This document shows, in pieces, positions 1 to 64,000 of a stretch of DNA of 64,000 bases. Each line of letters begins with the position of its first letter. The first letter of the stretch is position 1. This DNA is from an uncultured Bacteroidia bacterium (GTDB lineage: Bacteria > Bacteroidota > Bacteroidia > Bacteroidales > UBA932): contig CACXNA010000009.1 in assembly GCA_902768985.1 (NCBI GenBank), forward strand, positions 1 through 64,000. Reading direction: 5' to 3'. Both the position numbers and the translations under genes were made by a program. The notes under the pieces are model-generated. The model did not search any database, had not been told where the DNA came from, and was given only the letters and a program-made list of their open reading frames with translations.

Positions 1-92
1 ACGGAGTCGTCTGTCTTGTTGTAGTAGGATTCCCCGAAACCTCCTCCGCCAAAAGATACCCATTCTTGAAGGTCAACGATTTTTGCTTCCAT
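1..92 (-). CDS. Kinase-fold (aminoglycoside phosphotransferase-like) protein, N-terminal fragment
   Basis: Only the first 30 codons lie in the window; the gene runs off the left edge. The start at 92 is an ATG preceded at a suitable distance by a TAATTTTG promoter box. The visible protein begins MEAKIVDLQEWVSFGGGG and continues GFGESYYNKTDDS. A short N-terminal strand followed by a glycine-rich loop and a Ser/Tyr pair resembles the nucleotide-binding loop of small Bacteroidota and Fibrobacter phosphotransferases of the protein kinase/APH fold. The fold assignment rests on this loop alone, because the catalytic residues are outside the window. Confidence 0.45.
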   Translation of the reverse strand, partial: MEAKIVDLQEWVSFGGGGFGESYYNKTDDS

Positions 93-109
93 CGTACAAC
101 TATTTTGTG

Positions 110-117
110 CAAAATTA
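110..117 (-). promoter_or_regulatory. -7 promoter box TAATTTTG
   Basis: It matches the Bacteroidota sigma-ABfr consensus TAnnTTTG on the minus strand and ends 18 bp upstream of the ATG at 92. Confidence 0.5.
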
Positions 118-401
118 AGAAAGATTTTTCGAACATTTACATCCAGCCGGAGGAAAACGGCGCGGCGCTTTATCAGGGAATCGACCGAATCTTCCGGCGC
201 ATACTTGCGGCGGTTTTTTCTTTTTTAGGGCTTTCGGAAAAAGGCGTTTTTGATTCTGCGTAAAAATCTTCGCTGATTTCTTGACTCTGCGTCAATTTCT
301 GTTTATACCCATTGTCAAAGTGTGAATAATACCATAACTTGGCCCCTGACAAGGCACGTCACCCCATCATAGATTTATATATATAGTGCTTTTTCATTTC
401 A
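118..401. other. Intergenic stretch without a recognisable gene
   Basis: This AT-richer gap lies between the divergent fragment at the left edge and the terminator at 402. It has homopolymeric T runs near 214-230 and two loosely similar tracts around 254-295. I see no credible coding potential; the open frame from 66 to 263 starts at TTG and resembles no protein family. Confidence 0.5.
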
Positions 402-431
402 ACAGCGGCCCGGATTCGGGCCGCTGTTTTT
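402..431 (-). terminator. Rho-independent terminator, probably bidirectional
   Basis: A perfect 11-bp inverted repeat (402-412 with 417-427) has a GATT loop and an A/T run on the gene-proximal side. It sits just after the stop of the minus-strand lipoprotein gene ending at 440. The T run is best on the plus strand, so it may work in both directions. Confidence 0.7.
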
Positions 432-439
432 ATTTGACG

Positions 440-1249
440 TTATTTGACGAGCTTGTCGAGTTTGGCCATCAGTTCGATGTCAGCTGGGCAGAGCGGGTGG
501 CAGTCGAGGACGTTATCCTCGTCTTTTGTGTTTTCCAACTTGAGATGGTCGTTCACGATGGCCCATTCATACAGGGTCGAGACAGAATAATCCTTCGGAT
601 CGTGGATCTCGAGCACCTGGTACTTATCTTGGTACTCGTTGTACAGCAAGGTGCTGTTCTTGCGGGTGCAGTCGTTTTCTCCGTAGACTGTGTATGTTAC
701 TTGCTCCAGCTTGCCGTCTTCGTCAAAATGCAGCATGCCGTGCAGGGTCAGGTCGCCGAATGTGTTGGTGTAAAACCACCTGCCGATATAGTCGTCACTT
801 GAGATGAACTGGTCATACGTCCGGGCCTTTTCCAATTCGCCGTCCGAGGGGCGGTGAAGAACGGTGGTGATGCTTCCGTCCTGGGAAGAGATGGTGAGGT
901 TGTTGCTTGTGCGTTGGTAACGGACCGTTTGCACGTCAATCCCGTTGTCGAAGGTAATCGTGCCGGCGGTTTCGTTGATGGTATAGATGGAGTGGCGGCG
1001 GATGCGCTCACTGTAATTGGCGGGCTCGTTCGGGTAGATCCAATACACGCATTGCGTGAAAACGCCGTCTTCTCCGAAAGAGAGCAGCGCATAGGTGTTT
1101 TCTTTTTCGCCGTCCACTTCGTTTTCCTGATTCATGAACCAGTTTCCGAGCAGCAAGTCGGCAGGACTCCCTCCGTTTTCTCCGCAGGAGGTCAAAAACA
1201 GACAACAGGTAAAGATGGCGGCCAGCGCCCCAAGAACGTTCTTTCTCAT
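440..1249 (-). CDS. Putative lipoprotein with two lipocalin-like repeats
   Basis: The start is placed at ATG 1249, so that the protein opens with MRKNVLGALAAIFTCC and a lipobox (LTSC, Cys about 22). The longer frame only adds an implausible leader. The mature 248-residue part has two similar beta-rich halves that open with LLGNWF (about residue 33) and YIGRWF (about residue 157), like the G-x-W opening of lipocalin-like domains of Bacteroidota lipoproteins. No catalytic motif is visible, so a ligand-binding or structural envelope role is only an inference. It is monocistronic, with its own promoter and terminator, and diverges from the paralog gene at 1387. Confidence 0.6.
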   Translation of the reverse strand: MRKNVLGALAAIFTCCLFLTSCGENGGSPADLLLGNWFMNQENEVDGEKENTYALLSFGEDGVFTQCVYWIYPNEPANYSERIRRHSIYTINETAGTITFDNGIDVQTVRYQRTSNNLTISSQDGSITTVLHRPSDGELEKARTYDQFISSDDYIGRWFYTNTFGDLTLHGMLHFDEDGKLEQVTYTVYGENDCTRKNSTLLYNEYQDKYQVLEIHDPKDYSVSTLYEWAIVNDHLKLENTKDEDNVLDCHPLCPADIELMAKLDKLVK

Positions 1250-1280
1250 ACTGACGGGTGTTTTAGTGTTATGTTTTTTG

Positions 1281-1288
1281 CAAATATG
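1281..1288 (-). promoter_or_regulatory. Promoter box CATATTTG for the lipoprotein gene
   Basis: One mismatch to TAnnTTTG. A TTTG lies 20 bp further upstream on the minus strand, where the -33 element belongs. It is 31 bp from the ATG at 1249. Confidence 0.5.
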
Positions 1289-1299
1289 GTTTAATTGTT

Positions 1300-1318
1300 G
1301 GATTTTGACAAACAATTG
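1300..1318 (+). promoter_or_regulatory. 19-bp upstream element, copy 1
   Basis: The sequence ggattttgacaaacaattg is repeated exactly at 2351-2369. In both places it ends 33 bp before a TAnnTTTG box. The next bases share a TTTTAC.CGA core (about 1325-1334). On the other strand it overlaps the -33 region of the divergent lipoprotein gene. Confidence 0.6.
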
Positions 1319-1351
1319 CACCCATTTTACACGAAATAGGGCGACGTGGCG

Positions 1352-1359
1352 TATATTTG
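1352..1359 (+). promoter_or_regulatory. -7 promoter box TATATTTG
   Basis: Perfect TAnnTTTG consensus 27 bp upstream of the ATG at 1387; drives the first paralog. Confidence 0.65.
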
Positions 1360-1386
1360 CAAGAGAAATTACATAATAGGATCTAT

Positions 1387-2259
1387 ATGAAGAGCAAGAA
1401 AGGTATTGTCATCATCGCCGCGGTGGCCGTTGTGTGCGCTGCGGGGCTCGCTCTGTCCCAGCTGGTGGACTGGCCGGTCAGCGCGAACAACGCGGGCGGC
1501 GACATCGCCAAGTCTTCCCGCTTCTCCCGCAAGACGGCGGCGGAGAGCCTCACCAACATGGAGGAGCTGATCGCGAACGACGAAGGCTACAAGAACGGCA
1601 TCACGGTGGCCTACGTGGTCATGCAGACGCGCGCTGCCCAGTTTGCCGAGCTGGTGGACCTGTCCAACGAGGCGGCCGGCGACATTCCCGCGTTCGCGGG
1701 GGTGCTGAAAGATATGAACGTCGTGCGCGGGATGGCGGAGAATGTCAACGCCCAGCTTGCGGAGGCCGGCGAAGACCTGAACGCCGTCCTGGGCGGAGAA
1801 TCCCGTCCCGAATTGACCCAGCATACCATCAATGCCTCGCTGGCGTACACGAATCTGCAGAAACAGAACAAGCTGGCCGACCGCTTCATCGAGACGGCCG
1901 ATCAATACCTGAAAACCGCCGAAGCCGACGACCAGCTGAGACTCGTCCGCGATCGGTGGGAGGAATACCAACTGGCGACCGCCGCCCTGGAGGGCGACGA
2001 GGCGGCGGCGGAAAGACTGGCCGAACTGAGCAATGTTATAGGTAATGAGGATCAGCTTTCCCTTATCGAGCCTCTCTCAGGGCGTGGCGCGGTCCCCCTT
2101 GTGATAGAACAATACAACGCATTCATGCAAGGCCACACGGTAACAGATCCGGAAGTGTCGCTGGACTTCAGTCATGGTCTTCCTCACCAGGTTGGTCTGT
2201 TAATCGATCAGACGTGCAAGGGATTTTTCTCAGAGTATGACTACTGGTGGTTTAAGTGA
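1387..2259 (+). CDS. Secreted or anchored helical protein of unknown function, paralog 1
   Basis: ATG 1387 is chosen because the protein then opens MKSKKGIVIIAAVAVVCAAG, aligned with the start of its paralog at 2450. A charged start and one hydrophobic segment (residues 6-22) suggest a signal peptide or N-terminal anchor. Residues 40-200 are helical and alanine-rich and nearly parallel to the paralog, with shared blocks SSRFSRKTAAESLTNMEEL and YVVMQTRA. The last 90 residues diverge and lack the heptapeptide array, apart from one relic-like HQVGLLI near the end. No known family or catalytic motif is recognised. It has its own promoter and a strong terminator. Confidence 0.6.
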   Translation: MKSKKGIVIIAAVAVVCAAGLALSQLVDWPVSANNAGGDIAKSSRFSRKTAAESLTNMEELIANDEGYKNGITVAYVVMQTRAAQFAELVDLSNEAAGDIPAFAGVLKDMNVVRGMAENVNAQLAEAGEDLNAVLGGESRPELTQHTINASLAYTNLQKQNKLADRFIETADQYLKTAEADDQLRLVRDRWEEYQLATAALEGDEAAAERLAELSNVIGNEDQLSLIEPLSGRGAVPLVIEQYNAFMQGHTVTDPEVSLDFSHGLPHQVGLLIDQTCKGFFSEYDYWWFK

Positions 2260-2264
2260 TATTC

Positions 2265-2298
2265 ATCCGACGCGTTGCAAAGCGTCGGATTTTTTTTA
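2265..2298 (+). terminator. Rho-independent terminator
   Basis: A 9-bp perfect stem (2265-2273 with 2282-2290), 8-base loop and a run of eight T directly follow the stop of paralog 1. Confidence 0.85.
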
Positions 2299-2350
2299 TC
2301 TTTGTACTTGCCTGGAAAGGGTTATATCCCCTTTTTTGTGCGGTTTTGTA

Positions 2351-2369
2351 GGATTTTGACAAACAATTG
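2351..2369 (+). promoter_or_regulatory. 19-bp upstream element, copy 2
   Basis: Identical to 1300-1318 and again exactly 33 bp before a TAnnTTTG box; candidate activator or operator site shared by the two paralogs. Confidence 0.6.
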
Positions 2370-2402
2370 TAGCCTTTTTACGCGAGTTTCATCGGGGCGG
2401 GT

Positions 2403-2410
2403 TACATTTG
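2403..2410 (+). promoter_or_regulatory. -7 promoter box TACATTTG
   Basis: Perfect TAnnTTTG consensus 39 bp upstream of the ATG at 2450. Confidence 0.65.
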
Positions 2411-2449
2411 CAACAGAAAATTCAACAAAACAATTAAAATCATACTGTC

Positions 2450-3529
2450 ATGAAAAGTAAAAAAGGTATCATCATCCTGTCCACGGTCGTTCTTGCTTGC
2501 GCCGTCGGTTTCATCGTTTCTCCGCTTGTAGACTGGCCGGTCGACAAGAGCAACGCCAGCGGCAACATCGCCAAGTCTTCCCGCTTCTCCCGCAAGACTG
2601 CGGCCGAGAGCCTTACCAACATGGAGGAGCTCCTCGCGAACGATGAAGAATTCAAGAACAACATTTCCGCGATTTACGTGGTGATGCAGACCCGCGCCCT
2701 TCAGTTCGCATCCCTGGTCGACATGTCCAACGAGGTGGCCGGCGACATCCCCGCGTACGCAAGCGTTCTTAAAGATATGAACGCCGCGCGCGAGGTGGTG
2801 AACAATGTCAACGCGCAGGTCGCCGCGGCCGGCGCCGATCTGAACGCCGCCCTGGCCGGCGAGTCCCGTCCCGACCTGACCCAGAACACCATCAACGCTT
2901 CGCTGGCTTATTCCACCCTGCAGAAGCAGAACAAACTTGCCACCCGTTTCATCGATACGACCGACAAGTATCTGGAGACGTCCGAAGCCAGCGACCAGCT
3001 GAAGCTCGTCCGCGACCAGTGGGTGAACTACCAGCAGGTGACCGCCGCCCTGGAGGGCGACGAGAAGGCGGCTGAGGAGCTGGCCAAAAAGGGCAATCTG
3101 CTCACTGGCGAGCAGACGATGGTTGCCTTTGGTGAATTCGGACTTAACGAGCAGGCTGTCATCGGTGCCGGCGCGGAACTTTCCCATGAGCTGAAGATCG
3201 AGAATGGGGTGGCCGAATTCCTCACCGTCAACGATGTCTTTACGGTCTCCCATCAGGAGTTTGGCTTGAACCATCAGGAGTTTGGCTTGAACCATCAGGA
3301 GTTTGGCCTGAATCAGCAGGAGGTTGGTCTGAACCTCCAGGAGGTTGGTCTGAGCCTCCAGGAGGTTGGCCTGAACGAACTCTTCCAGCTGGGCGAGGCC
3401 GCTCACGTGGTGTCCTTCGGCGAATTCACGGTTCAGAATCAAGAAGTAGGCCTGAACGCCGTATATCATCTTGGCGAAAGCATTACTCAAATCGGTCTTG
3501 GTCAAAGACCCACACTCGGAGTTCATTAG
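2450..3529 (+). CDS. Secreted or anchored helical protein with C-terminal heptapeptide repeats, paralog 2
   Basis: The 359-residue protein opens MKSKKGIIILSTVVLACAVG and matches paralog 1 over about 200 residues (SSRFSRKTAAESLTNMEEL, YVVMQTRA, NTINASLAY). It then has a unique tail: six contiguous heptads of the form [HQL]QE[FV]GLN at residues 268-309, a seventh isolated copy at 330-336, and looser relatives such as FGEFGLN earlier. A hydrophobic N-terminal segment implies export. Alternating polar and hydrophobic positions with glycine in each heptad suggest short strands and turns, perhaps a solenoid or surface repeat; this is inference. Function is unknown. No terminator is visible before the next gene 18 bp downstream. 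Confidence 0.65.
   Translation: MKSKKGIIILSTVVLACAVGFIVSPLVDWPVDKSNASGNIAKSSRFSRKTAAESLTNMEELLANDEEFKNNISAIYVVMQTRALQFASLVDMSNEVAGDIPAYASVLKDMNAAREVVNNVNAQVAAAGADLNAALAGESRPDLTQNTINASLAYSTLQKQNKLATRFIDTTDKYLETSEASDQLKLVRDQWVNYQQVTAALEGDEKAAEELAKKGNLLTGEQTMVAFGEFGLNEQAVIGAGAELSHELKIENGVAEFLTVNDVFTVSHQEFGLNHQEFGLNHQEFGLNQQEVGLNLQEVGLSLQEVGLNELFQLGEAAHVVSFGEFTVQNQEVGLNAVYHLGESITQIGLGQRPTLGVH
3251..3376 (+). repeat. Tandem 21-bp coding repeat, six units
   Basis: Six contiguous 21-bp units of the type catcaggagtttggcttgaa(c), the first two identical and the rest with a few substitutions, encode the heptads HQEFGLN to LQEVGLN. A diverged seventh unit is at 3437-3457. The unit length is a multiple of three, so copy-number change would keep the frame. 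Confidence 0.9.
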
Positions 3530-3547
3530 TATAATCCTAATAGATAC

Positions 3548-6535
3548 ATGCGTATCCGTATAGCATTACTATCTCTGCTACTGCTCCCGGGCCTTGCCTG
3601 GGGGCAGTCGCGGGTTTATTACCAATACAAAACGGATGAAGCCACCCTGGTGTTCTTCGACAAGAACCTCTCGCGCTACATCCCCCATATGGTACGCATG
3701 TACCAGAACGGCAAGGCGCTGCATGAGCAGATCTGGACCAGCGATTCCATCTACCAGCCCGAGGCGCCCCTGCTGATGCTCACAGACTGGGAGGACGACG
3801 GCAACGGCGGTGCGACGCCGCTTCCGCGTTCCCTGATTCAGATCGGCATGGCTCCGCTGAACATGTCGTACTATGTCAATCCGTCGGCCGAGCGGTACCG
3901 GCAGCTCTTCTGCCACGAGTACACGCACATTGTGATGACGGACAAGTACAACAAGCGCGACCTGGGCTGGCGCAAGTTCTTCGGCACCAAGGTGACCGTA
4001 GACAACACACAGCCCATTTCGGCCCTTTGGAGCTACGTCACCGTGCCCCGTTGGTATGCCCCCCGCTGGTATCAGGAGGGCATTGCCTGTTTCATGGAGA
4101 CCTGGCTGGGCGGCGGCGTGGGCCGCGCCCTGGGCGGCTACGACGAGATGTACTTCCGCAGCATCATCAACGGCGGGGAGACCCTCTTCTCCGTGGTCGG
4201 TCTGGAAACGGAAGGCTCCACGATGGATTTCCAGGTGGGCGCGAACGCCTACCTCTATGGTACCCGCTTCGTCAATTACCTGACCAAGGAATACGGCTAT
4301 GACAAGCTGATCCGCTTCTACAACCGCACGGCTGACAGCCGGACTTTCTTCGGCAACCAGTTCAAGCAGGTGTACGGGAAGCCGCTCCGCAAAGTCTGGA
4401 ACGACTGGAAGGTGGACGAGAAGGAGCACCAGGCGGAGAACCTGGCCGCCGTGCGCGAGTTCCCGCTCACGGAAACCACCCCGCTCACTCCGGAGCCGAT
4501 GGGTTCCGTGTCGCCCTTCGTCTATAACCCGGCCACGGGCAAGGCCTACGCCGCGACCAACGCGCCGGGCGACTTTGCCCACCTAACGGAAATCGATCTC
4601 AACACCGGCCGTCAGCGCCGGCTCAGCGACATCTACGGCATCCAGCTCTACAACCCGGCCTTCGTGGCCCTGGACTGCCAGGGCGAGCGTCTCATCTTCA
4701 CGTACAACAACGGCAAGATGCGCGGCCTGGGGATCTACGATATCCAGAAAAAGAAAGTCGTCAAGAAGAAGAACTTCCAGCGCATCAACAATGTCGTGTA
4801 TGACAATGCGCACGACTGCCTCTACGGCCTCTTCTCCAATGGCGGCACCCAGAGCATCGTGCGCATGGACCGTGACCTGGAGAACCCTGAGGTCATCTAC
4901 GCCTTCCCGTTCGGCGTGAGCGTCTTCGACGTGGACGTGAGCCACGACGGCAAATACCTTTCCATGACCCGCCAGGGCGACAACGGTGAGCACACGCTGA
5001 TGCTCTTCAACACCGAGGAGCTGGCCCAGGCCATTTTCAAACCCGTGGACCTGGTCACGTGGGAGGATTCCAACCTCGGCCAGTTCCGCTTCTCGCTGGA
5101 CGACCGCTACCTCATCGGCAGCTCCTACTACACCGGCGTGTCCAACCTCTGGCAGATCGAGCTCGCCACGCGCGAGATGGAGATGCTCTCCAATACCGAC
5201 ATCGGCCTCTTCGCCCCGCTGGAGATCGCTCCGAACAAGCTCCTCGCCCTCGAATTCGAGCGCGACGGCCTGCGCCCGGTGACGCTCGACCGGAAGGTGG
5301 TGGAGGATGCCAACGCCATCACGCTCTACGGCCACCGTGCCTACGAGAATAACGTGGAGGCCTTCGAGCAGGTGGGCCTGCTGAAGGAGCCCCTGCCGGA
5401 AATCCAGTTCGGCGACGTCTACAACAGCATCGAGCCCTACAACGTTTTCAAGGAGATGCGCTTCGCGGGCGCCTATCCCACCATCACGGGCTTTACCGAC
5501 GCCCAGGCGTGGAACCACGTGACGCCGGTGCTGGGCTACCGCCTGTTCTTCAAGGACCCGGTGGGACTGAGCAGCATCAAGCTGGACGTGGGTCTCTCGC
5601 CCTGGAGCAACAACGACTGGAAGAACAAGTTCCACCTGGACTTCGAGTGGAAATACTATTTCTGGACGCTCAAGGCGGCCTGGAACCATACCGATTTCTA
5701 CGACCTGGCGGGCCCGATGCGCGCCAGCCGCAAGGGTTACATGGTCTCCCTGGCCTACGATTACACCAATTCGCTCATTGCGCCGTATACCCGCACCTGG
5801 GGCTTCTCCGTGGCTACCTACGGCGACATGGATGCGCTGCCGCTCTACCAGGAGATTGAGGTGGGAGACATCCACTCCATGCAGACGGCCTCCCTCTATG
5901 GCAAGATTTCCAAGGTGCGCACCTCGCTGGGCGGCGTGACGCCCGAGCAGGGCTTCACGCTGGGCGCCTCGGCCTACGGCTACCTGGCGGGCGGCCACGT
6001 TTACCCTTCGATCGACGCGACTGCCGACTTCGGCTTCCTGCTGCCGATCGACCGCAACAACTCCTTCTGGCTGCGCACGGCGGGCGGACACAACTTTGGC
6101 GATCCTCTGGCGGTGTTCGGCAACACCTACCTGGGCGGCTTCCGCAACAACCGCGTGGACTACCGCAACGCCATGCAGTACCGCAACGCCCTGGCTATGC
6201 CGGGCGCTCCGATCGATGCCATCAAGGCGCATTCCTACGCCAAGGCGATGGCCGAACTGAACTTCCGGCCCATCCGCCTGAACAACTTCGGCGCCATGTT
6301 CTGCTATCCGACCTGGATCCAGTGCTCCCTCTTCGGGACCGGTCTGTCGACCTGGAATCCCGGCGAGCCGCAGCGGATGTTCTACAGCGCCGGCGTGCAG
6401 CTGACCACCGAAGTGGTGATCCTGAATTACCTGAAGACCACGCTGTCCCTGGGCTACGGCCACCTGTTCGCTCCCGCGGACTTCCCCGGCGGCCGCCACG
6501 GCAACGAATTCATGATATCCCTTAAGCTCCTGTAA
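3548..6535 (+). CDS. Gluzincin metalloprotease / beta-propeller / outer-membrane barrel fusion
   Basis: The 995-residue protein has a signal peptide (cleavage near AWGQ, residue 20). A zinc protease motif HEYTH lies at residues 123-127 and a probable third ligand, Glu177, in WYQEGIA, the peptidase-MA (gluzincin) pattern. Residues about 310-600 read as a TolB/WD40-like propeller (repeats such as GKYLSMTRQGD and DDRYLIGSSY). From about 650 to the end the sequence has alternating amphipathic strands rich in aromatic residues (FHLDFEWKYYFW) and finishes in a hydrophobic strand, like an outer-membrane barrel. So a surface or periplasmic protease tethered to the outer membrane is likely. Its stop overlaps the start of the PrsW-like gene by one base, so they are co-translated. 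Confidence 0.75.
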   Translation: MRIRIALLSLLLLPGLAWGQSRVYYQYKTDEATLVFFDKNLSRYIPHMVRMYQNGKALHEQIWTSDSIYQPEAPLLMLTDWEDDGNGGATPLPRSLIQIGMAPLNMSYYVNPSAERYRQLFCHEYTHIVMTDKYNKRDLGWRKFFGTKVTVDNTQPISALWSYVTVPRWYAPRWYQEGIACFMETWLGGGVGRALGGYDEMYFRSIINGGETLFSVVGLETEGSTMDFQVGANAYLYGTRFVNYLTKEYGYDKLIRFYNRTADSRTFFGNQFKQVYGKPLRKVWNDWKVDEKEHQAENLAAVREFPLTETTPLTPEPMGSVSPFVYNPATGKAYAATNAPGDFAHLTEIDLNTGRQRRLSDIYGIQLYNPAFVALDCQGERLIFTYNNGKMRGLGIYDIQKKKVVKKKNFQRINNVVYDNAHDCLYGLFSNGGTQSIVRMDRDLENPEVIYAFPFGVSVFDVDVSHDGKYLSMTRQGDNGEHTLMLFNTEELAQAIFKPVDLVTWEDSNLGQFRFSLDDRYLIGSSYYTGVSNLWQIELATREMEMLSNTDIGLFAPLEIAPNKLLALEFERDGLRPVTLDRKVVEDANAITLYGHRAYENNVEAFEQVGLLKEPLPEIQFGDVYNSIEPYNVFKEMRFAGAYPTITGFTDAQAWNHVTPVLGYRLFFKDPVGLSSIKLDVGLSPWSNNDWKNKFHLDFEWKYYFWTLKAAWNHTDFYDLAGPMRASRKGYMVSLAYDYTNSLIAPYTRTWGFSVATYGDMDALPLYQEIEVGDIHSMQTASLYGKISKVRTSLGGVTPEQGFTLGASAYGYLAGGHVYPSIDATADFGFLLPIDRNNSFWLRTAGGHNFGDPLAVFGNTYLGGFRNNRVDYRNAMQYRNALAMPGAPIDAIKAHSYAKAMAELNFRPIRLNNFGAMFCYPTWIQCSLFGTGLSTWNPGEPQRMFYSAGVQLTTEVVILNYLKTTLSLGYGHLFAPADFPGGRHGNEFMISLKLL

Positions 6536-7584
6536 TGTCCTTCGTCGCCGCCCTCCTTCCCGTCGTCGTCTACATCATCGTGGTGTACGTGCTGGACAGT
6601 TTCGCGCTCATCAGCGTGAAACGCCTGCTCCTGCTGGTGCTCTGCGGCATGGCCGCCGCGCTGGTCTGCTTCGGGCTGTTCCAGCTCACGTGGATGATCC
6701 TTCCGGAGACGGTGTCCGACTTCGTCGATCCGGTGGTGGAAGAGGCGGTGAAGGCCATCCCGCTGCTGATCCTGGCCCGTCGGAAGAAGATTGCCTTTTT
6801 CATCGACAGCGTCATCTGCGGCGCGGCCGTGGGTGGCGGATTCTCCATCCTGGAGAACATCTTCTACCTGGTGCTGGGCGACGAGTTGGGGATGGGTACC
6901 ATCCTCTTCCGCGGCCTGGAAGTGGCGCTGATCCACATGGGCTGCAGCGCCATCGTCGCGGCCGCGCTGATGTTCGCCGTCCGCCTGGACGGCCGGCGCC
7001 GTGCGCACCTGGAGATCAAGCGCCGGGACGTATGGATGGCGGCGTTCCTGCTGCTGGCCGCCCCGGCCCTGCACGTGGCGCACAACACCTTCCACTTCAA
7101 TCCGCTGATGCAGTTCATCGCCGTGTTCGGCTCGATGGCCGGCCTGCTGGTCTGGACTTATCAGTATGACGGCGACATGATCCACCGCTGGCTGGACAAG
7201 GGCCTGGACAAGCAGGTGGACCTGTTCCGCTCCATCCAGGAAGGCAACCTGAGCCAGACCAAGACGGGCGAGTTCCTGCTCTCTGTCAAGGACAGTTTCA
7301 CGCCGGAGATGTTCTTCGACGTGATCTGTTATGTGAAGCTGAACGTCGAGCTGTCCATCGCCGCCAAGAGCCGCTTCATGCTGCGCGAGGCGAAGCTGGA
7401 CCTGCCGCTCGAAGAAGAGCAGGCCAGGAACATCCTGGCCCAATACGAAGAATACCGCCTGCTGGAAAAGCGGCTGGGGCAGAGTGCCCGCATTACCATC
7501 GCGCCGGTGGTCAAGTTCTACCCGGCCGATCGGAAGGCGCTGGACGATTTGCTGGCCGAGTGCGCGGCCTGGCGTAAACAATAG
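6535..7584 (+). CDS. PrsW-family intramembrane protease with cytosolic extension
   Basis: The protein is 349 residues long. The first 210 are hydrophobic with about six or seven membrane segments. They carry the PrsW (M82) signature: Glu-Glu at 69-70 in DPVVEEAVKAIPLL, then GAAVGGGFSILEN and the histidine motifs ALIHMG and HVAHNTFHF. The C-terminal 130 residues are soluble and charged and not part of the usual family core. In other bacteria PrsW cleaves anti-sigma factors; a role here in regulated proteolysis is an inference supported by the neighbours, an envelope protease upstream and a membrane AraC regulator 4 bp downstream. The start overlaps the preceding stop (TAATG). Confidence 0.8.
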   Translation: MSFVAALLPVVVYIIVVYVLDSFALISVKRLLLLVLCGMAAALVCFGLFQLTWMILPETVSDFVDPVVEEAVKAIPLLILARRKKIAFFIDSVICGAAVGGGFSILENIFYLVLGDELGMGTILFRGLEVALIHMGCSAIVAAALMFAVRLDGRRRAHLEIKRRDVWMAAFLLLAAPALHVAHNTFHFNPLMQFIAVFGSMAGLLVWTYQYDGDMIHRWLDKGLDKQVDLFRSIQEGNLSQTKTGEFLLSVKDSFTPEMFFDVICYVKLNVELSIAAKSRFMLREAKLDLPLEEEQARNILAQYEEYRLLEKRLGQSARITIAPVVKFYPADRKALDDLLAECAAWRKQ

Positions 7585-7588
7585 ACAT

Positions 7589-8680
7589 ATGATGTATTCC
7601 TCCCAGGATCTGATGCTCAGCCTGTCGCTGGTGGTGTATCTGACCACCTGCGCGGTGGTGGCCGCGGTCCGCTGGGAGCACAAATGCTTACCTTACGCCG
7701 AACACGTCGATTACTATTTCCCGGGCTGGAGGGCGTTGGTCTTCGGCGCCCTGTCCAACCTGGCGCTGCTTCCGGTCGTTTTCATGCCCGAGGACACCGA
7801 CGCTCTCCTGCAGTTGCGCCTGATCCTGCTGATGGCCTCGCCCAGCTTCTGTTCTGTGCTCATCTACGGCTACTTCGGCCACGTACTGAAGCTCACCTGG
7901 TGGCGGAAACCAGCCATTGCGATTTCCTGGAGCTACATGGCGATGCTCCTCTTCGCCCTGGCGATTACCCTCATTCCCGGTACACAGATGCAGGGGATGT
8001 TCCGAAGCATCTACTTCATCATCGCCGGTGTGCTGACCACCGCCTACCTGGTCGCGCTGGTGTTAGCCATGATCATGATCATCCAGCCGCTCAGCAAATT
8101 CTCCGAGGAGAGCTTCTCCAACCCGGACGATTTCCCGGAGCAGTATGCGCGGACCCTGATTTTCATCCCGTTGCTGCACCTGATCATGAGCTGGAGCGCC
8201 ACGTTCAACGGCACGCCGGAGGTCCTGACCTTCTCCCTGCTGATGCTGTCCGTCCTGATGGTCATCATCCTGTTGGGCGCGCTCTCCCCGCACCGGACTC
8301 TGGAGGTGGAGCAGCTGAAGAAAGAAGTGGTCGCCGAGCAGACGGAGAGCATCGCGGAGCCGGAGCAGTTGGATCAGGAGCGCAAGGAAGAGATCCTGCG
8401 CGCCATCCGCCTGAAAGTGGAAGACGAGGAGGCCTGCCTGGACAGCCACCTCACCCTGAGCAAGCTGTCCCAGCTGTGCGGCTTCAACCGCACCTACGTG
8501 TCGGGCGTGCTGAACGAGTCCCTCGGTGGCTTCTTCGGCTACGTGAACCGCTGCCGCCTGGAGCATGCCGAAGTCTATAAAAAGGAGCATCCCGAGGCGG
8601 ACATGGACGAAGTGGCGCTGCTGTCCGGTTTCAACAACCGGCAGTCGTACTATAACGCCCGCAAGAAACTAATCAATTAA
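7589..8680 (+). CDS. Membrane-anchored AraC-type transcriptional regulator
   Basis: The start is put at the ATGATG pair at 7589/7592, 4 bp after the PrsW stop; longer frames run into that gene. About the first 230 residues are hydrophobic with six or seven predicted helices (LSLSLVVYLTTCAVVAAV, LILLMASPSFCSVLIYGY). After an acidic linker the last 100 residues form an AraC/XylS helix-turn-helix pair (LTLSKLSQLCGFNRTYVSGV and EVALLSGFNNRQSYYNARK). This is the membrane-helix plus AraC architecture common in Bacteroidota, where signal sensing occurs in the membrane and DNA binding in the cytosol. Its target is unknown; the upstream operon is the first candidate. Confidence 0.8.
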   Translation: MMYSSQDLMLSLSLVVYLTTCAVVAAVRWEHKCLPYAEHVDYYFPGWRALVFGALSNLALLPVVFMPEDTDALLQLRLILLMASPSFCSVLIYGYFGHVLKLTWWRKPAIAISWSYMAMLLFALAITLIPGTQMQGMFRSIYFIIAGVLTTAYLVALVLAMIMIIQPLSKFSEESFSNPDDFPEQYARTLIFIPLLHLIMSWSATFNGTPEVLTFSLLMLSVLMVIILLGALSPHRTLEVEQLKKEVVAEQTESIAEPEQLDQERKEEILRAIRLKVEDEEACLDSHLTLSKLSQLCGFNRTYVSGVLNESLGGFFGYVNRCRLEHAEVYKKEHPEADMDEVALLSGFNNRQSYYNARKKLIN

Positions 8681-8696
8681 TATAATACACACAACT

Positions 8697-9335
8697 ATGG
8701 ATATCCGCAAACCCTTCGTGATTACCGTGAGCCGGGAACTCGGTTCCGGTGGCCGTACCGTCGGCCGCAAACTGGCTGAAGCATTGAGCGTACGCTATAG
8801 CGACAAAGAGCTGATCGAAGCGCTCGGGAATCAGTTCAATCTGGACACTTCTTCGATCGAGAAGCTCAAGAGCAAGAAGAAGAACTGGTTCGACGACTAT
8901 GTGCAGCTGGTGGCCCCGATGCCGAAGGCCAGCCTCTTCGTGGAGGCGAAAAGCGCCTATCAACCGACGCCGGCGTCCGAAGAGCTGTACAAGGCGGAGA
9001 CCGAGATCCTCAAGGCCATCGCTGACGAGGGTTCCTGCGTGATTGCCGGCCGCCTGGCTTTCTTTGCCCTGAAGGACATTCCCAACAAGGTGGATATCTT
9101 TATTTCGGCTTCGATGCAGCACCGCGTGGAGCGGGTGATGCGCAAGCAGAACCTGACCGAAGCGGAGGCGCGGGAGGCCATCGACCGCGTGGACCGCGGC
9201 CGCGAGAATTACGTCAAGCGCTTCTCCGGCCTGAGCCGCTACGACGTGCGCAACTACGACCTCGTCCTCAACATGGACAATCTCCAGGATGAGGACGAGG
9301 CGGTAGCAGTTATCTTGAAGTATATCGGCGCCTAG
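8697..9335 (+). CDS. Cytidylate kinase-like family protein
   Basis: The 212-residue protein opens with strand-loop ITVSRELGSGGRTVGRKLA, a P-loop variant typical of the cytidylate kinase-2 family rather than canonical Cmk. A phosphoryl-transfer lid region occurs in VMRKQNLTEAEAREAIDRVD, followed by a tyrosine-rich tail. It probably phosphorylates a nucleotide or related small molecule in the cytosol; the substrate is not established for the family. It starts 16 bp after the AraC-type gene and could be its operon partner. An independent promoter follows it at 9338 for the GH3 gene. Confidence 0.8.
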   Translation: MDIRKPFVITVSRELGSGGRTVGRKLAEALSVRYSDKELIEALGNQFNLDTSSIEKLKSKKKNWFDDYVQLVAPMPKASLFVEAKSAYQPTPASEELYKAETEILKAIADEGSCVIAGRLAFFALKDIPNKVDIFISASMQHRVERVMRKQNLTEAEAREAIDRVDRGRENYVKRFSGLSRYDVRNYDLVLNMDNLQDEDEAVAVILKYIGA

Positions 9336-9337
9336 CT

Positions 9338-9345
9338 TATATTTG
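9338..9345 (+). promoter_or_regulatory. -7 promoter box TATATTTG for GH3 gene
   Basis: Perfect TAnnTTTG match 38 bp upstream of the ATG at 9384. Confidence 0.6.
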
Positions 9346-9383
9346 TTTCTGCCGAAAAACGAAATAACCAGTATTACCATACG

Positions 9384-11996
9384 ATGAAAGCGAAAACTTT
9401 GCTTTGCGCAGCAGCCATCGCGCTGCTCGCCGTCGGGTGCAAGCACTACGACTATCCCTTCCAGAATCCGAATCTCTCCGTGCAGAAGCGCGCGGACAAC
9501 CTCCTCTCCCTGCTCACGCCGGAGGAGAAGATCGGCCTGATGATGAACGGTTCCGTGTCCGTGGACCGGCTGGACATTCCCGCCTACAACTGGTGGAATG
9601 AGGCCTGCCACGGCATCTGCTATGACGACGTGACCGTGTTCCCGCAGGTGATCGCGCTGGGCGCCACCTTCGACGCGCCCCAGCAGCTGGAGATCTACAC
9701 GGCCGTCTCCGATGAGGCCCGCGCCGTCTGGAACACCACCGACCACCACCAGCTGGGCGTGACCGAGCCGAACGGCAACATCTGGCACAACGGCCTGTCG
9801 TTCTGGTGCCCGAACGTCAACATCTTCCGCGATCCCCGCTGGGGCCGCGGCCAGGAGACGCCGGGCGAGGACCCGTACCTGAACGCCGTGATGGGCGTCC
9901 AGACCGTGAAGGGCATGCAGGGCGACAACAGCAAATATTTCAAGCTGCACGCCTGTGCGAAGCACTACGCCGTGCACAGCGGCCCGGAGGCGGACCGCCA
10001 CCGCTTCAACGCTTCCGTGTCGATGCGCGACCTCTGGGAGACCTACCTCCCGGCCTTCCGCTCCATCGTGAAGGAGGCCAATGTGCAGGAGGTGATGTGC
10101 GCCTACCAGCGCTATGAGGGCGAGCCTTGCTGCGCCAGCGACCGGCTCTTGCAGGAGATCCTGCGTGACAAGTGGGGCTTCAGCGGCATCGTGGTGTCCG
10201 ACTGCGGCGCCATCGGTGACTTCTACAACAAGCGCCAGCACGGCACGCACGCCAACGCCGCCAGCGCTTCCGCCGACGCAGTCCTGTCCGGCACCGACGT
10301 GGAGTGCGGTACGAGCTACAAGGCCCTGAACGATGCTATCAAGAAGGGCCTGATCTCTGAGGCGGACATCGACGTGAACGTGCGCCGCATCCTCGAGGCC
10401 CGTATCAAGCTGGGTATGTTCGACCCGGCCGAGCGGCTCCCCTGGGCGAAGCTCGATGAGAAGACCCTGAGCAGCGCCGCGCACACCGCGCTGGCCGCGA
10501 AGGCCGCCCGCGAGGCCATCGTCCTGCTGAAGAATGAGAACGACGTCCTGCCGCTCCGCAAGGAGGGCATCACCATCGCCGTGGTCGGCCCGAACGCCGA
10601 CGACGCCCGCGTGATCCTGGGCAACTACAACGGCTACCCGACCGCCGCGAACACGCAGACCATCTTGGAGGCCATCCGCGCGGCGGCCCCCGACGCCAAG
10701 GTCATTTACGAGAAGGGCTGCGACCTCGTCGAGCCGTTCATCACGACCCATTACCTCGACCGCATGGGTGAGGGCAAGGGTCTGCACGCTGACTATTACA
10801 ACGACACCGCCTTTGGCGGCGGCGTCGTGACGAGCGTCGATTACGACGAGCCGCTCACGCTCAATACGACCTCCCCGGCCCTCGCACACGAAGACTGCGC
10901 CTGGACGGACGGCCTGAACCTGACCGGCTTCTCCGCCCGCTACAGCGGCTCTTTCGTCGCCGACTTCACGGGCGAGATGAATTACGCCATCCGCGGCAGC
11001 GGCACCTACAAGCTGATCGTGAACGGCAAGACCATTACGCAGCAGAACGAGCCGCCGCGCGGCCGGTTCAGCTTCGGCGGTTTCTTCCGCAGCCTCGCCC
11101 CGACCAACTTCCGCGTGGAGGCCGGCCAGAAGTATGATGTCACTATCGAGCTCACGCAGCCGGAGGCCAATTCGGCTTCCTTCTCCTTCGACCTCTACAG
11201 CCGCCGTCCGGTGGACCTGCCGGCCGTGGCGGAGCGCGTGAAGGACGCGGACGTGATCGTGATGGTCAGCGGCATCTCCTCCAACGAGGAGGGTGAGGGC
11301 CACGACCGCACCTACATCGAGCTGCCCGAGATCCAGCAGCAGCTGCTCGCCGAGATGGACGCCACCGGCAAGCCGGTCATCCTCGTGAACGTGTCCGGCT
11401 CCGCGATCGCCTTCGGCGGCGTGGAGAAGCAGTACGACGCCCTCGTGCAGGCGTGGTACGGCGGCCAGGCCTGCGGCCTCGCCGTCGCGGACGTGCTCTT
11501 CGGCGACTACAACCCCGCCGGGCGCCTGCCCGTCACCTTCTACGCCTCCACCGACCAGCTGCCCGCTTTCACGGACTACTCGATGGAGAACCGCACCTAC
11601 CGCTACTTCCGCGGCGAGCCGCTCTATCCCTTCGGCTACGGCCTGAGCTACACGACGTTCAGCTACGGCCAGGCGAAGGTCTCCGGCAAGCCGGCCGCGA
11701 TGAAGCTGACCGTGCCCGTGACCAACACCGGCGCACGCGACGGCGAGGAAGTGGTCCAGGTGTATGTGAAGTCGCTCGACAATCCCGACGCGCCGATCAA
11801 GTCGCTCAAGGGCTTCGCCCGCGTGAAGATCGCGGCGGGCAAGACCGCGAACGTGACGGTGCAGCTGGGCAGCGGCGCCTTCGAATTCTACGACGCTTCC
11901 ATTGACGAACTCTCCATCAAGCCCGGCCGCTACCAGCTGCTGTACGGCGGTTCATCGAAAGATGCTGACCTCCAGGCAGTGGAAGTCAGCATCTAG
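9384..11996 (+). CDS. GH3 beta-glycosidase (beta-xylosidase/beta-glucosidase type), lipoprotein
   Basis: The 870-residue protein has a lipoprotein signal (LLAVGC, Cys about 19). The GH3 N-terminal barrel follows with NWWNEACHG, RDPRWGRGQETPGEDPYL and the nucleophile motif GIVVSDCGAI (Asp273). The second alpha/beta domain has an inserted PA14-like segment at about residues 465-605, and a fibronectin-III-like domain ends the protein (GARDGEEVVQVYVK). The WNEA.HG and PA14 combination resembles bacterial beta-xylosidases and glucosidases that finish xylo- or gluco-oligosaccharides. Neighbouring GH43, GH51 and GH54 genes favour xylo-oligosaccharides. It converges on the barrel-protein gene with a 23-bp gap and no clear terminator. 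Confidence 0.88.
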   Translation: MKAKTLLCAAAIALLAVGCKHYDYPFQNPNLSVQKRADNLLSLLTPEEKIGLMMNGSVSVDRLDIPAYNWWNEACHGICYDDVTVFPQVIALGATFDAPQQLEIYTAVSDEARAVWNTTDHHQLGVTEPNGNIWHNGLSFWCPNVNIFRDPRWGRGQETPGEDPYLNAVMGVQTVKGMQGDNSKYFKLHACAKHYAVHSGPEADRHRFNASVSMRDLWETYLPAFRSIVKEANVQEVMCAYQRYEGEPCCASDRLLQEILRDKWGFSGIVVSDCGAIGDFYNKRQHGTHANAASASADAVLSGTDVECGTSYKALNDAIKKGLISEADIDVNVRRILEARIKLGMFDPAERLPWAKLDEKTLSSAAHTALAAKAAREAIVLLKNENDVLPLRKEGITIAVVGPNADDARVILGNYNGYPTAANTQTILEAIRAAAPDAKVIYEKGCDLVEPFITTHYLDRMGEGKGLHADYYNDTAFGGGVVTSVDYDEPLTLNTTSPALAHEDCAWTDGLNLTGFSARYSGSFVADFTGEMNYAIRGSGTYKLIVNGKTITQQNEPPRGRFSFGGFFRSLAPTNFRVEAGQKYDVTIELTQPEANSASFSFDLYSRRPVDLPAVAERVKDADVIVMVSGISSNEEGEGHDRTYIELPEIQQQLLAEMDATGKPVILVNVSGSAIAFGGVEKQYDALVQAWYGGQACGLAVADVLFGDYNPAGRLPVTFYASTDQLPAFTDYSMENRTYRYFRGEPLYPFGYGLSYTTFSYGQAKVSGKPAAMKLTVPVTNTGARDGEEVVQVYVKSLDNPDAPIKSLKGFARVKIAAGKTANVTVQLGSGAFEFYDASIDELSIKPGRYQLLYGGSSKDADLQAVEVSI

Positions 11997-12019
11997 GAAA
12001 GGGGAGTTTTTCAGGTAGT

Positions 12020-14377
12020 TTATTTCATTCGGTCACGGGTGTCGTTTCCGGCGCCCGTGCCTTTGTATTTGCTCTGGGCGGAGTTGAAGCGGTAGCGGAT
12101 GGAGAAGCTGATGCGCTGGGTGTCCATCTTGATGCTCTGCTGGATGTTGTAGCCACCGAGGTCGCTCCACACATTGTTGTGTCCGAGACCGGCGAGGTCG
12201 GAGCCTTCGAGGCGGAGCACCAGGGAGCCGTCCTTGAGGAGGGTCTTCTGGACCGCGGCCGAGAGGTTGAAGTAGTGGTTGGTGACCATGGTGTTCGTGA
12301 CGTAGCCGGGGCTGTGGTATTCACCGCCGAGCTCGATTTGCCAGCCGTGGTTGAAGCTGAAGATGTTGTTCAGCTGGGCGATCCAGAGGGGCTTGCCGGT
12401 GTAGGACATCGTGCGGTAGCCGGAGGGCTGCGACGGGTCCTGGGCGTCGATGGTCAGCCAGGTCTCCTGCAGGCCCACGGTGTACATCATGGTCCAGGGG
12501 CCGATGGTCGGCGTGGCCACGAGGAAGGCGGACAGGGCGAGGACGGGCTCGTCCAGGTTGCGCGGCTGGAGCATGATCACGCCTTCGTCATTGTAGAGCT
12601 CGGACCAGGTGATGGTCGGGTTGTCGGAGCGGCTGTAGTTGGCGGAGAAGGTGAGGAATTTCCACACGGCGGACAGGTTGAAGGACTGCACGGTCATCGG
12701 CTGGAGGGCGGGGTTGCCGCTCTGGAGCGTGTAACGGTTGTTGTAGCGGATGGCGCTGGAGAGCGCGGAGAAGTTCGGGCGGGTGGTGCGGATGCTGTAG
12801 CTCACAGAACCCTGCACGGGACCGAAGACGCCGCCGAAGGAGATGGACGGGAAGAAGTTATCATACTTGCGGGAGAAGCTGCCGTTGCCCAGCAGGTCGT
12901 CGTAAGCGTAGTTCACGTGCTCGTAGCGCAGGCCGGCGCTCAGCTGGCCGAACTGACCCACCATGAAGCCGTAGTTGAAGAAGGCGGCGATGTTGTCTTC
13001 CCGCACGCGGGAGCTGGCGGCCGGAATGGTCCAACCCTGCACGGTGTAGCGGTCGCTCAGGCGGGAGAAGGTCTCCTCGGTGCCGAGCTGCAGCATGCCC
13101 TTCCAGACGGGGTAGGAGAGGACGAGCTTGGCGGCGTAGAGCTTGTTCTCGGAGGCGGACTCGGTGGTGATGGTCGCGTTCTCGATGTCGCTATCCTCGA
13201 CGGAGCGGCTGAGCTTGTTGTCGGAGACGTTGAAGTAATCCACGTTGAAGTCGATGTTCAGCTTGCCCACGGTGCCGTTGTAGTAGGCGTTGACGCCCAG
13301 GGAGTACGGATTCTTGGGGCCGTTCGAAGCGGTGGAGTTCGTGATCAGGTGGTCCAGGAGCGTGCCGTTCAGAAAGATGTCGCCTTCCATCCATTCGCGC
13401 TCGTTGTAGCTGTAGTTGCTGCCCCAGTCCACCTTGAAGCCGGTGAAGTGGTTGTCGGAGATCTGCCAGTTCACACCGGCGTTCGTGCTGATGCTCTTGA
13501 GGTCGAAGTCGGCAGTCAGGTCCTCTTCCTGGTGGAAGGACTTCGGGCCGGTCGTGTTCTGGATGAGTTCGCTGATCTGGTACTGGGTGGTCCTGCCGCC
13601 GTTCACGCCGGCGAAGATGTCCACGCCGCCCGTACGGTAGTTGACGTTGAGGGCGCCGGTCGGGTCGTTGTTCTCTTTGCGGGTGAGGGACTGCGCGTCC
13701 ACCAGGTTCACGTTGAAGCCGAAGCCTTCGCCCTGGCGCTTGATGGTCTTGATGCGGACCACGGCCTTGATCGAGGCGTCATACTGGGCGCCGGGGTTGT
13801 TGATCACCTCGACGCTCTGGATCTCGTGGCTCAAGAGCCGGTCCAGCTCGGAGGCGTCGGTGAGGCGACGGCCGTTGATATAGACGACCGGGGCGCCCTT
13901 GCCGATGACCTCGAGGCCGTTCTGGCCCTTGATCAGGCCCGGGACCTTCTTGAGGACGTCGTTGGCCGTGCCCGCGTTCTCCAGGACGGAGCCGCGCACG
14001 GAGGTGGCGATGCCCTCGCCGGTGAGCTTGGTCTTGGGCATGATGACCGAGATGGAGGCGCTTTCCAGCAGGGAAGCGTCTTCCCGGAGCGTGATCACGG
14101 CGCCGTCCACCGGCGTGAGGTATACCGTCTGGTAGCCCAGGATGGCCACCATCATGATACCGTCATTCTCTTTGGTCACTATATTAAAGGTACCGTCTTC
14201 GGCCGTAACCGTGCCGCACAGGACGGTGGAGTCGGCCTTGGAGAGGACGGCCACGTTGGCGAACTCGATCGGGTGGCCCTGCTCGTCCACCACCTTGCCT
14301 TTCCAGTCATTCTTACCCTTTGCACTGGCGTTCAGAACCGCCAGAATCATCATCGCTGCTACAATAAATTTTTCCAT
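12020..14377 (-). CDS. Outer-membrane beta-barrel (TonB-receptor-like) protein
   Basis: The 785-residue protein has a signal peptide ending near ASA (residue 19), a carboxypeptidase-regulatory-like domain (GKVVDEQGHPIEFANVAVL) and a plug-like domain with VINNPGAQYDAS. A long barrel follows, with many alternating strands such as FNLSAVWKFLTFSANYSR. This order matches the Bacteroidota outer membrane beta-barrel family (OMP_b-brl_3) related to TonB-dependent receptors. It lacks a SusD partner, so it is probably not a classical glycan importer; cargo is unknown. It has its own promoter at 14408-14415. Confidence 0.78.
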   Translation of the reverse strand: MEKFIVAAMMILAVLNASAKGKNDWKGKVVDEQGHPIEFANVAVLSKADSTVLCGTVTAEDGTFNIVTKENDGIMMVAILGYQTVYLTPVDGAVITLREDASLLESASISVIMPKTKLTGEGIATSVRGSVLENAGTANDVLKKVPGLIKGQNGLEVIGKGAPVVYINGRRLTDASELDRLLSHEIQSVEVINNPGAQYDASIKAVVRIKTIKRQGEGFGFNVNLVDAQSLTRKENNDPTGALNVNYRTGGVDIFAGVNGGRTTQYQISELIQNTTGPKSFHQEEDLTADFDLKSISTNAGVNWQISDNHFTGFKVDWGSNYSYNEREWMEGDIFLNGTLLDHLITNSTASNGPKNPYSLGVNAYYNGTVGKLNIDFNVDYFNVSDNKLSRSVEDSDIENATITTESASENKLYAAKLVLSYPVWKGMLQLGTEETFSRLSDRYTVQGWTIPAASSRVREDNIAAFFNYGFMVGQFGQLSAGLRYEHVNYAYDDLLGNGSFSRKYDNFFPSISFGGVFGPVQGSVSYSIRTTRPNFSALSSAIRYNNRYTLQSGNPALQPMTVQSFNLSAVWKFLTFSANYSRSDNPTITWSELYNDEGVIMLQPRNLDEPVLALSAFLVATPTIGPWTMMYTVGLQETWLTIDAQDPSQPSGYRTMSYTGKPLWIAQLNNIFSFNHGWQIELGGEYHSPGYVTNTMVTNHYFNLSAAVQKTLLKDGSLVLRLEGSDLAGLGHNNVWSDLGGYNIQQSIKMDTQRISFSIRYRFNSAQSKYKGTGAGNDTRDRMK

Positions 14378-14407
14378 TGCTTAGTGTATTACTTCATTAG
14401 TACACTG

Positions 14408-14415
14408 CAAATGTA
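14408..14415 (-). promoter_or_regulatory. Promoter TTTG-19-TACATTTG for the barrel gene
   Basis: A perfect -7 box is paired with a TTTG -33 element (14435-14438) at exactly 19 bp on the minus strand. An A-rich tract (opposite the T run at 14439-14457) lies upstream. It is the best-formed promoter in the window. Confidence 0.75.
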
Positions 14416-14578
14416 AGACGTTTTTTTGAATCTGCAAATTTTTTTTTGTTTTTTTTACCGGCTGGCCTTTCCCCGCGGGCGAACATGCCCTCCACAACGC
14501 CAACGCGCGGCCAGCCTCCGTCAAATACCACGTTTGAGCTGTGAGCTGTAATTGCCTTTGGATCAGAGAAATAATAAA
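14416..14578. other. Intergenic stretch without a gene
   Basis: The 303-bp gap between two minus-strand genes holds the barrel promoter, a T-rich tract, a wide 8-bp inverted repeat (14460-14467 with 14509-14516) and a terminator at its right end. I see no coding frame. Confidence 0.5.
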
Positions 14579-14609
14579 TTATACTCCCCCGGAAATCGGG
14601 GGAGTATAA
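14579..14609 (-). terminator. Rho-independent terminator after the GH43 gene
   Basis: A 13-bp perfect stem (14579-14591 with 14597-14609) has a 5-base loop. On the minus strand it is followed by an AT-rich, T-containing tract. It lies about 70 bp past the GH43 stop. Confidence 0.75.
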
Positions 14610-14680
14610 AACAATAAATAAATGATTTGCAATCTCTTGCGGCTCACAGCGAAAATGGTGGGAAGCCGCGGGAAAGACAG

Positions 14681-16726
14681 TTAGTTGATCAGATAAATCT
14701 TCTGCAGGCCCTTGTAGGTGCAGGTCACCGTGGCGCGGCCCTCGACGAGCGGGCTGACCTGGATCTGCACGCCCGGGTCGGAGGCCTTCACCTCGAGGGT
14801 GGAGCCCTTCTTGACCGGCGCATAGACCTGGTAGCGGATCTGGTCCGTGAGGCCGTTGGCGTTGGAGCAGCGGATGGGCGTGGTCGGCACGGCGAGGTCC
14901 TGGCCGTCGCAGAGGATGCGGACGGACGGCACGCTCGGGCGGTCCAGGTACTGGTTCGCCTTGCAGAAGCCGATGCCGTGCAGGTCGAAGAGACCCACGG
15001 GGCGCTGCGGCGTGTTCGGGCGGTAGCCCGGGAAGCGCGGCTGGGGCGGATCCGGCACCTCGGGGCCCTCGGCCACGAGGTAGATGGCATGTTTGCCGCT
15101 CAGGCCCTCTACCTGCGGCACGGCCACGCGGAATGCCTGCGGCTCGCGCGGCGCGTTGGCGGGCACCTCGATGACCGCGATCTCGCGGCCCTGCCAGAAG
15201 GCGTTCGCATAGGGGCCGTCCAGCAGCACGTGGATCTTGAAGGCGCCCTTGCCGCTCGGCGTCAGGAAGAGGTTGAGGATGGTGCCGTCACCCGCCTGGG
15301 TGCCGGCGAATGCCTTCACGCCCTTGCTGTCCTGCGCCAGGCCGCCGAAGCCGAAGTACTTGAAGCCGACGATGCCGCCGTCCTTGATGCCGGCCAGGTC
15401 CATGCTGTTGTCCCACACGTCGTGGTTGTCCTGCATCCAGTTCTGGTCGGTCATGTAGCAGGCGTAGCCCGCGGAATAGTAATTATAAGGCGGCAGACCG
15501 AAGATCTGGAAGCCTTCGCTCGTGACCTCGGCGCCGGTGTAGGTCTGCCCGTCGGCCGCCGCGGCCACCCATTTCTCGTCCTTGGCGTAAGGATCGTAGG
15601 CCGTGATGCGGACCTGGCCGCCGTCGGCCACCTTCTTCTTGTCCCACTCGATCTTGACGGGCGCCACCATCGGCTGGCGGGCGTTGCCGAAGCCGCGCGG
15701 CGGACGGTGGTAGAAGACATACCACTGGCCGTTGATCTCCTGCAGGGAGCCGTGCGTGTTGTGGGCGGCATTGGCCGTCATCAGGTGCTCGCCGTTCTCG
15801 TCAGGCACCACGCCGCGCGAGTCCACGAGCACGCCGCCGGAGCGCCAGGGGCCGAGGGGCGAGTCGCCGTAGCAATAACGCAGGGCGGAGTTGGTGGACT
15901 CCAGGCCGTAGTCCGGGCCGCTGTAGCCGGAGAAGACCATCACGTATTTGTTGCCCACCTGGCGGATGCTGGAAGCTTCGAAGAAGTTGAATTCGCCGGG
16001 GTCCTGGCCCTTGTAGAGCGTGGGGTACTCCGTCCCTTCGGGGTCGCGCACCACGCCGTAGCGGGCGCTGGCGGGCAGGAAATAGTCGTGCACCTCGGTG
16101 CCGGGGCGGATGGAATACATCGTCTCCGGATCGAGCTCGATGGCGGTCGAGTGCTGGAAGCCGTAGTAGGCGTAGGCCCGGAAGCCGCGCGCGAAGTCGG
16201 GATCCTTCTTGTTGGTCACCGGCTCGATGAACACGGACGGGTCGAAGTCAATGACCGACCCGGGCAGGCAGCCGCGGCCGTCCGCCGTGGCGTTGACCGG
16301 GAAGAAGGGCCCGTTGGGGCGCTCGCCGCGGCAGACCATCGCCACGCGCCCGCGCCCGCGGGAGTGCGGGTACAAATAATATACTTTCTTGCCCGTAGCC
16401 TTGTCCGTCACTTCCACGAGGTCGGGGGCGTACATCGTGTCCCACTGCCCGTCCACGAACCAGGTGAAGATCGGGCCTTCGTCGCGCCACTGCGAGAGAT
16501 CCTCGACCGGCGCGGACCACATGCGGATGTCGCTGCCGCAGTAGGCGGTGTAGGTGATGTCGTGCGAGCCGATGATGTAGGCGCGGTATTTCCCGGGGTT
16601 GTCGGGATCTTCGAATACGCGGGGTTCGCCGTCGGGGAGATGCTCCCACAACGGGAGATAGGGGTTCTGGGCCGAGGCGGACAGGGCGAGACCCAGCACG
16701 GAAAGGAACAGGAAGATACGTTTCAT
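14681..16726 (-). CDS. GH43 glycosidase with C-terminal carbohydrate-binding domain
   Basis: The 681-residue protein has a signal peptide (ALSASAQ). The five-blade GH43 domain (about 22-340) has candidate catalytic acids in PRVFEDPDNPG, in WDTMYAPDLVEV and in FFEASSIRQVG. Residues about 400-560 carry a CBM6-like beta-sandwich (GGIVGFKYFGFGG, FKIHVLLDGP, FDLHGIGF), and a small C-terminal domain follows. Family members cleave arabinofuranosyl or xylosyl units from plant cell-wall polysaccharide, which fits the surrounding genes; the exact specificity cannot be read here. It has its own promoter and terminator. Confidence 0.8.
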   Translation of the reverse strand: MKRIFLFLSVLGLALSASAQNPYLPLWEHLPDGEPRVFEDPDNPGKYRAYIIGSHDITYTAYCGSDIRMWSAPVEDLSQWRDEGPIFTWFVDGQWDTMYAPDLVEVTDKATGKKVYYLYPHSRGRGRVAMVCRGERPNGPFFPVNATADGRGCLPGSVIDFDPSVFIEPVTNKKDPDFARGFRAYAYYGFQHSTAIELDPETMYSIRPGTEVHDYFLPASARYGVVRDPEGTEYPTLYKGQDPGEFNFFEASSIRQVGNKYVMVFSGYSGPDYGLESTNSALRYCYGDSPLGPWRSGGVLVDSRGVVPDENGEHLMTANAAHNTHGSLQEINGQWYVFYHRPPRGFGNARQPMVAPVKIEWDKKKVADGGQVRITAYDPYAKDEKWVAAAADGQTYTGAEVTSEGFQIFGLPPYNYYSAGYACYMTDQNWMQDNHDVWDNSMDLAGIKDGGIVGFKYFGFGGLAQDSKGVKAFAGTQAGDGTILNLFLTPSGKGAFKIHVLLDGPYANAFWQGREIAVIEVPANAPREPQAFRVAVPQVEGLSGKHAIYLVAEGPEVPDPPQPRFPGYRPNTPQRPVGLFDLHGIGFCKANQYLDRPSVPSVRILCDGQDLAVPTTPIRCSNANGLTDQIRYQVYAPVKKGSTLEVKASDPGVQIQVSPLVEGRATVTCTYKGLQKIYLIN

Positions 16727-16743
16727 ATCGATGTGGTTTTGGA

Positions 16744-16751
16744 CAAAGATA
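16744..16751 (-). promoter_or_regulatory. -7 promoter box TATCTTTG for GH43 gene
   Basis: Perfect consensus on the minus strand, 18 bp from the ATG at 16726. A TTGG sits about 20 bp upstream as a -33 candidate. Confidence 0.6.
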
Positions 16752-16806
16752 CTTGATTTGTCCAGAAAATGCCAATAAGATTATACCAGATTCTGTCAAA
16801 AAAACG

Positions 16807-16814
16807 TAACTTCG
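16807..16814 (+). promoter_or_regulatory. Possible promoter box TAACTTCG for the DUF2207 gene
   Basis: One mismatch to TAnnTTTG, 24 bp upstream of the ATG at 16838; divergent from the GH43 promoter. Confidence 0.35.
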
Positions 16815-16837
16815 CGAACCTGAAAAACTACTTTCGG

Positions 16838-18568
16838 ATGAAAAAGATTCTAACCGCCCTTCTTTCGCTCTGCCTGGCCGCCTTCACCCTGGCCGGACAG
16901 GAAATCCGCAACATCGACGAAACCGTGGTCATCCGTTCGGACGGCAGCGCCCGGATCACGCAGGTCTGGGACGTGAACGTCGTCTCGGGCACGGAGTTCT
17001 ACCTGCCCTTCGACCACCTCGGTCCGATCGAGATCTCGGACCTGCAGGTCAGCGAGAACGGCGAGGATTTCATCGCCGAAGGGGATGGCTGGGACACCGA
17101 CCGCTCGCGCGAGGAGAAGCGCGGCCGCTGCGGCATCGTCCGCAAGAAGAACGGCGTGGAGCTCTGCTGGGGGCAGGGCGACTACGGCGACCATGTCTGG
17201 ACGGTCCGCTACACCGTGTCGGGCCTGGTGATGAAGATGGGCGAGTACAACGGTCTGTATTTCTCCTTCGTGAACCCCGGCCTCTCCGCGCCGCCCCAGC
17301 ATGTCAAGGTTATGCTGGTCAACGAGACGGGCGGCCCCGCGTGGACGGAAGAGAACGTGAAGGTGTGGGGCTTCCGCAGCGAGAGCGAGATCTTCGTGGA
17401 GGACGGCGCCGTGCGCGCCGAATCGCTGGAGCCGTTCCGCTCTTCGAGCGCGATGACGGTGCTGGTCCGCTTCGACCCGGACCTGCTGAACCCCGCCGTG
17501 GAATACAACGAGGGCTTCGAGGCCATCATGAACCTCGCTTTCAAGGGCAGCGACTATAAAGACAAGACGACCTTTGGAGACGTCGTCGCCTGGATCCTGA
17601 TCATCCTCGGCCTCCTGATTCTCACCCCGGTGGGCTGGATCGTCCTCGCCTTGATCATCTACCTTGTCTTCGCCTTCAACTACCATGTCCTCGGCTGGAA
17701 ATACGATAAAAAGATCTTCGGCACCCGCAAGATCAAGGGCTGGTACCGCGACGTCCCGCTGAAGGGCAGCATTCCGGCCGGCTATTATGTCCTTTCCAAA
17801 GGCGACGCCAAGAACGAGTGGGGCAAGGACTGCTCCAACCACCTGATCGGCGCCTACTTCCTGAAATGGGTGCTGGACGGCGTGGTGGAAGTGCTCCCCG
17901 ACCCGGAGAACAAGAAGCGCGTGAACCTTTCCTTCAAGCAGCAGACCAGCTTCAAGGAAGTGCTGGAGAACGATCTCTACACGATGGTGCGCGAAGCCAG
18001 CGGCAAGAACCTCATCCTGGAGGCCGACGAGCTGGAGAAATGGTCCAAGAAGTCTTACAAGCGCATGTCCGACGTCCCGTCCCGCGCGCTGACCATCGGC
18101 CGCAAGTGGTTCGAGGACCGGCACTACACCGAAAAGAGTAACCGCCTCAACCAGGAAGGACAGGAGCAGGCGCGCCACATGATCGAGTTCAAGAACTTCC
18201 TCGAAGACTTCACGCTCAATAAGGACCGCGGCGCCGTCGAGGTGACGCTCTGGCAGGACTATCTCGTGTTCGCCGCCCTCCTCGGCATCGCCGACAAGGT
18301 GGCGAAGCAGTTCGAAAAGCTCTACCCGGCGGATTTCTCCAAGTTCTCGCAGGCCCTGAACGGCGCCTCGCTCTACACCGTCATGTCTTACTCCAGCAGC
18401 ATCTCCGCCTCGGCGCTGCGCAACGCCCGGGTCGCGAAGACCTGGTCCGACTCCGGCAGCAGCAGTAGCAGTGGTGGCAGCTATCGCAGCTCCGGTGGCG
18501 GCGGGCACTTCTCCCACGGCGGCGGTGGCCACTCCTTCGGCGGCAGCCACGGCGGCGGCAGCCGGTAA
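16838..18568 (+). CDS. DUF2207 membrane protein
   Basis: ATG 16838 gives a normal signal peptide (MKKILTALLSLCLAAFTLAG); the earlier in-frame ATG adds a non-hydrophobic leader over the promoter. Residues 25-230 form the extracytoplasmic DUF2207 domain (ETVVIRSDGSARITQVWDV, QGDYGDHVWTVRYTV). A membrane segment follows at about 250-285 (WILIILGLLILTPVGWIVL). The cytosolic part ends in a low-complexity Gly/Ser/His tail (HFSHGGGGHSFGGSHGGG), usual for the family. The molecular function is unknown. It lies inside the arabinoside enzyme cluster, perhaps by chance. Confidence 0.82.
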   Translation: MKKILTALLSLCLAAFTLAGQEIRNIDETVVIRSDGSARITQVWDVNVVSGTEFYLPFDHLGPIEISDLQVSENGEDFIAEGDGWDTDRSREEKRGRCGIVRKKNGVELCWGQGDYGDHVWTVRYTVSGLVMKMGEYNGLYFSFVNPGLSAPPQHVKVMLVNETGGPAWTEENVKVWGFRSESEIFVEDGAVRAESLEPFRSSSAMTVLVRFDPDLLNPAVEYNEGFEAIMNLAFKGSDYKDKTTFGDVVAWILIILGLLILTPVGWIVLALIIYLVFAFNYHVLGWKYDKKIFGTRKIKGWYRDVPLKGSIPAGYYVLSKGDAKNEWGKDCSNHLIGAYFLKWVLDGVVEVLPDPENKKRVNLSFKQQTSFKEVLENDLYTMVREASGKNLILEADELEKWSKKSYKRMSDVPSRALTIGRKWFEDRHYTEKSNRLNQEGQEQARHMIEFKNFLEDFTLNKDRGAVEVTLWQDYLVFAALLGIADKVAKQFEKLYPADFSKFSQALNGASLYTVMSYSSSISASALRNARVAKTWSDSGSSSSSGGSYRSSGGGGHFSHGGGGHSFGGSHGGGSR

Positions 18569-18580
18569 CCCAATGGGAAA

Positions 18581-19708
18581 CTACAGTTCGGTGCGGATGA
18601 GCTCCAGCAGCTCGTCCGCATCGGTCGTTTCAGGGACGAGCCAGCGCTGGCCGGCGATGAGGCGGGGGACGCCGCTCTTCTCAGAGGTGGAAGTGCGGCC
18701 GAAGAGCTCTTCGGCGCGGCGGAGCGTGGCGTCGATGCGGGGGTCGGCGAGGGCGGCCTCAAAGCCGTCGCCGAGCAGCGCGCGGGCGCGGTTTTCCGCG
18801 TCGGCGGGGGAGATGGTCGCGTGTTCGTCGCCGTCGCCGAGCAGATAATCCCAGTAGGCGGCAAAGGCGTCCGGACGGGCGTACCAGACCGCGAGCGCCA
18901 GGCGCGTGAGCGGGCAGGAGCCCGCGAAACGGTCGATCCCCGAGGCGGGGATGTAGGGGTTGCACGCGCTGCTGAGCGGCACCGGGCAGAGCTGGATGCG
19001 GTACCGCCCGCCGGCGCGCTCCAGCAGGTCGGGCAGGATGCGGTGCAGGCGGCGGCAGTGGATGCACTGGAAGTCGAATAATAAGGTCAGGGATTCCGGG
19101 TCAAGCCCGGAATGACTATTATCACCCACCACCGGCAGGTCCCCTTCGGCGAAGGCCGGCAGGGCGGCGTCGGTGCGCCCGCTGTCGTAGACGGCGTCGG
19201 GGAGCGTCTTCGCCTGGACGAAGGCGAACAGCGCCGCGGCGAGCAGGCCGGCGGCGAACCAGAGGGAGGGCTGGCGGAAAGAGTCGATCAAAATGATCGA
19301 CGCGACGACGCAACCCAGGAGGTGGAGCGCCGTGCAGTAGGGGCAGAAGGCGTGGAGAACAATGATCTGCAGGTAGCTGAACCACAGCGCGGCGCCGACG
19401 ATGCAGCCGGCGAGCAACGGCAGCAGGCGCCGGAGGAGGCGGTCCAGCGAACGGGCCTCGGCGGAGTCGCCGCCGAGAAAGAGCAGACAGACAATCAGCA
19501 GGACATAGACCAGCGCAGCGGGCAGGCTCACGGGCACGCCGCGGAGCATCCAGGCCCAGGGGCTGCCCATCACCGCGTCGCATCCGCTGCCTGCGCCGCA
19601 GCCCGCCGACTGCCCGCCGGAGAGGGAATGGTAAACCATCCATCCGGCGAGCAGCAGACAGGCTGTGCACAGCGGCAGCAGCCAGGCCTTGAACCTGCGG
19701 AGCGTCAC
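18581..19708 (-). CDS. VKOR-thioredoxin fusion, predicted disulfide-bond-forming enzyme
   Basis: The start is a GTG at 19708, three bases after the GH54 stop on the same strand, so the two are probably co-transcribed. The N-terminal 165 residues are a four- or five-helix VKOR domain with loop cysteines 37 and 43 (GCGAGSGCDAVMG) and the active-site pair Cys122-Pro-Tyr-Cys125. After a linker comes a thioredoxin/DsbA-like domain with Cys215-Ile-His-Cys218. Such fusions pass electrons from substrate thiols through the CxxC domain to quinone. A 25-bp palindromic repeat is embedded in frame and encodes residues about 198-206 in the linker. The neighbouring GH54 is rich in conserved cysteines and is a plausible client. 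Confidence 0.85.
   Translation of the reverse strand: MTLRRFKAWLLPLCTACLLLAGWMVYHSLSGGQSAGCGAGSGCDAVMGSPWAWMLRGVPVSLPAALVYVLLIVCLLFLGGDSAEARSLDRLLRRLLPLLAGCIVGAALWFSYLQIIVLHAFCPYCTALHLLGCVVASIILIDSFRQPSLWFAAGLLAAALFAFVQAKTLPDAVYDSGRTDAALPAFAEGDLPVVGDNSHSGLDPESLTLLFDFQCIHCRRLHRILPDLLERAGGRYRIQLCPVPLSSACNPYIPASGIDRFAGSCPLTRLALAVWYARPDAFAAYWDYLLGDGDEHATISPADAENRARALLGDGFEAALADPRIDATLRRAEELFGRTSTSEKSGVPRLIAGQRWLVPETTDADELLELIRTEL
19092..19116 (-). repeat. Palindromic repeat inside the VKOR gene
   Basis: A 25-bp near-palindrome (GTCATTCCGGG, CTT, then GACCCGGAATC on the minus strand) is identical base for base to 26153-26177. Here it lies in frame in the coding sequence and supplies SHSGLDPES between the VKOR linker and the first thioredoxin strand. 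Confidence 0.85.
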
Positions 19709-19711
19709 GGA

Positions 19712-22700
19712 TTAATACTGGTTGGCGGCGCCCGGCGTCGGCTGGCCCGTGGCGGCGGGCGCCCCGGCGGGCCAGGCCGCCTTGAGCGGCTCGGAGAGCG
19801 TTACGCCCGTGCCGGAAACGGCCTCGCCGCCCTTGTGCGCCTTGCGGAGCGGCGCGGTGAGCACCAGCTTGTTCTCCTGCTGGGCCCGCGGCATCCACCA
19901 GCCGCGCGGCACGATGACCTCGGCCACGGTGGCCTTCTCCCCGCCGACCAGGACCTCCTGCCCGGCGGTGAAGCCCTGGGCGGAAGCGACGACGAGCGTC
20001 TTGCCGGCTGCGGAGACGAGCTGCGTGCCGCCGGCGGAGCCGACTTTCACAACGTTCACCACCTGCGCGTCGGCGCCGCGTCCGATGACGATCGGCGCGC
20101 CTTCGCGCACGCCCTGCACGGATGCGAGCTTGACATTGTTCTCGCCCACGGCGGCCGGCAGGGCCAGGTTGAACGCCTGCTGAACGTGGAAGTCGGTCTT
20201 GTTGTCATCCGCGTCGGCACCGTCCGGGAAGCGGCCGGTACTGAGCGCGGCCGGCTGCGGCTGGGCGCCTCCGCCGAAGCCGAAGCGGCGTGCCGCCGCC
20301 GGGGTCGGGGCGAAGTTGCCGGGCTCCTCCAGGCCGGAGTCGGCCTGGTAGCCCTCGCCGAGCCAGGGATCGGTGACAAGGCCATAGTTCACGGCATCGA
20401 CCACGTTGTCCTTCGCGTCGCGCAGCGTGATGTTGCCGCCGCCGTCGGACAGGGCCGGACCGCCGAAGACCCAGTCGGCCGGGACGGCGCCATGATAGCC
20501 GCCCGTGCCGCCCTCGACGGGCTGGTCAATCCGGTTCGCAGCCCGGAGCGGGCTGTCCAGCTCGATGGAGAAGCAGAGCGCGAGCACCGGCTCGTTGCTG
20601 TAGTGGGGGTGCTTGGTGGCCGGCTCGAAGCTGATGCCTGTGCCGTTCACGCTGTAAGGCATGTTGGAGGCGTGGGCGTATTTCAGCGGCTCGGCGATGT
20701 CCAGGCCCGTGCCCGGGTCCTCACCCGGCTGCAGCGGGCCGTTCAGGGTATTGCGCGCCGAGGCGGTGCCCACCTTCGTCACGGTAACGGTCTCGATGCC
20801 GTGACCCTCGCTGGCGATGTCCAGGCGGATCTTGTCACCCACGGAGATGTTCTCCACGGAGGAGACCTTGATATTGGTGTCGCCCGGCTTGGCGTCCATG
20901 GACAGATAGCCCTGCGTGCCCGCCTTGCCGACGGCCGTGACGGTCACGACCTCGTATTTCTCGAACGAATTGGATACGGCGGGACGGGTGGTGCCGTAGC
21001 CGATGGCCATCTTCTGGCCCACCTCGAAGTGGGCCGCGGAGGTCACGGGGATGTTGGTCGAACCGACCGGAATCTCGATGCCGTGGCCGCCCGGAAGGGG
21101 CTGCCAGACGGTGGTCGGGCTCCCGGCGGGCACCATGCCGCGGCCGAACGGGAAGGCCGTCGGTGCGGCCGGCGCGGGCGCGGGGGCATGCACGGCCTTG
21201 ACCGTATGCTTCTCGCCGCCGATGATGATTTCGTCGCCGGGCTTGATCCCCTCGACGCTGCGGACATAGATCACATCATCGCCCTTGGCGGCGTCCACGG
21301 CCAGGCTGGAGCCCGCCATACCGAGCACGAAATAGGACTTCGGAGCGATCTTGGTTCCGGAGAGGAGCGTGATTTCGGAGAAATAAGGAATGTTGGCCGC
21401 ATGCTGACGCAGCGACCATCCGCTCAGGTCGACAGCCTTGTCGGAGGCGTTGTAGAGCTCGATGAAGCCGTCGGAAATGCTGAATTCGTTGATCTTGACG
21501 GGCAGGGTGTTGCGCACCTTGAGGCGGGCGGTCTCGCGCTTCGCGCCCCAGGCCGCCAGGCCCACGAGGTCGCCGTTGAACGAGGCGCTGCCGGCGGTCA
21601 CGTCAAATTCGGCCACCACCGTCTGGCCGGGGGCCACGGCGTAGCCGATGTGCGTCTGCTTGCCGTCCTGGCCGGAAACCTTCCAGCCCTTCGGGGCCTG
21701 GAGGGCGAGGGTCAGGCCCTCGATCGGCTCGTCGGTCGTGTTGACGAAGCGGACCACGGTCTTGGCGGTCGTGCCGGGTACGAAGCTCTGCACGTTGGAC
21801 GGTCGGCCGTCGTTCAGCGACGGGAACACCTCCAGCGTGGCCACGCGGTAGCGGGCGGCCACGACGTTGGCCTGAATCTCCTGGTTGAGCGCCTCGGTCG
21901 GGAAAGTCCCGGCTGCGGTCATCGCGGCCTCGTAGAAGGTGCCGGAGGAGCCGTTGCTGTTGTCGCCGCCGTTGCCCAGCAGGATGGCGCCCTGCTTGCG
22001 CATCGGGTCGTAGCTGTTGCGCTCGTTGCGGATGCGTCCGCCATCATAATAAACCTTCAAATCACCCTCCTGGGCATTTCCGCCCATGGAACGCCAGTGG
22101 TGCGGCTCGCCGTCGGCCGTGGCCGTGACGAAGCGCCAGGTGATGGACTCGAGGCCCTCGCAGAACTTGTCGTTGGGGTCGTCGTTGACGCAGCCCACGA
22201 GGTTGTTCTCCTGGTCGGTCATGATCCAGGGGCCCGGGGCCTCGCCGTGGTACCACGCCGGCTGGTTGCCGAAATAGGTGGTCTCCATGGTGCCGTCGCC
22301 GTCGTCGCGGCTGTCGGTCTCGGCGTTGCCGTAGTCGAAGCAGCAGCCGGAATTATAATGGTGGCCGCTGATCACCCAGTACTGGCCCTCGGCCTGGTCG
22401 TCCACGGCCGTGCCGGTCGGGTCGTTGAGGCGCAGGCCCATGCCCGGGGCGATGAAGATGCCGTAGACCTTGTGCCCCATCACGTTCACCGGGGCCCAGT
22501 CGGCCACGGGGACGTTGTTGTAGCCGCCCATCGCGGGGCCGCTGAAGCCGCCGCGCGGGGCCTGGTAGAGGTGGTTGCCCTTGCCGGACTGGTCATAGAG
22601 GACGGTGATCCAGCAGTAGGTGTCCTTGCAGAAGGCGTCCTGGGCGGCCGCGTCGGCGTATCCGCCCGGATCGTTCGGCGTGGCGTGGACCACGGGGATG

Positions 22701-22933
22701 TCGAGGGTCTTGTTGTCCGAGGCGCGCATGATCTGATACAGCGGGCCGTCGTAGGCCGCGTACAGGGCGCGGGTGGTGGAATGGGCGGCTACGCAGGGGG
22801 CGCCGCCGCGCTCATAGATGTCGCAGGGGCCCTCCGGGCGCGCGAGCGCCTTGCCTCCGGCGAGGTTGTTGCACGCAATCACCGCCCCGGCGAGCACGAG
22901 GGCGACGACTGCTCCGAAAAGGATTTTTTTCAT
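19712..22933 (-). CDS. GH54 alpha-L-arabinofuranosidase with lamin-tail and repeat domains, lipoprotein
   Basis: ATG 22933 gives MKKILFGAVVALVLAG and a lipobox (VIAC, Cys21). Residues 35-385 match the GH54 AbfB catalytic domain: GPCDIYERGGAPC, VLYDQSGKGNHL, the vicinal pair Cys197-Cys198 in SGCCFDYGN, nucleophile candidate Glu217 in GTMETTYFG and acid Asp324 in GNGGDNSNG. The six catalytic-domain cysteines (37, 47, 102, 107, 197, 198) follow the fungal AbfB disulfide pattern. Then come a NEW3-like domain, a lamin-tail-like domain (KINEFSISDGFIELYNAS), and several repeats of about 60 residues with the pattern PGD.I.IG..TV..V. The fungal AbfB binding domain is missing. It should release arabinose from arabinoxylan or arabinan at the cell surface. 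Confidence 0.85.
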   Translation of the reverse strand: MKKILFGAVVALVLAGAVIACNNLAGGKALARPEGPCDIYERGGAPCVAAHSTTRALYAAYDGPLYQIMRASDNKTLDIPVVHATPNDPGGYADAAAQDAFCKDTYCWITVLYDQSGKGNHLYQAPRGGFSGPAMGGYNNVPVADWAPVNVMGHKVYGIFIAPGMGLRLNDPTGTAVDDQAEGQYWVISGHHYNSGCCFDYGNAETDSRDDGDGTMETTYFGNQPAWYHGEAPGPWIMTDQENNLVGCVNDDPNDKFCEGLESITWRFVTATADGEPHHWRSMGGNAQEGDLKVYYDGGRIRNERNSYDPMRKQGAILLGNGGDNSNGSSGTFYEAAMTAAGTFPTEALNQEIQANVVAARYRVATLEVFPSLNDGRPSNVQSFVPGTTAKTVVRFVNTTDEPIEGLTLALQAPKGWKVSGQDGKQTHIGYAVAPGQTVVAEFDVTAGSASFNGDLVGLAAWGAKRETARLKVRNTLPVKINEFSISDGFIELYNASDKAVDLSGWSLRQHAANIPYFSEITLLSGTKIAPKSYFVLGMAGSSLAVDAAKGDDVIYVRSVEGIKPGDEIIIGGEKHTVKAVHAPAPAPAAPTAFPFGRGMVPAGSPTTVWQPLPGGHGIEIPVGSTNIPVTSAAHFEVGQKMAIGYGTTRPAVSNSFEKYEVVTVTAVGKAGTQGYLSMDAKPGDTNIKVSSVENISVGDKIRLDIASEGHGIETVTVTKVGTASARNTLNGPLQPGEDPGTGLDIAEPLKYAHASNMPYSVNGTGISFEPATKHPHYSNEPVLALCFSIELDSPLRAANRIDQPVEGGTGGYHGAVPADWVFGGPALSDGGGNITLRDAKDNVVDAVNYGLVTDPWLGEGYQADSGLEEPGNFAPTPAAARRFGFGGGAQPQPAALSTGRFPDGADADDNKTDFHVQQAFNLALPAAVGENNVKLASVQGVREGAPIVIGRGADAQVVNVVKVGSAGGTQLVSAAGKTLVVASAQGFTAGQEVLVGGEKATVAEVIVPRGWWMPRAQQENKLVLTAPLRKAHKGGEAVSGTGVTLSEPLKAAWPAGAPAATGQPTPGAANQY

Positions 22934-22967
22934 ACAGTATTGGTGGTTATTCATTGATTTTCCGCCT

Positions 22968-22975
22968 TAAAGATA
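22968..22975 (-). promoter_or_regulatory. Possible promoter box TATCTTTA for the GH54-VKOR unit
   Basis: One mismatch to TAnnTTTG on the minus strand, 35 bp upstream of the ATG at 22933. Confidence 0.4.
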
Positions 22976-23081
22976 ATGATTTGTTCGGCAAGTTATACCG
23001 GCGGCCGCCGCTTATTCGGACAATGGTTACAAACTGGAAAGCTTTTGGAACGAATCCCGGAGAAAGCCGCGATTAATTGCT

Positions 23082-23089
23082 TATATTTG
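23082..23089 (+). promoter_or_regulatory. -7 promoter box TATATTTG adjoining the CE6-GH51 start
   Basis: Perfect consensus whose last base is only 8 bp before the ATG at 23097, so the transcript should be leaderless or nearly so. Confidence 0.6.
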
Positions 23090-23096
23090 TGGTATT

Positions 23097-26000
23097 ATGA
23101 AAAAGACCCTGACCACATTCCTGTTCGCGGCTCTCTGCGCCGTCACGCTGGCGCAGACCCCCGATCCCAATTTCTTCATCTACCTCTGCTTCGGCCAGTC
23201 CAACATGGAGGCGGGCGCCCGCCCGGCCGAGCAGGACAAGGATTTCAACGATCCGCGCTTCCAGTTCATGGCAGCCGTGGACATGCCGCGCTTCCAGCGT
23301 GAGCGCAACCATTGGTACACCGCCGTGCCGCCCATCTGCCGGGAGACCAACAACATGGGCCCGGTCGACTTCTTCGGCCGCAAGATGATCGAAGTGCTGC
23401 CCGAGCAGTACCGCGTGGGCGTGATCAACGTCTCCGTGGCGGGCGCGAAGCTGGAGCTGTGGGACAAGGACGCCTGCGAGGAGTACCTCGCCATGGAGGC
23501 GGCCGACCCTTCGCGCAGCTGGCTCATCGGCATGGCGAAGGAATATGGCATGAACCCCTACCAGCGTCTGCTGGAGACCGCCCGCGAAGCGCAGAAGTAC
23601 GGCGTCATCAAGGGCATGCTCCTGCATCAGGGCGAGTCCAACCCGGACGATGCCGCCTGGCCGGGCCGCGTGAAGAAGATCCACGACGACCTCTGCGCCG
23701 AGTTGGGGCTGGATCCCGACGAGATCCCGCTGCTCGCAGGTGAGCTGAAATACGCCGAGCAGGACGGCGTCTGCGCCGCCTTCAACGAGGTGGTGCTCGC
23801 GCACCTGCCGGAGGTGATGCCGAACGGCTACGTGATCTCGGCGCTCGGCTGCGAGAGCACGGGCGACCAGTTCCACTTCAGCACCGAGGGCATGCGCCTG
23901 ATGGGCTACCGCATGGCGGACAAGATGCTCGAACTCCAGGGCTTCAAGCAGCCTGAGAAGCGCACCCTCGCCCTGCAGCCCGACAAGCTTGGCATCCACA
24001 TCAGCCCGACCCTGGCCGGCATCTTCTTCGAGGACATCAACCAGAGCGTCGACGGCGGCATCTGCGCCCAGCTCATCCAGAACAATTCCTTCCAGGCCTA
24101 CAACGTCCCGGAAGCCCCGGGCGCGAACGAATTCTCCCAGAGCGACACCACCTTCTTCGGCTGGACGGTCGTCTGCAAGGAAGGCGCGCAGGGCACGGCT
24201 CGCGCCGTGGACGATAAGCCGCTGGTACCCAAGCTGAAACGCTGGTATGACTTCGATCCGAACGACAAATACGACGACGAGCTGCGCTACAAGCAGTATT
24301 CCGTGCGTTTCGACATCCAGAATCCGGGCGAAGGCTTCGGCATCGCCGCCAACGGCTACGGCATCGCCGAATACAAGCGCGGCCCGAACGCGCTCTACTC
24401 CAACAACACGCAGACGGCCTCCATCCCGGCGGTGCAGGGCGTGAACTACGACCTGGGCCTATATCTGGTGGGCAAGAACTACAAGGGCACCATCTCCGTC
24501 TATCTGGAGGATGCGGCCGGCAACCCGAATTCCAACGTCGTCACCATCTCCAAGCTCGGCAAGAAGTGGCAGCAGTACACCGGCACGCTGACGGCGGAGC
24601 GCTCCGTCGACAGCCGCCTGGCCATCGTGGCCGACGCGAAGGGCACCTTCTGGCTGGACTTCGTGACCCTGGTGCCGGAGGCCTCCCAGCTCTGGAAAGA
24701 GGGCAAGTACGGCCCCTTCCGCAAGGATCTGCTGGAGGCGCTGGAAGCCCTCCACCCGACCTTCATGCGCTTCCCCGGCGGCTGCGCCTCCGAGGGCACG
24801 AACTACTTCGGCCAGGTGTTCTGGAAGAACTCCATCGGCCCGCGCGAGGAGCGCGTCGGCTTCCGCAACCACTGGGCCTACTGGACCTCGCAGTACATAG
24901 GTTTCTATGAGTACCTGCTCATGGCCGAAGGCCTCGGGGCCACGCCGCTGCCGGTCTTCAACAACGGCGTCACCTGCCAGTTCGCCGGCCACCAGTACAT
25001 CGCGCCGCTGGACACGCAGGCCGACCGCGACCGCTTCTACAGCATCTTCGTCAAGGACGCGCTCGACTTTATCGAGTTCTGCAACGGCGACGTCACCACC
25101 GAGTGGGGTGCCCGCCGCGCGGAGATGGGCCACCCGGCCCCCTTCAATCTGAAATACCTTGGCGTCGGCAACGAGAACCAGGGCCCTGAGTTCTGGGAGC
25201 GTTTCGACATCATGTACAAGGCCATCAAGGAGAAGTACCCCGAGATCACCATCATCTCCACGGCAGGCGCCTCCGACGCTGGTCGGGAGTTCAACGCCAA
25301 CATGGCCATCATCGACGCCAAGTATCCCGACACCATCGTGGACGAGCATTATTATAAGGGTGACGATTGGTTCTTCAATAACCGCGACCGCTACAACCCC
25401 GGCAAGGAGCGCGGCAACGAGGGCCACACCTACGACCGCAGCAAGCCCACGCGCGTGTTCGTCGGCGAATTCGCCAACAACCGCGCCAACAACGCCTATT
25501 CCTCGGCCCTCGCCGAGGCGGCCTACTGGACCGGCCTGGAGCGCAACTCCGACATGGTCGTGATGGCGGCCTACGCTCCGCTCTTCTGCAAGAAGGGCTT
25601 CAACAAGTGGGACTCCAACCTCATCTGGTTCGACAACCGCGGCATGTGGCGTTCGACCAACTACTACTACCAGCAGCTGTTCTCCGTGGCGGGCGACCGC
25701 GCCTTCGAGATGTCGGAGGTGATGAATGGCGACGCCGTGGACGAGAAGGTCTTTACCTCCCCGACCATCGACACGAAGACGGGCGAGATCTTCATCAAAT
25801 TCGTCAACGCTGAAGCGGCGGATAAACTGCTGACGGTTCAGACCGGCAACGGCGTCCGCTACGAGGCGACGGTGGAATTCGTGTCCTCGCACGACACCTC
25901 CGTCAAGAACCAGGGCAGCCAGAACTACTACTCCAGCCACCCGGACTACGCCACGCCGCCGACCGTCGGCCGCCCCGCCGCAGGCGAGCGTCCCGCCCTG

Positions 26001-26150
26001 GTGAACATGGCCTTCCGTTTCGGCCGCCGGGTGAAGTACAACGATGTCGTGGTGCCGCACACCAAGGCCCTCGGCAGCGTCAGCGGCCAGTTTGAATTCA
26101 CGATGCCGGAGAATTCTATCGGCATCCTCAGGTTAAAACCAATCCATTAA
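23097..26150 (+). CDS. Bifunctional CE6 acetylesterase / GH51 alpha-L-arabinofuranosidase
   Basis: The 1017-residue secreted protein (signal peptide to about residue 19) joins two enzymes. Residues 22-285 form an SGNH-type CE6 esterase: nucleophile Ser35 in CFGQSNMEAG, the block MLLHQGESN, and an Asp/His pair in STGDQFHFSTEG. Residues about 290-1017 form a GH51 arabinofuranosidase with an inserted carbohydrate-binding-like sandwich (about 400-520), acid/base Glu693 in GVGNENQG and nucleophile Glu791 in VFVGEFANNRANN. One chain could thus remove acetyl groups and arabinosyl side chains from the same arabinoxylan backbone. It diverges from the GH54-VKOR unit and precedes the second GH54. Confidence 0.88.
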   Translation: MKKTLTTFLFAALCAVTLAQTPDPNFFIYLCFGQSNMEAGARPAEQDKDFNDPRFQFMAAVDMPRFQRERNHWYTAVPPICRETNNMGPVDFFGRKMIEVLPEQYRVGVINVSVAGAKLELWDKDACEEYLAMEAADPSRSWLIGMAKEYGMNPYQRLLETAREAQKYGVIKGMLLHQGESNPDDAAWPGRVKKIHDDLCAELGLDPDEIPLLAGELKYAEQDGVCAAFNEVVLAHLPEVMPNGYVISALGCESTGDQFHFSTEGMRLMGYRMADKMLELQGFKQPEKRTLALQPDKLGIHISPTLAGIFFEDINQSVDGGICAQLIQNNSFQAYNVPEAPGANEFSQSDTTFFGWTVVCKEGAQGTARAVDDKPLVPKLKRWYDFDPNDKYDDELRYKQYSVRFDIQNPGEGFGIAANGYGIAEYKRGPNALYSNNTQTASIPAVQGVNYDLGLYLVGKNYKGTISVYLEDAAGNPNSNVVTISKLGKKWQQYTGTLTAERSVDSRLAIVADAKGTFWLDFVTLVPEASQLWKEGKYGPFRKDLLEALEALHPTFMRFPGGCASEGTNYFGQVFWKNSIGPREERVGFRNHWAYWTSQYIGFYEYLLMAEGLGATPLPVFNNGVTCQFAGHQYIAPLDTQADRDRFYSIFVKDALDFIEFCNGDVTTEWGARRAEMGHPAPFNLKYLGVGNENQGPEFWERFDIMYKAIKEKYPEITIISTAGASDAGREFNANMAIIDAKYPDTIVDEHYYKGDDWFFNNRDRYNPGKERGNEGHTYDRSKPTRVFVGEFANNRANNAYSSALAEAAYWTGLERNSDMVVMAAYAPLFCKKGFNKWDSNLIWFDNRGMWRSTNYYYQQLFSVAGDRAFEMSEVMNGDAVDEKVFTSPTIDTKTGEIFIKFVNAEAADKLLTVQTGNGVRYEATVEFVSSHDTSVKNQGSQNYYSSHPDYATPPTVGRPAAGERPALVNMAFRFGRRVKYNDVVVPHTKALGSVSGQFEFTMPENSIGILRLKPIH

Positions 26151-26152
26151 CC

Positions 26153-26177
26153 GTCATTCCGGGCTTGACCCGGAATC
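26153..26177 (+). repeat. Palindromic repeat, intergenic copy
   Basis: The same 25-bp near-palindrome as at 19092-19116. It starts 3 bp after the CE6-GH51 stop and ends 13 bp before the second GH54 start. As RNA it would form an 11-bp hairpin, but no T run follows. Confidence 0.85.
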
Positions 26178-26190
26178 TGTTCGATGTAAT

Positions 26191-28626
26191 ATGAAGCAAC
26201 TGCTATCTACGATGATTCTTGCAGCGGCGGCCCTGCTGGCCGCCGGCTGCACCTCCGGCTCGAAGAATGCGGGCCCGTGCGACATCTACCGCCAGGCGGG
26301 CACCCCCTGCGTGACCGCCCACAGTACCACGCGTCTGCTGGACTCCCGCTACCGCGGGCCGCTGTACCAGGTGCAGCGCGACTCCGACGGCGCCACGGTC
26401 GACATCTATGCTACGAAGGACGGCTACGCCAACGCGGAGCTGCAGGACGCCTTCCTCGACGGGACCCTCGGCCGCATCACCGTCATCTACGACCAGTCCG
26501 GCCGGGGCAACGACCTGCTGCCCGCGCCGCCGGGGACCTTCCTCGGCCCGGACAAGGGCGGCTTCAACAACGCCGCCATTGCCAACATGGCCCCGGCGTG
26601 GCTGGACGGCCACAAGGTCTACGGCGTCTTCATCATGCCGGGCATGGGCTACCGCTGCAACAACGCCCGCGGCCTCGCCATCGACGACGAGCCGGAAGGC
26701 ATGTACTACGTCATCGACGGCAAGCACTTCGACAGCGGCTGCTGCTTCGACTATGGCAACTCCTCCACCAACGGCCGCGCCGTGGGCACGGGCACGATGG
26801 AGACGACTTACTACGGCACGTCCACGGCCTGGGGCCGCGGCAACGGCGAAGGCCCCTGGATCATGTCCGACATGGAAGCAGGCCTCTTCTCCGGCTACGG
26901 CGCCAAGCAGAACGACGTCCCGTCCATCACGGACTGGCGCTTCGTGAGCGTGTTCGTGAACGGAGGCGGCGGCAACCAGTGGGACCTGCGCGGCGCTGAC
27001 GCCACGCAGTCCGAGCTGACCACCTTCTACAGCGGCGTGCGTCCCGGCACGCCCGACAGCGACGCCTATTTCCCGATGCACAAGAAGGGCGGCATGCTGC
27101 TGGGCAACGGCGGCGACAACGGCAACGGTTCCGCGGGCACCTTCTTCGAAGGCGTGATGACGTTCGGCTACCCGAGCGACGAAGCGATTGCCGCCGTCCA
27201 GGCGAACATCGCTGCCGCGAAATACCGCCCCTACCCGCTCTCGCTCTCGCGCCTCGTGACCTTCCGGCCCGGCCAGGGCCAGCGGCTGGAAGTCACGCTG
27301 GAGAACGTGACCGACGCGCCCATGACGGGCATCGAGCTGGAATTCACGATGCCCCGCGGCTGGGCCCTCCGCCGGGAGAGCGAATTTACGACCAGCCTGC
27401 AGCCGGGCGAGACGACCACCGTCACCTACCTGCTGACCGGTGAATTCGCGCGCACGTCCGGCGAGTTGTATGTGAACGCCCTCTGGCAGGGTGGCTCCGC
27501 CTCGCTCACGACCTGGATGCGCTGCGCGGACGCGGTCAAGATCAACGAGGTCGGCCTGGATGATCCTTTCGTAGAAATCTATAACGCCGAGGCCGCCGAG
27601 GCCGATCTGTCGGGCCTCGAGGTCCGCGTCCGCCGCAGCGGCTGGGCCTCCGTGACGGCGCTGACCTTCCCGGAAGGGACGAAGCTGGCGGCGGGGGCGT
27701 TTCTCCTGCTGCCGGTCGATCCCGCTGCGCCGAAGGCCCCGGCCACCACGGTCTTCAGCCCCGTCTCTACGGGCCCGAAGCTCCAATTCCCGGCAGGGGT
27801 GAATAACCTCCCGGCCGCGTCCGTGGCCGGATTCGCCGTGGGCGACAAGCTCGGCATCGACCTGGGCGGGCAGTATGAAGAAGTGACGGTCACGGCCGTG
27901 GGCACGCCCGCGACGCAGAGCAACCTCGCGCGCGACGCCAAGGCCGGCGACACGCAGCTCAGCATCGTCGGCACCTCGAACCTGCAGCCGGGCTCCGTGC
28001 TGACGGTCAGCACGGGCGACCGCACGGAAATCGTCACCGTGAAGCAGGTCCTCGTGGTCGCGGAACCGTATGTCCGCCAGTTCGGCGAACAGGAACGGCC
28101 GCACGACCCGGGCCTCGTCGAGCTGGAGCAGCCGCTGCTGCGCGACCATGCCTCCGGCGTGGACGTTTCCTGCCCCGGCACGGGCATCAGCTTTGAGCCC
28201 GCCACGCGCTTCGCGCACAGCAGTGGCGACGCCCTGCAGCCCCTGGGCGCCGGCTGGACGCCGACCCCGGGCCTGTACCTGAGCTACGCGCCGTCCGCCA
28301 GCGCGGGCAGCGTAGCCCTCGTCGATCCGGCCTCCGACACGGTCCTGGACGCGATCGTCTACGGCTCCCGGCAGAGTAATTCCAGCGCCAACGGCACCAT
28401 CACCAGCCCGGAACTCGCCGTGCTGGAGGGCGACCAGCGCGGCGGCGGCTGCCAGGCCGTCGCGCCCGCGCCGATCCCCGCCTGGGTGCTGGCCCGCAAC
28501 CCGAAGATGGCCCTCCCGGGCCCGCAGAGCCTCGCCCGCTTCCCGGACGGCGCCGACGTGGACCGCCTCTGCGAGGACTTCCGCATCAGCGCCGAGCCCA
28601 CCCCGGGTCGCCCGAACCGGCAATAA
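26191..28626 (+). CDS. Second GH54 alpha-L-arabinofuranosidase with lamin-tail domain, lipoprotein
   Basis: The 811-residue lipoprotein (lipobox AAGC, Cys20) has a GH54 catalytic domain at about 27-350 with GPCDIYRQAGTPC, the adjacent pair Cys184-Cys185 in SGCCFDYGN, nucleophile candidate Glu204 in GTMETTYYG and acid Asp309 in GNGGDNGNG. The cysteine pair of the FCKDTYC segment in the first GH54 is absent here. NEW3-like and lamin-tail-like regions follow, with fewer internal repeats than the paralog. It probably acts with the CE6-GH51 enzyme, with which it may be co-transcribed; only the palindrome lies between them. A terminator follows. Confidence 0.83.
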   Translation: MKQLLSTMILAAAALLAAGCTSGSKNAGPCDIYRQAGTPCVTAHSTTRLLDSRYRGPLYQVQRDSDGATVDIYATKDGYANAELQDAFLDGTLGRITVIYDQSGRGNDLLPAPPGTFLGPDKGGFNNAAIANMAPAWLDGHKVYGVFIMPGMGYRCNNARGLAIDDEPEGMYYVIDGKHFDSGCCFDYGNSSTNGRAVGTGTMETTYYGTSTAWGRGNGEGPWIMSDMEAGLFSGYGAKQNDVPSITDWRFVSVFVNGGGGNQWDLRGADATQSELTTFYSGVRPGTPDSDAYFPMHKKGGMLLGNGGDNGNGSAGTFFEGVMTFGYPSDEAIAAVQANIAAAKYRPYPLSLSRLVTFRPGQGQRLEVTLENVTDAPMTGIELEFTMPRGWALRRESEFTTSLQPGETTTVTYLLTGEFARTSGELYVNALWQGGSASLTTWMRCADAVKINEVGLDDPFVEIYNAEAAEADLSGLEVRVRRSGWASVTALTFPEGTKLAAGAFLLLPVDPAAPKAPATTVFSPVSTGPKLQFPAGVNNLPAASVAGFAVGDKLGIDLGGQYEEVTVTAVGTPATQSNLARDAKAGDTQLSIVGTSNLQPGSVLTVSTGDRTEIVTVKQVLVVAEPYVRQFGEQERPHDPGLVELEQPLLRDHASGVDVSCPGTGISFEPATRFAHSSGDALQPLGAGWTPTPGLYLSYAPSASAGSVALVDPASDTVLDAIVYGSRQSNSSANGTITSPELAVLEGDQRGGGCQAVAPAPIPAWVLARNPKMALPGPQSLARFPDGADVDRLCEDFRISAEPTPGRPNRQ

Positions 28627-28648
28627 GAAAAAGACAGCTATCATGAAG

Positions 28649-28682
28649 GGTCTCCTGGGATCGTATCCAGGAGGCCTTTCCG
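28649..28682 (+). terminator. Probable terminator after second GH54
   Basis: A 7-bp core stem (28652-28658 with 28667-28673), extended by G-C and G-T pairs, precedes a short T-rich stretch. Confidence 0.55.
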
Positions 28683-28775
28683 TTTCGAAGATGACCAAAT
28701 TGGTATAATTTCTTCAAAAATTAACACTATCCTGTTTGCGTGGCAAACGGCCGTACAAATTGTTTTCGAAATGTA

Positions 28776-28783
28776 TATATTTG
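28776..28783 (+). promoter_or_regulatory. -7 promoter box TATATTTG for the SGNH-HTCS unit
   Basis: Perfect consensus 42 bp upstream of the ATG at 28826. A weaker ATATTTG at 28814-28820 is an alternative. Confidence 0.55.
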
Positions 28784-28825
28784 TGTGTGATCAACCCCGA
28801 TAAATGCATAAAAATATTTGATAAA

Positions 28826-30349
28826 ATGAAGAGATTCTTTTTGACGTTGATGACGCTTGTCGCCTTGCCGCTGCTTACCTTTGGGCAGGGACCCCAACCT
28901 GGTAATATGCAGGATTTCCAGCAGTACAGGAGAATGATGGACTGGGCAGGTTTCAACCGTTACGCCGAGGCCAACCAAGCTGTCACGACTGCACCGCTGG
29001 TCGTGTTCATGGGTGACTCCATCACGGATAACTGGGCGCAGATGCGCCCGGGATTCTTCGCGGATCACAACTACCTGGGTCGTGGCATCGGAGCCCAGAC
29101 AGTGGAGCAGATGCTGTCCCGCTTTCAGGCAGATGTCATTGACCTGCATCCGCAGGCCGTCGTAATCCTGGCAGGTATCAATAATATTGCCGGCAACAAC
29201 GGCAAGATCGAGTTTGAGAATATCGTCGGCTGCATCAAGTCCATGTGCGAAGCGGCCCGGGCGAACGGCATCGTGCCGATCCTGTGTTCGCTGACCCCCT
29301 GTCACTTCTTTTTCTGGAATCCGGAGGCGAAACCTGCTCAGGAGGTGGTTCGGCTTAATGGATTGCTTCGGGAATATGCCGGAAAGGCAGGAGTCGCGTT
29401 TGTGGATTATTTTACACCCATGGCCCAGCCCGACGCTTCGCTTTCCAAAGAAGATTCCGAAGATGGCTGTCATCCGACGGTAGCCGGATATGAGAAGATG
29501 GAAGCCATCATTGTTCCGGCCATCGATCAGGCGCTGGCCGCCGCGCGTCCGGCACGTCCTGCTGGCCCAGGCCGTTCCGCCGGTCCTTCCGATTGGGGGA
29601 ATTTCAAGCGCTACGAACAGGCGAATGCCGAGCTTACCGAAGCCCCGCTGGTGGTGCTGATGGGCGACTCGATCACGGACTACTGGTACGACAGTGATCC
29701 GGATTTCTTTACCCGGAATCTTTTTGTGGGCCGCGGCATTGCCGGCCAGACCGCGAGTCAGATGCTTGTTCGCTTCCAGCAGGACGTGGTCGCTTTGCAC
29801 CCGAAGGCAGTCGCTATTATGGCAGGTACCAACGACCTGTGCCAGAATCTGATGGGACAGTCGTACTATCCAGATCAGACGATTTATGACAATATTGTCG
29901 CCATGTGCGAGTTGGCCGGAGCAGCCGGGATCAAGGTGCTGCTTTGCTCCGTCACGCCTTGCGCGCACTATATGCCTGTTCCTGACATCGACGCCGGATC
30001 GCTGATCGTGGCGCTGAATGCCCGGCTTAAAGCGTACGCCGATACACAGAAGAATGTGACTTATGTGGACTACCATACACCGCTCGCTACGCCGGATCTG
30101 GGCCTTCCGGAGAATGGCTCATACGACGGGATCCATCCCTGTATCAACCTTTATGACGACATGGAGCGTATTCTGACTGATAGTGTCAAGAAGGTTTTGA
30201 AGTTGAAGAAGCAGGAATTCTACACCATTCCGTCGGACGAAGCTGAGATTCGCAAGGCCAACGATGACGCTAATCGTCGTGAGAAGGGGATGCCGATGAA
30301 TTTTCAGGGGATGGTCGAGATGATGTCCCGTATGATCCGGCCAAGATAA
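28826..30349 (+). CDS. Tandem-domain SGNH/GDSL esterase
   Basis: ATG 28826 yields a signal peptide (MKRFFLTLMTLVALPLLTFG); the longer frame crosses the promoter. The 508-residue protein holds two SGNH hydrolase domains. Domain 1 has Ser65 in FMGDSITDNW, the block ILAGINNIAGN and DGCHPT. Domain 2 has Ser282 in LMGDSITDYW, IMAGTNDLCQN and YDGIHPC. Both keep Ser, Asp and His; the block-III GxND is GINN in domain 1 and GTND in domain 2. An Ala/Pro/Gly-rich linker lies at about 238-255. It probably deacylates a carbohydrate in the periplasm. It sits 9 bp before the HTCS gene and is likely co-transcribed with it. Confidence 0.82.
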   Translation: MKRFFLTLMTLVALPLLTFGQGPQPGNMQDFQQYRRMMDWAGFNRYAEANQAVTTAPLVVFMGDSITDNWAQMRPGFFADHNYLGRGIGAQTVEQMLSRFQADVIDLHPQAVVILAGINNIAGNNGKIEFENIVGCIKSMCEAARANGIVPILCSLTPCHFFFWNPEAKPAQEVVRLNGLLREYAGKAGVAFVDYFTPMAQPDASLSKEDSEDGCHPTVAGYEKMEAIIVPAIDQALAAARPARPAGPGRSAGPSDWGNFKRYEQANAELTEAPLVVLMGDSITDYWYDSDPDFFTRNLFVGRGIAGQTASQMLVRFQQDVVALHPKAVAIMAGTNDLCQNLMGQSYYPDQTIYDNIVAMCELAGAAGIKVLLCSVTPCAHYMPVPDIDAGSLIVALNARLKAYADTQKNVTYVDYHTPLATPDLGLPENGSYDGIHPCINLYDDMERILTDSVKKVLKLKKQEFYTIPSDEAEIRKANDDANRREKGMPMNFQGMVEMMSRMIRPR

Positions 30350-30358
30350 AAAACACGG

Positions 30359-33172
30359 ATGAAGAGTTTGCTGAGATCATCGTTGTTGACGGTCTTTTGC
30401 GTCCTGTCACTGCTGGCCTGCTCCCGCAAGCCGGAAGTCTTTACCATCGGTGTGTCTCAGTGTAGTGTAGATGCCTGGCGGGAGGCGGCGAACAACGAGA
30501 TTGGACAGGAGGCTTTGTTCTACAACAACCTGAACCTCGTGTTTAAGTCCGTCCGGGATGATTCTCAACAACAGATTGCTGACATCGAGCAGTTTATCGA
30601 AGATGGGGTGGATCTGCTGATCATCTCGCCCAACGAGTCCTCGGCACTTTCACCGGTTGTCGAGAAAGCTTATGACGCCGGTATCCCCGTTGTCCTGTAT
30701 GACCGCAAAGTGGACAGTGACAAGTACACCGCATTCATCGGCGGAGATAATCGTCAGATCGGAAGCATTGCCGGATCGTACACGTTGAGCATTATCGATG
30801 GCCGGAAACGGATTGCCCTCATCCGGGGCACCCGAGGTTCCACGGCAGATACGGAACGTTATGAAGGTTTTGTGTCCGTTCTGGACCAGCAGAAGATCTC
30901 CGGCGCTGCCATCGCTGTAGAAGCATACGCGAATTTTACGCGGGAGGATGCCCGCAAAGCGATGGGGGAGATTTTGTCGAAAACCCGGGAAGAGGACCCG
31001 TACGACCTGGTTTTTGCCTTCAATGACGAGATGGCCGCCGGTGTTTATGATGCCTATGTGGAAGCGGGCATGAAGAAACCATTCATCATGGGCATTGACG
31101 CGTTGTTGGCGGCAGACGGCACCGGAACCATTCCGTATATCCTTGACGGAATGATCGATGCCTCCTTTATTTACCCGACGGGTGGCAATGCCGTGATCAG
31201 CCTCGCACATCGCATCCTAATGGGAGAACCGTTCGAGCGGGAGAATATCCTGAGCACGGAAATGGTGAACCGCACCAACGTCCGGGTGTACCAAACCCAG
31301 GTCAACCAACTGGCCGAGAAGCAGCGTCGGGCAGAAGAGCTGAATTCGCGCATCCAGGCGTACAACCAGCGCTACGAACGCCAGCAGCAGATGATGTATA
31401 TTATCCTTGCCTTTGCCATGATTCTGGGCATGGTTTTGATTTTGTTGGCGTTCACCATGCGGACACGCAACCGGCTCGTGATTCGGCTCAATGAACAAAA
31501 CGCGCAGATTCTCAAGCAGGTGGAGTCTCTGGAAGCACAAAAGAAGCAGCTGATAGACTTGTCCGAACAATTGGAGGAGACGACGCAGGCTAAGCTGAAT
31601 TTCTTTACCAACATCTCACATGAGTTCAAAACGCCGCTATCGTTGATCAGCGGTCCGATCGACGATCTGATTGCCAACAAACAGATGCCTGCGAATGCGG
31701 AGGTCCCATTGGACATCCTTAAGCGCAACAGCAGCAAGCTTACGCGCCTGATCACGGAGTTGCTGGACTTCCGTACGCTGGAGAGCGGTAACCTGGCGGT
31801 CAATTATTCCATGGGCAATCTGGACACGTTCCTGCGTGAAATCCTCAAAATGTTCGCGGATGTGATCCGTCGCAGGAACCTTCATTTCGAATATGAAGTG
31901 GACGATTCCGGCTACGAGATCCCTTTTGACCCGATCAAGATGGAGAAGGTATTCACGAACCTGCTTTCCAACGCTTTCAACCATGTAGACAAGGAAGGAA
32001 CCATTCGTATCCGCTTGTCCTCTACGCCGATAGAGTCCGGTCGCGACATCAATCTTTCGGTATTCAACAGCGGCTCGTATATTCCGCCGGAGAATATAGA
32101 GAAAATCTTCCAGCGTTTCTATACGCTGGATGCGGAGCAGAAGGGTACGGGAATCGGCCTGGCGCTCGTGACCTCGCTGGTGGATGCGCTCGGCGGCGTC
32201 ATACAGGTGGACAGTGAGCAGGCCACCGGAACGACCTTTACGGTCAAGATTCCGCTGGAGAAGGACCTGCTTACGGATGCCCGTTTCAACACGAAAACCT
32301 ATGTTCCGGAATTCGCCAAGCTTAAACTTGCCACGATGGGCGAAGAGGACGTAGCTTCCGGTATCCTGGACGAGATGGCCCGGGAAGAAGGAAAACCTAC
32401 CGTTCTTGTGATTGAGGACAATGTGGACATGCGTTACTATATCCGTACGATCCTCTCCTCCGATTATCACGTCTTGCTCGCAAAGGACGGCAACATTGGC
32501 ACTTCCAAAGCATTCAAACTACTGCCGGACATCGTCCTATGCGATATCATGATGCCCGACATGGACGGCTATGAGGTTTGCCGCCAGCTCAAGGGGAATC
32601 CTTCCACGAAAGACATCCCCATCATCCTGCTGACGGCCTGTTCGCTGGACGAGCAGCGCGCCCGGGGCTACGAAAGCGGTGCGGAGGCTTTCATGCAGAA
32701 GCCTTTCAACGTGACGACGCTGAAGGTGCGCATGCGCCAACTGCTTCAGCGCAAGGAACAAATCTCTTCCGAGATTCAGGGAGACTGGCTGATCGGCCGG
32801 AAGGCAGGGACACTTTCTTCCGCTGCGGCCACGATGCTCAATAGATTCCGCGAGTATGTCGAAGAGCATATCATGGAGAACATCAGCCTGGATGAGATTG
32901 CCCAGCATCTGGGTTACTCCAAGAGTAAGCTCTACAGGGAGCTGAAAGACGTGACGGAGTATTCTCCGATCGACCTGGTAAACCTGGTCCGCCTGCACAA
33001 GGCGGTGGATCTGATGACGCGTGAGCAGCAGAATATCACCGAGGCAGCATTCAATACCGGTTTCTCCTCGCCGTCCTATTTCTCCCGCACCTTCCTGAAG
33101 TATTATTACATGCGGCCGAAGGATTATATCAAAGGGAAACAATCGTCGCATTCTTCTGAAGAATCGTGCTAG
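30359..33172 (+). CDS. Hybrid two-component system sensor-regulator (HTCS) with periplasmic sugar-binding domain
   Basis: The 937-residue protein has, in order: a signal or lipoprotein-like N-terminus; a type-I periplasmic sugar-binding domain (about 28-310, FTIGVSQCSVDAWREA, VVLYDRKVDSDKYTAFIGGD); one membrane helix (345-368); HisKA with His421 in NISHEFKTPLSL; an ATPase domain (FTNLLSNAFNHV, GTGIGLALV); a receiver with Asp729 in VLCDIMMPDMDG; and an AraC-type DNA-binding domain (about 820-925). This arrangement, rather than the reg_prop propeller type, is that of the fructose-sensing HTCS of Bacteroides thetaiotaomicron (BT1754). With GH32 and fructokinase genes nearby, it most likely senses fructose or a related monosaccharide and activates the locus. 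Confidence 0.9.
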   Translation: MKSLLRSSLLTVFCVLSLLACSRKPEVFTIGVSQCSVDAWREAANNEIGQEALFYNNLNLVFKSVRDDSQQQIADIEQFIEDGVDLLIISPNESSALSPVVEKAYDAGIPVVLYDRKVDSDKYTAFIGGDNRQIGSIAGSYTLSIIDGRKRIALIRGTRGSTADTERYEGFVSVLDQQKISGAAIAVEAYANFTREDARKAMGEILSKTREEDPYDLVFAFNDEMAAGVYDAYVEAGMKKPFIMGIDALLAADGTGTIPYILDGMIDASFIYPTGGNAVISLAHRILMGEPFERENILSTEMVNRTNVRVYQTQVNQLAEKQRRAEELNSRIQAYNQRYERQQQMMYIILAFAMILGMVLILLAFTMRTRNRLVIRLNEQNAQILKQVESLEAQKKQLIDLSEQLEETTQAKLNFFTNISHEFKTPLSLISGPIDDLIANKQMPANAEVPLDILKRNSSKLTRLITELLDFRTLESGNLAVNYSMGNLDTFLREILKMFADVIRRRNLHFEYEVDDSGYEIPFDPIKMEKVFTNLLSNAFNHVDKEGTIRIRLSSTPIESGRDINLSVFNSGSYIPPENIEKIFQRFYTLDAEQKGTGIGLALVTSLVDALGGVIQVDSEQATGTTFTVKIPLEKDLLTDARFNTKTYVPEFAKLKLATMGEEDVASGILDEMAREEGKPTVLVIEDNVDMRYYIRTILSSDYHVLLAKDGNIGTSKAFKLLPDIVLCDIMMPDMDGYEVCRQLKGNPSTKDIPIILLTACSLDEQRARGYESGAEAFMQKPFNVTTLKVRMRQLLQRKEQISSEIQGDWLIGRKAGTLSSAAATMLNRFREYVEEHIMENISLDEIAQHLGYSKSKLYRELKDVTEYSPIDLVNLVRLHKAVDLMTREQQNITEAAFNTGFSSPSYFSRTFLKYYYMRPKDYIKGKQSSHSSEESC

Positions 33173-33193
33173 TTTTTCCGGCCGTTCGATCAT

Positions 33194-33201
33194 TAACTTT
33201 G
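33194..33201 (+). promoter_or_regulatory. -7 promoter box TAACTTTG for the GH13-GH32-esterase operon
   Basis: Perfect TAnnTTTG match 20 bp upstream of the ATG at 33222. It would start a unit running to the terminator at 41331. Confidence 0.6.
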
Positions 33202-33221
33202 TACAGACTTCAAAGCAAATT

Positions 33222-34961
33222 ATGAAGAAAGGATTGATCATCGCGCTGGCCGGCCTGTTGGCCGTTACCGGTGCCACCGCACAAAAGAAGACGCAGCCGA
33301 GCTGGCTGAGCGATGCTGTGTTCTACCAGATTTATCCCTCCTCCTATCAGGACAGTGACGGAGACGGTTACGGCGACCTGAAAGGCATCATGTTGCGCCT
33401 GGACTATATCCAGTCCATTGGCGTGACAGCCATCTGGCTCAATCCGGTCTATGTGTCCGGGTGGACGGATGGCGGCTACGATGTGATTGATTTCTACCGG
33501 GTTGACAAGCGTTTTGGCACCAACTCCGACCTTGTTGAACTGATTCGTCAGGCCCACGCTCGGGGGATAAAGGTGGTGATGGATCTGGTGGCCGGACACT
33601 CCTCCGATCAGAACGAGTGGTTCCTCCAGTCGAAAGAAGCCCCGGATCTCCGCTATTCCGACTATTACATCTGGCCGAGCTTCAAACCGGAGGACAATAC
33701 GCCGGCGCCCAAGCCGGGGGAGGCCTTCGACTACGCTGCGCTCATGAACTCGAGCGCCGCGCTGATCCGCAAATTTGTCGCTTCCGATGCGCCGCGCGGT
33801 CCCTTCTATATCAAAAACTTCTATGATACGCAGCCGGCCTTGAATTTCGGCTTTGCCAATCCTGATCCCGAACATCCCTGGGAGCAGGCGGTGGACGCTC
33901 CCGGGCCCATGGCCATGCGCCGTGAGATTAAAAATATCATCTCTTTTTGGATGGACAAAGGTGTCGATGGTTTCCGGGTGGATATGGCTGCGAGTTTGGT
34001 GAAGAATGATTTCGACAAGTCTGCCACCATCAGACTGTGGAAGGAGGATTTCACGAAATGGTTCGACGAAGCATACCCTGAGGGCGTGCTGATTGCTGAG
34101 TGGTTCAATCCGGCGCAGTCCGTGGCGGCGGCCAATTTCGATATAGACTTTTTCTGCCATGATGGACAGTACAACTATTCTTCGCTGTTCTTTTACAACC
34201 ACCGTGGCTTTGGCGCCAATGCTGCTGCGGCGCCGTACTTTGACAAAGCCGGACAGGGCGAGTTGAAGACCTGGTTTGAACTTTATTCGTACCAGTACGA
34301 TGCCGTCCATGGCCGGGGCTATGTGAGCATGCCGTCGGGCAACCACGACTTTAACCGAGTCTGTACGGAGGGACGTACGAATCCCGAAGAGCTAAAGGTC
34401 GCGATGACATTCTTCCTGACGATGCCGGGCGTCCCGTTTATCTTTTATGGCGACGAGATCGGCCTCAAGCAGAATCCGAACGCTCCGTCCACGGACGGTT
34501 CCGGTCCCCGCGCAGGGTGTCGCGTTCCTATGCTTTGGGACGGCACGGCTAATGGCGGTTTCTCCACGGCCCCCGTCGGGGAAATTTACATCCCGCAGGA
34601 TCCTGATCCGAACCGGATGACCGTAGAGAAGGCGGAAGCTGATCCGAATTCACTGCTCCATTATGTCCGTATGCTGCTTCGTCTGCGCAAGGACGTCAAG
34701 GCGCTTGGCGCCGATGCGACCTGGCGACTGGTGAGTAGCCTGGACCAGCCCTACCCGATGGTTTATGAACGCAGGCTTGGGGATGAGTGCTGCTATGTGG
34801 TGCTCAACCCGTCTGGTAAGCAGGTGAGCGTGACGCTCCCGCAGGCGGTCTCGCGCCCGGAAATCATCGGCGGCAGCTATAAGAAATGCAGCTACAAGCA
34901 AACCCGGAAGGGAGATATCGTTACCCTCTCTCCGACATCGGCAGTTATCTTCAAGTTCTGA
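33222..34961 (+). CDS. GH13 glycoside hydrolase (alpha-amylase family), secreted
   Basis: The 579-residue protein has a signal peptide (TGATAQ, about residue 21) and a GH13 barrel opening with AVFYQIYPSSYQDSDGDGYG. Catalytic candidates are Asp254 in VDGFRVDMAA, Glu293 in VLIAEWFNP and Asp376 in SGNHDFNR; a C-terminal beta domain follows. The HSSDQNEWF and IYP signatures resemble oligo-1,6-glucosidase, trehalose-synthase and sucrose-hydrolase subfamilies. In a locus for fructose-containing glycans, a role on sucrose-like or terminal glucosyl linkages is plausible but inferred. The stop codon overlaps the next start by one base. Confidence 0.85.
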   Translation: MKKGLIIALAGLLAVTGATAQKKTQPSWLSDAVFYQIYPSSYQDSDGDGYGDLKGIMLRLDYIQSIGVTAIWLNPVYVSGWTDGGYDVIDFYRVDKRFGTNSDLVELIRQAHARGIKVVMDLVAGHSSDQNEWFLQSKEAPDLRYSDYYIWPSFKPEDNTPAPKPGEAFDYAALMNSSAALIRKFVASDAPRGPFYIKNFYDTQPALNFGFANPDPEHPWEQAVDAPGPMAMRREIKNIISFWMDKGVDGFRVDMAASLVKNDFDKSATIRLWKEDFTKWFDEAYPEGVLIAEWFNPAQSVAAANFDIDFFCHDGQYNYSSLFFYNHRGFGANAAAAPYFDKAGQGELKTWFELYSYQYDAVHGRGYVSMPSGNHDFNRVCTEGRTNPEELKVAMTFFLTMPGVPFIFYGDEIGLKQNPNAPSTDGSGPRAGCRVPMLWDGTANGGFSTAPVGEIYIPQDPDPNRMTVEKAEADPNSLLHYVRMLLRLRKDVKALGADATWRLVSSLDQPYPMVYERRLGDECCYVVLNPSGKQVSVTLPQAVSRPEIIGGSYKKCSYKQTRKGDIVTLSPTSAVIFKF

Positions 34962-36766
34962 TGAAAAAGTTATTGTCCATCTGTACCGTTGCGCTCCTGT
35001 TCCTGTCCTGTGGGCAGGAGAAGGCCGGTCGCATCCTCCTCCTTCCGATCAGGGAGGCGAATGATGAGATTACGCTGACCATTGAAAAAAGCGGGGAGAC
35101 GCTCTATGTAGCGGATATCCGCCTGGCTCGGGAAGGGGAGGAACCCGATTATTGTTTTCCCCTTGATCTGGGACATTTTGGTGCGTCGAAATGCGATGTA
35201 TCTTTCCGAGGGATTGAGGCGGCTCAAGCCTGGGCGCTGATTCGGCTGTCTGACACTGCGCCTGAAATACCGGCGGAGCCATATCGGCCAGTCTATCATC
35301 ACACGCCGCCTTATGGCTGGATGAATGATGCCAACGGCCTGTTTTATAAAGATGGAGTGTATCATCTTTATTATCAATATAATCCTTATGCGTGCGTCTG
35401 GGGGAATATGCACTGGGGCCATTCGACCAGTACGGATCTTGTACACTGGGAACATCAGCCGGTTGCGCTTTACCGTGATGGATATGGTCACATTTTCTCC
35501 GGCAGTTCCGTGGTGGACTTCGACAATACGGCAGGTTTCGGAGCGGCCGCTGTGGTTTCGTTCTATACTTCTTACAACACAGAGCGGGAGTTCATCCAAA
35601 CCCAGTGTCTTGCCTACAGCCTGGACGACGGGCAGACCTTCACCAAGTATGAGGGCAACCCCGTGCTGACCCCTTTTGACGGCATCAAGGATTTCCGGGA
35701 CCCGAAGGTCTTTTGGTACGAGCCCGAGCGAAAGTGGATCATGATCGTATCGGCGGACAAGGAAATGCGTTTCTATAGCTCCCGGAACCTCAGAGAATGG
35801 GATTACATGAGTGCCTGGGGAGAAGGGTACGGAGTGCAGCCGCGCCAGTTCGAGTGTCCGGATTTCTTCCAGCTGACAACGGCGGAAGGAGAAACGAAAT
35901 GGGTGTTGATCGTCAACGTGAACCCCGGGTGTTTCTTCGGGGGCAGTGCGACACAGTATTTCGTCGGTGAATTCGACGGCACGTCCTTCACCTGTGACTC
36001 GCCGAAAGAAACAGTCAAATGGCTGGATTGGGGTAAGGACCATTATGCCACGGTTTGTTTTTCCAACACGGGCGATCGCGTGATCGCTGTGCCCTGGATG
36101 AGCAACTGGCAGTACGGCACCATTGTGCCGACCCGCTATTTCCGGAGTGCTAATGCCATTCCCCGGGAGTTGGGTCTCTTTAAACAGGGGAAGGAGTTCT
36201 ATGTCAGTGCGCAACCGGTCGCAGAGCTTGCCGGCCTTGAGAAGGGATCCCGGACTGTCGGCGAGATCGGCGTGAACCCGGACAAGACGCAACGACTAGC
36301 CCTTTTTGACCGCACAGATGGTGCTTATGAACTGGAAATGACGCTGGACGTCCCGCCGGTGGGTCGTGCCGGTTTCCGGCTCACCAATGCCGCCGGGGAG
36401 GTTGTGGATCTGTATTTCGATGCTGCGTTGCAGCGTTTCGTGACGGATCGCACGAAGAGCGGGGTCATCGGATTCGGTGAGCAAAGCACGACCCACGAGA
36501 TCGAGAACCACGACAGGCGCAAGACGAACGCCATGAACTATGTCAACGATTTTGCCCTGGCCACCTGGGCCCCGATGAACGTTGCAGGCAAGCATACACT
36601 AAAGCTACTCTATGACTTGACATCGTTGGAGGTGTTTATCGACGGAGGCCGGGTGGCAATGACCAACCTGGTGTTCCCGAGCGAGCCTTACGATACGCTC
36701 GAGCTTTGGTCCGATCGGACCAAGTTCTTGGTCGAAGAGATTAATATAACTAAGTTGGCACTTTGA
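34961..36766 (+). CDS. GH32 beta-fructosidase, lipoprotein
   Basis: ATG 34961 overlaps the GH13 stop (TGATG) and gives MKKLLSICTVALLFLSC with a lipobox (Cys about 17). After a small N-terminal beta domain (about 20-100), the GH32 propeller has nucleophile Asp123 in GWMNDANG, transition-state stabiliser Asp247 in FRDPKV and acid/base Glu298 in FECPDFF. A C-terminal beta-sandwich (about 450-601) contains LEVFIDGG. This is the exo-acting fructan/levan/sucrose fructosidase type, comparable with the GH32 enzymes of known fructan loci. It would release fructose for the HTCS, permease and fructokinase of this locus. Confidence 0.92.
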   Translation: MKKLLSICTVALLFLSCGQEKAGRILLLPIREANDEITLTIEKSGETLYVADIRLAREGEEPDYCFPLDLGHFGASKCDVSFRGIEAAQAWALIRLSDTAPEIPAEPYRPVYHHTPPYGWMNDANGLFYKDGVYHLYYQYNPYACVWGNMHWGHSTSTDLVHWEHQPVALYRDGYGHIFSGSSVVDFDNTAGFGAAAVVSFYTSYNTEREFIQTQCLAYSLDDGQTFTKYEGNPVLTPFDGIKDFRDPKVFWYEPERKWIMIVSADKEMRFYSSRNLREWDYMSAWGEGYGVQPRQFECPDFFQLTTAEGETKWVLIVNVNPGCFFGGSATQYFVGEFDGTSFTCDSPKETVKWLDWGKDHYATVCFSNTGDRVIAVPWMSNWQYGTIVPTRYFRSANAIPRELGLFKQGKEFYVSAQPVAELAGLEKGSRTVGEIGVNPDKTQRLALFDRTDGAYELEMTLDVPPVGRAGFRLTNAAGEVVDLYFDAALQRFVTDRTKSGVIGFGEQSTTHEIENHDRRKTNAMNYVNDFALATWAPMNVAGKHTLKLLYDLTSLEVFIDGGRVAMTNLVFPSEPYDTLELWSDRTKFLVEEINITKLAL

Positions 36767-36785
36767 TCCTTTCAACAAATTAATC

Positions 36786-37754
36786 ATGATGAAATACTCC
36801 AGAATACTGGCAATCGCCGCCGCGTTGTTGTTAATGGCTTCCTGCGGGGTGGACAAGACGGCCGGTACCATTGGTGACGGTAATCCGGACAAGCCCCAAG
36901 TTTCAGCGGGCAAGCTTGACTTCTATCCGAATTTTGAATCAAAGTCCGGGCTGGTGACGCCGCGGAACGTGTATGTCTGGCTCCCGGCCGACTATGCCAA
37001 GCATAAGAAATATGCCGTCGTGTACATGAGCGACGGGCAGAATCTGTTCGATGCCGAGAAGATGTTCAACCACCAGGAATGGTGCGTCGATGAGGTTTTC
37101 GGCGAGCTGTTGGAGGCGGGCCGGATCCAGAACTGCATCGTGGTCGGCGTGGCCAACTCTTTCCGCACCCGGAGCCAGGAATACTTTCCCCAGGATGTAT
37201 TCGAGCGCTATTCTCCCGCGTTGAAGGAATACGCGAAAAGCAAACGGATGGGGGAGGATGAGCTGCTGGGCAACGATTATCTGAAATTCCTGGTTGAGGA
37301 GCTGAAGCCCTTCATCGACGCGACCTATTCCACGCGCAAGGATCGGAATCACACGTTCCACATGGGATCCAGTATGGGGGGCCTGATCTCCTCGTATGCC
37401 GTTGCCAAATATCCCAATGTGTTCGGCGGCGCGGGCTGTCTCTCGACGCATTCCGTCCTCTACATCACTAATTATGATGCGGAGCAGGATTTCATCGATC
37501 CGGCCAACCAGTGCTATGTCGACTATCTCCGGGAGACGCTCAAGCCCAACAGCTGCAAGCTGTACATGGACCGAGGCGACCAGACCCTCGACGCCCAGTA
37601 TCCCAAGTATCAGGATCGCCTGGATGCGATGTTCCGGGAGGCCGGTTGGGATGACTCCCATTATGTCAGCCAGGTATTCCCGGGCCTGGCCCATGTCGAG
37701 GGCTCCTGGGCACAGCGCCTGGATGTCCCCGTACTTTTTCTCCTTGGTAAATAA
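36786..37754 (+). CDS. Esterase D/PF00756-type alpha/beta hydrolase, lipoprotein
   Basis: The 322-residue protein starts at ATGATG (36786/36789) and has a lipobox (LLMASC, Cys20). The alpha/beta-hydrolase fold of the esterase family is indicated by YVWLPADYAKHKKYAVVYM, DGQNLFD and nucleophile Ser196 in HMGSSMGG; a late acidic residue and the His in LAHVEGSW complete a plausible triad. Family members include feruloyl and acetyl esterases fused to or near glycosidases. It lies 20 bp after GH32 and is one of four consecutive hydrolases. Confidence 0.78.
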   Translation: MMKYSRILAIAAALLLMASCGVDKTAGTIGDGNPDKPQVSAGKLDFYPNFESKSGLVTPRNVYVWLPADYAKHKKYAVVYMSDGQNLFDAEKMFNHQEWCVDEVFGELLEAGRIQNCIVVGVANSFRTRSQEYFPQDVFERYSPALKEYAKSKRMGEDELLGNDYLKFLVEELKPFIDATYSTRKDRNHTFHMGSSMGGLISSYAVAKYPNVFGGAGCLSTHSVLYITNYDAEQDFIDPANQCYVDYLRETLKPNSCKLYMDRGDQTLDAQYPKYQDRLDAMFREAGWDDSHYVSQVFPGLAHVEGSWAQRLDVPVLFLLGK

Positions 37755-37774
37755 AAGCAATCAATAATGTGACT

Positions 37775-38818
37775 ATGAATAGAATGATGATTCTCGGCAC
37801 AATGCTTTTCTGGGCGTTGGCCATCCATGCGAACGCACAACCGCCACAGGCGGCGGAAATAGTTTCCAAAGCGGACCGTTCGACCGTGGAATTCGTCGTT
37901 CGCGACGGTAAGCCCATACTGATGGATATCTATCAGTTCAAAGACCAGTCGGCGGAAAAACGCCCGGTCTTCATCTATTCCTTTGGCGGCGCCTGGGCCA
38001 TGGGCTCCCGGATAGATGCCCTTTGTAATCCGCTTTATGACCACCTTTGTGAAAAAGGCTGGGTTTGCGTTGCCATCGACTACCGGCTGGGCTCCGCCCG
38101 CGGCCGGGACGGCAAGCCGCTTATCACCCCGCTGGAGGGGTACAATCCTTTCCAGTATTCCATCGATATCGGTGTGGAGGACATCTATGCCGCTACCGCG
38201 TGGCTGATCCAGCACGCTGCCGAATACAACATCGATCCTGAACGGATCGTTCTCAGCGGCAGCAGTGCCGGTGCCATCAACAGCATGAATGCCGAGTATT
38301 ATCTGTGCACCGGCCATCCGCTGGCGAAAAACAATCTCCCCGCCGGCTTCAACTATGCCGGAGTCGTCCCCATGGCAGGAGCCGTTTATCTGACCGGGGA
38401 GAATGATACGGAGCTCAAATGGGACCGGAAACCCTGCCCCATGTGCTTCTTCCACGGCTCGGCTGACCCGACCGTGACCTTCGACATGGAGCGCAATCCG
38501 AACCGTCACGGGTTCGGCCCCTTCTACGTCAGCCAGCAGCTCTATGCGATGGACGTCCCCTATATGCTCTACGAGTACTTCGGTGGCGACCACTGTATGG
38601 CGCTCCTCCCGCTGAAATGGTTCTGGAACGAGATTGATTCCTTCCTGGACCGCATCGTGCTGGGCGGCCAGGACCTGAAGGTCCACTCCGTCGAGCGCTC
38701 GTCCAAGCCTCGTACCGACGCGAACTGGCTCGACACTGTCCGCCCCGGTCAGTACCAGGCCGTGAACCGCATGCGCGCCCCCGGTGGCCGTCCCCAGGGT
38801 GCTCCGCAGCGGCAATAA
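37775..38818 (+). CDS. Alpha/beta hydrolase esterase (carbohydrate-esterase-like)
   Basis: ATG 37775 is preferred; an in-frame GTG lies six bases earlier. The signal peptide ends near HANAQ (about residue 22). The fold shows IYSFGGAWAMGS (oxyanion loop), VCVAIDYRLGS, nucleophile Ser in LSGSSAGAINS, an Asp in HGSADPTV and a His in GGDHCM. This is the pattern of BD-FAE or lipase-like carbohydrate esterases. The C-terminal 30 residues are basic and Pro/Gly/Gln-rich, an unusual tail. It is in the same operon as the GH32 gene. Confidence 0.75.
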   Translation: MNRMMILGTMLFWALAIHANAQPPQAAEIVSKADRSTVEFVVRDGKPILMDIYQFKDQSAEKRPVFIYSFGGAWAMGSRIDALCNPLYDHLCEKGWVCVAIDYRLGSARGRDGKPLITPLEGYNPFQYSIDIGVEDIYAATAWLIQHAAEYNIDPERIVLSGSSAGAINSMNAEYYLCTGHPLAKNNLPAGFNYAGVVPMAGAVYLTGENDTELKWDRKPCPMCFFHGSADPTVTFDMERNPNRHGFGPFYVSQQLYAMDVPYMLYEYFGGDHCMALLPLKWFWNEIDSFLDRIVLGGQDLKVHSVERSSKPRTDANWLDTVRPGQYQAVNRMRAPGGRPQGAPQRQ

Positions 38819-38860
38819 TCCGATAATACATTATAGAACAATGCATTAACCGATATGCTG

Positions 38861-40351
38861 ATGAAAAAAATAATCTTTGCCGCTTGCCTGGCGGTGGCCC
38901 TGTGCGCATGCAGTAACGACCCGATGGTCGTCAAGACTTGCGCCGGAAAAGTGCAAGGCGTTGAGGAGGAGGGTACGATGGCGTTCAAGGGTATTCCTTA
39001 TGCCAGGATCGAACGTTTCATGCCCCCGCAGAAAGTGGAACCCTGGGACACGGTGATGGTGTGCGACCAGTATGGTCCGTATGCCATGCAGACCGGCGGC
39101 TTCCCCGGGACGGTCATGTCTGAAGAGAATACCTGCACGCTCAATGTCTGGACCAAGGACACGAAAGCCCGGAAGCCCGTCATGCTGTGGGTCCACGGCG
39201 GCGGATACGCCACCGGCCATTCTTCCTGGAATCCAGGCTACGGCCTCGCGCAGAAAGATGTAGTGTTCGTCAGTCTCAACCATCGCCTGAATATCCTGGG
39301 CTATCTTGACCTCTCGTCCTTCGGCGAGAAATACAAATATTCCGGCAATGTCGGTGAACTCGACATTGTCGCTGCCCTGGAATGGATTCGTGACAACATC
39401 AAGCGTTTCGGCGGCGATCCCGACAACGTGACGATCATGGGTCACTCCGGCGGTGGCGGAAAGGTGGGCTCCATCCTGTGCATGCCTTCCGCCAAGGGCC
39501 TGTTCCACAAGGCGATCATCTACAGTGGCGTCATCGTCGGCTCCAATACCACGGCCACTTCCAGCAAGCTGGGTGAAGCGGTCGTCCGGGAGCTGGGCAT
39601 CGCGCCCGAAGAGATCGACAAGATTCAGTCCGTCTCTTATGACGAGCTGAATGCTGCAGGACGCCGCGCTACGGCTGGCCTTGTGGGCATCGCGGGCGGT
39701 TTCGCCCCGACCATGGATGGCGAGGTGATCGTCACGCAACCCTTCCGTCCCGCTTTCGCCGAGTTCTCCAAGGATATTCCTGTCATTATCGGTACCACCC
39801 GCAATGAGTTTGGCGCCAACTATTATGGCAAGGAAGTGACGCTCGACGAGGCCAGGAAGATGCTCGCCCCGACCTTCGGTGAAGATACAGATGCGTTCAT
39901 CGAGGCTTACCGCGAAGCGTATCCGGACGGCTCGCTCCAGGATATGCTCTCGCTCGACCGCACGTTCCGCTTCAACAGCGTTATTTCCTGCCGCGGCATC
40001 AACGAGCAGGGCGGCGCTCCCGTGTGGAACTACCTGTTCGATTGGCAGAAGCCCAGCGATCATTATTCCGCCCACGGTGACGAACTCCCGTTCTTCTTCA
40101 ACACGATCGAAGCGGAAAAGCGCAAGGTCCCCGAAATCACGCCGGAGATTTCCCGGCTGCAGGAGATTATGAGCGACTACTGGGTAAACTTCGCATACAC
40201 GGGCAATCCTAATGGGGAAGGCCTGCCGACGTGGCACTCTTACACCGAGGCCAACGAGCCCTGTATCATCTTCGATACTCCCGAGGTCGTGGAGCGCGAA
40301 GCCTTCGACACCCGCCTGCAGGAGCTCATCTACAAGCATCAGAGAAGATAA
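38861..40351 (+). CDS. Type-B carboxylesterase, lipoprotein
   Basis: ATG 38861 (a second ATG six bases upstream is possible) gives MKKIIFAACLAVALCAC, a lipoprotein signal. The 496-residue protein has the type-B carboxylesterase signatures FKGIPYAR, CTLNVWTKDT, WVHGGGYATG, nucleophile Ser196 in MGHSGGGGK, Glu in TRNEFGANYY and His in SAHGDELPF. Such enzymes hydrolyse bulky acyl esters. Its presence in a fructoside locus points to removal of acyl groups from the substrate, as an inference. Confidence 0.85.
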   Translation: MKKIIFAACLAVALCACSNDPMVVKTCAGKVQGVEEEGTMAFKGIPYARIERFMPPQKVEPWDTVMVCDQYGPYAMQTGGFPGTVMSEENTCTLNVWTKDTKARKPVMLWVHGGGYATGHSSWNPGYGLAQKDVVFVSLNHRLNILGYLDLSSFGEKYKYSGNVGELDIVAALEWIRDNIKRFGGDPDNVTIMGHSGGGGKVGSILCMPSAKGLFHKAIIYSGVIVGSNTTATSSKLGEAVVRELGIAPEEIDKIQSVSYDELNAAGRRATAGLVGIAGGFAPTMDGEVIVTQPFRPAFAEFSKDIPVIIGTTRNEFGANYYGKEVTLDEARKMLAPTFGEDTDAFIEAYREAYPDGSLQDMLSLDRTFRFNSVISCRGINEQGGAPVWNYLFDWQKPSDHYSAHGDELPFFFNTIEAEKRKVPEITPEISRLQEIMSDYWVNFAYTGNPNGEGLPTWHSYTEANEPCIIFDTPEVVEREAFDTRLQELIYKHQRR

Positions 40352-40371
40352 GTATTTGAAAGTAAATGGAT

Positions 40372-41310
40372 ATGAAAAAGTTAACCGTCATCTTGTTCGC
40401 ACTCGGCCTGTGCGTGAATGTCTTCGCGCAGGCAGAAAAGATCCGCCTTTACGAAGGTAAGGCTCCCGGTTCTGAGAAATGGACACAGCAGGAATTCCTT
40501 TTTGAATACACGACGCCCATGAATCCCGGGGAGGTGGGCGAATGCATTCTCAACGTCGTGGATCCTGAGTTATGGGCTTTCCTCCCGGCGAAGGGCACCG
40601 AGACGGGGGCCGCAGTCATTGTCTGTCCGGGTGGCGGGTTCACGGCCCTCTCCTGGCATCAGGAAGGACCCAATGTGGCCAAATGGCTGGCCGCGCACGG
40701 TATCGCGGCTTTTGTCCTGAAATACCGCATCGCCTACTCTGGAGCCGATTATGAGGAAGCGAAATATGTGGCCGATCATTCCTATGGGAACCAGGGCCGC
40801 GACGCGCGGATGCGGGAGTTGACTGAGAAGCATGCAAAGATAGCCGAAGAGCAGGGCTATGACCGGAAGATGGCTTGGGACGATGGGCGCGTTGCCATTT
40901 CCTATGTCAGAAAGCATGCGGACAAATACGGCATCAACCCCAACGCCATCGGCATCATCGGTTTCTCGGCGGGGGGCAACATCGTGTATCATGTGGCGCT
41001 TGACCATGACGAGATGAGCCGCCCGAACTTTCTCGGAATGATTTATCCGGCCTGGTTCGAGGACCAGGTGCCTGACGATCCTATGCCGCTCTTCATTGCG
41101 GCGAGCACGGGCGAAGCCTCCTCCGCCAATGGCTTCGGCGACACGCCCGCGCTCTACAACGCCTGGAACAAGACGCGCCAGCCGCTGGAGGTCCATTCTT
41201 TCACCCGCGCTTTCCACGGTTTTGGCTATCGCGACAACGGTCAGTCCGTAAATATCTGGGCGACGCTGTTTTACAACTTCCTTGACAACTGTGGTATGCT
41301 GAAGAAATAG
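40372..41310 (+). CDS. Alpha/beta hydrolase (BD-FAE / acetyl-xylan-esterase-like)
   Basis: ATG 40372 (another six bases earlier) gives a signal peptide ending at VFAQ (about residue 20). The fold shows VIVCPGGGFTALSWHQEG (oxyanion loop), FVLKYRIAYSG, nucleophile Ser in IGFSAGGNIVYHV, and His in FHGFGYRDNG, as in Bacteroidota acetyl-xylan or bifunctional carbohydrate esterases. It is the last gene of the operon; a strong terminator follows. Confidence 0.8.
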   Translation: MKKLTVILFALGLCVNVFAQAEKIRLYEGKAPGSEKWTQQEFLFEYTTPMNPGEVGECILNVVDPELWAFLPAKGTETGAAVIVCPGGGFTALSWHQEGPNVAKWLAAHGIAAFVLKYRIAYSGADYEEAKYVADHSYGNQGRDARMRELTEKHAKIAEEQGYDRKMAWDDGRVAISYVRKHADKYGINPNAIGIIGFSAGGNIVYHVALDHDEMSRPNFLGMIYPAWFEDQVPDDPMPLFIAASTGEASSANGFGDTPALYNAWNKTRQPLEVHSFTRAFHGFGYRDNGQSVNIWATLFYNFLDNCGMLKK

Positions 41311-41330
41311 GTACTATTTTTCCGTTTTTT

Positions 41331-41379
41331 GACAGAATCCTTCTACACGGGTATGTGTGGAAGGATTCTGTCATTTTTT
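41331..41379 (+). terminator. Strong Rho-independent terminator
   Basis: A 13-bp perfect stem (41331-41343 with 41360-41372), continued by five inner pairs, encloses a six-base loop; ATTTTTT follows. It separates the esterase operon from the permease operon. Confidence 0.9.
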
Positions 41380-41415
41380 GGTGGAATCAGTCCGGACGCC
41401 GGAGAATGCATAAAC

Positions 41416-41423
41416 TAAATTTG
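41416..41423 (+). promoter_or_regulatory. -7 promoter box TAAATTTG for the permease-SusCD operon
   Basis: Perfect TAnnTTTG match 64 bp upstream of the ATG at 41488. It lies after the terminator and would serve a unit that may extend to 53791. Confidence 0.6.
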
Positions 41424-41487
41424 TGATGCCGGCACTTCCCCGGAAAGCCGGCAAGAGGTAAACTAAAAATATTAACCCAATAGGCTC

Positions 41488-42651
41488 ATGGAATCTAAAC
41501 AATCCAATCTGTCCAAGCTGTTGCCAATCATGTTCGCGTTCTTTGCGATGGGATTTGTGGATATGGTCGGCACGGCGACCAATTATGTGAAGGCCGACTT
41601 CGCGCTTTCCGACACGATGGCGAACTTCCTACCGTCGATGGTTTTCCTGTGGTTCTTCTTCCTGTCCGTGCCGACGGGCCTGCTGATGAACCGAATCGGA
41701 AAGCGCAAAACCGTGCTCCTCAGCCTTGTCGTTACGGCGCTGGCGATGGTCCTTCCCCTGTGCGCGTACAATTATCCCGTGTTGCTTGTTTCCTTTTGCC
41801 TGCTGGGCATAGGAAATACGCTGATGCAAGTGTCGCTCAATCCGCTCATCACCTGTATCGTGAGCGGGGAAAAACTCGCCAGTACGCTGACCTTCGGGCA
41901 GTTTATCAAAGCCATCGCGTCGTTTATCGCTCCGATTATCGCCAGCTGGGCCTCCGTCAAATTTGGCAACTGGCTGCTCCTGTATCCGATCTTCCTCGCC
42001 TTCGCTTTGATTGCTACGGCTTATCTGTGGCTCACGAAGATTGAAGAGGATATCCCGAAGGACAAGTCGTCCAATTTTGTCCAGTGTCTGAAACTGCTGG
42101 GAGACGGTTCTGTGCTGCTGCTTTTCCTGGGCATCGTGGCCCATGTCGGAATTGACGTCGGCGTGAACACTTGCGCGCCCAAAATCATTATGGAGCGTCT
42201 TGCCCTGCCGCTCGAAAAGGCGGGCATCGCGACGAGCATCTATTTCCTGTTCCGAACGCTTGGCTGTTTCTCGGGTTCCTTCATTCTGGCTAAGTTCCCG
42301 CTGAAGAATTTCTTCGCCATCAGCGTAGCCTGCATGGTGTTGTCGATGATTCTCCTGTTCGTTTGTCATACGTTGGCTGGCCTGTACGTGGCCATTGCCT
42401 TTGTCGGCTTCGGCAATTCCAACATCTTCTCGATGGTGTTCTCGAAAGCATTGCTTTATCTGCCGGAGAAAAACAACGAGATGTCCGGGCTGATGATCAT
42501 GGGCCTGATCGGCGGAACGGTTTTCCCGTTGCTGATGGGTGTGCTGTCTGACGCGATGGGGACCCAGGTCGGTTCGGTAATCGTGATCAGCGTAGGCGTT
42601 GCATACCTAACCTATCTTGCGATGGTTTTCATGAAAAAGGCGAAGGCATGA
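41488..42651 (+). CDS. MFS sugar permease (FucP-like, probable fructose transporter), copy 1
   Basis: The 387-residue integral membrane protein has about 12 helices. It shows MFS marks of the fucose/glucose-galactose permease group: MGFVDMVGTATNYVKADF, GLLMNRIGKRKTV (loop 2-3) and GIGNTLMQVSLNPL. The last bases overlap a fructokinase start (ATGA), so the pair is translationally coupled. The homologous pair in the B. thetaiotaomicron fructan locus carries fructose across the inner membrane and phosphorylates it. A near-identical copy lies at 53949-55112. Confidence 0.87.
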   Translation: MESKQSNLSKLLPIMFAFFAMGFVDMVGTATNYVKADFALSDTMANFLPSMVFLWFFFLSVPTGLLMNRIGKRKTVLLSLVVTALAMVLPLCAYNYPVLLVSFCLLGIGNTLMQVSLNPLITCIVSGEKLASTLTFGQFIKAIASFIAPIIASWASVKFGNWLLLYPIFLAFALIATAYLWLTKIEEDIPKDKSSNFVQCLKLLGDGSVLLLFLGIVAHVGIDVGVNTCAPKIIMERLALPLEKAGIATSIYFLFRTLGCFSGSFILAKFPLKNFFAISVACMVLSMILLFVCHTLAGLYVAIAFVGFGNSNIFSMVFSKALLYLPEKNNEMSGLMIMGLIGGTVFPLLMGVLSDAMGTQVGSVIVISVGVAYLTYLAMVFMKKAKA

Positions 42652-43502
42652 ACGCTCAGAAAAAGGTGATCGTAGGGATCGGAGAGATCCTCTGGGATAT
42701 GCTCCCGACGGGCAAGGCCCTCGGTGGAGCTCCCGCTAACTTCGCATACCATGCGAAGCGCCTCGGCGAAGATGGCTGGGCCGTGAGCGCCATCGGTAAC
42801 GATGCGCTTGGGCGTGAGATCATGGAGATTGTCATGGAAAAGGGGTTGAGAAACCTAATCAGCGTGACTTCCCGGCCGACGGGGACGGTTCAGGTCTCGC
42901 TGGATGCGAAGGGCGTTCCGTCCTATACTATTATGGAAGATGTCGCCTGGGATAATATCCCGTTCACGCCGCAAATGGCGGCCCTGGCCTCCCGTGCCGA
43001 TGCGGTATGCTTCGGTTCGCTGGTGCAGCGCGGCAACTCGCGGGACTCTGTTCTCCGCTTCCTGCGTGCAATGCGGCCTGAGGCCCTGCGTGTTTTCGAT
43101 ATCAACCTGCGGCAGCACTACTACTCAAAAGAGGTGATCGACGAATCCCTGCAATTGTCGGATATCCTGAAAATCAATGACGAGGAGATTCGCATCGTGG
43201 CAGAACTGTTCGGCCTGGGAGGAGATGATACCGCTGCCTGTCGCGCCTTGATTGAGCGTTATGGTCTGAAGCTAGTCATCCTGACCCGGGGTGCAGACGG
43301 AAGTGAAGTAATTACGGCGGACGAGGCAATCCCGCAGGCTGTTGGGCAAGTCGAGGTCGTGGACACGGTAGGGGCCGGAGATTCCTTCACTGCGGCTTTT
43401 GTGGTGGCGTACCTTCGGGGCGATTCGCTCGCGGACGCCCAGCGGCTGGCGAATGAGACGGCGGCCTATGTCTGTTCCTGCAAAGGCGCTATGCCCATTT
43501 GA
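42648..43502 (+). CDS. PfkB-family fructokinase, copy 1
   Basis: The 284-residue cytosolic kinase begins KVIVGIGEILWDMLPTGKALGGAPANFAYH, and ends with the PfkB signature VVDTVGAGDSFTAAF (catalytic Asp in GAGD). Opening and length match fructokinases of fructan loci. It should make fructose 6-phosphate from imported fructose. The ATGA overlap with the permease shows coupling; a gap of 43 bp without a clear promoter or terminator precedes susC. Confidence 0.88.
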   Translation: MNAQKKVIVGIGEILWDMLPTGKALGGAPANFAYHAKRLGEDGWAVSAIGNDALGREIMEIVMEKGLRNLISVTSRPTGTVQVSLDAKGVPSYTIMEDVAWDNIPFTPQMAALASRADAVCFGSLVQRGNSRDSVLRFLRAMRPEALRVFDINLRQHYYSKEVIDESLQLSDILKINDEEIRIVAELFGLGGDDTAACRALIERYGLKLVILTRGADGSEVITADEAIPQAVGQVEVVDTVGAGDSFTAAFVVAYLRGDSLADAQRLANETAAYVCSCKGAMPI

Positions 43503-43545
43503 TGAGAGAACCAAAAACACAATACTATTACATAATTTACAACAC

Positions 43546-46500
43546 ATGAAAAAGTTATTGCTTTTAACACTTGCGATGGCGCTCACACTGATCGGTTCGA
43601 TCCAGGTGAGTGCTCAGAACATGTCGGTGAAAGTGAACGTCGTGGATTCCTATGGACCCGTGGCCGGTGCTTCGGTCATGGTCAAGGGCACCACAAACGG
43701 TCAAGCCACCGATCTGGACGGCAACGCGACGATCAACAACGTCAGCGCCCAGACCGTCCTGGTCATCTCCTTTATCGGCTGTACCACCCAAGAAGTGACT
43801 GTCGGTAATCGCTCTGAAATCAACGTCACGCTCGTCGAGGATGCTGAAATGCTTGAAGAAACGGTGCTTGTCGGTTATGGTACCCAGAAGAAGGAGTCCC
43901 TGACCAGCGCCATTACTTCCGTCCGTTCGGAAGATGTCACCAAGACGAAGCAGAACGATGTGGTCACCGCCCTGCAGGGTAAGGTGCCGGGCCTGCTCAT
44001 CCGCCAGTCCGGCGGTACGCCCGGTTCTTTCGGTGCGGATATCAGCCTGCGCGGTTATGGCGCTCCGCTGATTGTTATCGACGGCGTGGTCCGTTCCAAC
44101 GGTTATTCCAATGCGAACAAGGGAATCAACACGGACCTTGAATTCTCGCAACTCAACCCGGAAGATATTGAGAGTATCTCCGTGCTGAAGGATGCCTCCG
44201 CGTCCATCTATGGTCTGGGCGCAGGCAACGGTGTCATCATGGTGACGACCAAGAAGGGCTCCGCCATGAAGAAGCCGTCCGTTTCCTATTCCAACATCTT
44301 TTCTTTCGGCCGCCCGAAGATGCCGCAGGAAGTGAGCATCGCGGATTATGTGAAGATGTCCAACGAAATGGCGGACGTGGCGAAATTCAACCGTCCCTTC
44401 TCTGACGAGGATATCAAGGCGGCGGAGAACGGTACCCTGGCGAACTTCAGCTGGTGGAATGCGGCGATGAAACACCACTCCACTACGCAGACGCACAACC
44501 TGTCCGTCCGCGGCGGCAATGAAACGCTGACGTATTTCCTCTCCGGCAGTTTCAACGACGACCGCAGTATCTATAATTCCCCGAACAACTTCTGGTATCA
44601 GCGCTATACCCTGCGCGGTAACTTTACCTTCAAGTTGACTGACGACCTGTCCGTGGATTACCAGACTTCTTTCCGTGCCACCGCTTCCGCCAATCCGGCC
44701 AACGACGACTCCTACAATGAGAAGTCTAATATGATCTTCAACTACATCGCTTTCTCCGACCGCTTCACGCCGGCCACCGTTAAGGACAACCCGAATCACT
44801 ACACGTATCAGGGCCAGTCTCCGACCGAAAACCCGATCGCGATGATGGATCACAATTTGAACTATACCGACAAGCGCGGTCGCGCATTCACCAATACGCT
44901 GAATGTCAATTATAATCCGTCTTTTGTCAAGGGCTTGAAGCTTCTCCTTCAAGGTGCTTATGACTTCAATTATGACGGCACCTATACCAAGAAGACCATC
45001 TATCCGCTGTATGACTACGAGACCGATGAAATCCTCGGTTATGGCGGTGACGAGAACTCCTACCGGGAGGTTGTTTCTGAGCGCGAGCGTCTGTATGGGC
45101 GCTTCCAGGCCAACTACAACAAGGTTTGGGGTAAGCACAATCTCTCTGCCATGGTGGCAGCTGAATTGACGAAAATGAATACCCGCAACCAAATGAGCAA
45201 ACGCCTTTTCGGGGACTTCTTTACGCATTCCACCGTGTCCAGCGGCCTGGCCGGTACGGACACCGCGACCGGTACCCGCCGCTCAACCGCGACCGCCGGC
45301 TACCTTGCCCGCGTGAATTACGAATATGCCAGCCGCTACTTGGTTGAGGTCATGGGCCGTTATGACGGCACCTATATCTACCAGAAGGGCAAGCGCTGGG
45401 GCTTCTTCCCGTCCTACTCCCTTGGCTGGAGATTGTCCGAGGAATCGTTCATTAAGAACAATGCGCCGTGGATCAGCAACCTCAAGATTCGCTGGTCTGA
45501 TGGTAAAACCGGTTTGACGCAGGGCGCCGCCTATGCCTATCAGATGGGCTATACGGCTGGCAACACCTACGTGTTCACTCCTGGCAGCCAGGTGCAGGGT
45601 TATGTCAATGAAGAAGTGGCCAACACCATCCTGACCTGGGCGGACATTCGCTTGATGAATGCCGGTCTGGACTGGAATTTCTGGCACGACAAATTCAGCG
45701 GTACTTTTGATATCTTCCAGCGCCTGACCAAGGGCATCGCAGGCAGCAGCTCCGGCTCCACGCCGACCATCCTTGGCGTTGATGAGCCGCAGATCAATAT
45801 TGATTCCCGTGTGACCGCGGGTATGGAACTCACCCTGTCGCATCGCAACCGTATCGGCGAATTCGAGTATTATGTCACCGGTACTGGCACCATCTCCCGT
45901 ACGATGAATCTTCACATCGAGAGCCAGGCTACTTCGAAGTATTATGCTTCGATGAACTATTACGGAGCCGGATTCCTCATGAACGGATCTGCCAGCACGC
46001 AGAACCGCTGGACCGACTACCACGGCCTGTGGAAATATGGTCTCGAGGGGGGCCGTTTCACTTCCTGGAATGACATTTATAATTCCCCGGTTAAGTATGA
46101 CGCGAACTCGGGCATGCAGACCACGGTCATTGGCCAGTACAAGCTTTGGGACTGGAACGGTGACGGTTACATCACCGCCCACGACGTACAGTATGCCTGG
46201 CCGGAAGCCAACCCTTCCTTCCAGTTCGGCTTGAACTTCGGCTTCAACTACAAGAACTTTGATTTCAACATGGTCTGGCAGGGAGCGACGATGACCTCCA
46301 AGATCATCTGGCTGCTCCATACGTTCGGCTTCGGCGGTTACAACAACATCTACACGATGTATCTCGACCGCTACCACGTGGCGAACCAGGGAGACGACCC
46401 GTACGATCCGACTACGCAGTGGGTCGAAGGCTATTGGCCGGCCCTGATGGACTCCTCCGATGCCAACAACTGGCGTCCTGGTATGTACGATGCTCCGTCC

Positions 46501-46746
46501 GACTTCACGCAGCTTGATGCGACCTATTTCCGCCTCAAGAGCTTCGAGATCGGCTATACGCTTCCGAAGAGCGTCACCTCCAAGGTTGGCCTTCGTTCCG
46601 CCCGCATCTATGTCGGCGGTACCAACTGGCTGACCCTGACCAACAAGAAGATCGCCGCTTACGATCCTGAATCCGCGGCTGCGATGCAGTCCAACACCAT
46701 GCCGGTCATGCGTACCGTGACGATGGGTGTCAATATCAACTTCTAA
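43546..46746 (+). CDS. susC: SusC/RagA-type TonB-linked outer-membrane importer
   Basis: ATG 43546 gives a signal peptide (MKKLLLLTLAMALTLIGS, cleavage near SAQ); the longer frame reads into the fructokinase gene. The 1066-residue protein has a carboxypeptidase-like domain (about 27-105, VNVVDSYGPVAGASVMVKG), then the plug with VGYGTQKKESLTSAITSV and GLLIRQSGGTPGSFGADIS, then a 22-strand-type barrel to the end. It forms the outer-membrane channel with the SusD lipoprotein encoded 13 bp downstream. The expected cargo is a fructose-containing oligosaccharide, inferred from the neighbours. Confidence 0.93.
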   Translation: MKKLLLLTLAMALTLIGSIQVSAQNMSVKVNVVDSYGPVAGASVMVKGTTNGQATDLDGNATINNVSAQTVLVISFIGCTTQEVTVGNRSEINVTLVEDAEMLEETVLVGYGTQKKESLTSAITSVRSEDVTKTKQNDVVTALQGKVPGLLIRQSGGTPGSFGADISLRGYGAPLIVIDGVVRSNGYSNANKGINTDLEFSQLNPEDIESISVLKDASASIYGLGAGNGVIMVTTKKGSAMKKPSVSYSNIFSFGRPKMPQEVSIADYVKMSNEMADVAKFNRPFSDEDIKAAENGTLANFSWWNAAMKHHSTTQTHNLSVRGGNETLTYFLSGSFNDDRSIYNSPNNFWYQRYTLRGNFTFKLTDDLSVDYQTSFRATASANPANDDSYNEKSNMIFNYIAFSDRFTPATVKDNPNHYTYQGQSPTENPIAMMDHNLNYTDKRGRAFTNTLNVNYNPSFVKGLKLLLQGAYDFNYDGTYTKKTIYPLYDYETDEILGYGGDENSYREVVSERERLYGRFQANYNKVWGKHNLSAMVAAELTKMNTRNQMSKRLFGDFFTHSTVSSGLAGTDTATGTRRSTATAGYLARVNYEYASRYLVEVMGRYDGTYIYQKGKRWGFFPSYSLGWRLSEESFIKNNAPWISNLKIRWSDGKTGLTQGAAYAYQMGYTAGNTYVFTPGSQVQGYVNEEVANTILTWADIRLMNAGLDWNFWHDKFSGTFDIFQRLTKGIAGSSSGSTPTILGVDEPQINIDSRVTAGMELTLSHRNRIGEFEYYVTGTGTISRTMNLHIESQATSKYYASMNYYGAGFLMNGSASTQNRWTDYHGLWKYGLEGGRFTSWNDIYNSPVKYDANSGMQTTVIGQYKLWDWNGDGYITAHDVQYAWPEANPSFQFGLNFGFNYKNFDFNMVWQGATMTSKIIWLLHTFGFGGYNNIYTMYLDRYHVANQGDDPYDPTTQWVEGYWPALMDSSDANNWRPGMYDAPSDFTQLDATYFRLKSFEIGYTLPKSVTSKVGLRSARIYVGGTNWLTLTNKKIAAYDPESAAAMQSNTMPVMRTVTMGVNINF

Positions 46747-46759
46747 TATGCACACTCCG

Positions 46760-48721
46760 ATGAAAAAGATATCATTCATTCTGTCCGCGCTTTTGTGCCT
46801 TTCGCTGACCTTCACTTCCTGCGAGGCTCTCTTCGACAACCTCGAAGGCGACCTGACCAAGATGACGGGCGAGGACATGGCTTCTTCGGAAGCAGGTATC
46901 CAGATGTTGCTGGCCGAAGTATACTCTTATATCCCGATGAATGCATACGGGTACGAGGACCAGTATACGATGAATGCAGCCGACAGCCACGGTGGTGACT
47001 ACGGCTTCAATTCCAACCCTTACTATGGTATGTACGGTATCCAGACCTTCTGGAACTGGGGTGCCATCCGTACCATCAACAACTTCATAGAGATCGTTCA
47101 GGATGCGGCTGAGCGCAGTGTCGTGACCGCCGCAGCTGCCAAAAGCTATGTGGCGGAAGCCCGCTTCGTGCGTGCATACTGCTACTTCGTCATGGTCCGC
47201 AATCTCGGCGGTGTCCCCATTATCACGGAGCCGCTGGACAAATACTATGACGGACATGGCAATGAGCAGCTTTTCGCGTTCGCCAAGCGAGCCACGGAGA
47301 AAGAGACCTGGGATTTCGTTTTAACCGAATTCCAGGCTGCCGCCGACGACCTGGAGGACGAGCCGGTTGCGCAGTTCCGCGCCGACAAGTACGCAGCCCT
47401 TGGCATGAAAGCTCGCGCTGCTCTCTACGCGGCTTCCGTCAGCAAGTATTGGACCGCCCGGGGCGGCATCTCTACCCAGTATCAGGCGGTTGCCAATAAG
47501 AAGACCTACATGGAGGAGAGCTATGCCAATGCTTACTACAAGCAGTGTATTGACGCTTGCGACGCCATCATCAGCAGCGGTAAATTCGCTCTTTACGGGG
47601 CTTCGCCTGCCAGTGTCGAGGATGCTGTCAAGAACTTGGGAGACATGTTCCGCACCGTGGCCAAGGAGGAGTTCATCTTTGGCCGGAGCCTTGACAACGG
47701 TGTCGCTTCTGCCGGCAGCGATTTCGATGTGTACAACAGCCCTGCCCAGACCGTGACCGGCAACTCCAGTTGCGGAAAGTACTCCGTCACCATTGACTTC
47801 GTGGATAAGTTTGACAACTACGATGCGGCCTTCGGTGCTGTGGACGGCACCGTCAAGACCCGTGCCGACGGAAAAGAAAACGAATACTTCAACGCGGTCC
47901 TGACCCGTTTCCCTGCCGAATACAAAGATATTCCGTACATTGAGTATGATAAGATCAACGAGCCGTTCCTGAACAAGGATGCCCGCTTCCAGGCCTGGAT
48001 CCTGTACCCGGATGCCCAGTTCCGCGGCCAGACCATTAAAATCCAGGGTGGTATGATCCACCAGGATGGCAGCGCCAAGCTCTGGGTAGAGGACAGCGAG
48101 ACCGTCGATGGCACGACGTATTATTCCTTCGGCGACCTGACGGGCAATGTTTCCGGATTCTTTAACTACGAGAACAAGATGGCGGGTAACACCGTGACCA
48201 CGGGTTTCAGCATCCGCAAGTACCTGGATCCCGCCACGTTCCAGCTCTACCACAAGACTTTCTGGTATGACATCCGCTATGCCGAAATCCTGCTCTCCTA
48301 TGCGGAGGCGGTGGCAGAGAGCGGACAGGGCGACCCGTCCAAGGCCAAGCAGTACTTGAACGCTATCCGTCGCCGTGCGGCTTTCAAAGATGAGATCGAC
48401 CTGACGGTTGAGAATGTCCTGCACCAGCGTGAACTCGAGTTAGCTTTCGAGGGGGACCAGCTCTACACCCTGCACCGACGCCGCGCCTTCTATGATAAGC
48501 TGAATGACGCGCCGGTCAAAGGCAAGAAGCACGCCTTGACCCCGGTCATCGATCTGCGGGGCGGCTCGCCGAAGTACATCTTCGTCCGTTCTATCCACTA
48601 CGCGGAGGACCCGCTCACGGGAGGCAAGGCATCTGACTATCATACGGATCCGAAAAACTATTACGGCCGCATCAGCGACTTCAGCGTGAATGGGTACGAA
48701 CCTAATCCTGCTAACGAATAA
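46760..48721 (+). CDS. susD: SusD/RagB-type glycan-binding lipoprotein
   Basis: ATG 46760 gives MKKISFILSALLCLS and a lipobox ending at Cys21 (TFTSC); an in-frame ATG at 46748 is possible. The 653-residue protein has the helical TPR-like fold of the family: AEVYSYIPMNAYGYED, KSYVAEARFVRAYCYFVMV in the N-terminal half, and near the C-terminus the RagB signature IRYAEILLSYAEAVAESG and LNAIRRRAAF, with LHRRRAFYDKL. It sits on the surface as a lid on SusC and captures the glycan. It is followed 12 bp on by the DUF3823 lipoprotein. Confidence 0.93.
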   Translation: MKKISFILSALLCLSLTFTSCEALFDNLEGDLTKMTGEDMASSEAGIQMLLAEVYSYIPMNAYGYEDQYTMNAADSHGGDYGFNSNPYYGMYGIQTFWNWGAIRTINNFIEIVQDAAERSVVTAAAAKSYVAEARFVRAYCYFVMVRNLGGVPIITEPLDKYYDGHGNEQLFAFAKRATEKETWDFVLTEFQAAADDLEDEPVAQFRADKYAALGMKARAALYAASVSKYWTARGGISTQYQAVANKKTYMEESYANAYYKQCIDACDAIISSGKFALYGASPASVEDAVKNLGDMFRTVAKEEFIFGRSLDNGVASAGSDFDVYNSPAQTVTGNSSCGKYSVTIDFVDKFDNYDAAFGAVDGTVKTRADGKENEYFNAVLTRFPAEYKDIPYIEYDKINEPFLNKDARFQAWILYPDAQFRGQTIKIQGGMIHQDGSAKLWVEDSETVDGTTYYSFGDLTGNVSGFFNYENKMAGNTVTTGFSIRKYLDPATFQLYHKTFWYDIRYAEILLSYAEAVAESGQGDPSKAKQYLNAIRRRAAFKDEIDLTVENVLHQRELELAFEGDQLYTLHRRRAFYDKLNDAPVKGKKHALTPVIDLRGGSPKYIFVRSIHYAEDPLTGGKASDYHTDPKNYYGRISDFSVNGYEPNPANE

Positions 48722-48733
48722 AACAAACAAGTC

Positions 48734-49561
48734 ATGAAAAAATTACTCTTCATACTTCCGCTTCTGTGGCTCTTCAGCGCTTGCTCGCTGTTCGAGATGG
48801 ACAACTACGCCGGACCGAATGCTTCGATTACCGGAAGAATCCTCGATGCCAAGACCGGAGAACTGGTCCCGACCGAGTGTAAGTACGGCAACTTCTTCGG
48901 AGGAGCATATTTCGGCACTCCGACTACGGGATATTTCTCCGTAGTTGAGAAAGATTATTCCGAGGTGTATGACATCCCCCTGGAGGGCTCCGGCACCCAG
49001 TACTGGCACATCAAATACGATGGATCTTACGCGAACACCCAGGTTTTCTCCGGGAACTATCGTATTTCCGCCCTTTCCAACAACTTCTACCCCATTACCA
49101 AAGACGATGTGCGCATCGAAAAGGGGGAGAATACTCTTGACTGGGAAGTCGTTCCGTACTGCCGCGTGGTCGATCCGAAGATCGAACTCCAGGGTGGCAA
49201 GTTCGTTGCGACCTTCAAGGTGGAATTGGGCGATCCGTCCAAAGCCAACGCGGTTTACGATGCCAAGTTGCTTTGCTATCCTGACGCTTTCGTTGGTGTT
49301 TATTGCAACTATTGTGACCAGGATCAAGGTGCGAACTCACGCTCGCTGATAGACCAGTCGGTCGTGACGGAGATCATCGCTGACGGCCAGACGGTCAACA
49401 CCTTGACCATCGACCCGACGAATCCGCTGAACCAGGCAGAATTCAAATATGTCGGCAAGGGAAAAGAGCACTTCTTCCGCATCGCCGTCTGTGCCCAGGG
49501 GAATGGTGCAAATATGAGCCGTTACTATAATTATAGCACGACTTTTGTTATTGAATACTAG
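48734..49561 (+). CDS. DUF3823-type surface lipoprotein
   Basis: The 275-residue lipoprotein has lipobox FSAC (Cys17), then SLFEMDNYAGPNASITGRI, the opening of DUF3823 proteins that routinely follow SusD. Two beta-sandwich domains can be inferred (about 25-130 and 140-275). Family members are thought to be accessory glycan-binding or scaffold proteins of the SusCD complex. It has no catalytic motif. Confidence 0.78.
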   Translation: MKKLLFILPLLWLFSACSLFEMDNYAGPNASITGRILDAKTGELVPTECKYGNFFGGAYFGTPTTGYFSVVEKDYSEVYDIPLEGSGTQYWHIKYDGSYANTQVFSGNYRISALSNNFYPITKDDVRIEKGENTLDWEVVPYCRVVDPKIELQGGKFVATFKVELGDPSKANAVYDAKLLCYPDAFVGVYCNYCDQDQGANSRSLIDQSVVTEIIADGQTVNTLTIDPTNPLNQAEFKYVGKGKEHFFRIAVCAQGNGANMSRYYNYSTTFVIEY

Positions 49562-49594
49562 TACCCTCTGGAATAACACTTTGAACATAAGAGT

Positions 49595-50950
49595 ATGAAA
49601 ATCAATCGAATCCTTATTGTCTGCGCACTCCTGCTCGCCACTGTGGCGGCAGGTGCGCAGACCCATGTCCGAGGCCAGCTGAAGGCCGGTGCGTCCAAAG
49701 TGGACGTCACGCCTGCAGCGGACCAGCTGGGCCGGAATTCCTACGGAATCCTGGATCGCACGCACGTGCGTGTTATTCTCTTCTCGAACGGTACGACCAT
49801 CGCCGGCCTTGCCAATGTGGACGGCAACCCGAACCAGCGCTGCGTCGACGCTGTCAATGCGCGTATTGAGAAGGAATTCGGCATTCCGCAGGGTAACATC
49901 ATCTATAATGGCACCCATTGCCACTCGACCGGAACCGTCCCGCAGGACGAACTGACCGAGCGGATGTACCAGGCTGTCAAACAGGCGTACAAGAACATGG
50001 TTCCCGCCAAGGTTGGCGTGGGCAATGGCGTGTGCTATCTGAACGTCAAGCGTGACCTTTTCGACCCGGAGCGCGGTACCTGGTGGGAAGGCCCGGACTA
50101 CGATGGCAAGTCTGATAAGACCGTTTCCGTGATCTACTTCGAAAGCCTGGACGGCAAGCCCATCGCGACTTACTACAACTATGCGATGCATGCCGTCATC
50201 ACCGGTCAGCTCGACATGATCACGGGAGACTTCCCGGGCAAGTCCGAGGAGTATATCGAAAGCCGCTACGGCGACGATTTCGTAGCTGTGTTTTCTTCCG
50301 GCGCCGCCGGCGATCAGAACCCGCTTTATTTCCAGCAGACCTTCGATCTGCGCGACATCCGTATCGCAGATTATGCCAAGCGTGGGGAGGATATCTCCAA
50401 TGCGATGCCTCCGGGAGGCCAGGGATTGGACCGAAACAATCCTGAAGTTCACCGCCTGATGGAGGAGCAGAAACGTATGGCTGAAAGCTATGGCCAGCTG
50501 CTTGGCGAAGAGGTGAAGTATGTGATTATGATGATGCGCCGTTTCGAGACCAACGTGACGTTGGAGGCAGCCCGTACCCACATCTCCTGTCCGGGCCGTC
50601 GCCAGACCAACGGTGGCGGGCGTGCCGGCTATGCCGGTGAGTATGTGGACACGGACGACATCGTCCTGGAACTCGGTCTTGTGATGCTGGACAATATCCC
50701 CGTCTGCGCCGTTTCCGGAGAAGTTTATAACCAGATTGCCGTCGAATTGAAGAACAAGTCCCCGTATTCCTTCACGATGATGACTACCGTGACGGATGGC
50801 CACAATGGTGGCTGGGGTGGTTATATCCCTGACGACGAGTCTTACGGCGCACAGGTGTTCGAGGTGCTTGGCTCCGGCTATAAGCAGGGCTATGCGCAGA
50901 AGCGTATCGTCGATGGCTTGCTCGACCTGATTCATAGCGCTACGCACTGA
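49595..50950 (+). CDS. Neutral/alkaline ceramidase-like hydrolase, copy A
   Basis: The 451-residue secreted protein (signal peptide to about residue 22, AGAQ) matches the N-terminal domain of the neutral/alkaline non-lysosomal ceramidase family: LKAGASKVDVTP, VRVILFSNGTTIAGLANVD, a zinc-binding motif His108-Cys-His110 in NGTHCHSTG, YNYAMHAVITG and SSGAAGDQNP. The usual THTHSG is changed to THCHSTG, so metal or substrate handling may differ. Short ceramidase-like proteins occur in Bacteroidota carbohydrate loci; their substrates are not established. It is followed by a close paralog with overlapping start. Confidence 0.8.
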   Translation: MKINRILIVCALLLATVAAGAQTHVRGQLKAGASKVDVTPAADQLGRNSYGILDRTHVRVILFSNGTTIAGLANVDGNPNQRCVDAVNARIEKEFGIPQGNIIYNGTHCHSTGTVPQDELTERMYQAVKQAYKNMVPAKVGVGNGVCYLNVKRDLFDPERGTWWEGPDYDGKSDKTVSVIYFESLDGKPIATYYNYAMHAVITGQLDMITGDFPGKSEEYIESRYGDDFVAVFSSGAAGDQNPLYFQQTFDLRDIRIADYAKRGEDISNAMPPGGQGLDRNNPEVHRLMEEQKRMAESYGQLLGEEVKYVIMMMRRFETNVTLEAARTHISCPGRRQTNGGGRAGYAGEYVDTDDIVLELGLVMLDNIPVCAVSGEVYNQIAVELKNKSPYSFTMMTTVTDGHNGGWGGYIPDDESYGAQVFEVLGSGYKQGYAQKRIVDGLLDLIHSATH

Positions 50951-50961
50951 TGCACGAAATA

Positions 50962-52308
50962 ATGAAAAAGATCATGCTGACCCTGCTGGGAGTGTTTGTG
51001 CTCGCAGCAGGGTTCTGCCACGCGCAGCGTGGGCAGCTCGCTGCCGGGGCCGCCCGGGTGGATATTACTCCTGATGAGGCAACGCTTCCGAAAACATCCC
51101 AGGGCATCCTGGATCATTGCTACGCCCGTGCCATCGTTTTCACGAACGGTACCACCAAGGCGGCGTTCGTGTCCATGGATGCGGCGATGAGTAACAATCG
51201 GATGGTCGCCGCAGTCAACGAACGCGCATTCAAGGAGTTGGGTATTCCCGAAGGGAACATACTCTACAACTGGACGCACACGCATTCCGGCTCGTCCGTT
51301 TTTGGCGAAGAACTCAACAATCGCGTCTTCCAGGCCTTGAAGGAAGCCAATGACCGTCTCGTGCCCGCCAAGGTAGGATATGGCGACGGTGTTTGCTACC
51401 TCAATGTCAAACGTGATCTCTTTGATCCGGAGCGAGGAACCTGGTGGGAAGGTCCTGATTATGACGGCAAGTCTGACAAGACCGTTGCTGTTATTTATTT
51501 CGAGAGTCTGGATGGCAAGCCCATCGCGACCTACTTCAACTATGCGATGCATGCCGTGATCACCGGCAATACCGACAAGGTGAGCGCTGATTTCCCCGGA
51601 GCGGCGGAAACGTATATCGAGAGCCGTTATGGTGACGACTTTGTAGCGTGCTTCGCTTCCGGTGCCGCCGGCGATCAGAATCCGATTTATTTCCAGCAAA
51701 CCTTCGATCTGCGAGACATCCGAATAGCGGATTACGCGGCGCGCGGTGAAGACATCTCCAACGCGATGCCTCCGGGAGGTCAGGGACTGGACCGCAGCAA
51801 ACCTGAGGTGCAGCGCCTTCTGGGTGAGCAGGAACGGATGATCCGCAGCTATGGGCAGATTCTTGGCGAGGAGGTTAAGTATGTCATTATGATGATGCGC
51901 CGCTTCGAGACCGATGTCACGCTCAAGTGTCTGCACAAGACTGTCTCCTGTCCGGCCCGCCGGCAACTCAACGGCGGTGGGCGTGCCGGCTACGAAGGCC
52001 AGTACGAGGACGCCGGTGAGGCCACGATCGACCTTCATCTGACGATGCTCGATGATATCCCCGTGGTGGGTACGAGCGGTGAGCCGTACAATCCGATAGC
52101 GGTGGAGCTGAAACAGAAATCTCCTTATGCGCGCACCATGCTGACCACGCTTTGCCAAGGCACGTTCACGGGTTACATCCCCGATGACGAGTCCTACGGC
52201 GCCCAGTCCTTTGAGGTGTTGGGCTCCCGTTTCAAGCAGGGCTATGCGCAGAAAGCAATTGTTGACGGTGCGCTGGACTTGATCCATGAGGCTACGCATG
52301 GAGAATAA
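50962..52308 (+). CDS. Neutral/alkaline ceramidase-like hydrolase, copy B
   Basis: ATG 50962 gives MKKIMLTLLGVFVLAAGF, a signal peptide; an ATG at 50950 overlapping the upstream stop is also in frame. This copy keeps the canonical His106-Thr-His108 motif (NWTHTHSGSS). It shares long identical blocks with copy A, such as GVCYLNVKRDLFDPERGTWW, FDLRDIRIADYA and AMPPGGQGLDR, so the two arose by tandem duplication. Divergence is greatest around the active-site loop and the C-terminal third. It probably hydrolyses an amide or ester; ceramide itself is unlikely given the context. Confidence 0.8.
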   Translation: MKKIMLTLLGVFVLAAGFCHAQRGQLAAGAARVDITPDEATLPKTSQGILDHCYARAIVFTNGTTKAAFVSMDAAMSNNRMVAAVNERAFKELGIPEGNILYNWTHTHSGSSVFGEELNNRVFQALKEANDRLVPAKVGYGDGVCYLNVKRDLFDPERGTWWEGPDYDGKSDKTVAVIYFESLDGKPIATYFNYAMHAVITGNTDKVSADFPGAAETYIESRYGDDFVACFASGAAGDQNPIYFQQTFDLRDIRIADYAARGEDISNAMPPGGQGLDRSKPEVQRLLGEQERMIRSYGQILGEEVKYVIMMMRRFETDVTLKCLHKTVSCPARRQLNGGGRAGYEGQYEDAGEATIDLHLTMLDDIPVVGTSGEPYNPIAVELKQKSPYARTMLTTLCQGTFTGYIPDDESYGAQSFEVLGSRFKQGYAQKAIVDGALDLIHEATHGE

Positions 52309-52321
52309 GAATTGTCAGCAT

Positions 52322-53791
52322 ATGAAAAAGATCTTTGCGGTTGCGACGCTCGCCGTCGCGTTCAGTGCCGGGTTGTATGCCCAGCAAAGAATCATCCTTC
52401 CGGACCTGCTTCAGGGAGAAATTGTGCTTCAACAGCAGACTGACGCCCGGATCTGGGGGAAAGCCGCTCCCGGAGCGCAGGTAACGGTGAGCACCCCCTG
52501 GAACGGGCGTGATTACCGGACGAAGGCCGGGGCGGACAGCCTTTGGAGCGTGGGTGTTGCGACGCCGGAGGCCAGTTATACGCCCTATGACATAACAATT
52601 GCCAGCGGCCGGGACCAGGTGGTCCTGGAGGATGTGCTGATTGGCGATGTCTGGATCTGCGGAGGCCAGAGCAATATGGCCATGCCTGTTAAGGGAATGT
52701 ATAACTGCGCCGTGGACCAGGCCGCTGAAACCATCCTGCATTCTGCGAAAAACAAAGGCTTGCGTTACGTGACCGTTGAGCAACACCAGGCCACCGAATC
52801 GGACCCGGGTTACTTCACAAAAGGCAGTTGGCATAAGAGCGGTCCCGCCACGGCGGGGGACTTCAGTGCCACGGGCTACTTCTTCGGCCAGGCACTTCGC
52901 GAAGCGCTGGACTATCCGGTCGGATTGATCAGCTGCAACTGGAGCGGTTCCTTTGTTGAGGATTGGATGGACAAGGAGCTGGTGGAGAAGTATCCCAACC
53001 AGGAGTTGTTCGGTGCGGAGTTTACGAAAGCCCCCACCAAGATGTACTACGGTATGTTTGAGCCCGTCAGCCGTTATACGGTTAAGGGAATGATCTGGTA
53101 CCAGGGCGAGTCGAATGTCGGCAGTCCGGATTACACGGAACGTCTGCTGGCGGCGGTTGATCTGTGGCAGCGCAAGTTGGAACTTGAAAAACTCCCGTTC
53201 TATCTGGTTGAGATAGCCCCGTTCAACTACAATAAGGGTTTTGACCTCTTGTCCGGCGACCTGCGCGCACAGCAGCTCAAGGTCGCCCGGTCTCTGCCGG
53301 AATCCGGGTTGGCTTGTACAAATGATTTGGTGTACGCCTATGAGGCTGACCAGATCCATCCTGCCCAGAAAAAGGCCGTCGGCGAGCGTCTGGCCATGCT
53401 TGCACTCAGCAAGACGTATGGATTTGGCAACCCGTGCGAAGGCCCCGTTTACAAGGAAATGATTGTAGATGGTGGGGCCGTGTCTGTCCTGTTTGACAAC
53501 GCTCCCAATGGTTTTACCAATAACGGCGACATCCAGGGCTTCGAGCTTGCCGGCGAGGATGGTGTCTTCTATCCTGCCAAGGCGACCGTGGGCTTTGCCC
53601 CGATGCGGCAGACTCCGGGCGCACAGCGCGGTTTCGGCATGATGGGCTTTGCCGTTCGTCTGACTTCGGACCAGGTTCCTGCTCCGGTGGCGGTGCGTTA
53701 TGGCTTCGGCCCGTTCAAGCCGGGCAATTTGCATAATGTTGAAGGCTTACCGGTCTATCCGTTCCGTACGGATGACTGGCCCTTGAAATAA
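52322..53791 (+). CDS. Sialate O-acetylesterase-like (SASA) carbohydrate esterase
   Basis: ATG 52322 gives a signal peptide (MKKIFAVATLAVAFSAGLYAQ); the longer frame overlaps the previous gene. The 489-residue protein has an N-terminal beta-sandwich (about 25-105, LQGEIVLQQQTDARIWGKA), then the SGNH esterase with Ser117 in ICGGQSNMAMP, GMIWYQGESN and the Asp/His pair in YEADQIHPAQKK. Members deacetylate sugars such as sialic acid or acetylated polysaccharide. It is the last gene of the SusCD operon; a terminator follows. Confidence 0.85.
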   Translation: MKKIFAVATLAVAFSAGLYAQQRIILPDLLQGEIVLQQQTDARIWGKAAPGAQVTVSTPWNGRDYRTKAGADSLWSVGVATPEASYTPYDITIASGRDQVVLEDVLIGDVWICGGQSNMAMPVKGMYNCAVDQAAETILHSAKNKGLRYVTVEQHQATESDPGYFTKGSWHKSGPATAGDFSATGYFFGQALREALDYPVGLISCNWSGSFVEDWMDKELVEKYPNQELFGAEFTKAPTKMYYGMFEPVSRYTVKGMIWYQGESNVGSPDYTERLLAAVDLWQRKLELEKLPFYLVEIAPFNYNKGFDLLSGDLRAQQLKVARSLPESGLACTNDLVYAYEADQIHPAQKKAVGERLAMLALSKTYGFGNPCEGPVYKEMIVDGGAVSVLFDNAPNGFTNNGDIQGFELAGEDGVFYPAKATVGFAPMRQTPGAQRGFGMMGFAVRLTSDQVPAPVAVRYGFGPFKPGNLHNVEGLPVYPFRTDDWPLK

Positions 53792-53815
53792 TTTTGGTTA
53801 AATTTGGTTGGAACG

Positions 53816-53843
53816 GCCGGCGTCCTGAGGGGCGCCGGCTTTT
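53816..53843 (+). terminator. Rho-independent terminator
   Basis: A 7-bp G/C stem (53816-53822 with 53833-53839), extended inward by about three pairs, is followed by TTTTG; it ends the SusCD operon. Confidence 0.7.
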
Positions 53844-53889
53844 GTAAACCGGCATGCGCGTCAATCTGGTATTTTCCTTCCGAAATGAT

Positions 53890-53897
53890 TATATTTG
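53890..53897 (+). promoter_or_regulatory. -7 promoter box TATATTTG for the second permease-kinase pair
   Basis: Perfect consensus 51 bp upstream of the ATG at 53949. Confidence 0.6.
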
Positions 53898-53948
53898 CGT
53901 GACGACAGTTTTCTCGACAATTGTAACCTGCTGAATAAGAAATAGCCT

Positions 53949-55112
53949 ATGGAGTCCAAACAATCCAATGTGGCCAAGCTGGTGCCGGTCATGATTGCCT
54001 TCTTCACGATGGGATTCGTGGATATGGTGGGCACGGCCACCAATTATGTAAAAGCGGACTTCGCGCTGTCCGACACGATGGCGAACTTCTTGCCGTCGAT
54101 GGTATTCCTTTGGTTCTTCCTGCTGTCGGTTCCGACCGGCCTGCTGATGAACCGGATCGGCAAACGGAAGACCGTGCTCCTCAGCCTCGTGGTCACGGCC
54201 GTCGCGCTGATCCTGCCGCTGTGCGGCTACAATTATCCCGTACTGCTGGCGTCGTTCTGCCTGCTGGGCATCGGGAATACCCTGATGCAGGTGTCACTCA
54301 ACCCGCTCGCGTCCTGCATCGTCAGCGGCGAGAGATTCGCCAGCACGCTGACCTTCGGGCAGTTCGTCAAGGCCATCGCCTCGTTCATCGCGCCGATCCT
54401 GGCGAGCTGGGCTTCGCTGCAGTTCGGCAACTGGCGGTTGCTCTATCCGATTTTCCTCGTGTTTGCGCTGATTGCCATCGTTTACCTGAGCCTGACGAAA
54501 ATCGAGGAGGAGATTCCGAAAGACAAGACTTCGAGTTTTATCGATTGTCTCAAGCTGCTGGGTGACGGCTCCGTGTTGCTGCTCTTCCTCGGCATCGTGG
54601 CCCATGTGGGCATCGATGTCGGTGTGAACACCTGCGCGCCGAAGATCATCATGGAGCGCCTCGCGCTGCCGCTGGAGAAGGCGGGCATCGCGACGAGCAT
54701 CTATTTCCTGTTCCGCACCCTGGGCTGCCTGTCCGGCTCTTTCATCCTGGCGAAGTTCCCGCTGAAGAAGTTCTTCGCGGTGAGCGTGTGCCTGATGGTC
54801 CTGTCGATGATCGGCCTGTTCGTGTGCCGCAGCCTCGCCGGGCTGTACGTTGCCATCGCCCTGGTGGGCTTCGGCAACTCCAACATTTTCTCGATGGTCT
54901 TCTCGCGGGCGCTGTACTACCTGCCCGAGCGGAGCAATGAGATGTCCGGCCTGATGGTGATGGGCATCATCGGCGGCACGGTCTTCCCGTTGCTGATGGG
55001 CATCCTGTCCGACGCGATGGGCACGCAGACTGGTTCCGTGATCGTGATCAGCATGGGCGTGGCGTACCTGGTGTACCTGGCCGCGCGTTTCCTTAAAGAG
55101 AAAACAGCATGA
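53949..55112 (+). CDS. MFS sugar permease (FucP-like, probable fructose transporter), copy 2
   Basis: The 387-residue permease is of exactly the same length as the copy at 41488 and nearly identical in sequence (both open MESKQSN and share MGFVDMVGTATNYVKADF and GLLMNRIGKRKTVLLSLVV). Substitutions are scattered and conservative. Its codons are visibly richer in G/C at third positions than those of copy 1. It overlaps the following fructokinase start in the same ATGA way. It probably imports fructose; having its own promoter and lying past a terminator, it may be controlled separately. Confidence 0.87.
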   Translation: MESKQSNVAKLVPVMIAFFTMGFVDMVGTATNYVKADFALSDTMANFLPSMVFLWFFLLSVPTGLLMNRIGKRKTVLLSLVVTAVALILPLCGYNYPVLLASFCLLGIGNTLMQVSLNPLASCIVSGERFASTLTFGQFVKAIASFIAPILASWASLQFGNWRLLYPIFLVFALIAIVYLSLTKIEEEIPKDKTSSFIDCLKLLGDGSVLLLFLGIVAHVGIDVGVNTCAPKIIMERLALPLEKAGIATSIYFLFRTLGCLSGSFILAKFPLKKFFAVSVCLMVLSMIGLFVCRSLAGLYVAIALVGFGNSNIFSMVFSRALYYLPERSNEMSGLMVMGIIGGTVFPLLMGILSDAMGTQTGSVIVISMGVAYLVYLAARFLKEKTA

Positions 55113-55957
55113 GCAAGAAAGTAATTGTGGGCCTCGGGGAGATCCTCTGGGACATGCTCCCCTCGGGCAAGGCCCTCGGCGGGGCTCCGGCCAACTTCGC
55201 CTACCACGCGCAGCGCCTCGGCGAAGAGGGCTGGGCGGTCAGCGCCGTCGGTGACGACCCGCTCGGGCGCGAGATTCTGGACATCGTGGCCGAGAAGCAG
55301 CTGAATAACATCATTTCCGTCACGGAGAAGCCCACCGGAACGGTGGCCGTGAAGCTGGACGATCGGGGCGTGCCGAGCTACAACATCACCGAGGACGTGG
55401 CCTGGGACAACATCCCGTTCACCCCGGAGATGGAAGCGCTTGCCCGCCGCGCGGACGCGGTCTGCTTCGGCTCGCTGGTGCAGCGCATGGCTTCCCGCGC
55501 GTCCGTGCTGCGTTTCCTGCGCGCCACGCGCCCGGATTGCCTGAAGGTGTTTGACATCAATCTGCGGCAGCACTACTATTCCCGGGAGGTCTTGGAGGAA
55601 TCGCTCCAACTGGCGGATATTCTCAAGATCAACGACGAGGAGATCCGGACCGTGGCCGGCCTGTTCGGCCTGAGCGATGACGACACGGCGGCCTGCCGGG
55701 CGCTGATCGCGCGCTACGACCTGCGGCTGGTCATCCTGACCCGCGGGCCGCAGGGGAGCGAGGTCATCACGCCGGAGGCGGTCATCCCCCAGGCGGCCGG
55801 CGAGGCCGTCGTCGTGGACACCGTCGGCGCCGGCGACTCCTTCACCGCCGCCTTCGTGGTGGCGTACCTGCGGGGCGACTCGCTCGCGGACGCCCAGCGG
55901 CTGGCGAGCGATACCGCTGCCTATGTTTGCTCCCGCAAGGGGGCGATGCCCGTTTGA
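55109..55957 (+). CDS. PfkB-family fructokinase, copy 2
   Basis: The 282-residue kinase matches copy 1 throughout: KVIVGLGEILWDMLPSGKAL, GAPANFAYHAQRLGEEGWAV and the catalytic VVDTVGAGDSFTAAF. It is translationally coupled to permease copy 2. Like that gene, it is more G/C-rich at third codon positions than its counterpart at 42648. Confidence 0.88.
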   Translation: MSKKVIVGLGEILWDMLPSGKALGGAPANFAYHAQRLGEEGWAVSAVGDDPLGREILDIVAEKQLNNIISVTEKPTGTVAVKLDDRGVPSYNITEDVAWDNIPFTPEMEALARRADAVCFGSLVQRMASRASVLRFLRATRPDCLKVFDINLRQHYYSREVLEESLQLADILKINDEEIRTVAGLFGLSDDDTAACRALIARYDLRLVILTRGPQGSEVITPEAVIPQAAGEAVVVDTVGAGDSFTAAFVVAYLRGDSLADAQRLASDTAAYVCSRKGAMPV

Positions 55958-55977
55958 TATTTTTTCGGGATATTCAT

Positions 55978-55985
55978 TATCTTTG
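55978..55985 (+). promoter_or_regulatory. -7 promoter box TATCTTTG adjoining the L,D-transpeptidase start
   Basis: Perfect consensus ending 8 bp before the ATG at 55994, so little or no leader is expected. Confidence 0.55.
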
Positions 55986-55993
55986 TCCCCGTT

Positions 55994-56506
55994 ATGAAGA
56001 AAGTCCTTTTCCTTTTGCTGGCCCTGCTGCCGGCGCTGGGCGTGCGGGCACAGGCACCGTTCGCGAAGTATCTCAACCAGGTGGATTCCGCCCCGTTCAT
56101 CGTCGTCGACAAGGAGGCGCTCAAGCTCACGCTCGTGGACGCGCAGGGCGAAGCCATCAAGGAGTACGGCTGCTCCTGCGCCATCAACTATGGCGCCAAG
56201 AAGGTCCGCGGCGACCACAAGACCCCGGAGGGGACCTTCAAGATCAACGAGTTGCTCAACGCCAAGGGCCTCTCGCATGACTTCAAGGACGGCAAGGGTC
56301 CCGTCAAGGACGCCTACGGTCCCTGGTTCCTGCGCCTGGACGTGCCGGGCTTCTGGGACATCGGCATCCACGGCACGCCGTTCCCGGAAAGCATCGGGAC
56401 GCGCGCCACGGAAGGCTGCATCCGCCTGCGCAACGAGGACATCCTCGACCTGAAGTCCCGCGTCAAGCTGGGCACCGTGGTCATCATCCTTCCCGACCCG
56501 GTATAA
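55994..56506 (+). CDS. L,D-transpeptidase (YkuD)-family protein
   Basis: The 170-residue protein has a signal peptide (LGVRAQ, about residue 20) and a YkuD domain: FIVVDKEALKLTLVDAQGE, DHKTPEGTFKI, His126 in GIHGTPFPES and nucleophile Cys142 in RATEGCIRLRNED. The usual Ser-His-Gly-Cys is Thr-Glu-Gly-Cys here, so the residue two before the cysteine is Glu140. It would act on periplasmic peptidoglycan stems or as a carboxypeptidase-like relative. It is monocistronic. Confidence 0.82.
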   Translation: MKKVLFLLLALLPALGVRAQAPFAKYLNQVDSAPFIVVDKEALKLTLVDAQGEAIKEYGCSCAINYGAKKVRGDHKTPEGTFKINELLNAKGLSHDFKDGKGPVKDAYGPWFLRLDVPGFWDIGIHGTPFPESIGTRATEGCIRLRNEDILDLKSRVKLGTVVIILPDPV

Positions 56507-56541
56507 AAAAGTGTTTAACATTCTGGTACGATATTCGTCTT

Positions 56542-56575
56542 ATTATCGGAGTTGCTTCACCGCGGCTCCGATAAT
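56542..56575. promoter_or_regulatory. 10-bp inverted repeat abutting the DUF4252/sigma operon promoter
   Basis: attatcggag (56542-56551) pairs with ctccgataat (56566-56575) across a 14-base spacer. Its right arm touches a TTAGTTTG box (56575-56582, one mismatch to TAnnTTTG) that ends 6 bp before the ATG at 56589. It may be an operator or a terminator for the upstream gene, although no T run follows the second arm. Confidence 0.5.
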
Positions 56576-56588
56576 TAGTTTGTGATAT

Positions 56589-57095
56589 ATGAAAAAGTAT
56601 TTATTGTTATTCCTCCTGCTGCTGCCGCTGACGGCCTCCGCCGCGCGGCCGAACAAGAAGAATGTCTCCCAGCGGGAGGTGGCTTCCGTCGTGTCCGAAT
56701 TCCGCCACTGCGACGGCGTCGAGGTGATGCGTCTGGGATGGCTCGGCACGGCCCTGGTCAAGGGCGTCGCCGTCCATGTCGATGACAACGACGACGACCT
56801 GCGCGAGATCCGTCAGGCGCTGCGCGGCATCAAGGGCGTGACCGTGATGGAATACGAGAGCGCTGCTCCCGAGGTCCGCGAGCGGGTGAACCGTCGCCTT
56901 TCCAGCATTCTGGGTAAGCGCGAGATTTTGATGGAAGTCAAGGACGATGGCGAGAAAGTGCAGATCTTCGGCGTCCTGGACGACGCCACGGGCCTGGTGC
57001 GGGACATTGTTTTCCATTCGCCCAGCGACTGCGCGCTGATCTGCATGTTCGGCAGCCTTCCCCTGGACGTGATCGGCAAAATCGCAGCCCAATGA
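56589..57095 (+). CDS. DUF4252 protein, first gene of the sigma operon
   Basis: The 168-residue exported protein (MKKYLLLFLLLLPLTASA) has the two-repeat DUF4252 fold: a helix/strand block with SVVSEFRHCDGVEVMRLG, then ILMEVKDDGEKVQIFGVLDD and a C-terminal CALICMFGSLPLDVIGKI. DUF4252 genes typically accompany ECF sigma/anti-sigma pairs in Bacteroidota; their function is unknown. Its stop overlaps the sigma-factor start (ATGA). Confidence 0.82.
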   Translation: MKKYLLLFLLLLPLTASAARPNKKNVSQREVASVVSEFRHCDGVEVMRLGWLGTALVKGVAVHVDDNDDDLREIRQALRGIKGVTVMEYESAAPEVRERVNRRLSSILGKREILMEVKDDGEKVQIFGVLDDATGLVRDIVFHSPSDCALICMFGSLPLDVIGKIAAQ

Positions 57096-57571
57096 CGAAC
57101 GCACGTTTCCAGAACGAGTGGCTCTCCCTCGCCGGTGAGTTCTACCGCGTAGCCTTCTACATCCTCGAGGATGAGGCCGAAGCGGAGGACGCCGTGCAGG
57201 AGCTGTTCCTGAAACTCTGGAGCGGACGGGATGCGCTGGACGGCATCCGCAACCCCAAGGGGTACGGCATCCGGGTGCTGCGCAACCTCTGCCTGGACCG
57301 CATCCGGCGCAGCCGGAAAATGGAGACGCCCGCCGTCCTGCCCGAGCCCGAATGGCCCGGCCGCCAGGACGAGGCGGTGGACGAAAAAGAGCGTCTCGCC
57401 AAGGTCCTGGACGCCATCAAGTCCCTGCCTGACAGGCAGCGGGAAGTGCTCACGCTCCGGACCCTGGACGGGCTCTCCTACGAGGAGATCGCGGAGCGTA
57501 CCGGAATGAATCAACTCACCCTGCGCGTGGTGCTTTCGCAAGCGCGCCGAAAAATAAGAAATGTGATATGA
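57092..57571 (+). CDS. ECF-type RNA polymerase sigma factor
   Basis: The 159-residue protein has sigma region 2 (EFYRVAFYILEDEAEAEDAV, VQELFLKLW, GYGIRVLRNLCLDRIRR) and region 4 (LPDRQREVLTLRTLDGLSYE, EIAERTGMNQLTLRVVLSQA). It overlaps DUF4252 upstream and the anti-sigma-like gene downstream, so the products are coupled. It probably directs its own operon; the inverted repeat at 56542 lies at the right place for control. Confidence 0.9.
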   Translation: MTNARFQNEWLSLAGEFYRVAFYILEDEAEAEDAVQELFLKLWSGRDALDGIRNPKGYGIRVLRNLCLDRIRRSRKMETPAVLPEPEWPGRQDEAVDEKERLAKVLDAIKSLPDRQREVLTLRTLDGLSYEEIAERTGMNQLTLRVVLSQARRKIRNVI

Positions 57572-57954
57572 AGACCCTCGAAGAAATAGAAAACCTCAGC
57601 CTCGAAGAACTGGAGCAGAAAGCAGCGGAGGCCGCCGCCCCCGTCCCTGACGGGCTGGAGCGCCGCCTGCGGCAGGCCCTGGCCGCCCGCGAACTCGCGG
57701 ACGCCGCCCGGCCCCGTCCCGCCCGCTGGATTCCCTACGCCTCGCTGGCCGTGGCGGCTGCTGCGGCAGCCCTGGTCGTGCTGCCGCAGCGCGGCCCGAA
57801 GGACACCTTCGACGACCCGCTCCTGGCTTACGCCGAAGTGGAAAAGGCCTTCCAGACCATTTCCAATAAAATGTCCGTCGGCATGGATATCGTCCGCGAC
57901 GCGGAGCAGACCGCCGGCATGCCTTACAACACCCTTAACAAGATCCAGAAATGA
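57568..57954 (+). CDS. Small single-pass membrane protein, probable anti-sigma factor
   Basis: The 128-residue protein has an acidic, helical N-terminus (about 1-50, LEEIENLSLEELEQKAAE), one transmembrane helix (about 53-70, ASLAVAAAAAALVVL) and a short extracytoplasmic tail. Sequence similarity to known anti-sigma families is not evident, but size, topology and its position directly after an ECF sigma gene, with overlapping starts on both sides, support that role. Confidence 0.6.
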   Translation: MKTLEEIENLSLEELEQKAAEAAAPVPDGLERRLRQALAARELADAARPRPARWIPYASLAVAAAAAALVVLPQRGPKDTFDDPLLAYAEVEKAFQTISNKMSVGMDIVRDAEQTAGMPYNTLNKIQK

Positions 57955-58436
57955 AACGCATAATCATCCTTTTTGCAGCCCTGCTGCTCACAGTCTCCGC
58001 CTTCGCCCAGAACGGCAAGAGCATCTACCAGAAATACTCCGACGCGGAGAATGTCTCCGCCGTCTACGTCTCCCCGGCCATGTTCCGCCTGATCGGCCAG
58101 ATCCCCGACCTGGAGGTCGGCGACGACAATGTCAACCTCACCCCGGTCATCCGCTCGCTCTCGGGCCTGTACATCCTCAACAGCGAGAACGAGACCGTCA
58201 ACGGCTCCCTGCGCGCCGACGCCGAGCGCTTCATCAATTCCGGCAAGTATGAGCTCCTGATGGAGGCCAAGGACTCCGGCGAGGTCGTCCGGATGTACAC
58301 CCTGGGCAACGACAGGACCATCGAGGGCTTCGTGATGCTTGCGGCCGAGGCCAACGAGGTGACTTTCATCTGCCTCGACGGCCAGATGCCCCGCAAGGAC
58401 TTCGAAGCGCTCCTCTCGAAAGAAATGAACAAGTAG
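57951..58436 (+). CDS. DUF4252 protein, last gene of the sigma operon
   Basis: The 161-residue exported protein (MKRIIILFAALLLTVSAFAQ) has the DUF4252 fold: YQKYSDAENVSAVYVSPAMF, a second half ELLMEAKDSGEVVRMYTLG and FICLDGQMPRKDF. It is a diverged relative of the protein encoded at 56589, so the sigma and anti-sigma-like genes are bracketed by DUF4252 genes. Its start overlaps the preceding stop. Confidence 0.8.
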   Translation: MKRIIILFAALLLTVSAFAQNGKSIYQKYSDAENVSAVYVSPAMFRLIGQIPDLEVGDDNVNLTPVIRSLSGLYILNSENETVNGSLRADAERFINSGKYELLMEAKDSGEVVRMYTLGNDRTIEGFVMLAAEANEVTFICLDGQMPRKDFEALLSKEMNK

Positions 58437-58447
58437 CCGAAATTGAT

Positions 58448-58455
58448 TATATTTG
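58448..58455 (+). promoter_or_regulatory. -7 promoter box TATATTTG adjoining the NlpC/P60 start
   Basis: Perfect consensus that ends 6 bp before the ATG at 58461; it implies a leaderless or near-leaderless transcript. Confidence 0.55.
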
Positions 58456-58460
58456 TCCGT

Positions 58461-59417
58461 ATGAAACGGACAATCCTTCTCCTGGCGGCGCTGGTACTTT
58501 CCGTACCCGCCGCCTTTGCGCAGAAATACGACGGCCCCGAATGGGCGGTCGTCAATTCTTCCTCCTGCTTCCTGCGGCTGAAACCGGACTACGAATCCGG
58601 CAACGAGACGCAGTGCCTGATGGGCACGGTGCTGCGCGTCAAGGGCGCCGAGCGCTACTGGCGCCAGGTCGACGCCCCGGACTACAAGGATGTCTGGACG
58701 ACGGAGCTCAACGTCGCCTTCATGGACGAGGCGGGCAAGGACGCCTGGATCGCCGCGCCGAAGTACGTCTGCTGCGTGGAGTACACGCGCATCTACGCGG
58801 AGCCGTCCACCGTGGCGGCGCGCATCGGCGACTTTACCCTCACCGACCTGGTCCGCAAGGGCACGGAAACCCGCCGCGGCTGGGTGCAGGTCTTCCTGCC
58901 TTCCGGCCGGGAAGGCTGGGTGCGCGCCTATGAGGTGATGGATTTCGACGAATGGGTCCGCACCCGCGAGGCCACCCGCGAGAACCTGATCGCGACGGCC
59001 TGCCGCTTCCTCGGCACGCCCTACATGTGGGGCGGGGCGAGCGTCAAGCACTTCGACTGCAGCGGCTTCACGCAGTTCGTCTACCGCCAGTGCGGCATCG
59101 TCCTGCCGCGCAACGCCCGCGAGCAGATCTACACCGGCGAGGAGGTTCCGTACGATTTCGATCAGATGCAGCCCGGTGACCTGCTCTTCTACGGCACGCC
59201 CGCTACCGCGAAAAAGAAAATGGTGGTCGCCCACGTGGCGATGTACTACGGCGATAAGAAGATCATCCACTCTTCCCAGGTGGTGCGCATCAGCTCCCTG
59301 ACGCCCGACGGCGAGGACTTCTACGACCGCGAGCCGCTGGCCGTCCGGCGGATCCTGGGCCACGTGGATACGGGCGAAGGCATCCGCAGCGTCGCGGTGC
59401 GTCCGTGGTATTTCTAA
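58461..59417 (+). CDS. NlpC/P60 (C40) cell-wall peptidase with SH3-like domains
   Basis: ATG 58461 gives a signal peptide (MKRTILLLAALVLSVPAAFA); the in-frame TTG at 58443 lies upstream of the promoter. Two SH3-like modules (about 25-155, ending in GWVQVFLPSGREGWVRAYEV) precede the C40 domain with Cys200 in FDCSGFTQF, His258 in VVAHVAMYYG and a later polar residue in KIIHSSQ. Such proteins cut the gamma-D-Glu-to-diamino-acid bond in muropeptides. The gene stands after the sigma operon with its own promoter. Confidence 0.87.
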   Translation: MKRTILLLAALVLSVPAAFAQKYDGPEWAVVNSSSCFLRLKPDYESGNETQCLMGTVLRVKGAERYWRQVDAPDYKDVWTTELNVAFMDEAGKDAWIAAPKYVCCVEYTRIYAEPSTVAARIGDFTLTDLVRKGTETRRGWVQVFLPSGREGWVRAYEVMDFDEWVRTREATRENLIATACRFLGTPYMWGGASVKHFDCSGFTQFVYRQCGIVLPRNAREQIYTGEEVPYDFDQMQPGDLLFYGTPATAKKKMVVAHVAMYYGDKKIIHSSQVVRISSLTPDGEDFYDREPLAVRRILGHVDTGEGIRSVAVRPWYF

Positions 59418-59426
59418 TTATAAGGC

Positions 59427-61211
59427 ATGTTGAAATCCTGCAGGCATATCCTCTTTTCCGGGTTGTTCGGCTTCCTGTTCCTGGTGATCTTCAAGACAGG
59501 ACTGCTGTATCACCTGGAGCAGTATTCGCTGTTCTGCCCGAAAGGGGACTGGTTGCGGGTTTTCTTTGAGCAGCCCGGGGGCCTGCTGGCCCTCGCCGGC
59601 GCGTTCCTGACGCAGTTCTGCCACTATCCCGTGCTGGGAGCGGCCGTCTTCGCGCTGCTGATGGGCCTGCTCACCTGGCTCACGGAGAAAGCCTTCGGGC
59701 TGGAGGGGAGGGCCGTCTGGCTCTCCACCCTTCCCGCACTGTTCCTGCTGCTGTTTGTCACGCGGCTGGACTATTCCATCTACCTGTTCCGGACCTACGG
59801 ACTCCTGTATTCGCAGCTGCTGGGCTTTTGCTTCACCGCGGCCCTGCTTCTGCTGTACCGGAAGTGTTTCCTGGGGAAGCGCGGCGGCCCGCTGTTCGTG
59901 GCGGCGGCCGTGCTGGCGGGCTATCCGCTGTTCGGCGCCTTCGCGCTGCTCGCCGCCGTCCTGATGGCGCTGCTGGCCCTTCGGGAAGGGAAGCGCGGCT
60001 TCGCGGAGCTGGCCGTGGCGCTCGTGGCGGTCGCGGCCGTGCCGTGGCTGTGCCGCGACCTGCCCGGGATTTTCCCGAGAATCCATCGGAAGTACGTGTA
60101 CTTCGCAGCGTTCCCGTATATGGAATTCCTGGACAATGTCATCTGCCTGGTCCCCCTGATCCTCGCTGCCGCCGCGACGGTCGCGCTCTGCTTCCTGCGG
60201 AAAGCCGGACGGATTGCGGTGCCGGCGATCCTGGGCGCCGCGCTCCTGGCCGTGGCCGGAGGCTCCTGCTGGGACCGGGGATTCCATACGGTCCTGGCCA
60301 TGGAACGGGCCGTCTCCGAACAGGACTGGGACAAAGTCCTGAAGCTGGCCCGGAAAGAACAGGATCCCAACCGCGCCCATGTCCTGTACCGCGACGTGGC
60401 CCTGTACCAGAAGGGCGCCCTGACGGAGCAGATGTTCCGCTATCCGGACGGGGACGCTCCGCTCCACACGCGGGCGCAGTTCCCCATCTCCTACGTTTGC
60501 GGCGTGCCCGTGCTATATTATTGCGGCATGATCAACCCCTGCGACCGCCTGGCCATGGAGTATTCCTCCACCTTCTGCAAGAATATCCATTACTATAAGT
60601 ACCAGGCGAAGACGGCCCTGGTCAGCGGCGAATACGAGCTGGCCCGGAAGTATCTGGACATGGTGGACGCCAACTGGTTCGAGGGAGCCTGGGTACGCAG
60701 ATACCGGGCGTTCCTGGACAATCCGGCCCTGATGGAGGACGATCCGGAGTTCAAGCGCCTGCGCCCCCTGATTCAAGACACCCCGACAGAATTCGAGGCC
60801 TCCGGCCCCTTGCAGGAGATGCTCTATGCATATTTCGCCAATCCCGAATATGTGAATGAATCCGTGTTTGAATGGCAGGTGGCGTTCTATCTTATCCAGA
60901 AGGACGCCGACAGGACGCTGGACTGCCTGTTCGGCCGTTTGGAACGGTTCCCGGAGGCGCCTATCGGCACGGCCCTGGCGGAAGGAGCGGCGCTCTTTGC
61001 CAGCGAGGCTGGCGATCTTGACCTAATGCGGGCGCTTACGGCAGTGCTCTCGGACAAGGCCTCCGTTCTCCGGCGTTTTTCCAAATTCGCTTCCGATGCC
61101 AACAAAGCCGGGGACCTGGAATCGAAGAAGACGCAGGAATGGTTTGCCGACCATTACAAAGGGTCTTATTGGTATTACTATATGTTTGTGGACATCAATC
61201 CGAACCGATGA
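59427..61211 (+). CDS. Polytopic membrane protein, probably DUF6057
   Basis: The first 280 of 594 residues make about eight membrane helices (FSGLFGFLFLVIFKTGLLYH, WLSTLPALFLLLFVTRLDYS). The C-terminal 310 residues are soluble, helical and TPR-like (ERAVSEQDWDKVLKLARKEQ, YYKYQAKTALVSGEYELARK). This layout agrees with Bacteroidales proteins annotated as DUF6057; I am moderately sure. Function is unknown. Its stop overlaps the start of the CXXCH-containing lipoprotein gene, so the two are likely to work together. Confidence 0.6.
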   Translation: MLKSCRHILFSGLFGFLFLVIFKTGLLYHLEQYSLFCPKGDWLRVFFEQPGGLLALAGAFLTQFCHYPVLGAAVFALLMGLLTWLTEKAFGLEGRAVWLSTLPALFLLLFVTRLDYSIYLFRTYGLLYSQLLGFCFTAALLLLYRKCFLGKRGGPLFVAAAVLAGYPLFGAFALLAAVLMALLALREGKRGFAELAVALVAVAAVPWLCRDLPGIFPRIHRKYVYFAAFPYMEFLDNVICLVPLILAAAATVALCFLRKAGRIAVPAILGAALLAVAGGSCWDRGFHTVLAMERAVSEQDWDKVLKLARKEQDPNRAHVLYRDVALYQKGALTEQMFRYPDGDAPLHTRAQFPISYVCGVPVLYYCGMINPCDRLAMEYSSTFCKNIHYYKYQAKTALVSGEYELARKYLDMVDANWFEGAWVRRYRAFLDNPALMEDDPEFKRLRPLIQDTPTEFEASGPLQEMLYAYFANPEYVNESVFEWQVAFYLIQKDADRTLDCLFGRLERFPEAPIGTALAEGAALFASEAGDLDLMRALTAVLSDKASVLRRFSKFASDANKAGDLESKKTQEWFADHYKGSYWYYYMFVDINPNR

Positions 61212-62692
61212 AACGATACGGACATTGGACGCTCTTGCTGGCTTTGCTGCTTGCCGCCTGCACCCCGGGTGGCTGGCAGGAGGCGTCGCCTTTGGCGGAA
61301 GCTCCTGCGCTTTACCCGGACTATACGGATATCGTCATCCCGAGCAACATCGCGCCGCTGAATTTCGACATCCTCAATCCGGCCGACGCCTGCGTGGCCG
61401 TCCTGTCCGGCCCGGACGAAACGCTCGTTCTCCGGGGCCCGGAAATCCGCATTCCGGAAAAGGCCTGGCGGCGAATGACCACCGGCGCCCGGGGCGATGC
61501 GATCCAGGGGACGGTGTATGTCCGGCGCGACGGGAAGTGGCTCCGTCTGCCGGATTTCCGCCTGGACGTATCCGTCGATGAGATAGACCCTTACGTAACC
61601 TACCGACTCATTGAGCCCGGCTACTCCAGCTACGGCAGCCTGGTCCTCCGCCAGCGGGACCTGACTTCCTTCCGCGAGCGGGACCTCTACAACAACCAGC
61701 TCATCAGCAGGCGGGTTGAGCAACAGTGCATCAACTGCCACTCCTTCCAGAATTACAACCCGGACACCTTCCAGTTCCACGCGCGGGAATTCGCGGGCGG
61801 CACGGTCGTCGTCACGGGCGAGCACGCCAAGAAGGTGGCCTTCAAGACCGGCGACCTCATCTCCAACGCCGTCTATCCCTCCTGGCATCCCACCGAGCCG
61901 CTGATCGCCTATTCGGTCAACAAGACCGCCCAGGGCTTCTTCCGCACCCACCGCCAGCGGATCGAAGTGTACGATTCGGCCTCGGACCTGATCCTGTATG
62001 ATGTGGAAAAGGACCAGGTGAGCTACATCGTGCACGACTCCCTCTCCTTCGAAACCTTCCCGTACTGGTCTGCGGACGGGAAAACGCTGTACTATGCGTC
62101 TTCCTACCTGCCGGACTGGGGCGCAGATACCTCCACCAACGCCTTCCTGAACACGGACCGCATCCGCTACAATATTTTCTCCGTGGATTTCGATTCCCGG
62201 ACGCGGGCGTTCGGGACGCCCCGGCTGGTCTTTGACGCCGTGGCCGACAGCCTCAGCGCCGTCACGCCGCGTCCTTCGCCCGACGGGCGTTTCCTGCTGA
62301 GCGGGGTGGGCGACTATGGCTCTTTCCACGTTTGGCACCAGTCGGGCGATATCTACATTACGGATCTGGCCACGGGGGAGACCCGGCCGATGGACGAGAT
62401 CAATACCGACCGGGCGGAGAGTTTCAAGGCCTGGAGTTCCAATTCCCGCTGGATCGTGTTCACTTCCCGCCGGGAAGACGGGTCCTACACCCGCCTGTAT
62501 TTCTCGTATGTGGATGAAAACGGGCGGGGAAGCAAACCGTTCCTGCTGCCACAGAAGGATCCGCAGCAGAACCGGCGCCTGTTCAAGTCTTACAACGTCC
62601 CGGAGTTTACCACCGGAGAAGTGGCCTGGAGCACCAAACAGCTGGAGGATGTCCTGCTCTCCGACCCCGTCCAGGTTGAACAGATACCCTAA
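61208..62692 (+). CDS. Beta-propeller (PD40/TolB-like) lipoprotein with a CXXCH motif
   Basis: ATG 61208 overlaps the previous stop (ATGA) and gives MKRYGHWTLLLALLLAAC with a lipobox (Cys about 18). The 494-residue protein has an N-terminal beta domain and the segment QQCINCHSFQNYN, in which Cys174, Cys177 and His178 make a c-type haem-binding CXXCH. A WD40-like propeller of PD40 repeats follows (YPSWHPTEPLIAYSV, FPYWSADGKTLYYASS, RPSPDGRFLLSGV). An exported propeller with one haem site could be a redox or sensing protein; function is not known. Confidence 0.7.
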   Translation: MKRYGHWTLLLALLLAACTPGGWQEASPLAEAPALYPDYTDIVIPSNIAPLNFDILNPADACVAVLSGPDETLVLRGPEIRIPEKAWRRMTTGARGDAIQGTVYVRRDGKWLRLPDFRLDVSVDEIDPYVTYRLIEPGYSSYGSLVLRQRDLTSFRERDLYNNQLISRRVEQQCINCHSFQNYNPDTFQFHAREFAGGTVVVTGEHAKKVAFKTGDLISNAVYPSWHPTEPLIAYSVNKTAQGFFRTHRQRIEVYDSASDLILYDVEKDQVSYIVHDSLSFETFPYWSADGKTLYYASSYLPDWGADTSTNAFLNTDRIRYNIFSVDFDSRTRAFGTPRLVFDAVADSLSAVTPRPSPDGRFLLSGVGDYGSFHVWHQSGDIYITDLATGETRPMDEINTDRAESFKAWSSNSRWIVFTSRREDGSYTRLYFSYVDENGRGSKPFLLPQKDPQQNRRLFKSYNVPEFTTGEVAWSTKQLEDVLLSDPVQVEQIP

Positions 62693-62707
62693 ATCAAAAA
62701 TAATGAT

Positions 62708-62715
62708 TATCTTTG
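62708..62715 (+). promoter_or_regulatory. -7 promoter box TATCTTTG
   Basis: Perfect consensus 21 bp upstream of the ATG at 62737. Confidence 0.6.
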
Positions 62716-62736
62716 CACGATTAAATACGAAACGCT

Positions 62737-63018
62737 ATGAATCTTAGAGACATCAAAAAGGACATTGAGTATGTGTTGAGCGCCTTCGTGGAGGATTGCT
62801 CCGTGGTCGCCTGCGTCAACCCCAAGGTTACCGACGCCAACTGCAGCGAGCTGATGGAAGAGGCCATCGACCTCTACAACGAGCTCCGTGACAAGGTGAA
62901 CGGCCCGATCGAGGGTTCCAAGAAGGCTTACTACAACGAGCTCCGCAAGGAAGTGCTTTCCAAGACGGACGCTCTCTACGAGAAGCTCAGCGCCGCCGTG
63001 AAGAACGCGGTCAAATGA
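62737..63018 (+). CDS. Small conserved helical protein of unknown function
   Basis: The 93-residue cytosolic protein has no signal peptide and is predicted to be helical throughout (MNLRDIKKDIEYVLSAFVED, LMEEAIDLYNELRDKV, YEKLSAAVKNAVK). It has two cysteines near the middle. Own promoter, and an ATGA overlap with the PBP4 gene downstream. I recognise no family with certainty; similar short helical proteins occur in Bacteroidales. Confidence 0.7.
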   Translation: MNLRDIKKDIEYVLSAFVEDCSVVACVNPKVTDANCSELMEEAIDLYNELRDKVNGPIEGSKKAYYNELRKEVLSKTDALYEKLSAAVKNAVK

Positions 63019-64000
63019 GAATCACCAAAACCCTGATATCAGTCGCGCTCCTGCTTCTGGCTTGGAGCGCGACTGCTGGTATTCCCCGGACCCAGGCACA
63101 GCAGACCATCGACGCGATCTGCGCGAAAGAGCCGCTCCGCTCCGCGCTCGTCGGCATCCTGGCCGTGCGCGCGGACGGCGACACGATCGTGGCCGTCAAC
63201 CACCGCCAGAAGCTCGTGCCCGCTTCCAACGTGAAGCTCCTGACCACGGGCATGGCGCTCCAGCTGCTGGGCGCCAATTTCCGCTTTGAGACGCGTTTGG
63301 GCTATACCGGCACCGTCGCGGACGGCACGCTCCACGGGGATGTCTACATCCTCGGCGGGGGCGACCCCACGACGGGTTCCCGCTCCGAGAGCACGGACGG
63401 GCTGGGCGTCACCTTCGGCGCCTGGGCGCAGCTGCTCTACGACGCCGGGATCCGCCGCATCGACGGGCGCATCCTCGGCGACCCCCGCTATTTCAACGAC
63501 CACACGCCGCAGAACCTGGGCTGGAGTTTCGACGACCTGGGCACCTACTACGGCGCCGGCCCGGCGGGTCTCAATTTCTTCGAAAACGCACAGAATTTCT
63601 ATATCACTCCCGGGGGCGCCGGCAACGCGGTCAACTACCGCGTCCAGTACCCTGAGACGCCCTGGATGCACTACGAGAACCACACCGTCACCGGTGCGGC
63701 CCGCTCGTCCAACACGCTCTACTACGTGAACTCCACGCTCGTCCCGGTGGGCGAGATCGCGGGTTCCTTCCCGGCCGATCGCCGGGGCTACACCCTGGAG
63801 TGCTCGAACGCCTACGGTGCCTTCACTTGCGCCTACTATTTCCACAACTTCCTCCGGACGGAGGGCGTTGAGGTGACCGGCGGCTGGGGCGACATCACCC
63901 AGCTGGGTGAGATCCGCACCTCGCTGGAGCTCGGCGCGGCGCGCACGAAGGCGCCCGCGACGGACAGCATCCGCATCGCGGGCAGCGCCTGGTCGGCGCC
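63015..64000 (+). CDS. dacB: D-alanyl-D-alanine carboxypeptidase/endopeptidase (PBP4, S13), truncated by the window
   Basis: The first 328 codons are present and remain open to the right edge. A signal peptide (MRITKTLISVALLLLAWSAT) leads into the S13 domain with SxxK at Ser71-Lys74 in VPASNVKLLTTG, GDVYILGGGDPT and LGWSFDDLGTYYGAGPAGLN. The SxN and KTG boxes must lie beyond the window or near its end. It trims D-Ala from, or cuts cross-links in, periplasmic peptidoglycan. The start overlaps the small helical gene. Confidence 0.88.
   Translation, partial: MRITKTLISVALLLLAWSATAGIPRTQAQQTIDAICAKEPLRSALVGILAVRADGDTIVAVNHRQKLVPASNVKLLTTGMALQLLGANFRFETRLGYTGTVADGTLHGDVYILGGGDPTTGSRSESTDGLGVTFGAWAQLLYDAGIRRIDGRILGDPRYFNDHTPQNLGWSFDDLGTYYGAGPAGLNFFENAQNFYITPGGAGNAVNYRVQYPETPWMHYENHTVTGAARSSNTLYYVNSTLVPVGEIAGSFPADRRGYTLECSNAYGAFTCAYYFHNFLRTEGVEVTGGWGDITQLGEIRTSLELGAARTKAPATDSIRIAGSAWSA

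Follow-up and report, generated by a model that had tools for sequence, protein, structure and literature searches.

Why would a bacterial locus with predicted genes for sensing, importing and phosphorylating fructose also carry eight esterase or ceramidase-fold genes, and which substrate would call for both? The question is raised by a 25-kb cluster in a gut-type Bacteroidales genome, lying in a stretch of 64,000 nucleotides that was analysed as a whole (the window). A preliminary description had named an SGNH esterase, an HTCS, GH13 and GH32 enzymes, further esterases, SusCD, ceramidase-like proteins and a SASA esterase, and had proposed an acylated fructoside as substrate; Pfam analysis confirmed the entire gene set, each gene lying at or very near the position assigned to it there.

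Gene content and composition of the cluster

28826..30349 (ORF from 28736), + strand: tandem SGNH/GDSL acylhydrolase (PF13472 and PF00657, two stretches)
30359..33172, + strand: HTCS with periplasmic fructose-type sensor domain (Pfam: Peripla_BP_4, HisKA, HATPase, receiver, AraC)
33222..34961, + strand: GH13, predicted exported sucrose (acyl-sucrose) alpha-glucosidase (PF00128)
about 34961..36766 (ORF from 34886), + strand: GH32, lipoprotein-like, exo-inulinase/invertase type (PF00251, PF08244, PF16352)
36786..37754, + strand: PF00756 esterase, lipoprotein-like, GSSMG motif (Pfam)
37769..38818, + strand: alpha/beta hydrolase, BD-FAE family (Pfam)
38855..40351, + strand: carboxylesterase (PF00135), lipoprotein-like (Pfam)
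40366..41310, + strand: alpha/beta hydrolase, BD-FAE/Abhydrolase_3 (Pfam)
41488..42651, + strand: MFS sugar permease 1, predicted fructose importer (PF07690)
42648..43502, + strand: PfkB sugar kinase 1, predicted fructokinase (PF00294)
about 43546..46746 (ORF from 43399), + strand: SusC-type TonB-dependent transporter (TIGR04056, 730 bits)
46727..48721, + strand: SusD-type lipoprotein (PF07980, PF14322)
48734..49561, + strand: DUF3823 lipoprotein-like protein, probable surface sugar-binding accessory (PF12866, 26.7 bits, just under the cut-off of 27)
49595..50950, + strand: ceramidase-fold hydrolase 1 (PF04734)
50950..52308, + strand: ceramidase-fold hydrolase 2 (PF04734)
52286..53791, + strand: SASA-family carbohydrate esterase (PF03629)
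53949..55112, + strand: MFS sugar permease 2 (PF07690; GC3 0.87, host-like codon composition)
55109..55957, + strand: PfkB sugar kinase 2 (PF00294; GC3 0.89, host-like codon composition)

The cluster has the layout of a SusCD PUL: SusC adjoins SusD, the hydrolases are co-directional and a regulator is present. The tandem SGNH protein starts with a signal-peptide-like N-terminus and its sequence contains the GDSIT block twice. Directly upstream of the cluster, Pfam revealed GH54, GH51 and SASA domains.

GC3 is 0.64-0.74 across the 16 genes that run from SGNH to SASA, against 0.81-0.92 in the flanking genes (n=7 measured), a sharp change in composition. The second MFS and PfkB pair (53949-55957), downstream of SASA, is 77% identical to the first at the DNA level. 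The cluster is absent from the corresponding site in two of the three same-genus genomes examined (G593 and G600), in a comparison where the flanks are rearranged, with no clean insertion, and the completeness of the two genomes is 81% and 77%. The block between 28.8 and 53.8 kb was probably acquired as a single island, the direction of transfer being presumed.

The esterases and their genomic partner

Esterases of the PF00756 and BD-FAE families are frequent across the genome, with 19 match rows per family (one and four of them, respectively, inside the locus), so the unusual thing is their clustering rather than the families themselves; the ceramidase-like family PF04734 was instead found, within its own genome, at this locus alone. 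The structural model of ceramidase-fold hydrolase 2 (mean pLDDT 60) matches neutral ceramidases (4wgk, E 1.3e-16; 2zxc, E 7.6e-16), and both the fold and the histidine motif THxHS are shared with that enzyme. However, all eight aligned ceramidase-like sequences, two from the window and six from relatives, read GDQNP and lack the Ser of GDxSP; Asn thus replaces the Ser of human GDVSP, which we take to be catalytic, and this argues against a true ceramidase. A further difference is the placement in a sugar locus. A relative is fused to an SGNH domain in L006 and L007. Among 199 family genomes the gene was detected in eight, which include all seven with a close GH13 relative as well as G193, where no GH13 match was found.

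Co-occurrence was surveyed at 28 close GH13 loci, the window included; two contigs of one genome (L024 and L025) entered the count as one, L062 was left out because it duplicates L018, and L091 and L092, apparently the same records as L022 and L012, were not counted. An esterase on the same strand within four genes, or fused to the GH13, was found at 19 of the 28 close loci and, by profiles, at 0/28 distant ones; these loci are related by descent and not independent, detection is biased because the esterase profiles were derived from these GH13 loci themselves, and the distant set includes several short contigs (e.g. L026, L027, L029, L070, L072, L076) as well as Ruminococcus loci that closely resemble one another. 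Pfam analysis of ten neighbouring or fused ORFs at distant loci recovered two proteins overlooked by the profiles: L073 has an AXE1 esterase, L072 a PF00144 protein. Chance clustering was rejected on a background of 11/322 genes with a same-strand esterase within four genes, taken from 20 regions of eight family genomes (among them G593, without a GH13 match) at round coordinates picked by hand and therefore non-random. Nine of the 28 close loci have no linked esterase: L020, L023 and L066 end at a contig end, while L009, L010, L012, L013, L063 and L064 are not cut in this way. The genomes of L063 and L064 carry an unlinked esterase cluster elsewhere (L156, L157), and no esterase cluster was found at L009, L010, L012 and L013 in the stretch examined.

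As a check of its idea, the preliminary description had suggested looking in other genomes for GH32 accompanied by the same esterases, and such loci were indeed observed: seven of the eight GH32 genes in six GH13-containing loci (window included) have a same-strand esterase within four genes, against 0/17 in loci without GH13, a control drawn from the 24 family genomes that match GH32 (the window and G096 aside), 17 of which were covered, with L143 offering two genes only. Pfam detected no esterase in ten ORFs near GH32 in six of the loci without GH13. Conversely, L006 and L007 are rich in esterases and have no GH32 in the stretch examined. In four relatives the GH13 is joined to an esterase, following two distinct fusion designs, with a relative of the PF00756 esterase at 36786 in L006 and L007 and with one of the BD-FAE protein at 37769 in L008 and L039. 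It is therefore GH13, not GH32, that accompanies the esterases as their conserved partner, and GH32 is optional in the relatives; with this one correction, the acylated-fructoside idea of the preliminary description is supported.

The esterases might still serve another substrate, such as acylated arabinoxylan, beside genes for the use of plain sucrose, raffinose or fructan. Both the BD-FAE and the PF00756 family have members that act as feruloyl esterases on cell walls, and the proteins of the window show weak matches to two of these in PDB (6rzo, 1jjf); the GH54, GH51 and SASA domains adjoin the cluster, and GH51 homologues lie near GH13 again in L006, L007, L008, L012 and L023. However, two different kinds of GH13-esterase fusion tie the esterases to the GH13 itself, and GH54 and GH51 are present without the island in G593, as GH54 is in G600, both genes having host-like GC3 in the window. 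Such a mixed locus is thus unlikely. The PDB relatives of the esterases are all weak matches, and the acyl groups may be hydroxycinnamoyl, acetyl or aliphatic.

The GH13 enzyme and the candidate substrate

The GH13 catalytic residues Asp/Glu/Asp (D254, E293 and D376) are invariant across 20 aligned sequences. By structure comparison the nearest fold is that of the sucrose isomerase MutB, with TreS and MalL scoring almost equally. Fold and catalytic triad are shared with GH13_31-type enzymes (MutB, oligo-1,6-glucosidase); differently from these, the viewed enzyme has an export-signal-like N-terminus, esterase fusions in its relatives, about 25% identity to them in structural alignment, and a Met directly after the nucleophile, presumably rare elsewhere. 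From genomic context and fold, its predicted specificity is for sucrose.

This equal proximity to TreS, MalL, oligo-1,6-glucosidases and sucrose isomerase would also suit a general alpha-glucosidase acting on a different acylated alpha-glucoside (e.g. trehalose, maltose or a glucosyl-polyol), with the fructose genes as a separate module; indeed, L005 and L015 combine GH13 and esterases with no fructose genes in the stretch examined. Against this, several relatives point to a step that releases fructose: in L009 and L010, which have no GH32 in the stretch examined, a kinase gene directly follows GH13, and BT1754-like sensors adjoin GH13 in L022 and L065. Moreover, in the distant relative L068 a GH97 domain, best matched by the alpha-galactosidase 3a24 (773 bits), is fused to the same GH13 type, which supports sucrose as the GH13 substrate. 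The fusion follows a raffinose-to-sucrose logic, as described for BT1871 plus separate GH32 sucrases (PMC11501099). A glucoside other than sucrose is accordingly quite improbable.

The best PDB match of the HTCS sensor domain is 2x7x ('sensor protein', 232 bits over 287 residues), which we take to be BT1754; that of GH32 is the exo-inulinase 8i12, and SusC matches the SusC entries 8aa4 and 5t3r, the latter presumably a levan SusC. The GH32, MFS and PfkB genes that a fructan locus of BT1754-BT1765 type requires are all in the window; the first PfkB protein, the one scanned, reached 98 bits with the NCBIfam fructokinase model (cut-off 450), its best NCBIfam models all being under cut-off. We assume that SusCD is present also in the corresponding Bacteroides thetaiotaomicron locus, PUL22. 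According to the same source, PUL22 (fructan/RFO, BT1754-BT1765) has in common with the window a BT1754-type fructose HTCS, a fructose MFS permease, a fructokinase and GH32 (PMC11501099). The window differs by the addition of GH13 and the eight esterase or ceramidase-fold genes. Furthermore, no Pfam match was found in its core genes for the DUF4960 protein (PF16324) or for a BT1760-like GH32 (PF16346), presumably endo-acting, whereas both are present in L139, a levan-type locus of the same genus; the BT1760-like domain occurs also in L140, and L141 has the gene order of L139. Since these two proteins are missing, a small sucrose ester is a better fit than an acylated fructan; among the substrates listed in the preliminary description, sucrose esters are hence favoured and acetylated fructan is less so. 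An acylated fructan or fructo-oligosaccharide, from which the acyl groups are stripped before GH32 cuts it, in the manner of a levan or inulin locus with extra esterases, would agree with the sensor, GH32, MFS, PfkB and SusCD genes and with the SusC relationship, but is very unlikely given these absences, the esterase-rich L006 and L007 and the esterase-free GH32 loci without GH13.

A proposed acyl-sucrose system

The cluster may be a utilisation locus of SusCD type whose substrate is acylated sucrose or a small plant ester built on sucrose, a reading of the sequence to which we give a probability of about 60%. The ester would be imported by SusC, SusD and the DUF3823 protein, and its acyl groups would be removed by the exported SGNH, alpha/beta-hydrolase, SASA and ceramidase-fold enzymes, as their families and catalytic motifs suggest. 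The glucose-fructose bond would then be cut from the glucose side by GH13, often together with an esterase as the fusions indicate, and from the fructose side by GH32; free fructose would enter through the MFS permease and be phosphorylated by the PfkB kinase, while the BT1754-like HTCS would sense fructose and switch the locus on. The steps are given in their presumed order.

A plant parallel is offered by Solanum ASFF1, which we take to be a GH32 enzyme. ASFF1 hydrolyses acylsucroses and acylsugar acylhydrolases take off the chains, a similar chemical logic of fructofuranosidase cut and esterase chain removal (PMC7599763). However, the Solanum turnover belongs to plant trichome metabolism, with no import and no GH13, and is likened here by its chemistry. 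No paper on such a locus, whether by substrate or by gene set, was among the literature matches listed.

More tentatively, and with a chance somewhat below even, the locus could represent a gut-type system dedicated to plant acyl-sucroses (e.g. hydroxycinnamoyl or acetyl sucrose esters), which would have spread as a horizontally moving island through the Bacteroidales that live in ruminants and anaerobic digesters. Such a system would be marked by a 'GH13 acyl-sucrase', which some species carry as a fusion with esterases, and would include a branch of the ceramidase fold that hydrolyses sugar esters rather than ceramide. If this is true, a system by which bacteria disarm plant acyl-sucroses and feed on them would link plant specialised metabolism to fermentation in rumen and digester; it would also provide substrates for families so far named just BD-FAE-like, PF00756 or ceramidase-like, and a source of ready-made esterase-glycosidase fusion enzymes.

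Gene content and composition of the cluster

The preliminary description had proposed the use of acylated sucrose or acylated fructan, and every gene that it named is present and was confirmed in Pfam scans. The genes of the cluster all lie on the + strand, separated by short gaps, in the following order:

28826..53791 (+), first half: tandem SGNH, HTCS (hybrid two-component sensor), GH13, GH32, PF00756 esterase, BD-FAE-type hydrolase, carboxylesterase, BD-FAE/Abhydrolase_3 hydrolase
Second half (+): MFS sugar permease and PfkB sugar kinase (41488-43502), SusC, SusD, DUF3823, two PF04734 (ceramidase-fold) proteins, SASA

Read by eye, the N-termini of the hydrolases are signal-peptide or lipoprotein-like, and the alpha/beta-hydrolase and SGNH esterases show GxSxG or GDS motifs. 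The genome has 19 match rows each for PF00756 and BD-FAE, of which 1 and 4, respectively, lie in the locus; thus these families are common there, but their tight clustering is not. Both PF04734 genes are in the locus and no other was found in the genome at E 1e-60. A second MFS-PfkB pair, with 77% DNA identity to the first, is located at 53949-55957. At 23097-26150, a SASA esterase domain is fused to a GH51-type arabinofuranosidase, which adjoins two GH54-type proteins with lamin-tail domains.

The 16 genes from SGNH to SASA have a third-codon GC (GC3) of 0.64-0.74, compared with 0.81-0.92 for the seven measured flanking genes. The two MFS-PfkB pairs differ, the first being island-like and the second (0.87 and 0.89) host-like. 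L004, a locus from a relative found in sheep omasum, has much of the gene set and, over its whole stretch, a GC3 of 0.62-0.77, similar to that of the island. Two genomes of the same genus, G593 and G600, possess the flanking genes in rearranged order and lack the island; a GH13 of this type was not found in either (81% and 77% complete). In a third, G641, the same place is occupied by SusC, SusD, DUF3823, the two PF04734 genes and SASA, and the GH13 sits on another contig. Only 9 of 199 family genomes, including that of the window, have this GH13 at E 1e-60. This pattern fits a horizontal gain or a repeated loss of the island, in a direction that we infer.

Association of GH13 with esterases

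A scan of genome contigs with the window GH13 gave 38 loci, most of them titled Bacteroidales, Bacteroidia or Bacteroidetes, with many titles naming ruminant hosts; the remaining ones are from Ruminococcus/Clostridia, Verrucomicrobia, one Bacillota record and one Chitinophagales record, and the terms 'AS' and 'WAS' in names suggest a digester or sludge origin for some. A same-strand esterase, fused or at most four genes away, accompanies GH13 in 19 of 28 close loci (at least 62% identity, window included) and, with local profiles, in 0 of 28 distant ones (30-51%); the background is 11 of 322 genes with such an esterase at most four genes away (20 control regions, eight family genomes). In eight control regions of the window's genome, the local profiles recovered the one BD-FAE gene placed there by Pfam, which gave no PF00756 match in them. 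Ten ORFs that adjoin distant GH13s or are fused to them were scanned with Pfam, which picked up one AXE1 esterase (L073) and one PF00144 protein (L072) overlooked by the local profiles; when both are counted, the contrast remains (19/28 vs 2/28, Fisher P about 4e-6, shared descent ignored).

Nine close loci have no linked esterase. In L020, L023 and L066 the stretch stops at GH13, and L066 has a run of ceramidase-fold, alpha/beta-hydrolase and PF00756 genes several genes from it. L009 and L010 have a kinase directly after GH13, while L012 and L013 have neither esterase nor kinase at GH13 within the stretch covered. L063 and L064 have no same-strand esterase within four genes; elsewhere in their genomes (L156, L157), an unlinked SGNH-ceramidase-fold fusion adjoins PF00756 and alpha/beta-hydrolase genes. 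Next to GH13, on the other strand, L012 carries a PF03417/choloylglycine-hydrolase-like gene (Pfam, 7153-8286); L013 has an ORF that matches it in size and position (11710-12843). A GH127-like protein (Pfam) is inserted in the esterase run of L019 (13759-16110), and an unlabelled ORF comparable in size and position occurs in L024 (4743-7040).

Pfam also identified fusions of GH13 with PF00756 (L006 and L007) and with BD-FAE (L008 and L039), of SGNH with the ceramidase fold (L006 and L007), and one L006 protein with two BD-FAE-type domains. At the GH13 junctions, compared by eye, the esterase starts near the expected end of its signal peptide; each GH13 fusion type is found twice, in separate assemblies, so an assembly error is less likely. 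These fusions are the strongest evidence that GH13 and the esterases share one substrate.

GH32 and the ceramidase-fold proteins

GH32 was matched at E 1e-60 in 26 family genomes, two of which are those of the window and G096; 17 of the other 24, none with GH13 in these stretches, formed the control set. No same-strand esterase was found within four genes of GH32 in any of these 17 loci; L144, with GH32 and no GH13, has one esterase on the other strand. The preliminary description had suggested looking for the esterases beside GH32 in other genomes: seven of the eight GH32 genes of six GH13 loci (window included) have one on the same strand within four genes, the exception being at a contig edge in L017. 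G096 (GH13 identity 62-64%) has a long version of the locus, in which GH32, MFS, kinase, two SusCD pairs, GH13, HTCS and many esterases share a single contig (L158 and L065). The Bacteroidetes contig of L017 has a low GC (0.42) and a name of sludge type; it carries almost all of the set, mostly at 25-71% identity: partial GH32, MFS, kinase, SusCD, PF00756 genes, GH13, ceramidase-fold, carboxylesterase and SGNH.

L139, from the same genus, contains a BT1760-like GH32, DUF4960, SusD, SusC, MFS and a kinase, and looks like a classical levan-type locus; L141 has the same gene order, and L140 (same genus) also has the BT1760-like domain. BT1760 is endo-acting. Among the window's cluster genes, Pfam gave neither BT1760-like nor DUF4960 matches.

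A PF04734 gene is present in 8 of 199 family genomes, among them all seven with close GH13 (Fisher P 4e-12, ignoring descent); G080 and G149, with distant GH13 only, have none, and G193 has PF04734 and no GH13 match. The predicted model of the second ceramidase-fold protein (mean pLDDT 60, modest confidence) matched neutral ceramidases (E 1e-16 to 4e-15). Eight aligned sequences (two from the window, six relatives) all keep a THxHS motif and, further on, a His, a Glu and a Tyr, and all have GDQNP where human ceramidase has GDVSP. The Ser of the latter is catalytic; since GDQNP lacks it, these proteins probably hydrolyse some other ester or amide. In the tandem genes (49595-52308), a strongly conserved insertion (GTWWEGPDYDGKSDKT; YFQQTFDLRDIRIADYA) is flanked by long internal stretches that are nearly identical between the two.

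The fructose link and the proposed pathway

Sucrose is proposed as the sugar on the following grounds. The sensor domain of the window HTCS is closest to PDB 2x7x, which we take to be the fructose sensor BT1754, and similar sensors lie beside GH13 in L022 (36% sensor identity) and L065 (49%). The predicted GH13 model (mean pLDDT 85) best matched the sucrose isomerase MutB, with MalL and TreS nearly equal, so the fold by itself does not discriminate between them. The NCBIfam fructokinase model gives the first PfkB protein 98 bits, far below the cut-off of 450, so the sugar of this protein, too, is assigned from context. L068 (9075-12716, - strand) encodes a fusion of a GH13 (45-47% identity) with a GH97 domain; the latter matches the alpha-galactosidase 3a24 best (773 bits). 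Raffinose is degraded by an alpha-galactosidase and a sucrase, and this protein is possibly a single raffinose-to-monosaccharide enzyme.

No paper on this system was among the matches listed in open-licence literature on sucrose-ester, acylsugar, GH32+GH13+esterase and ceramidase topics. ASFF1 is a GH32 enzyme. In plants, as outlined in extracts of PMC7599763, acylsucroses are hydrolysed by ASFF1 and the chains are taken off by acylhydrolases; phenylpropanoid sucrose esters are a broad group of plant metabolites, according to an extract of PMC11397724. PUL22, as described in passages of PMC11501099, is induced by fructose via BT1754 and carries the fructose transporter BT1758 and the fructokinase BT1757. 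For the window we infer the substrate, the acyl type and the order of steps: acylated sucrose would be imported by SusCD, esterases located in the periplasm or outer membrane would remove its acyl groups, GH13 and/or GH32 would then cleave the sugar, fructose would be imported and then phosphorylated, and the HTCS would induce the locus.
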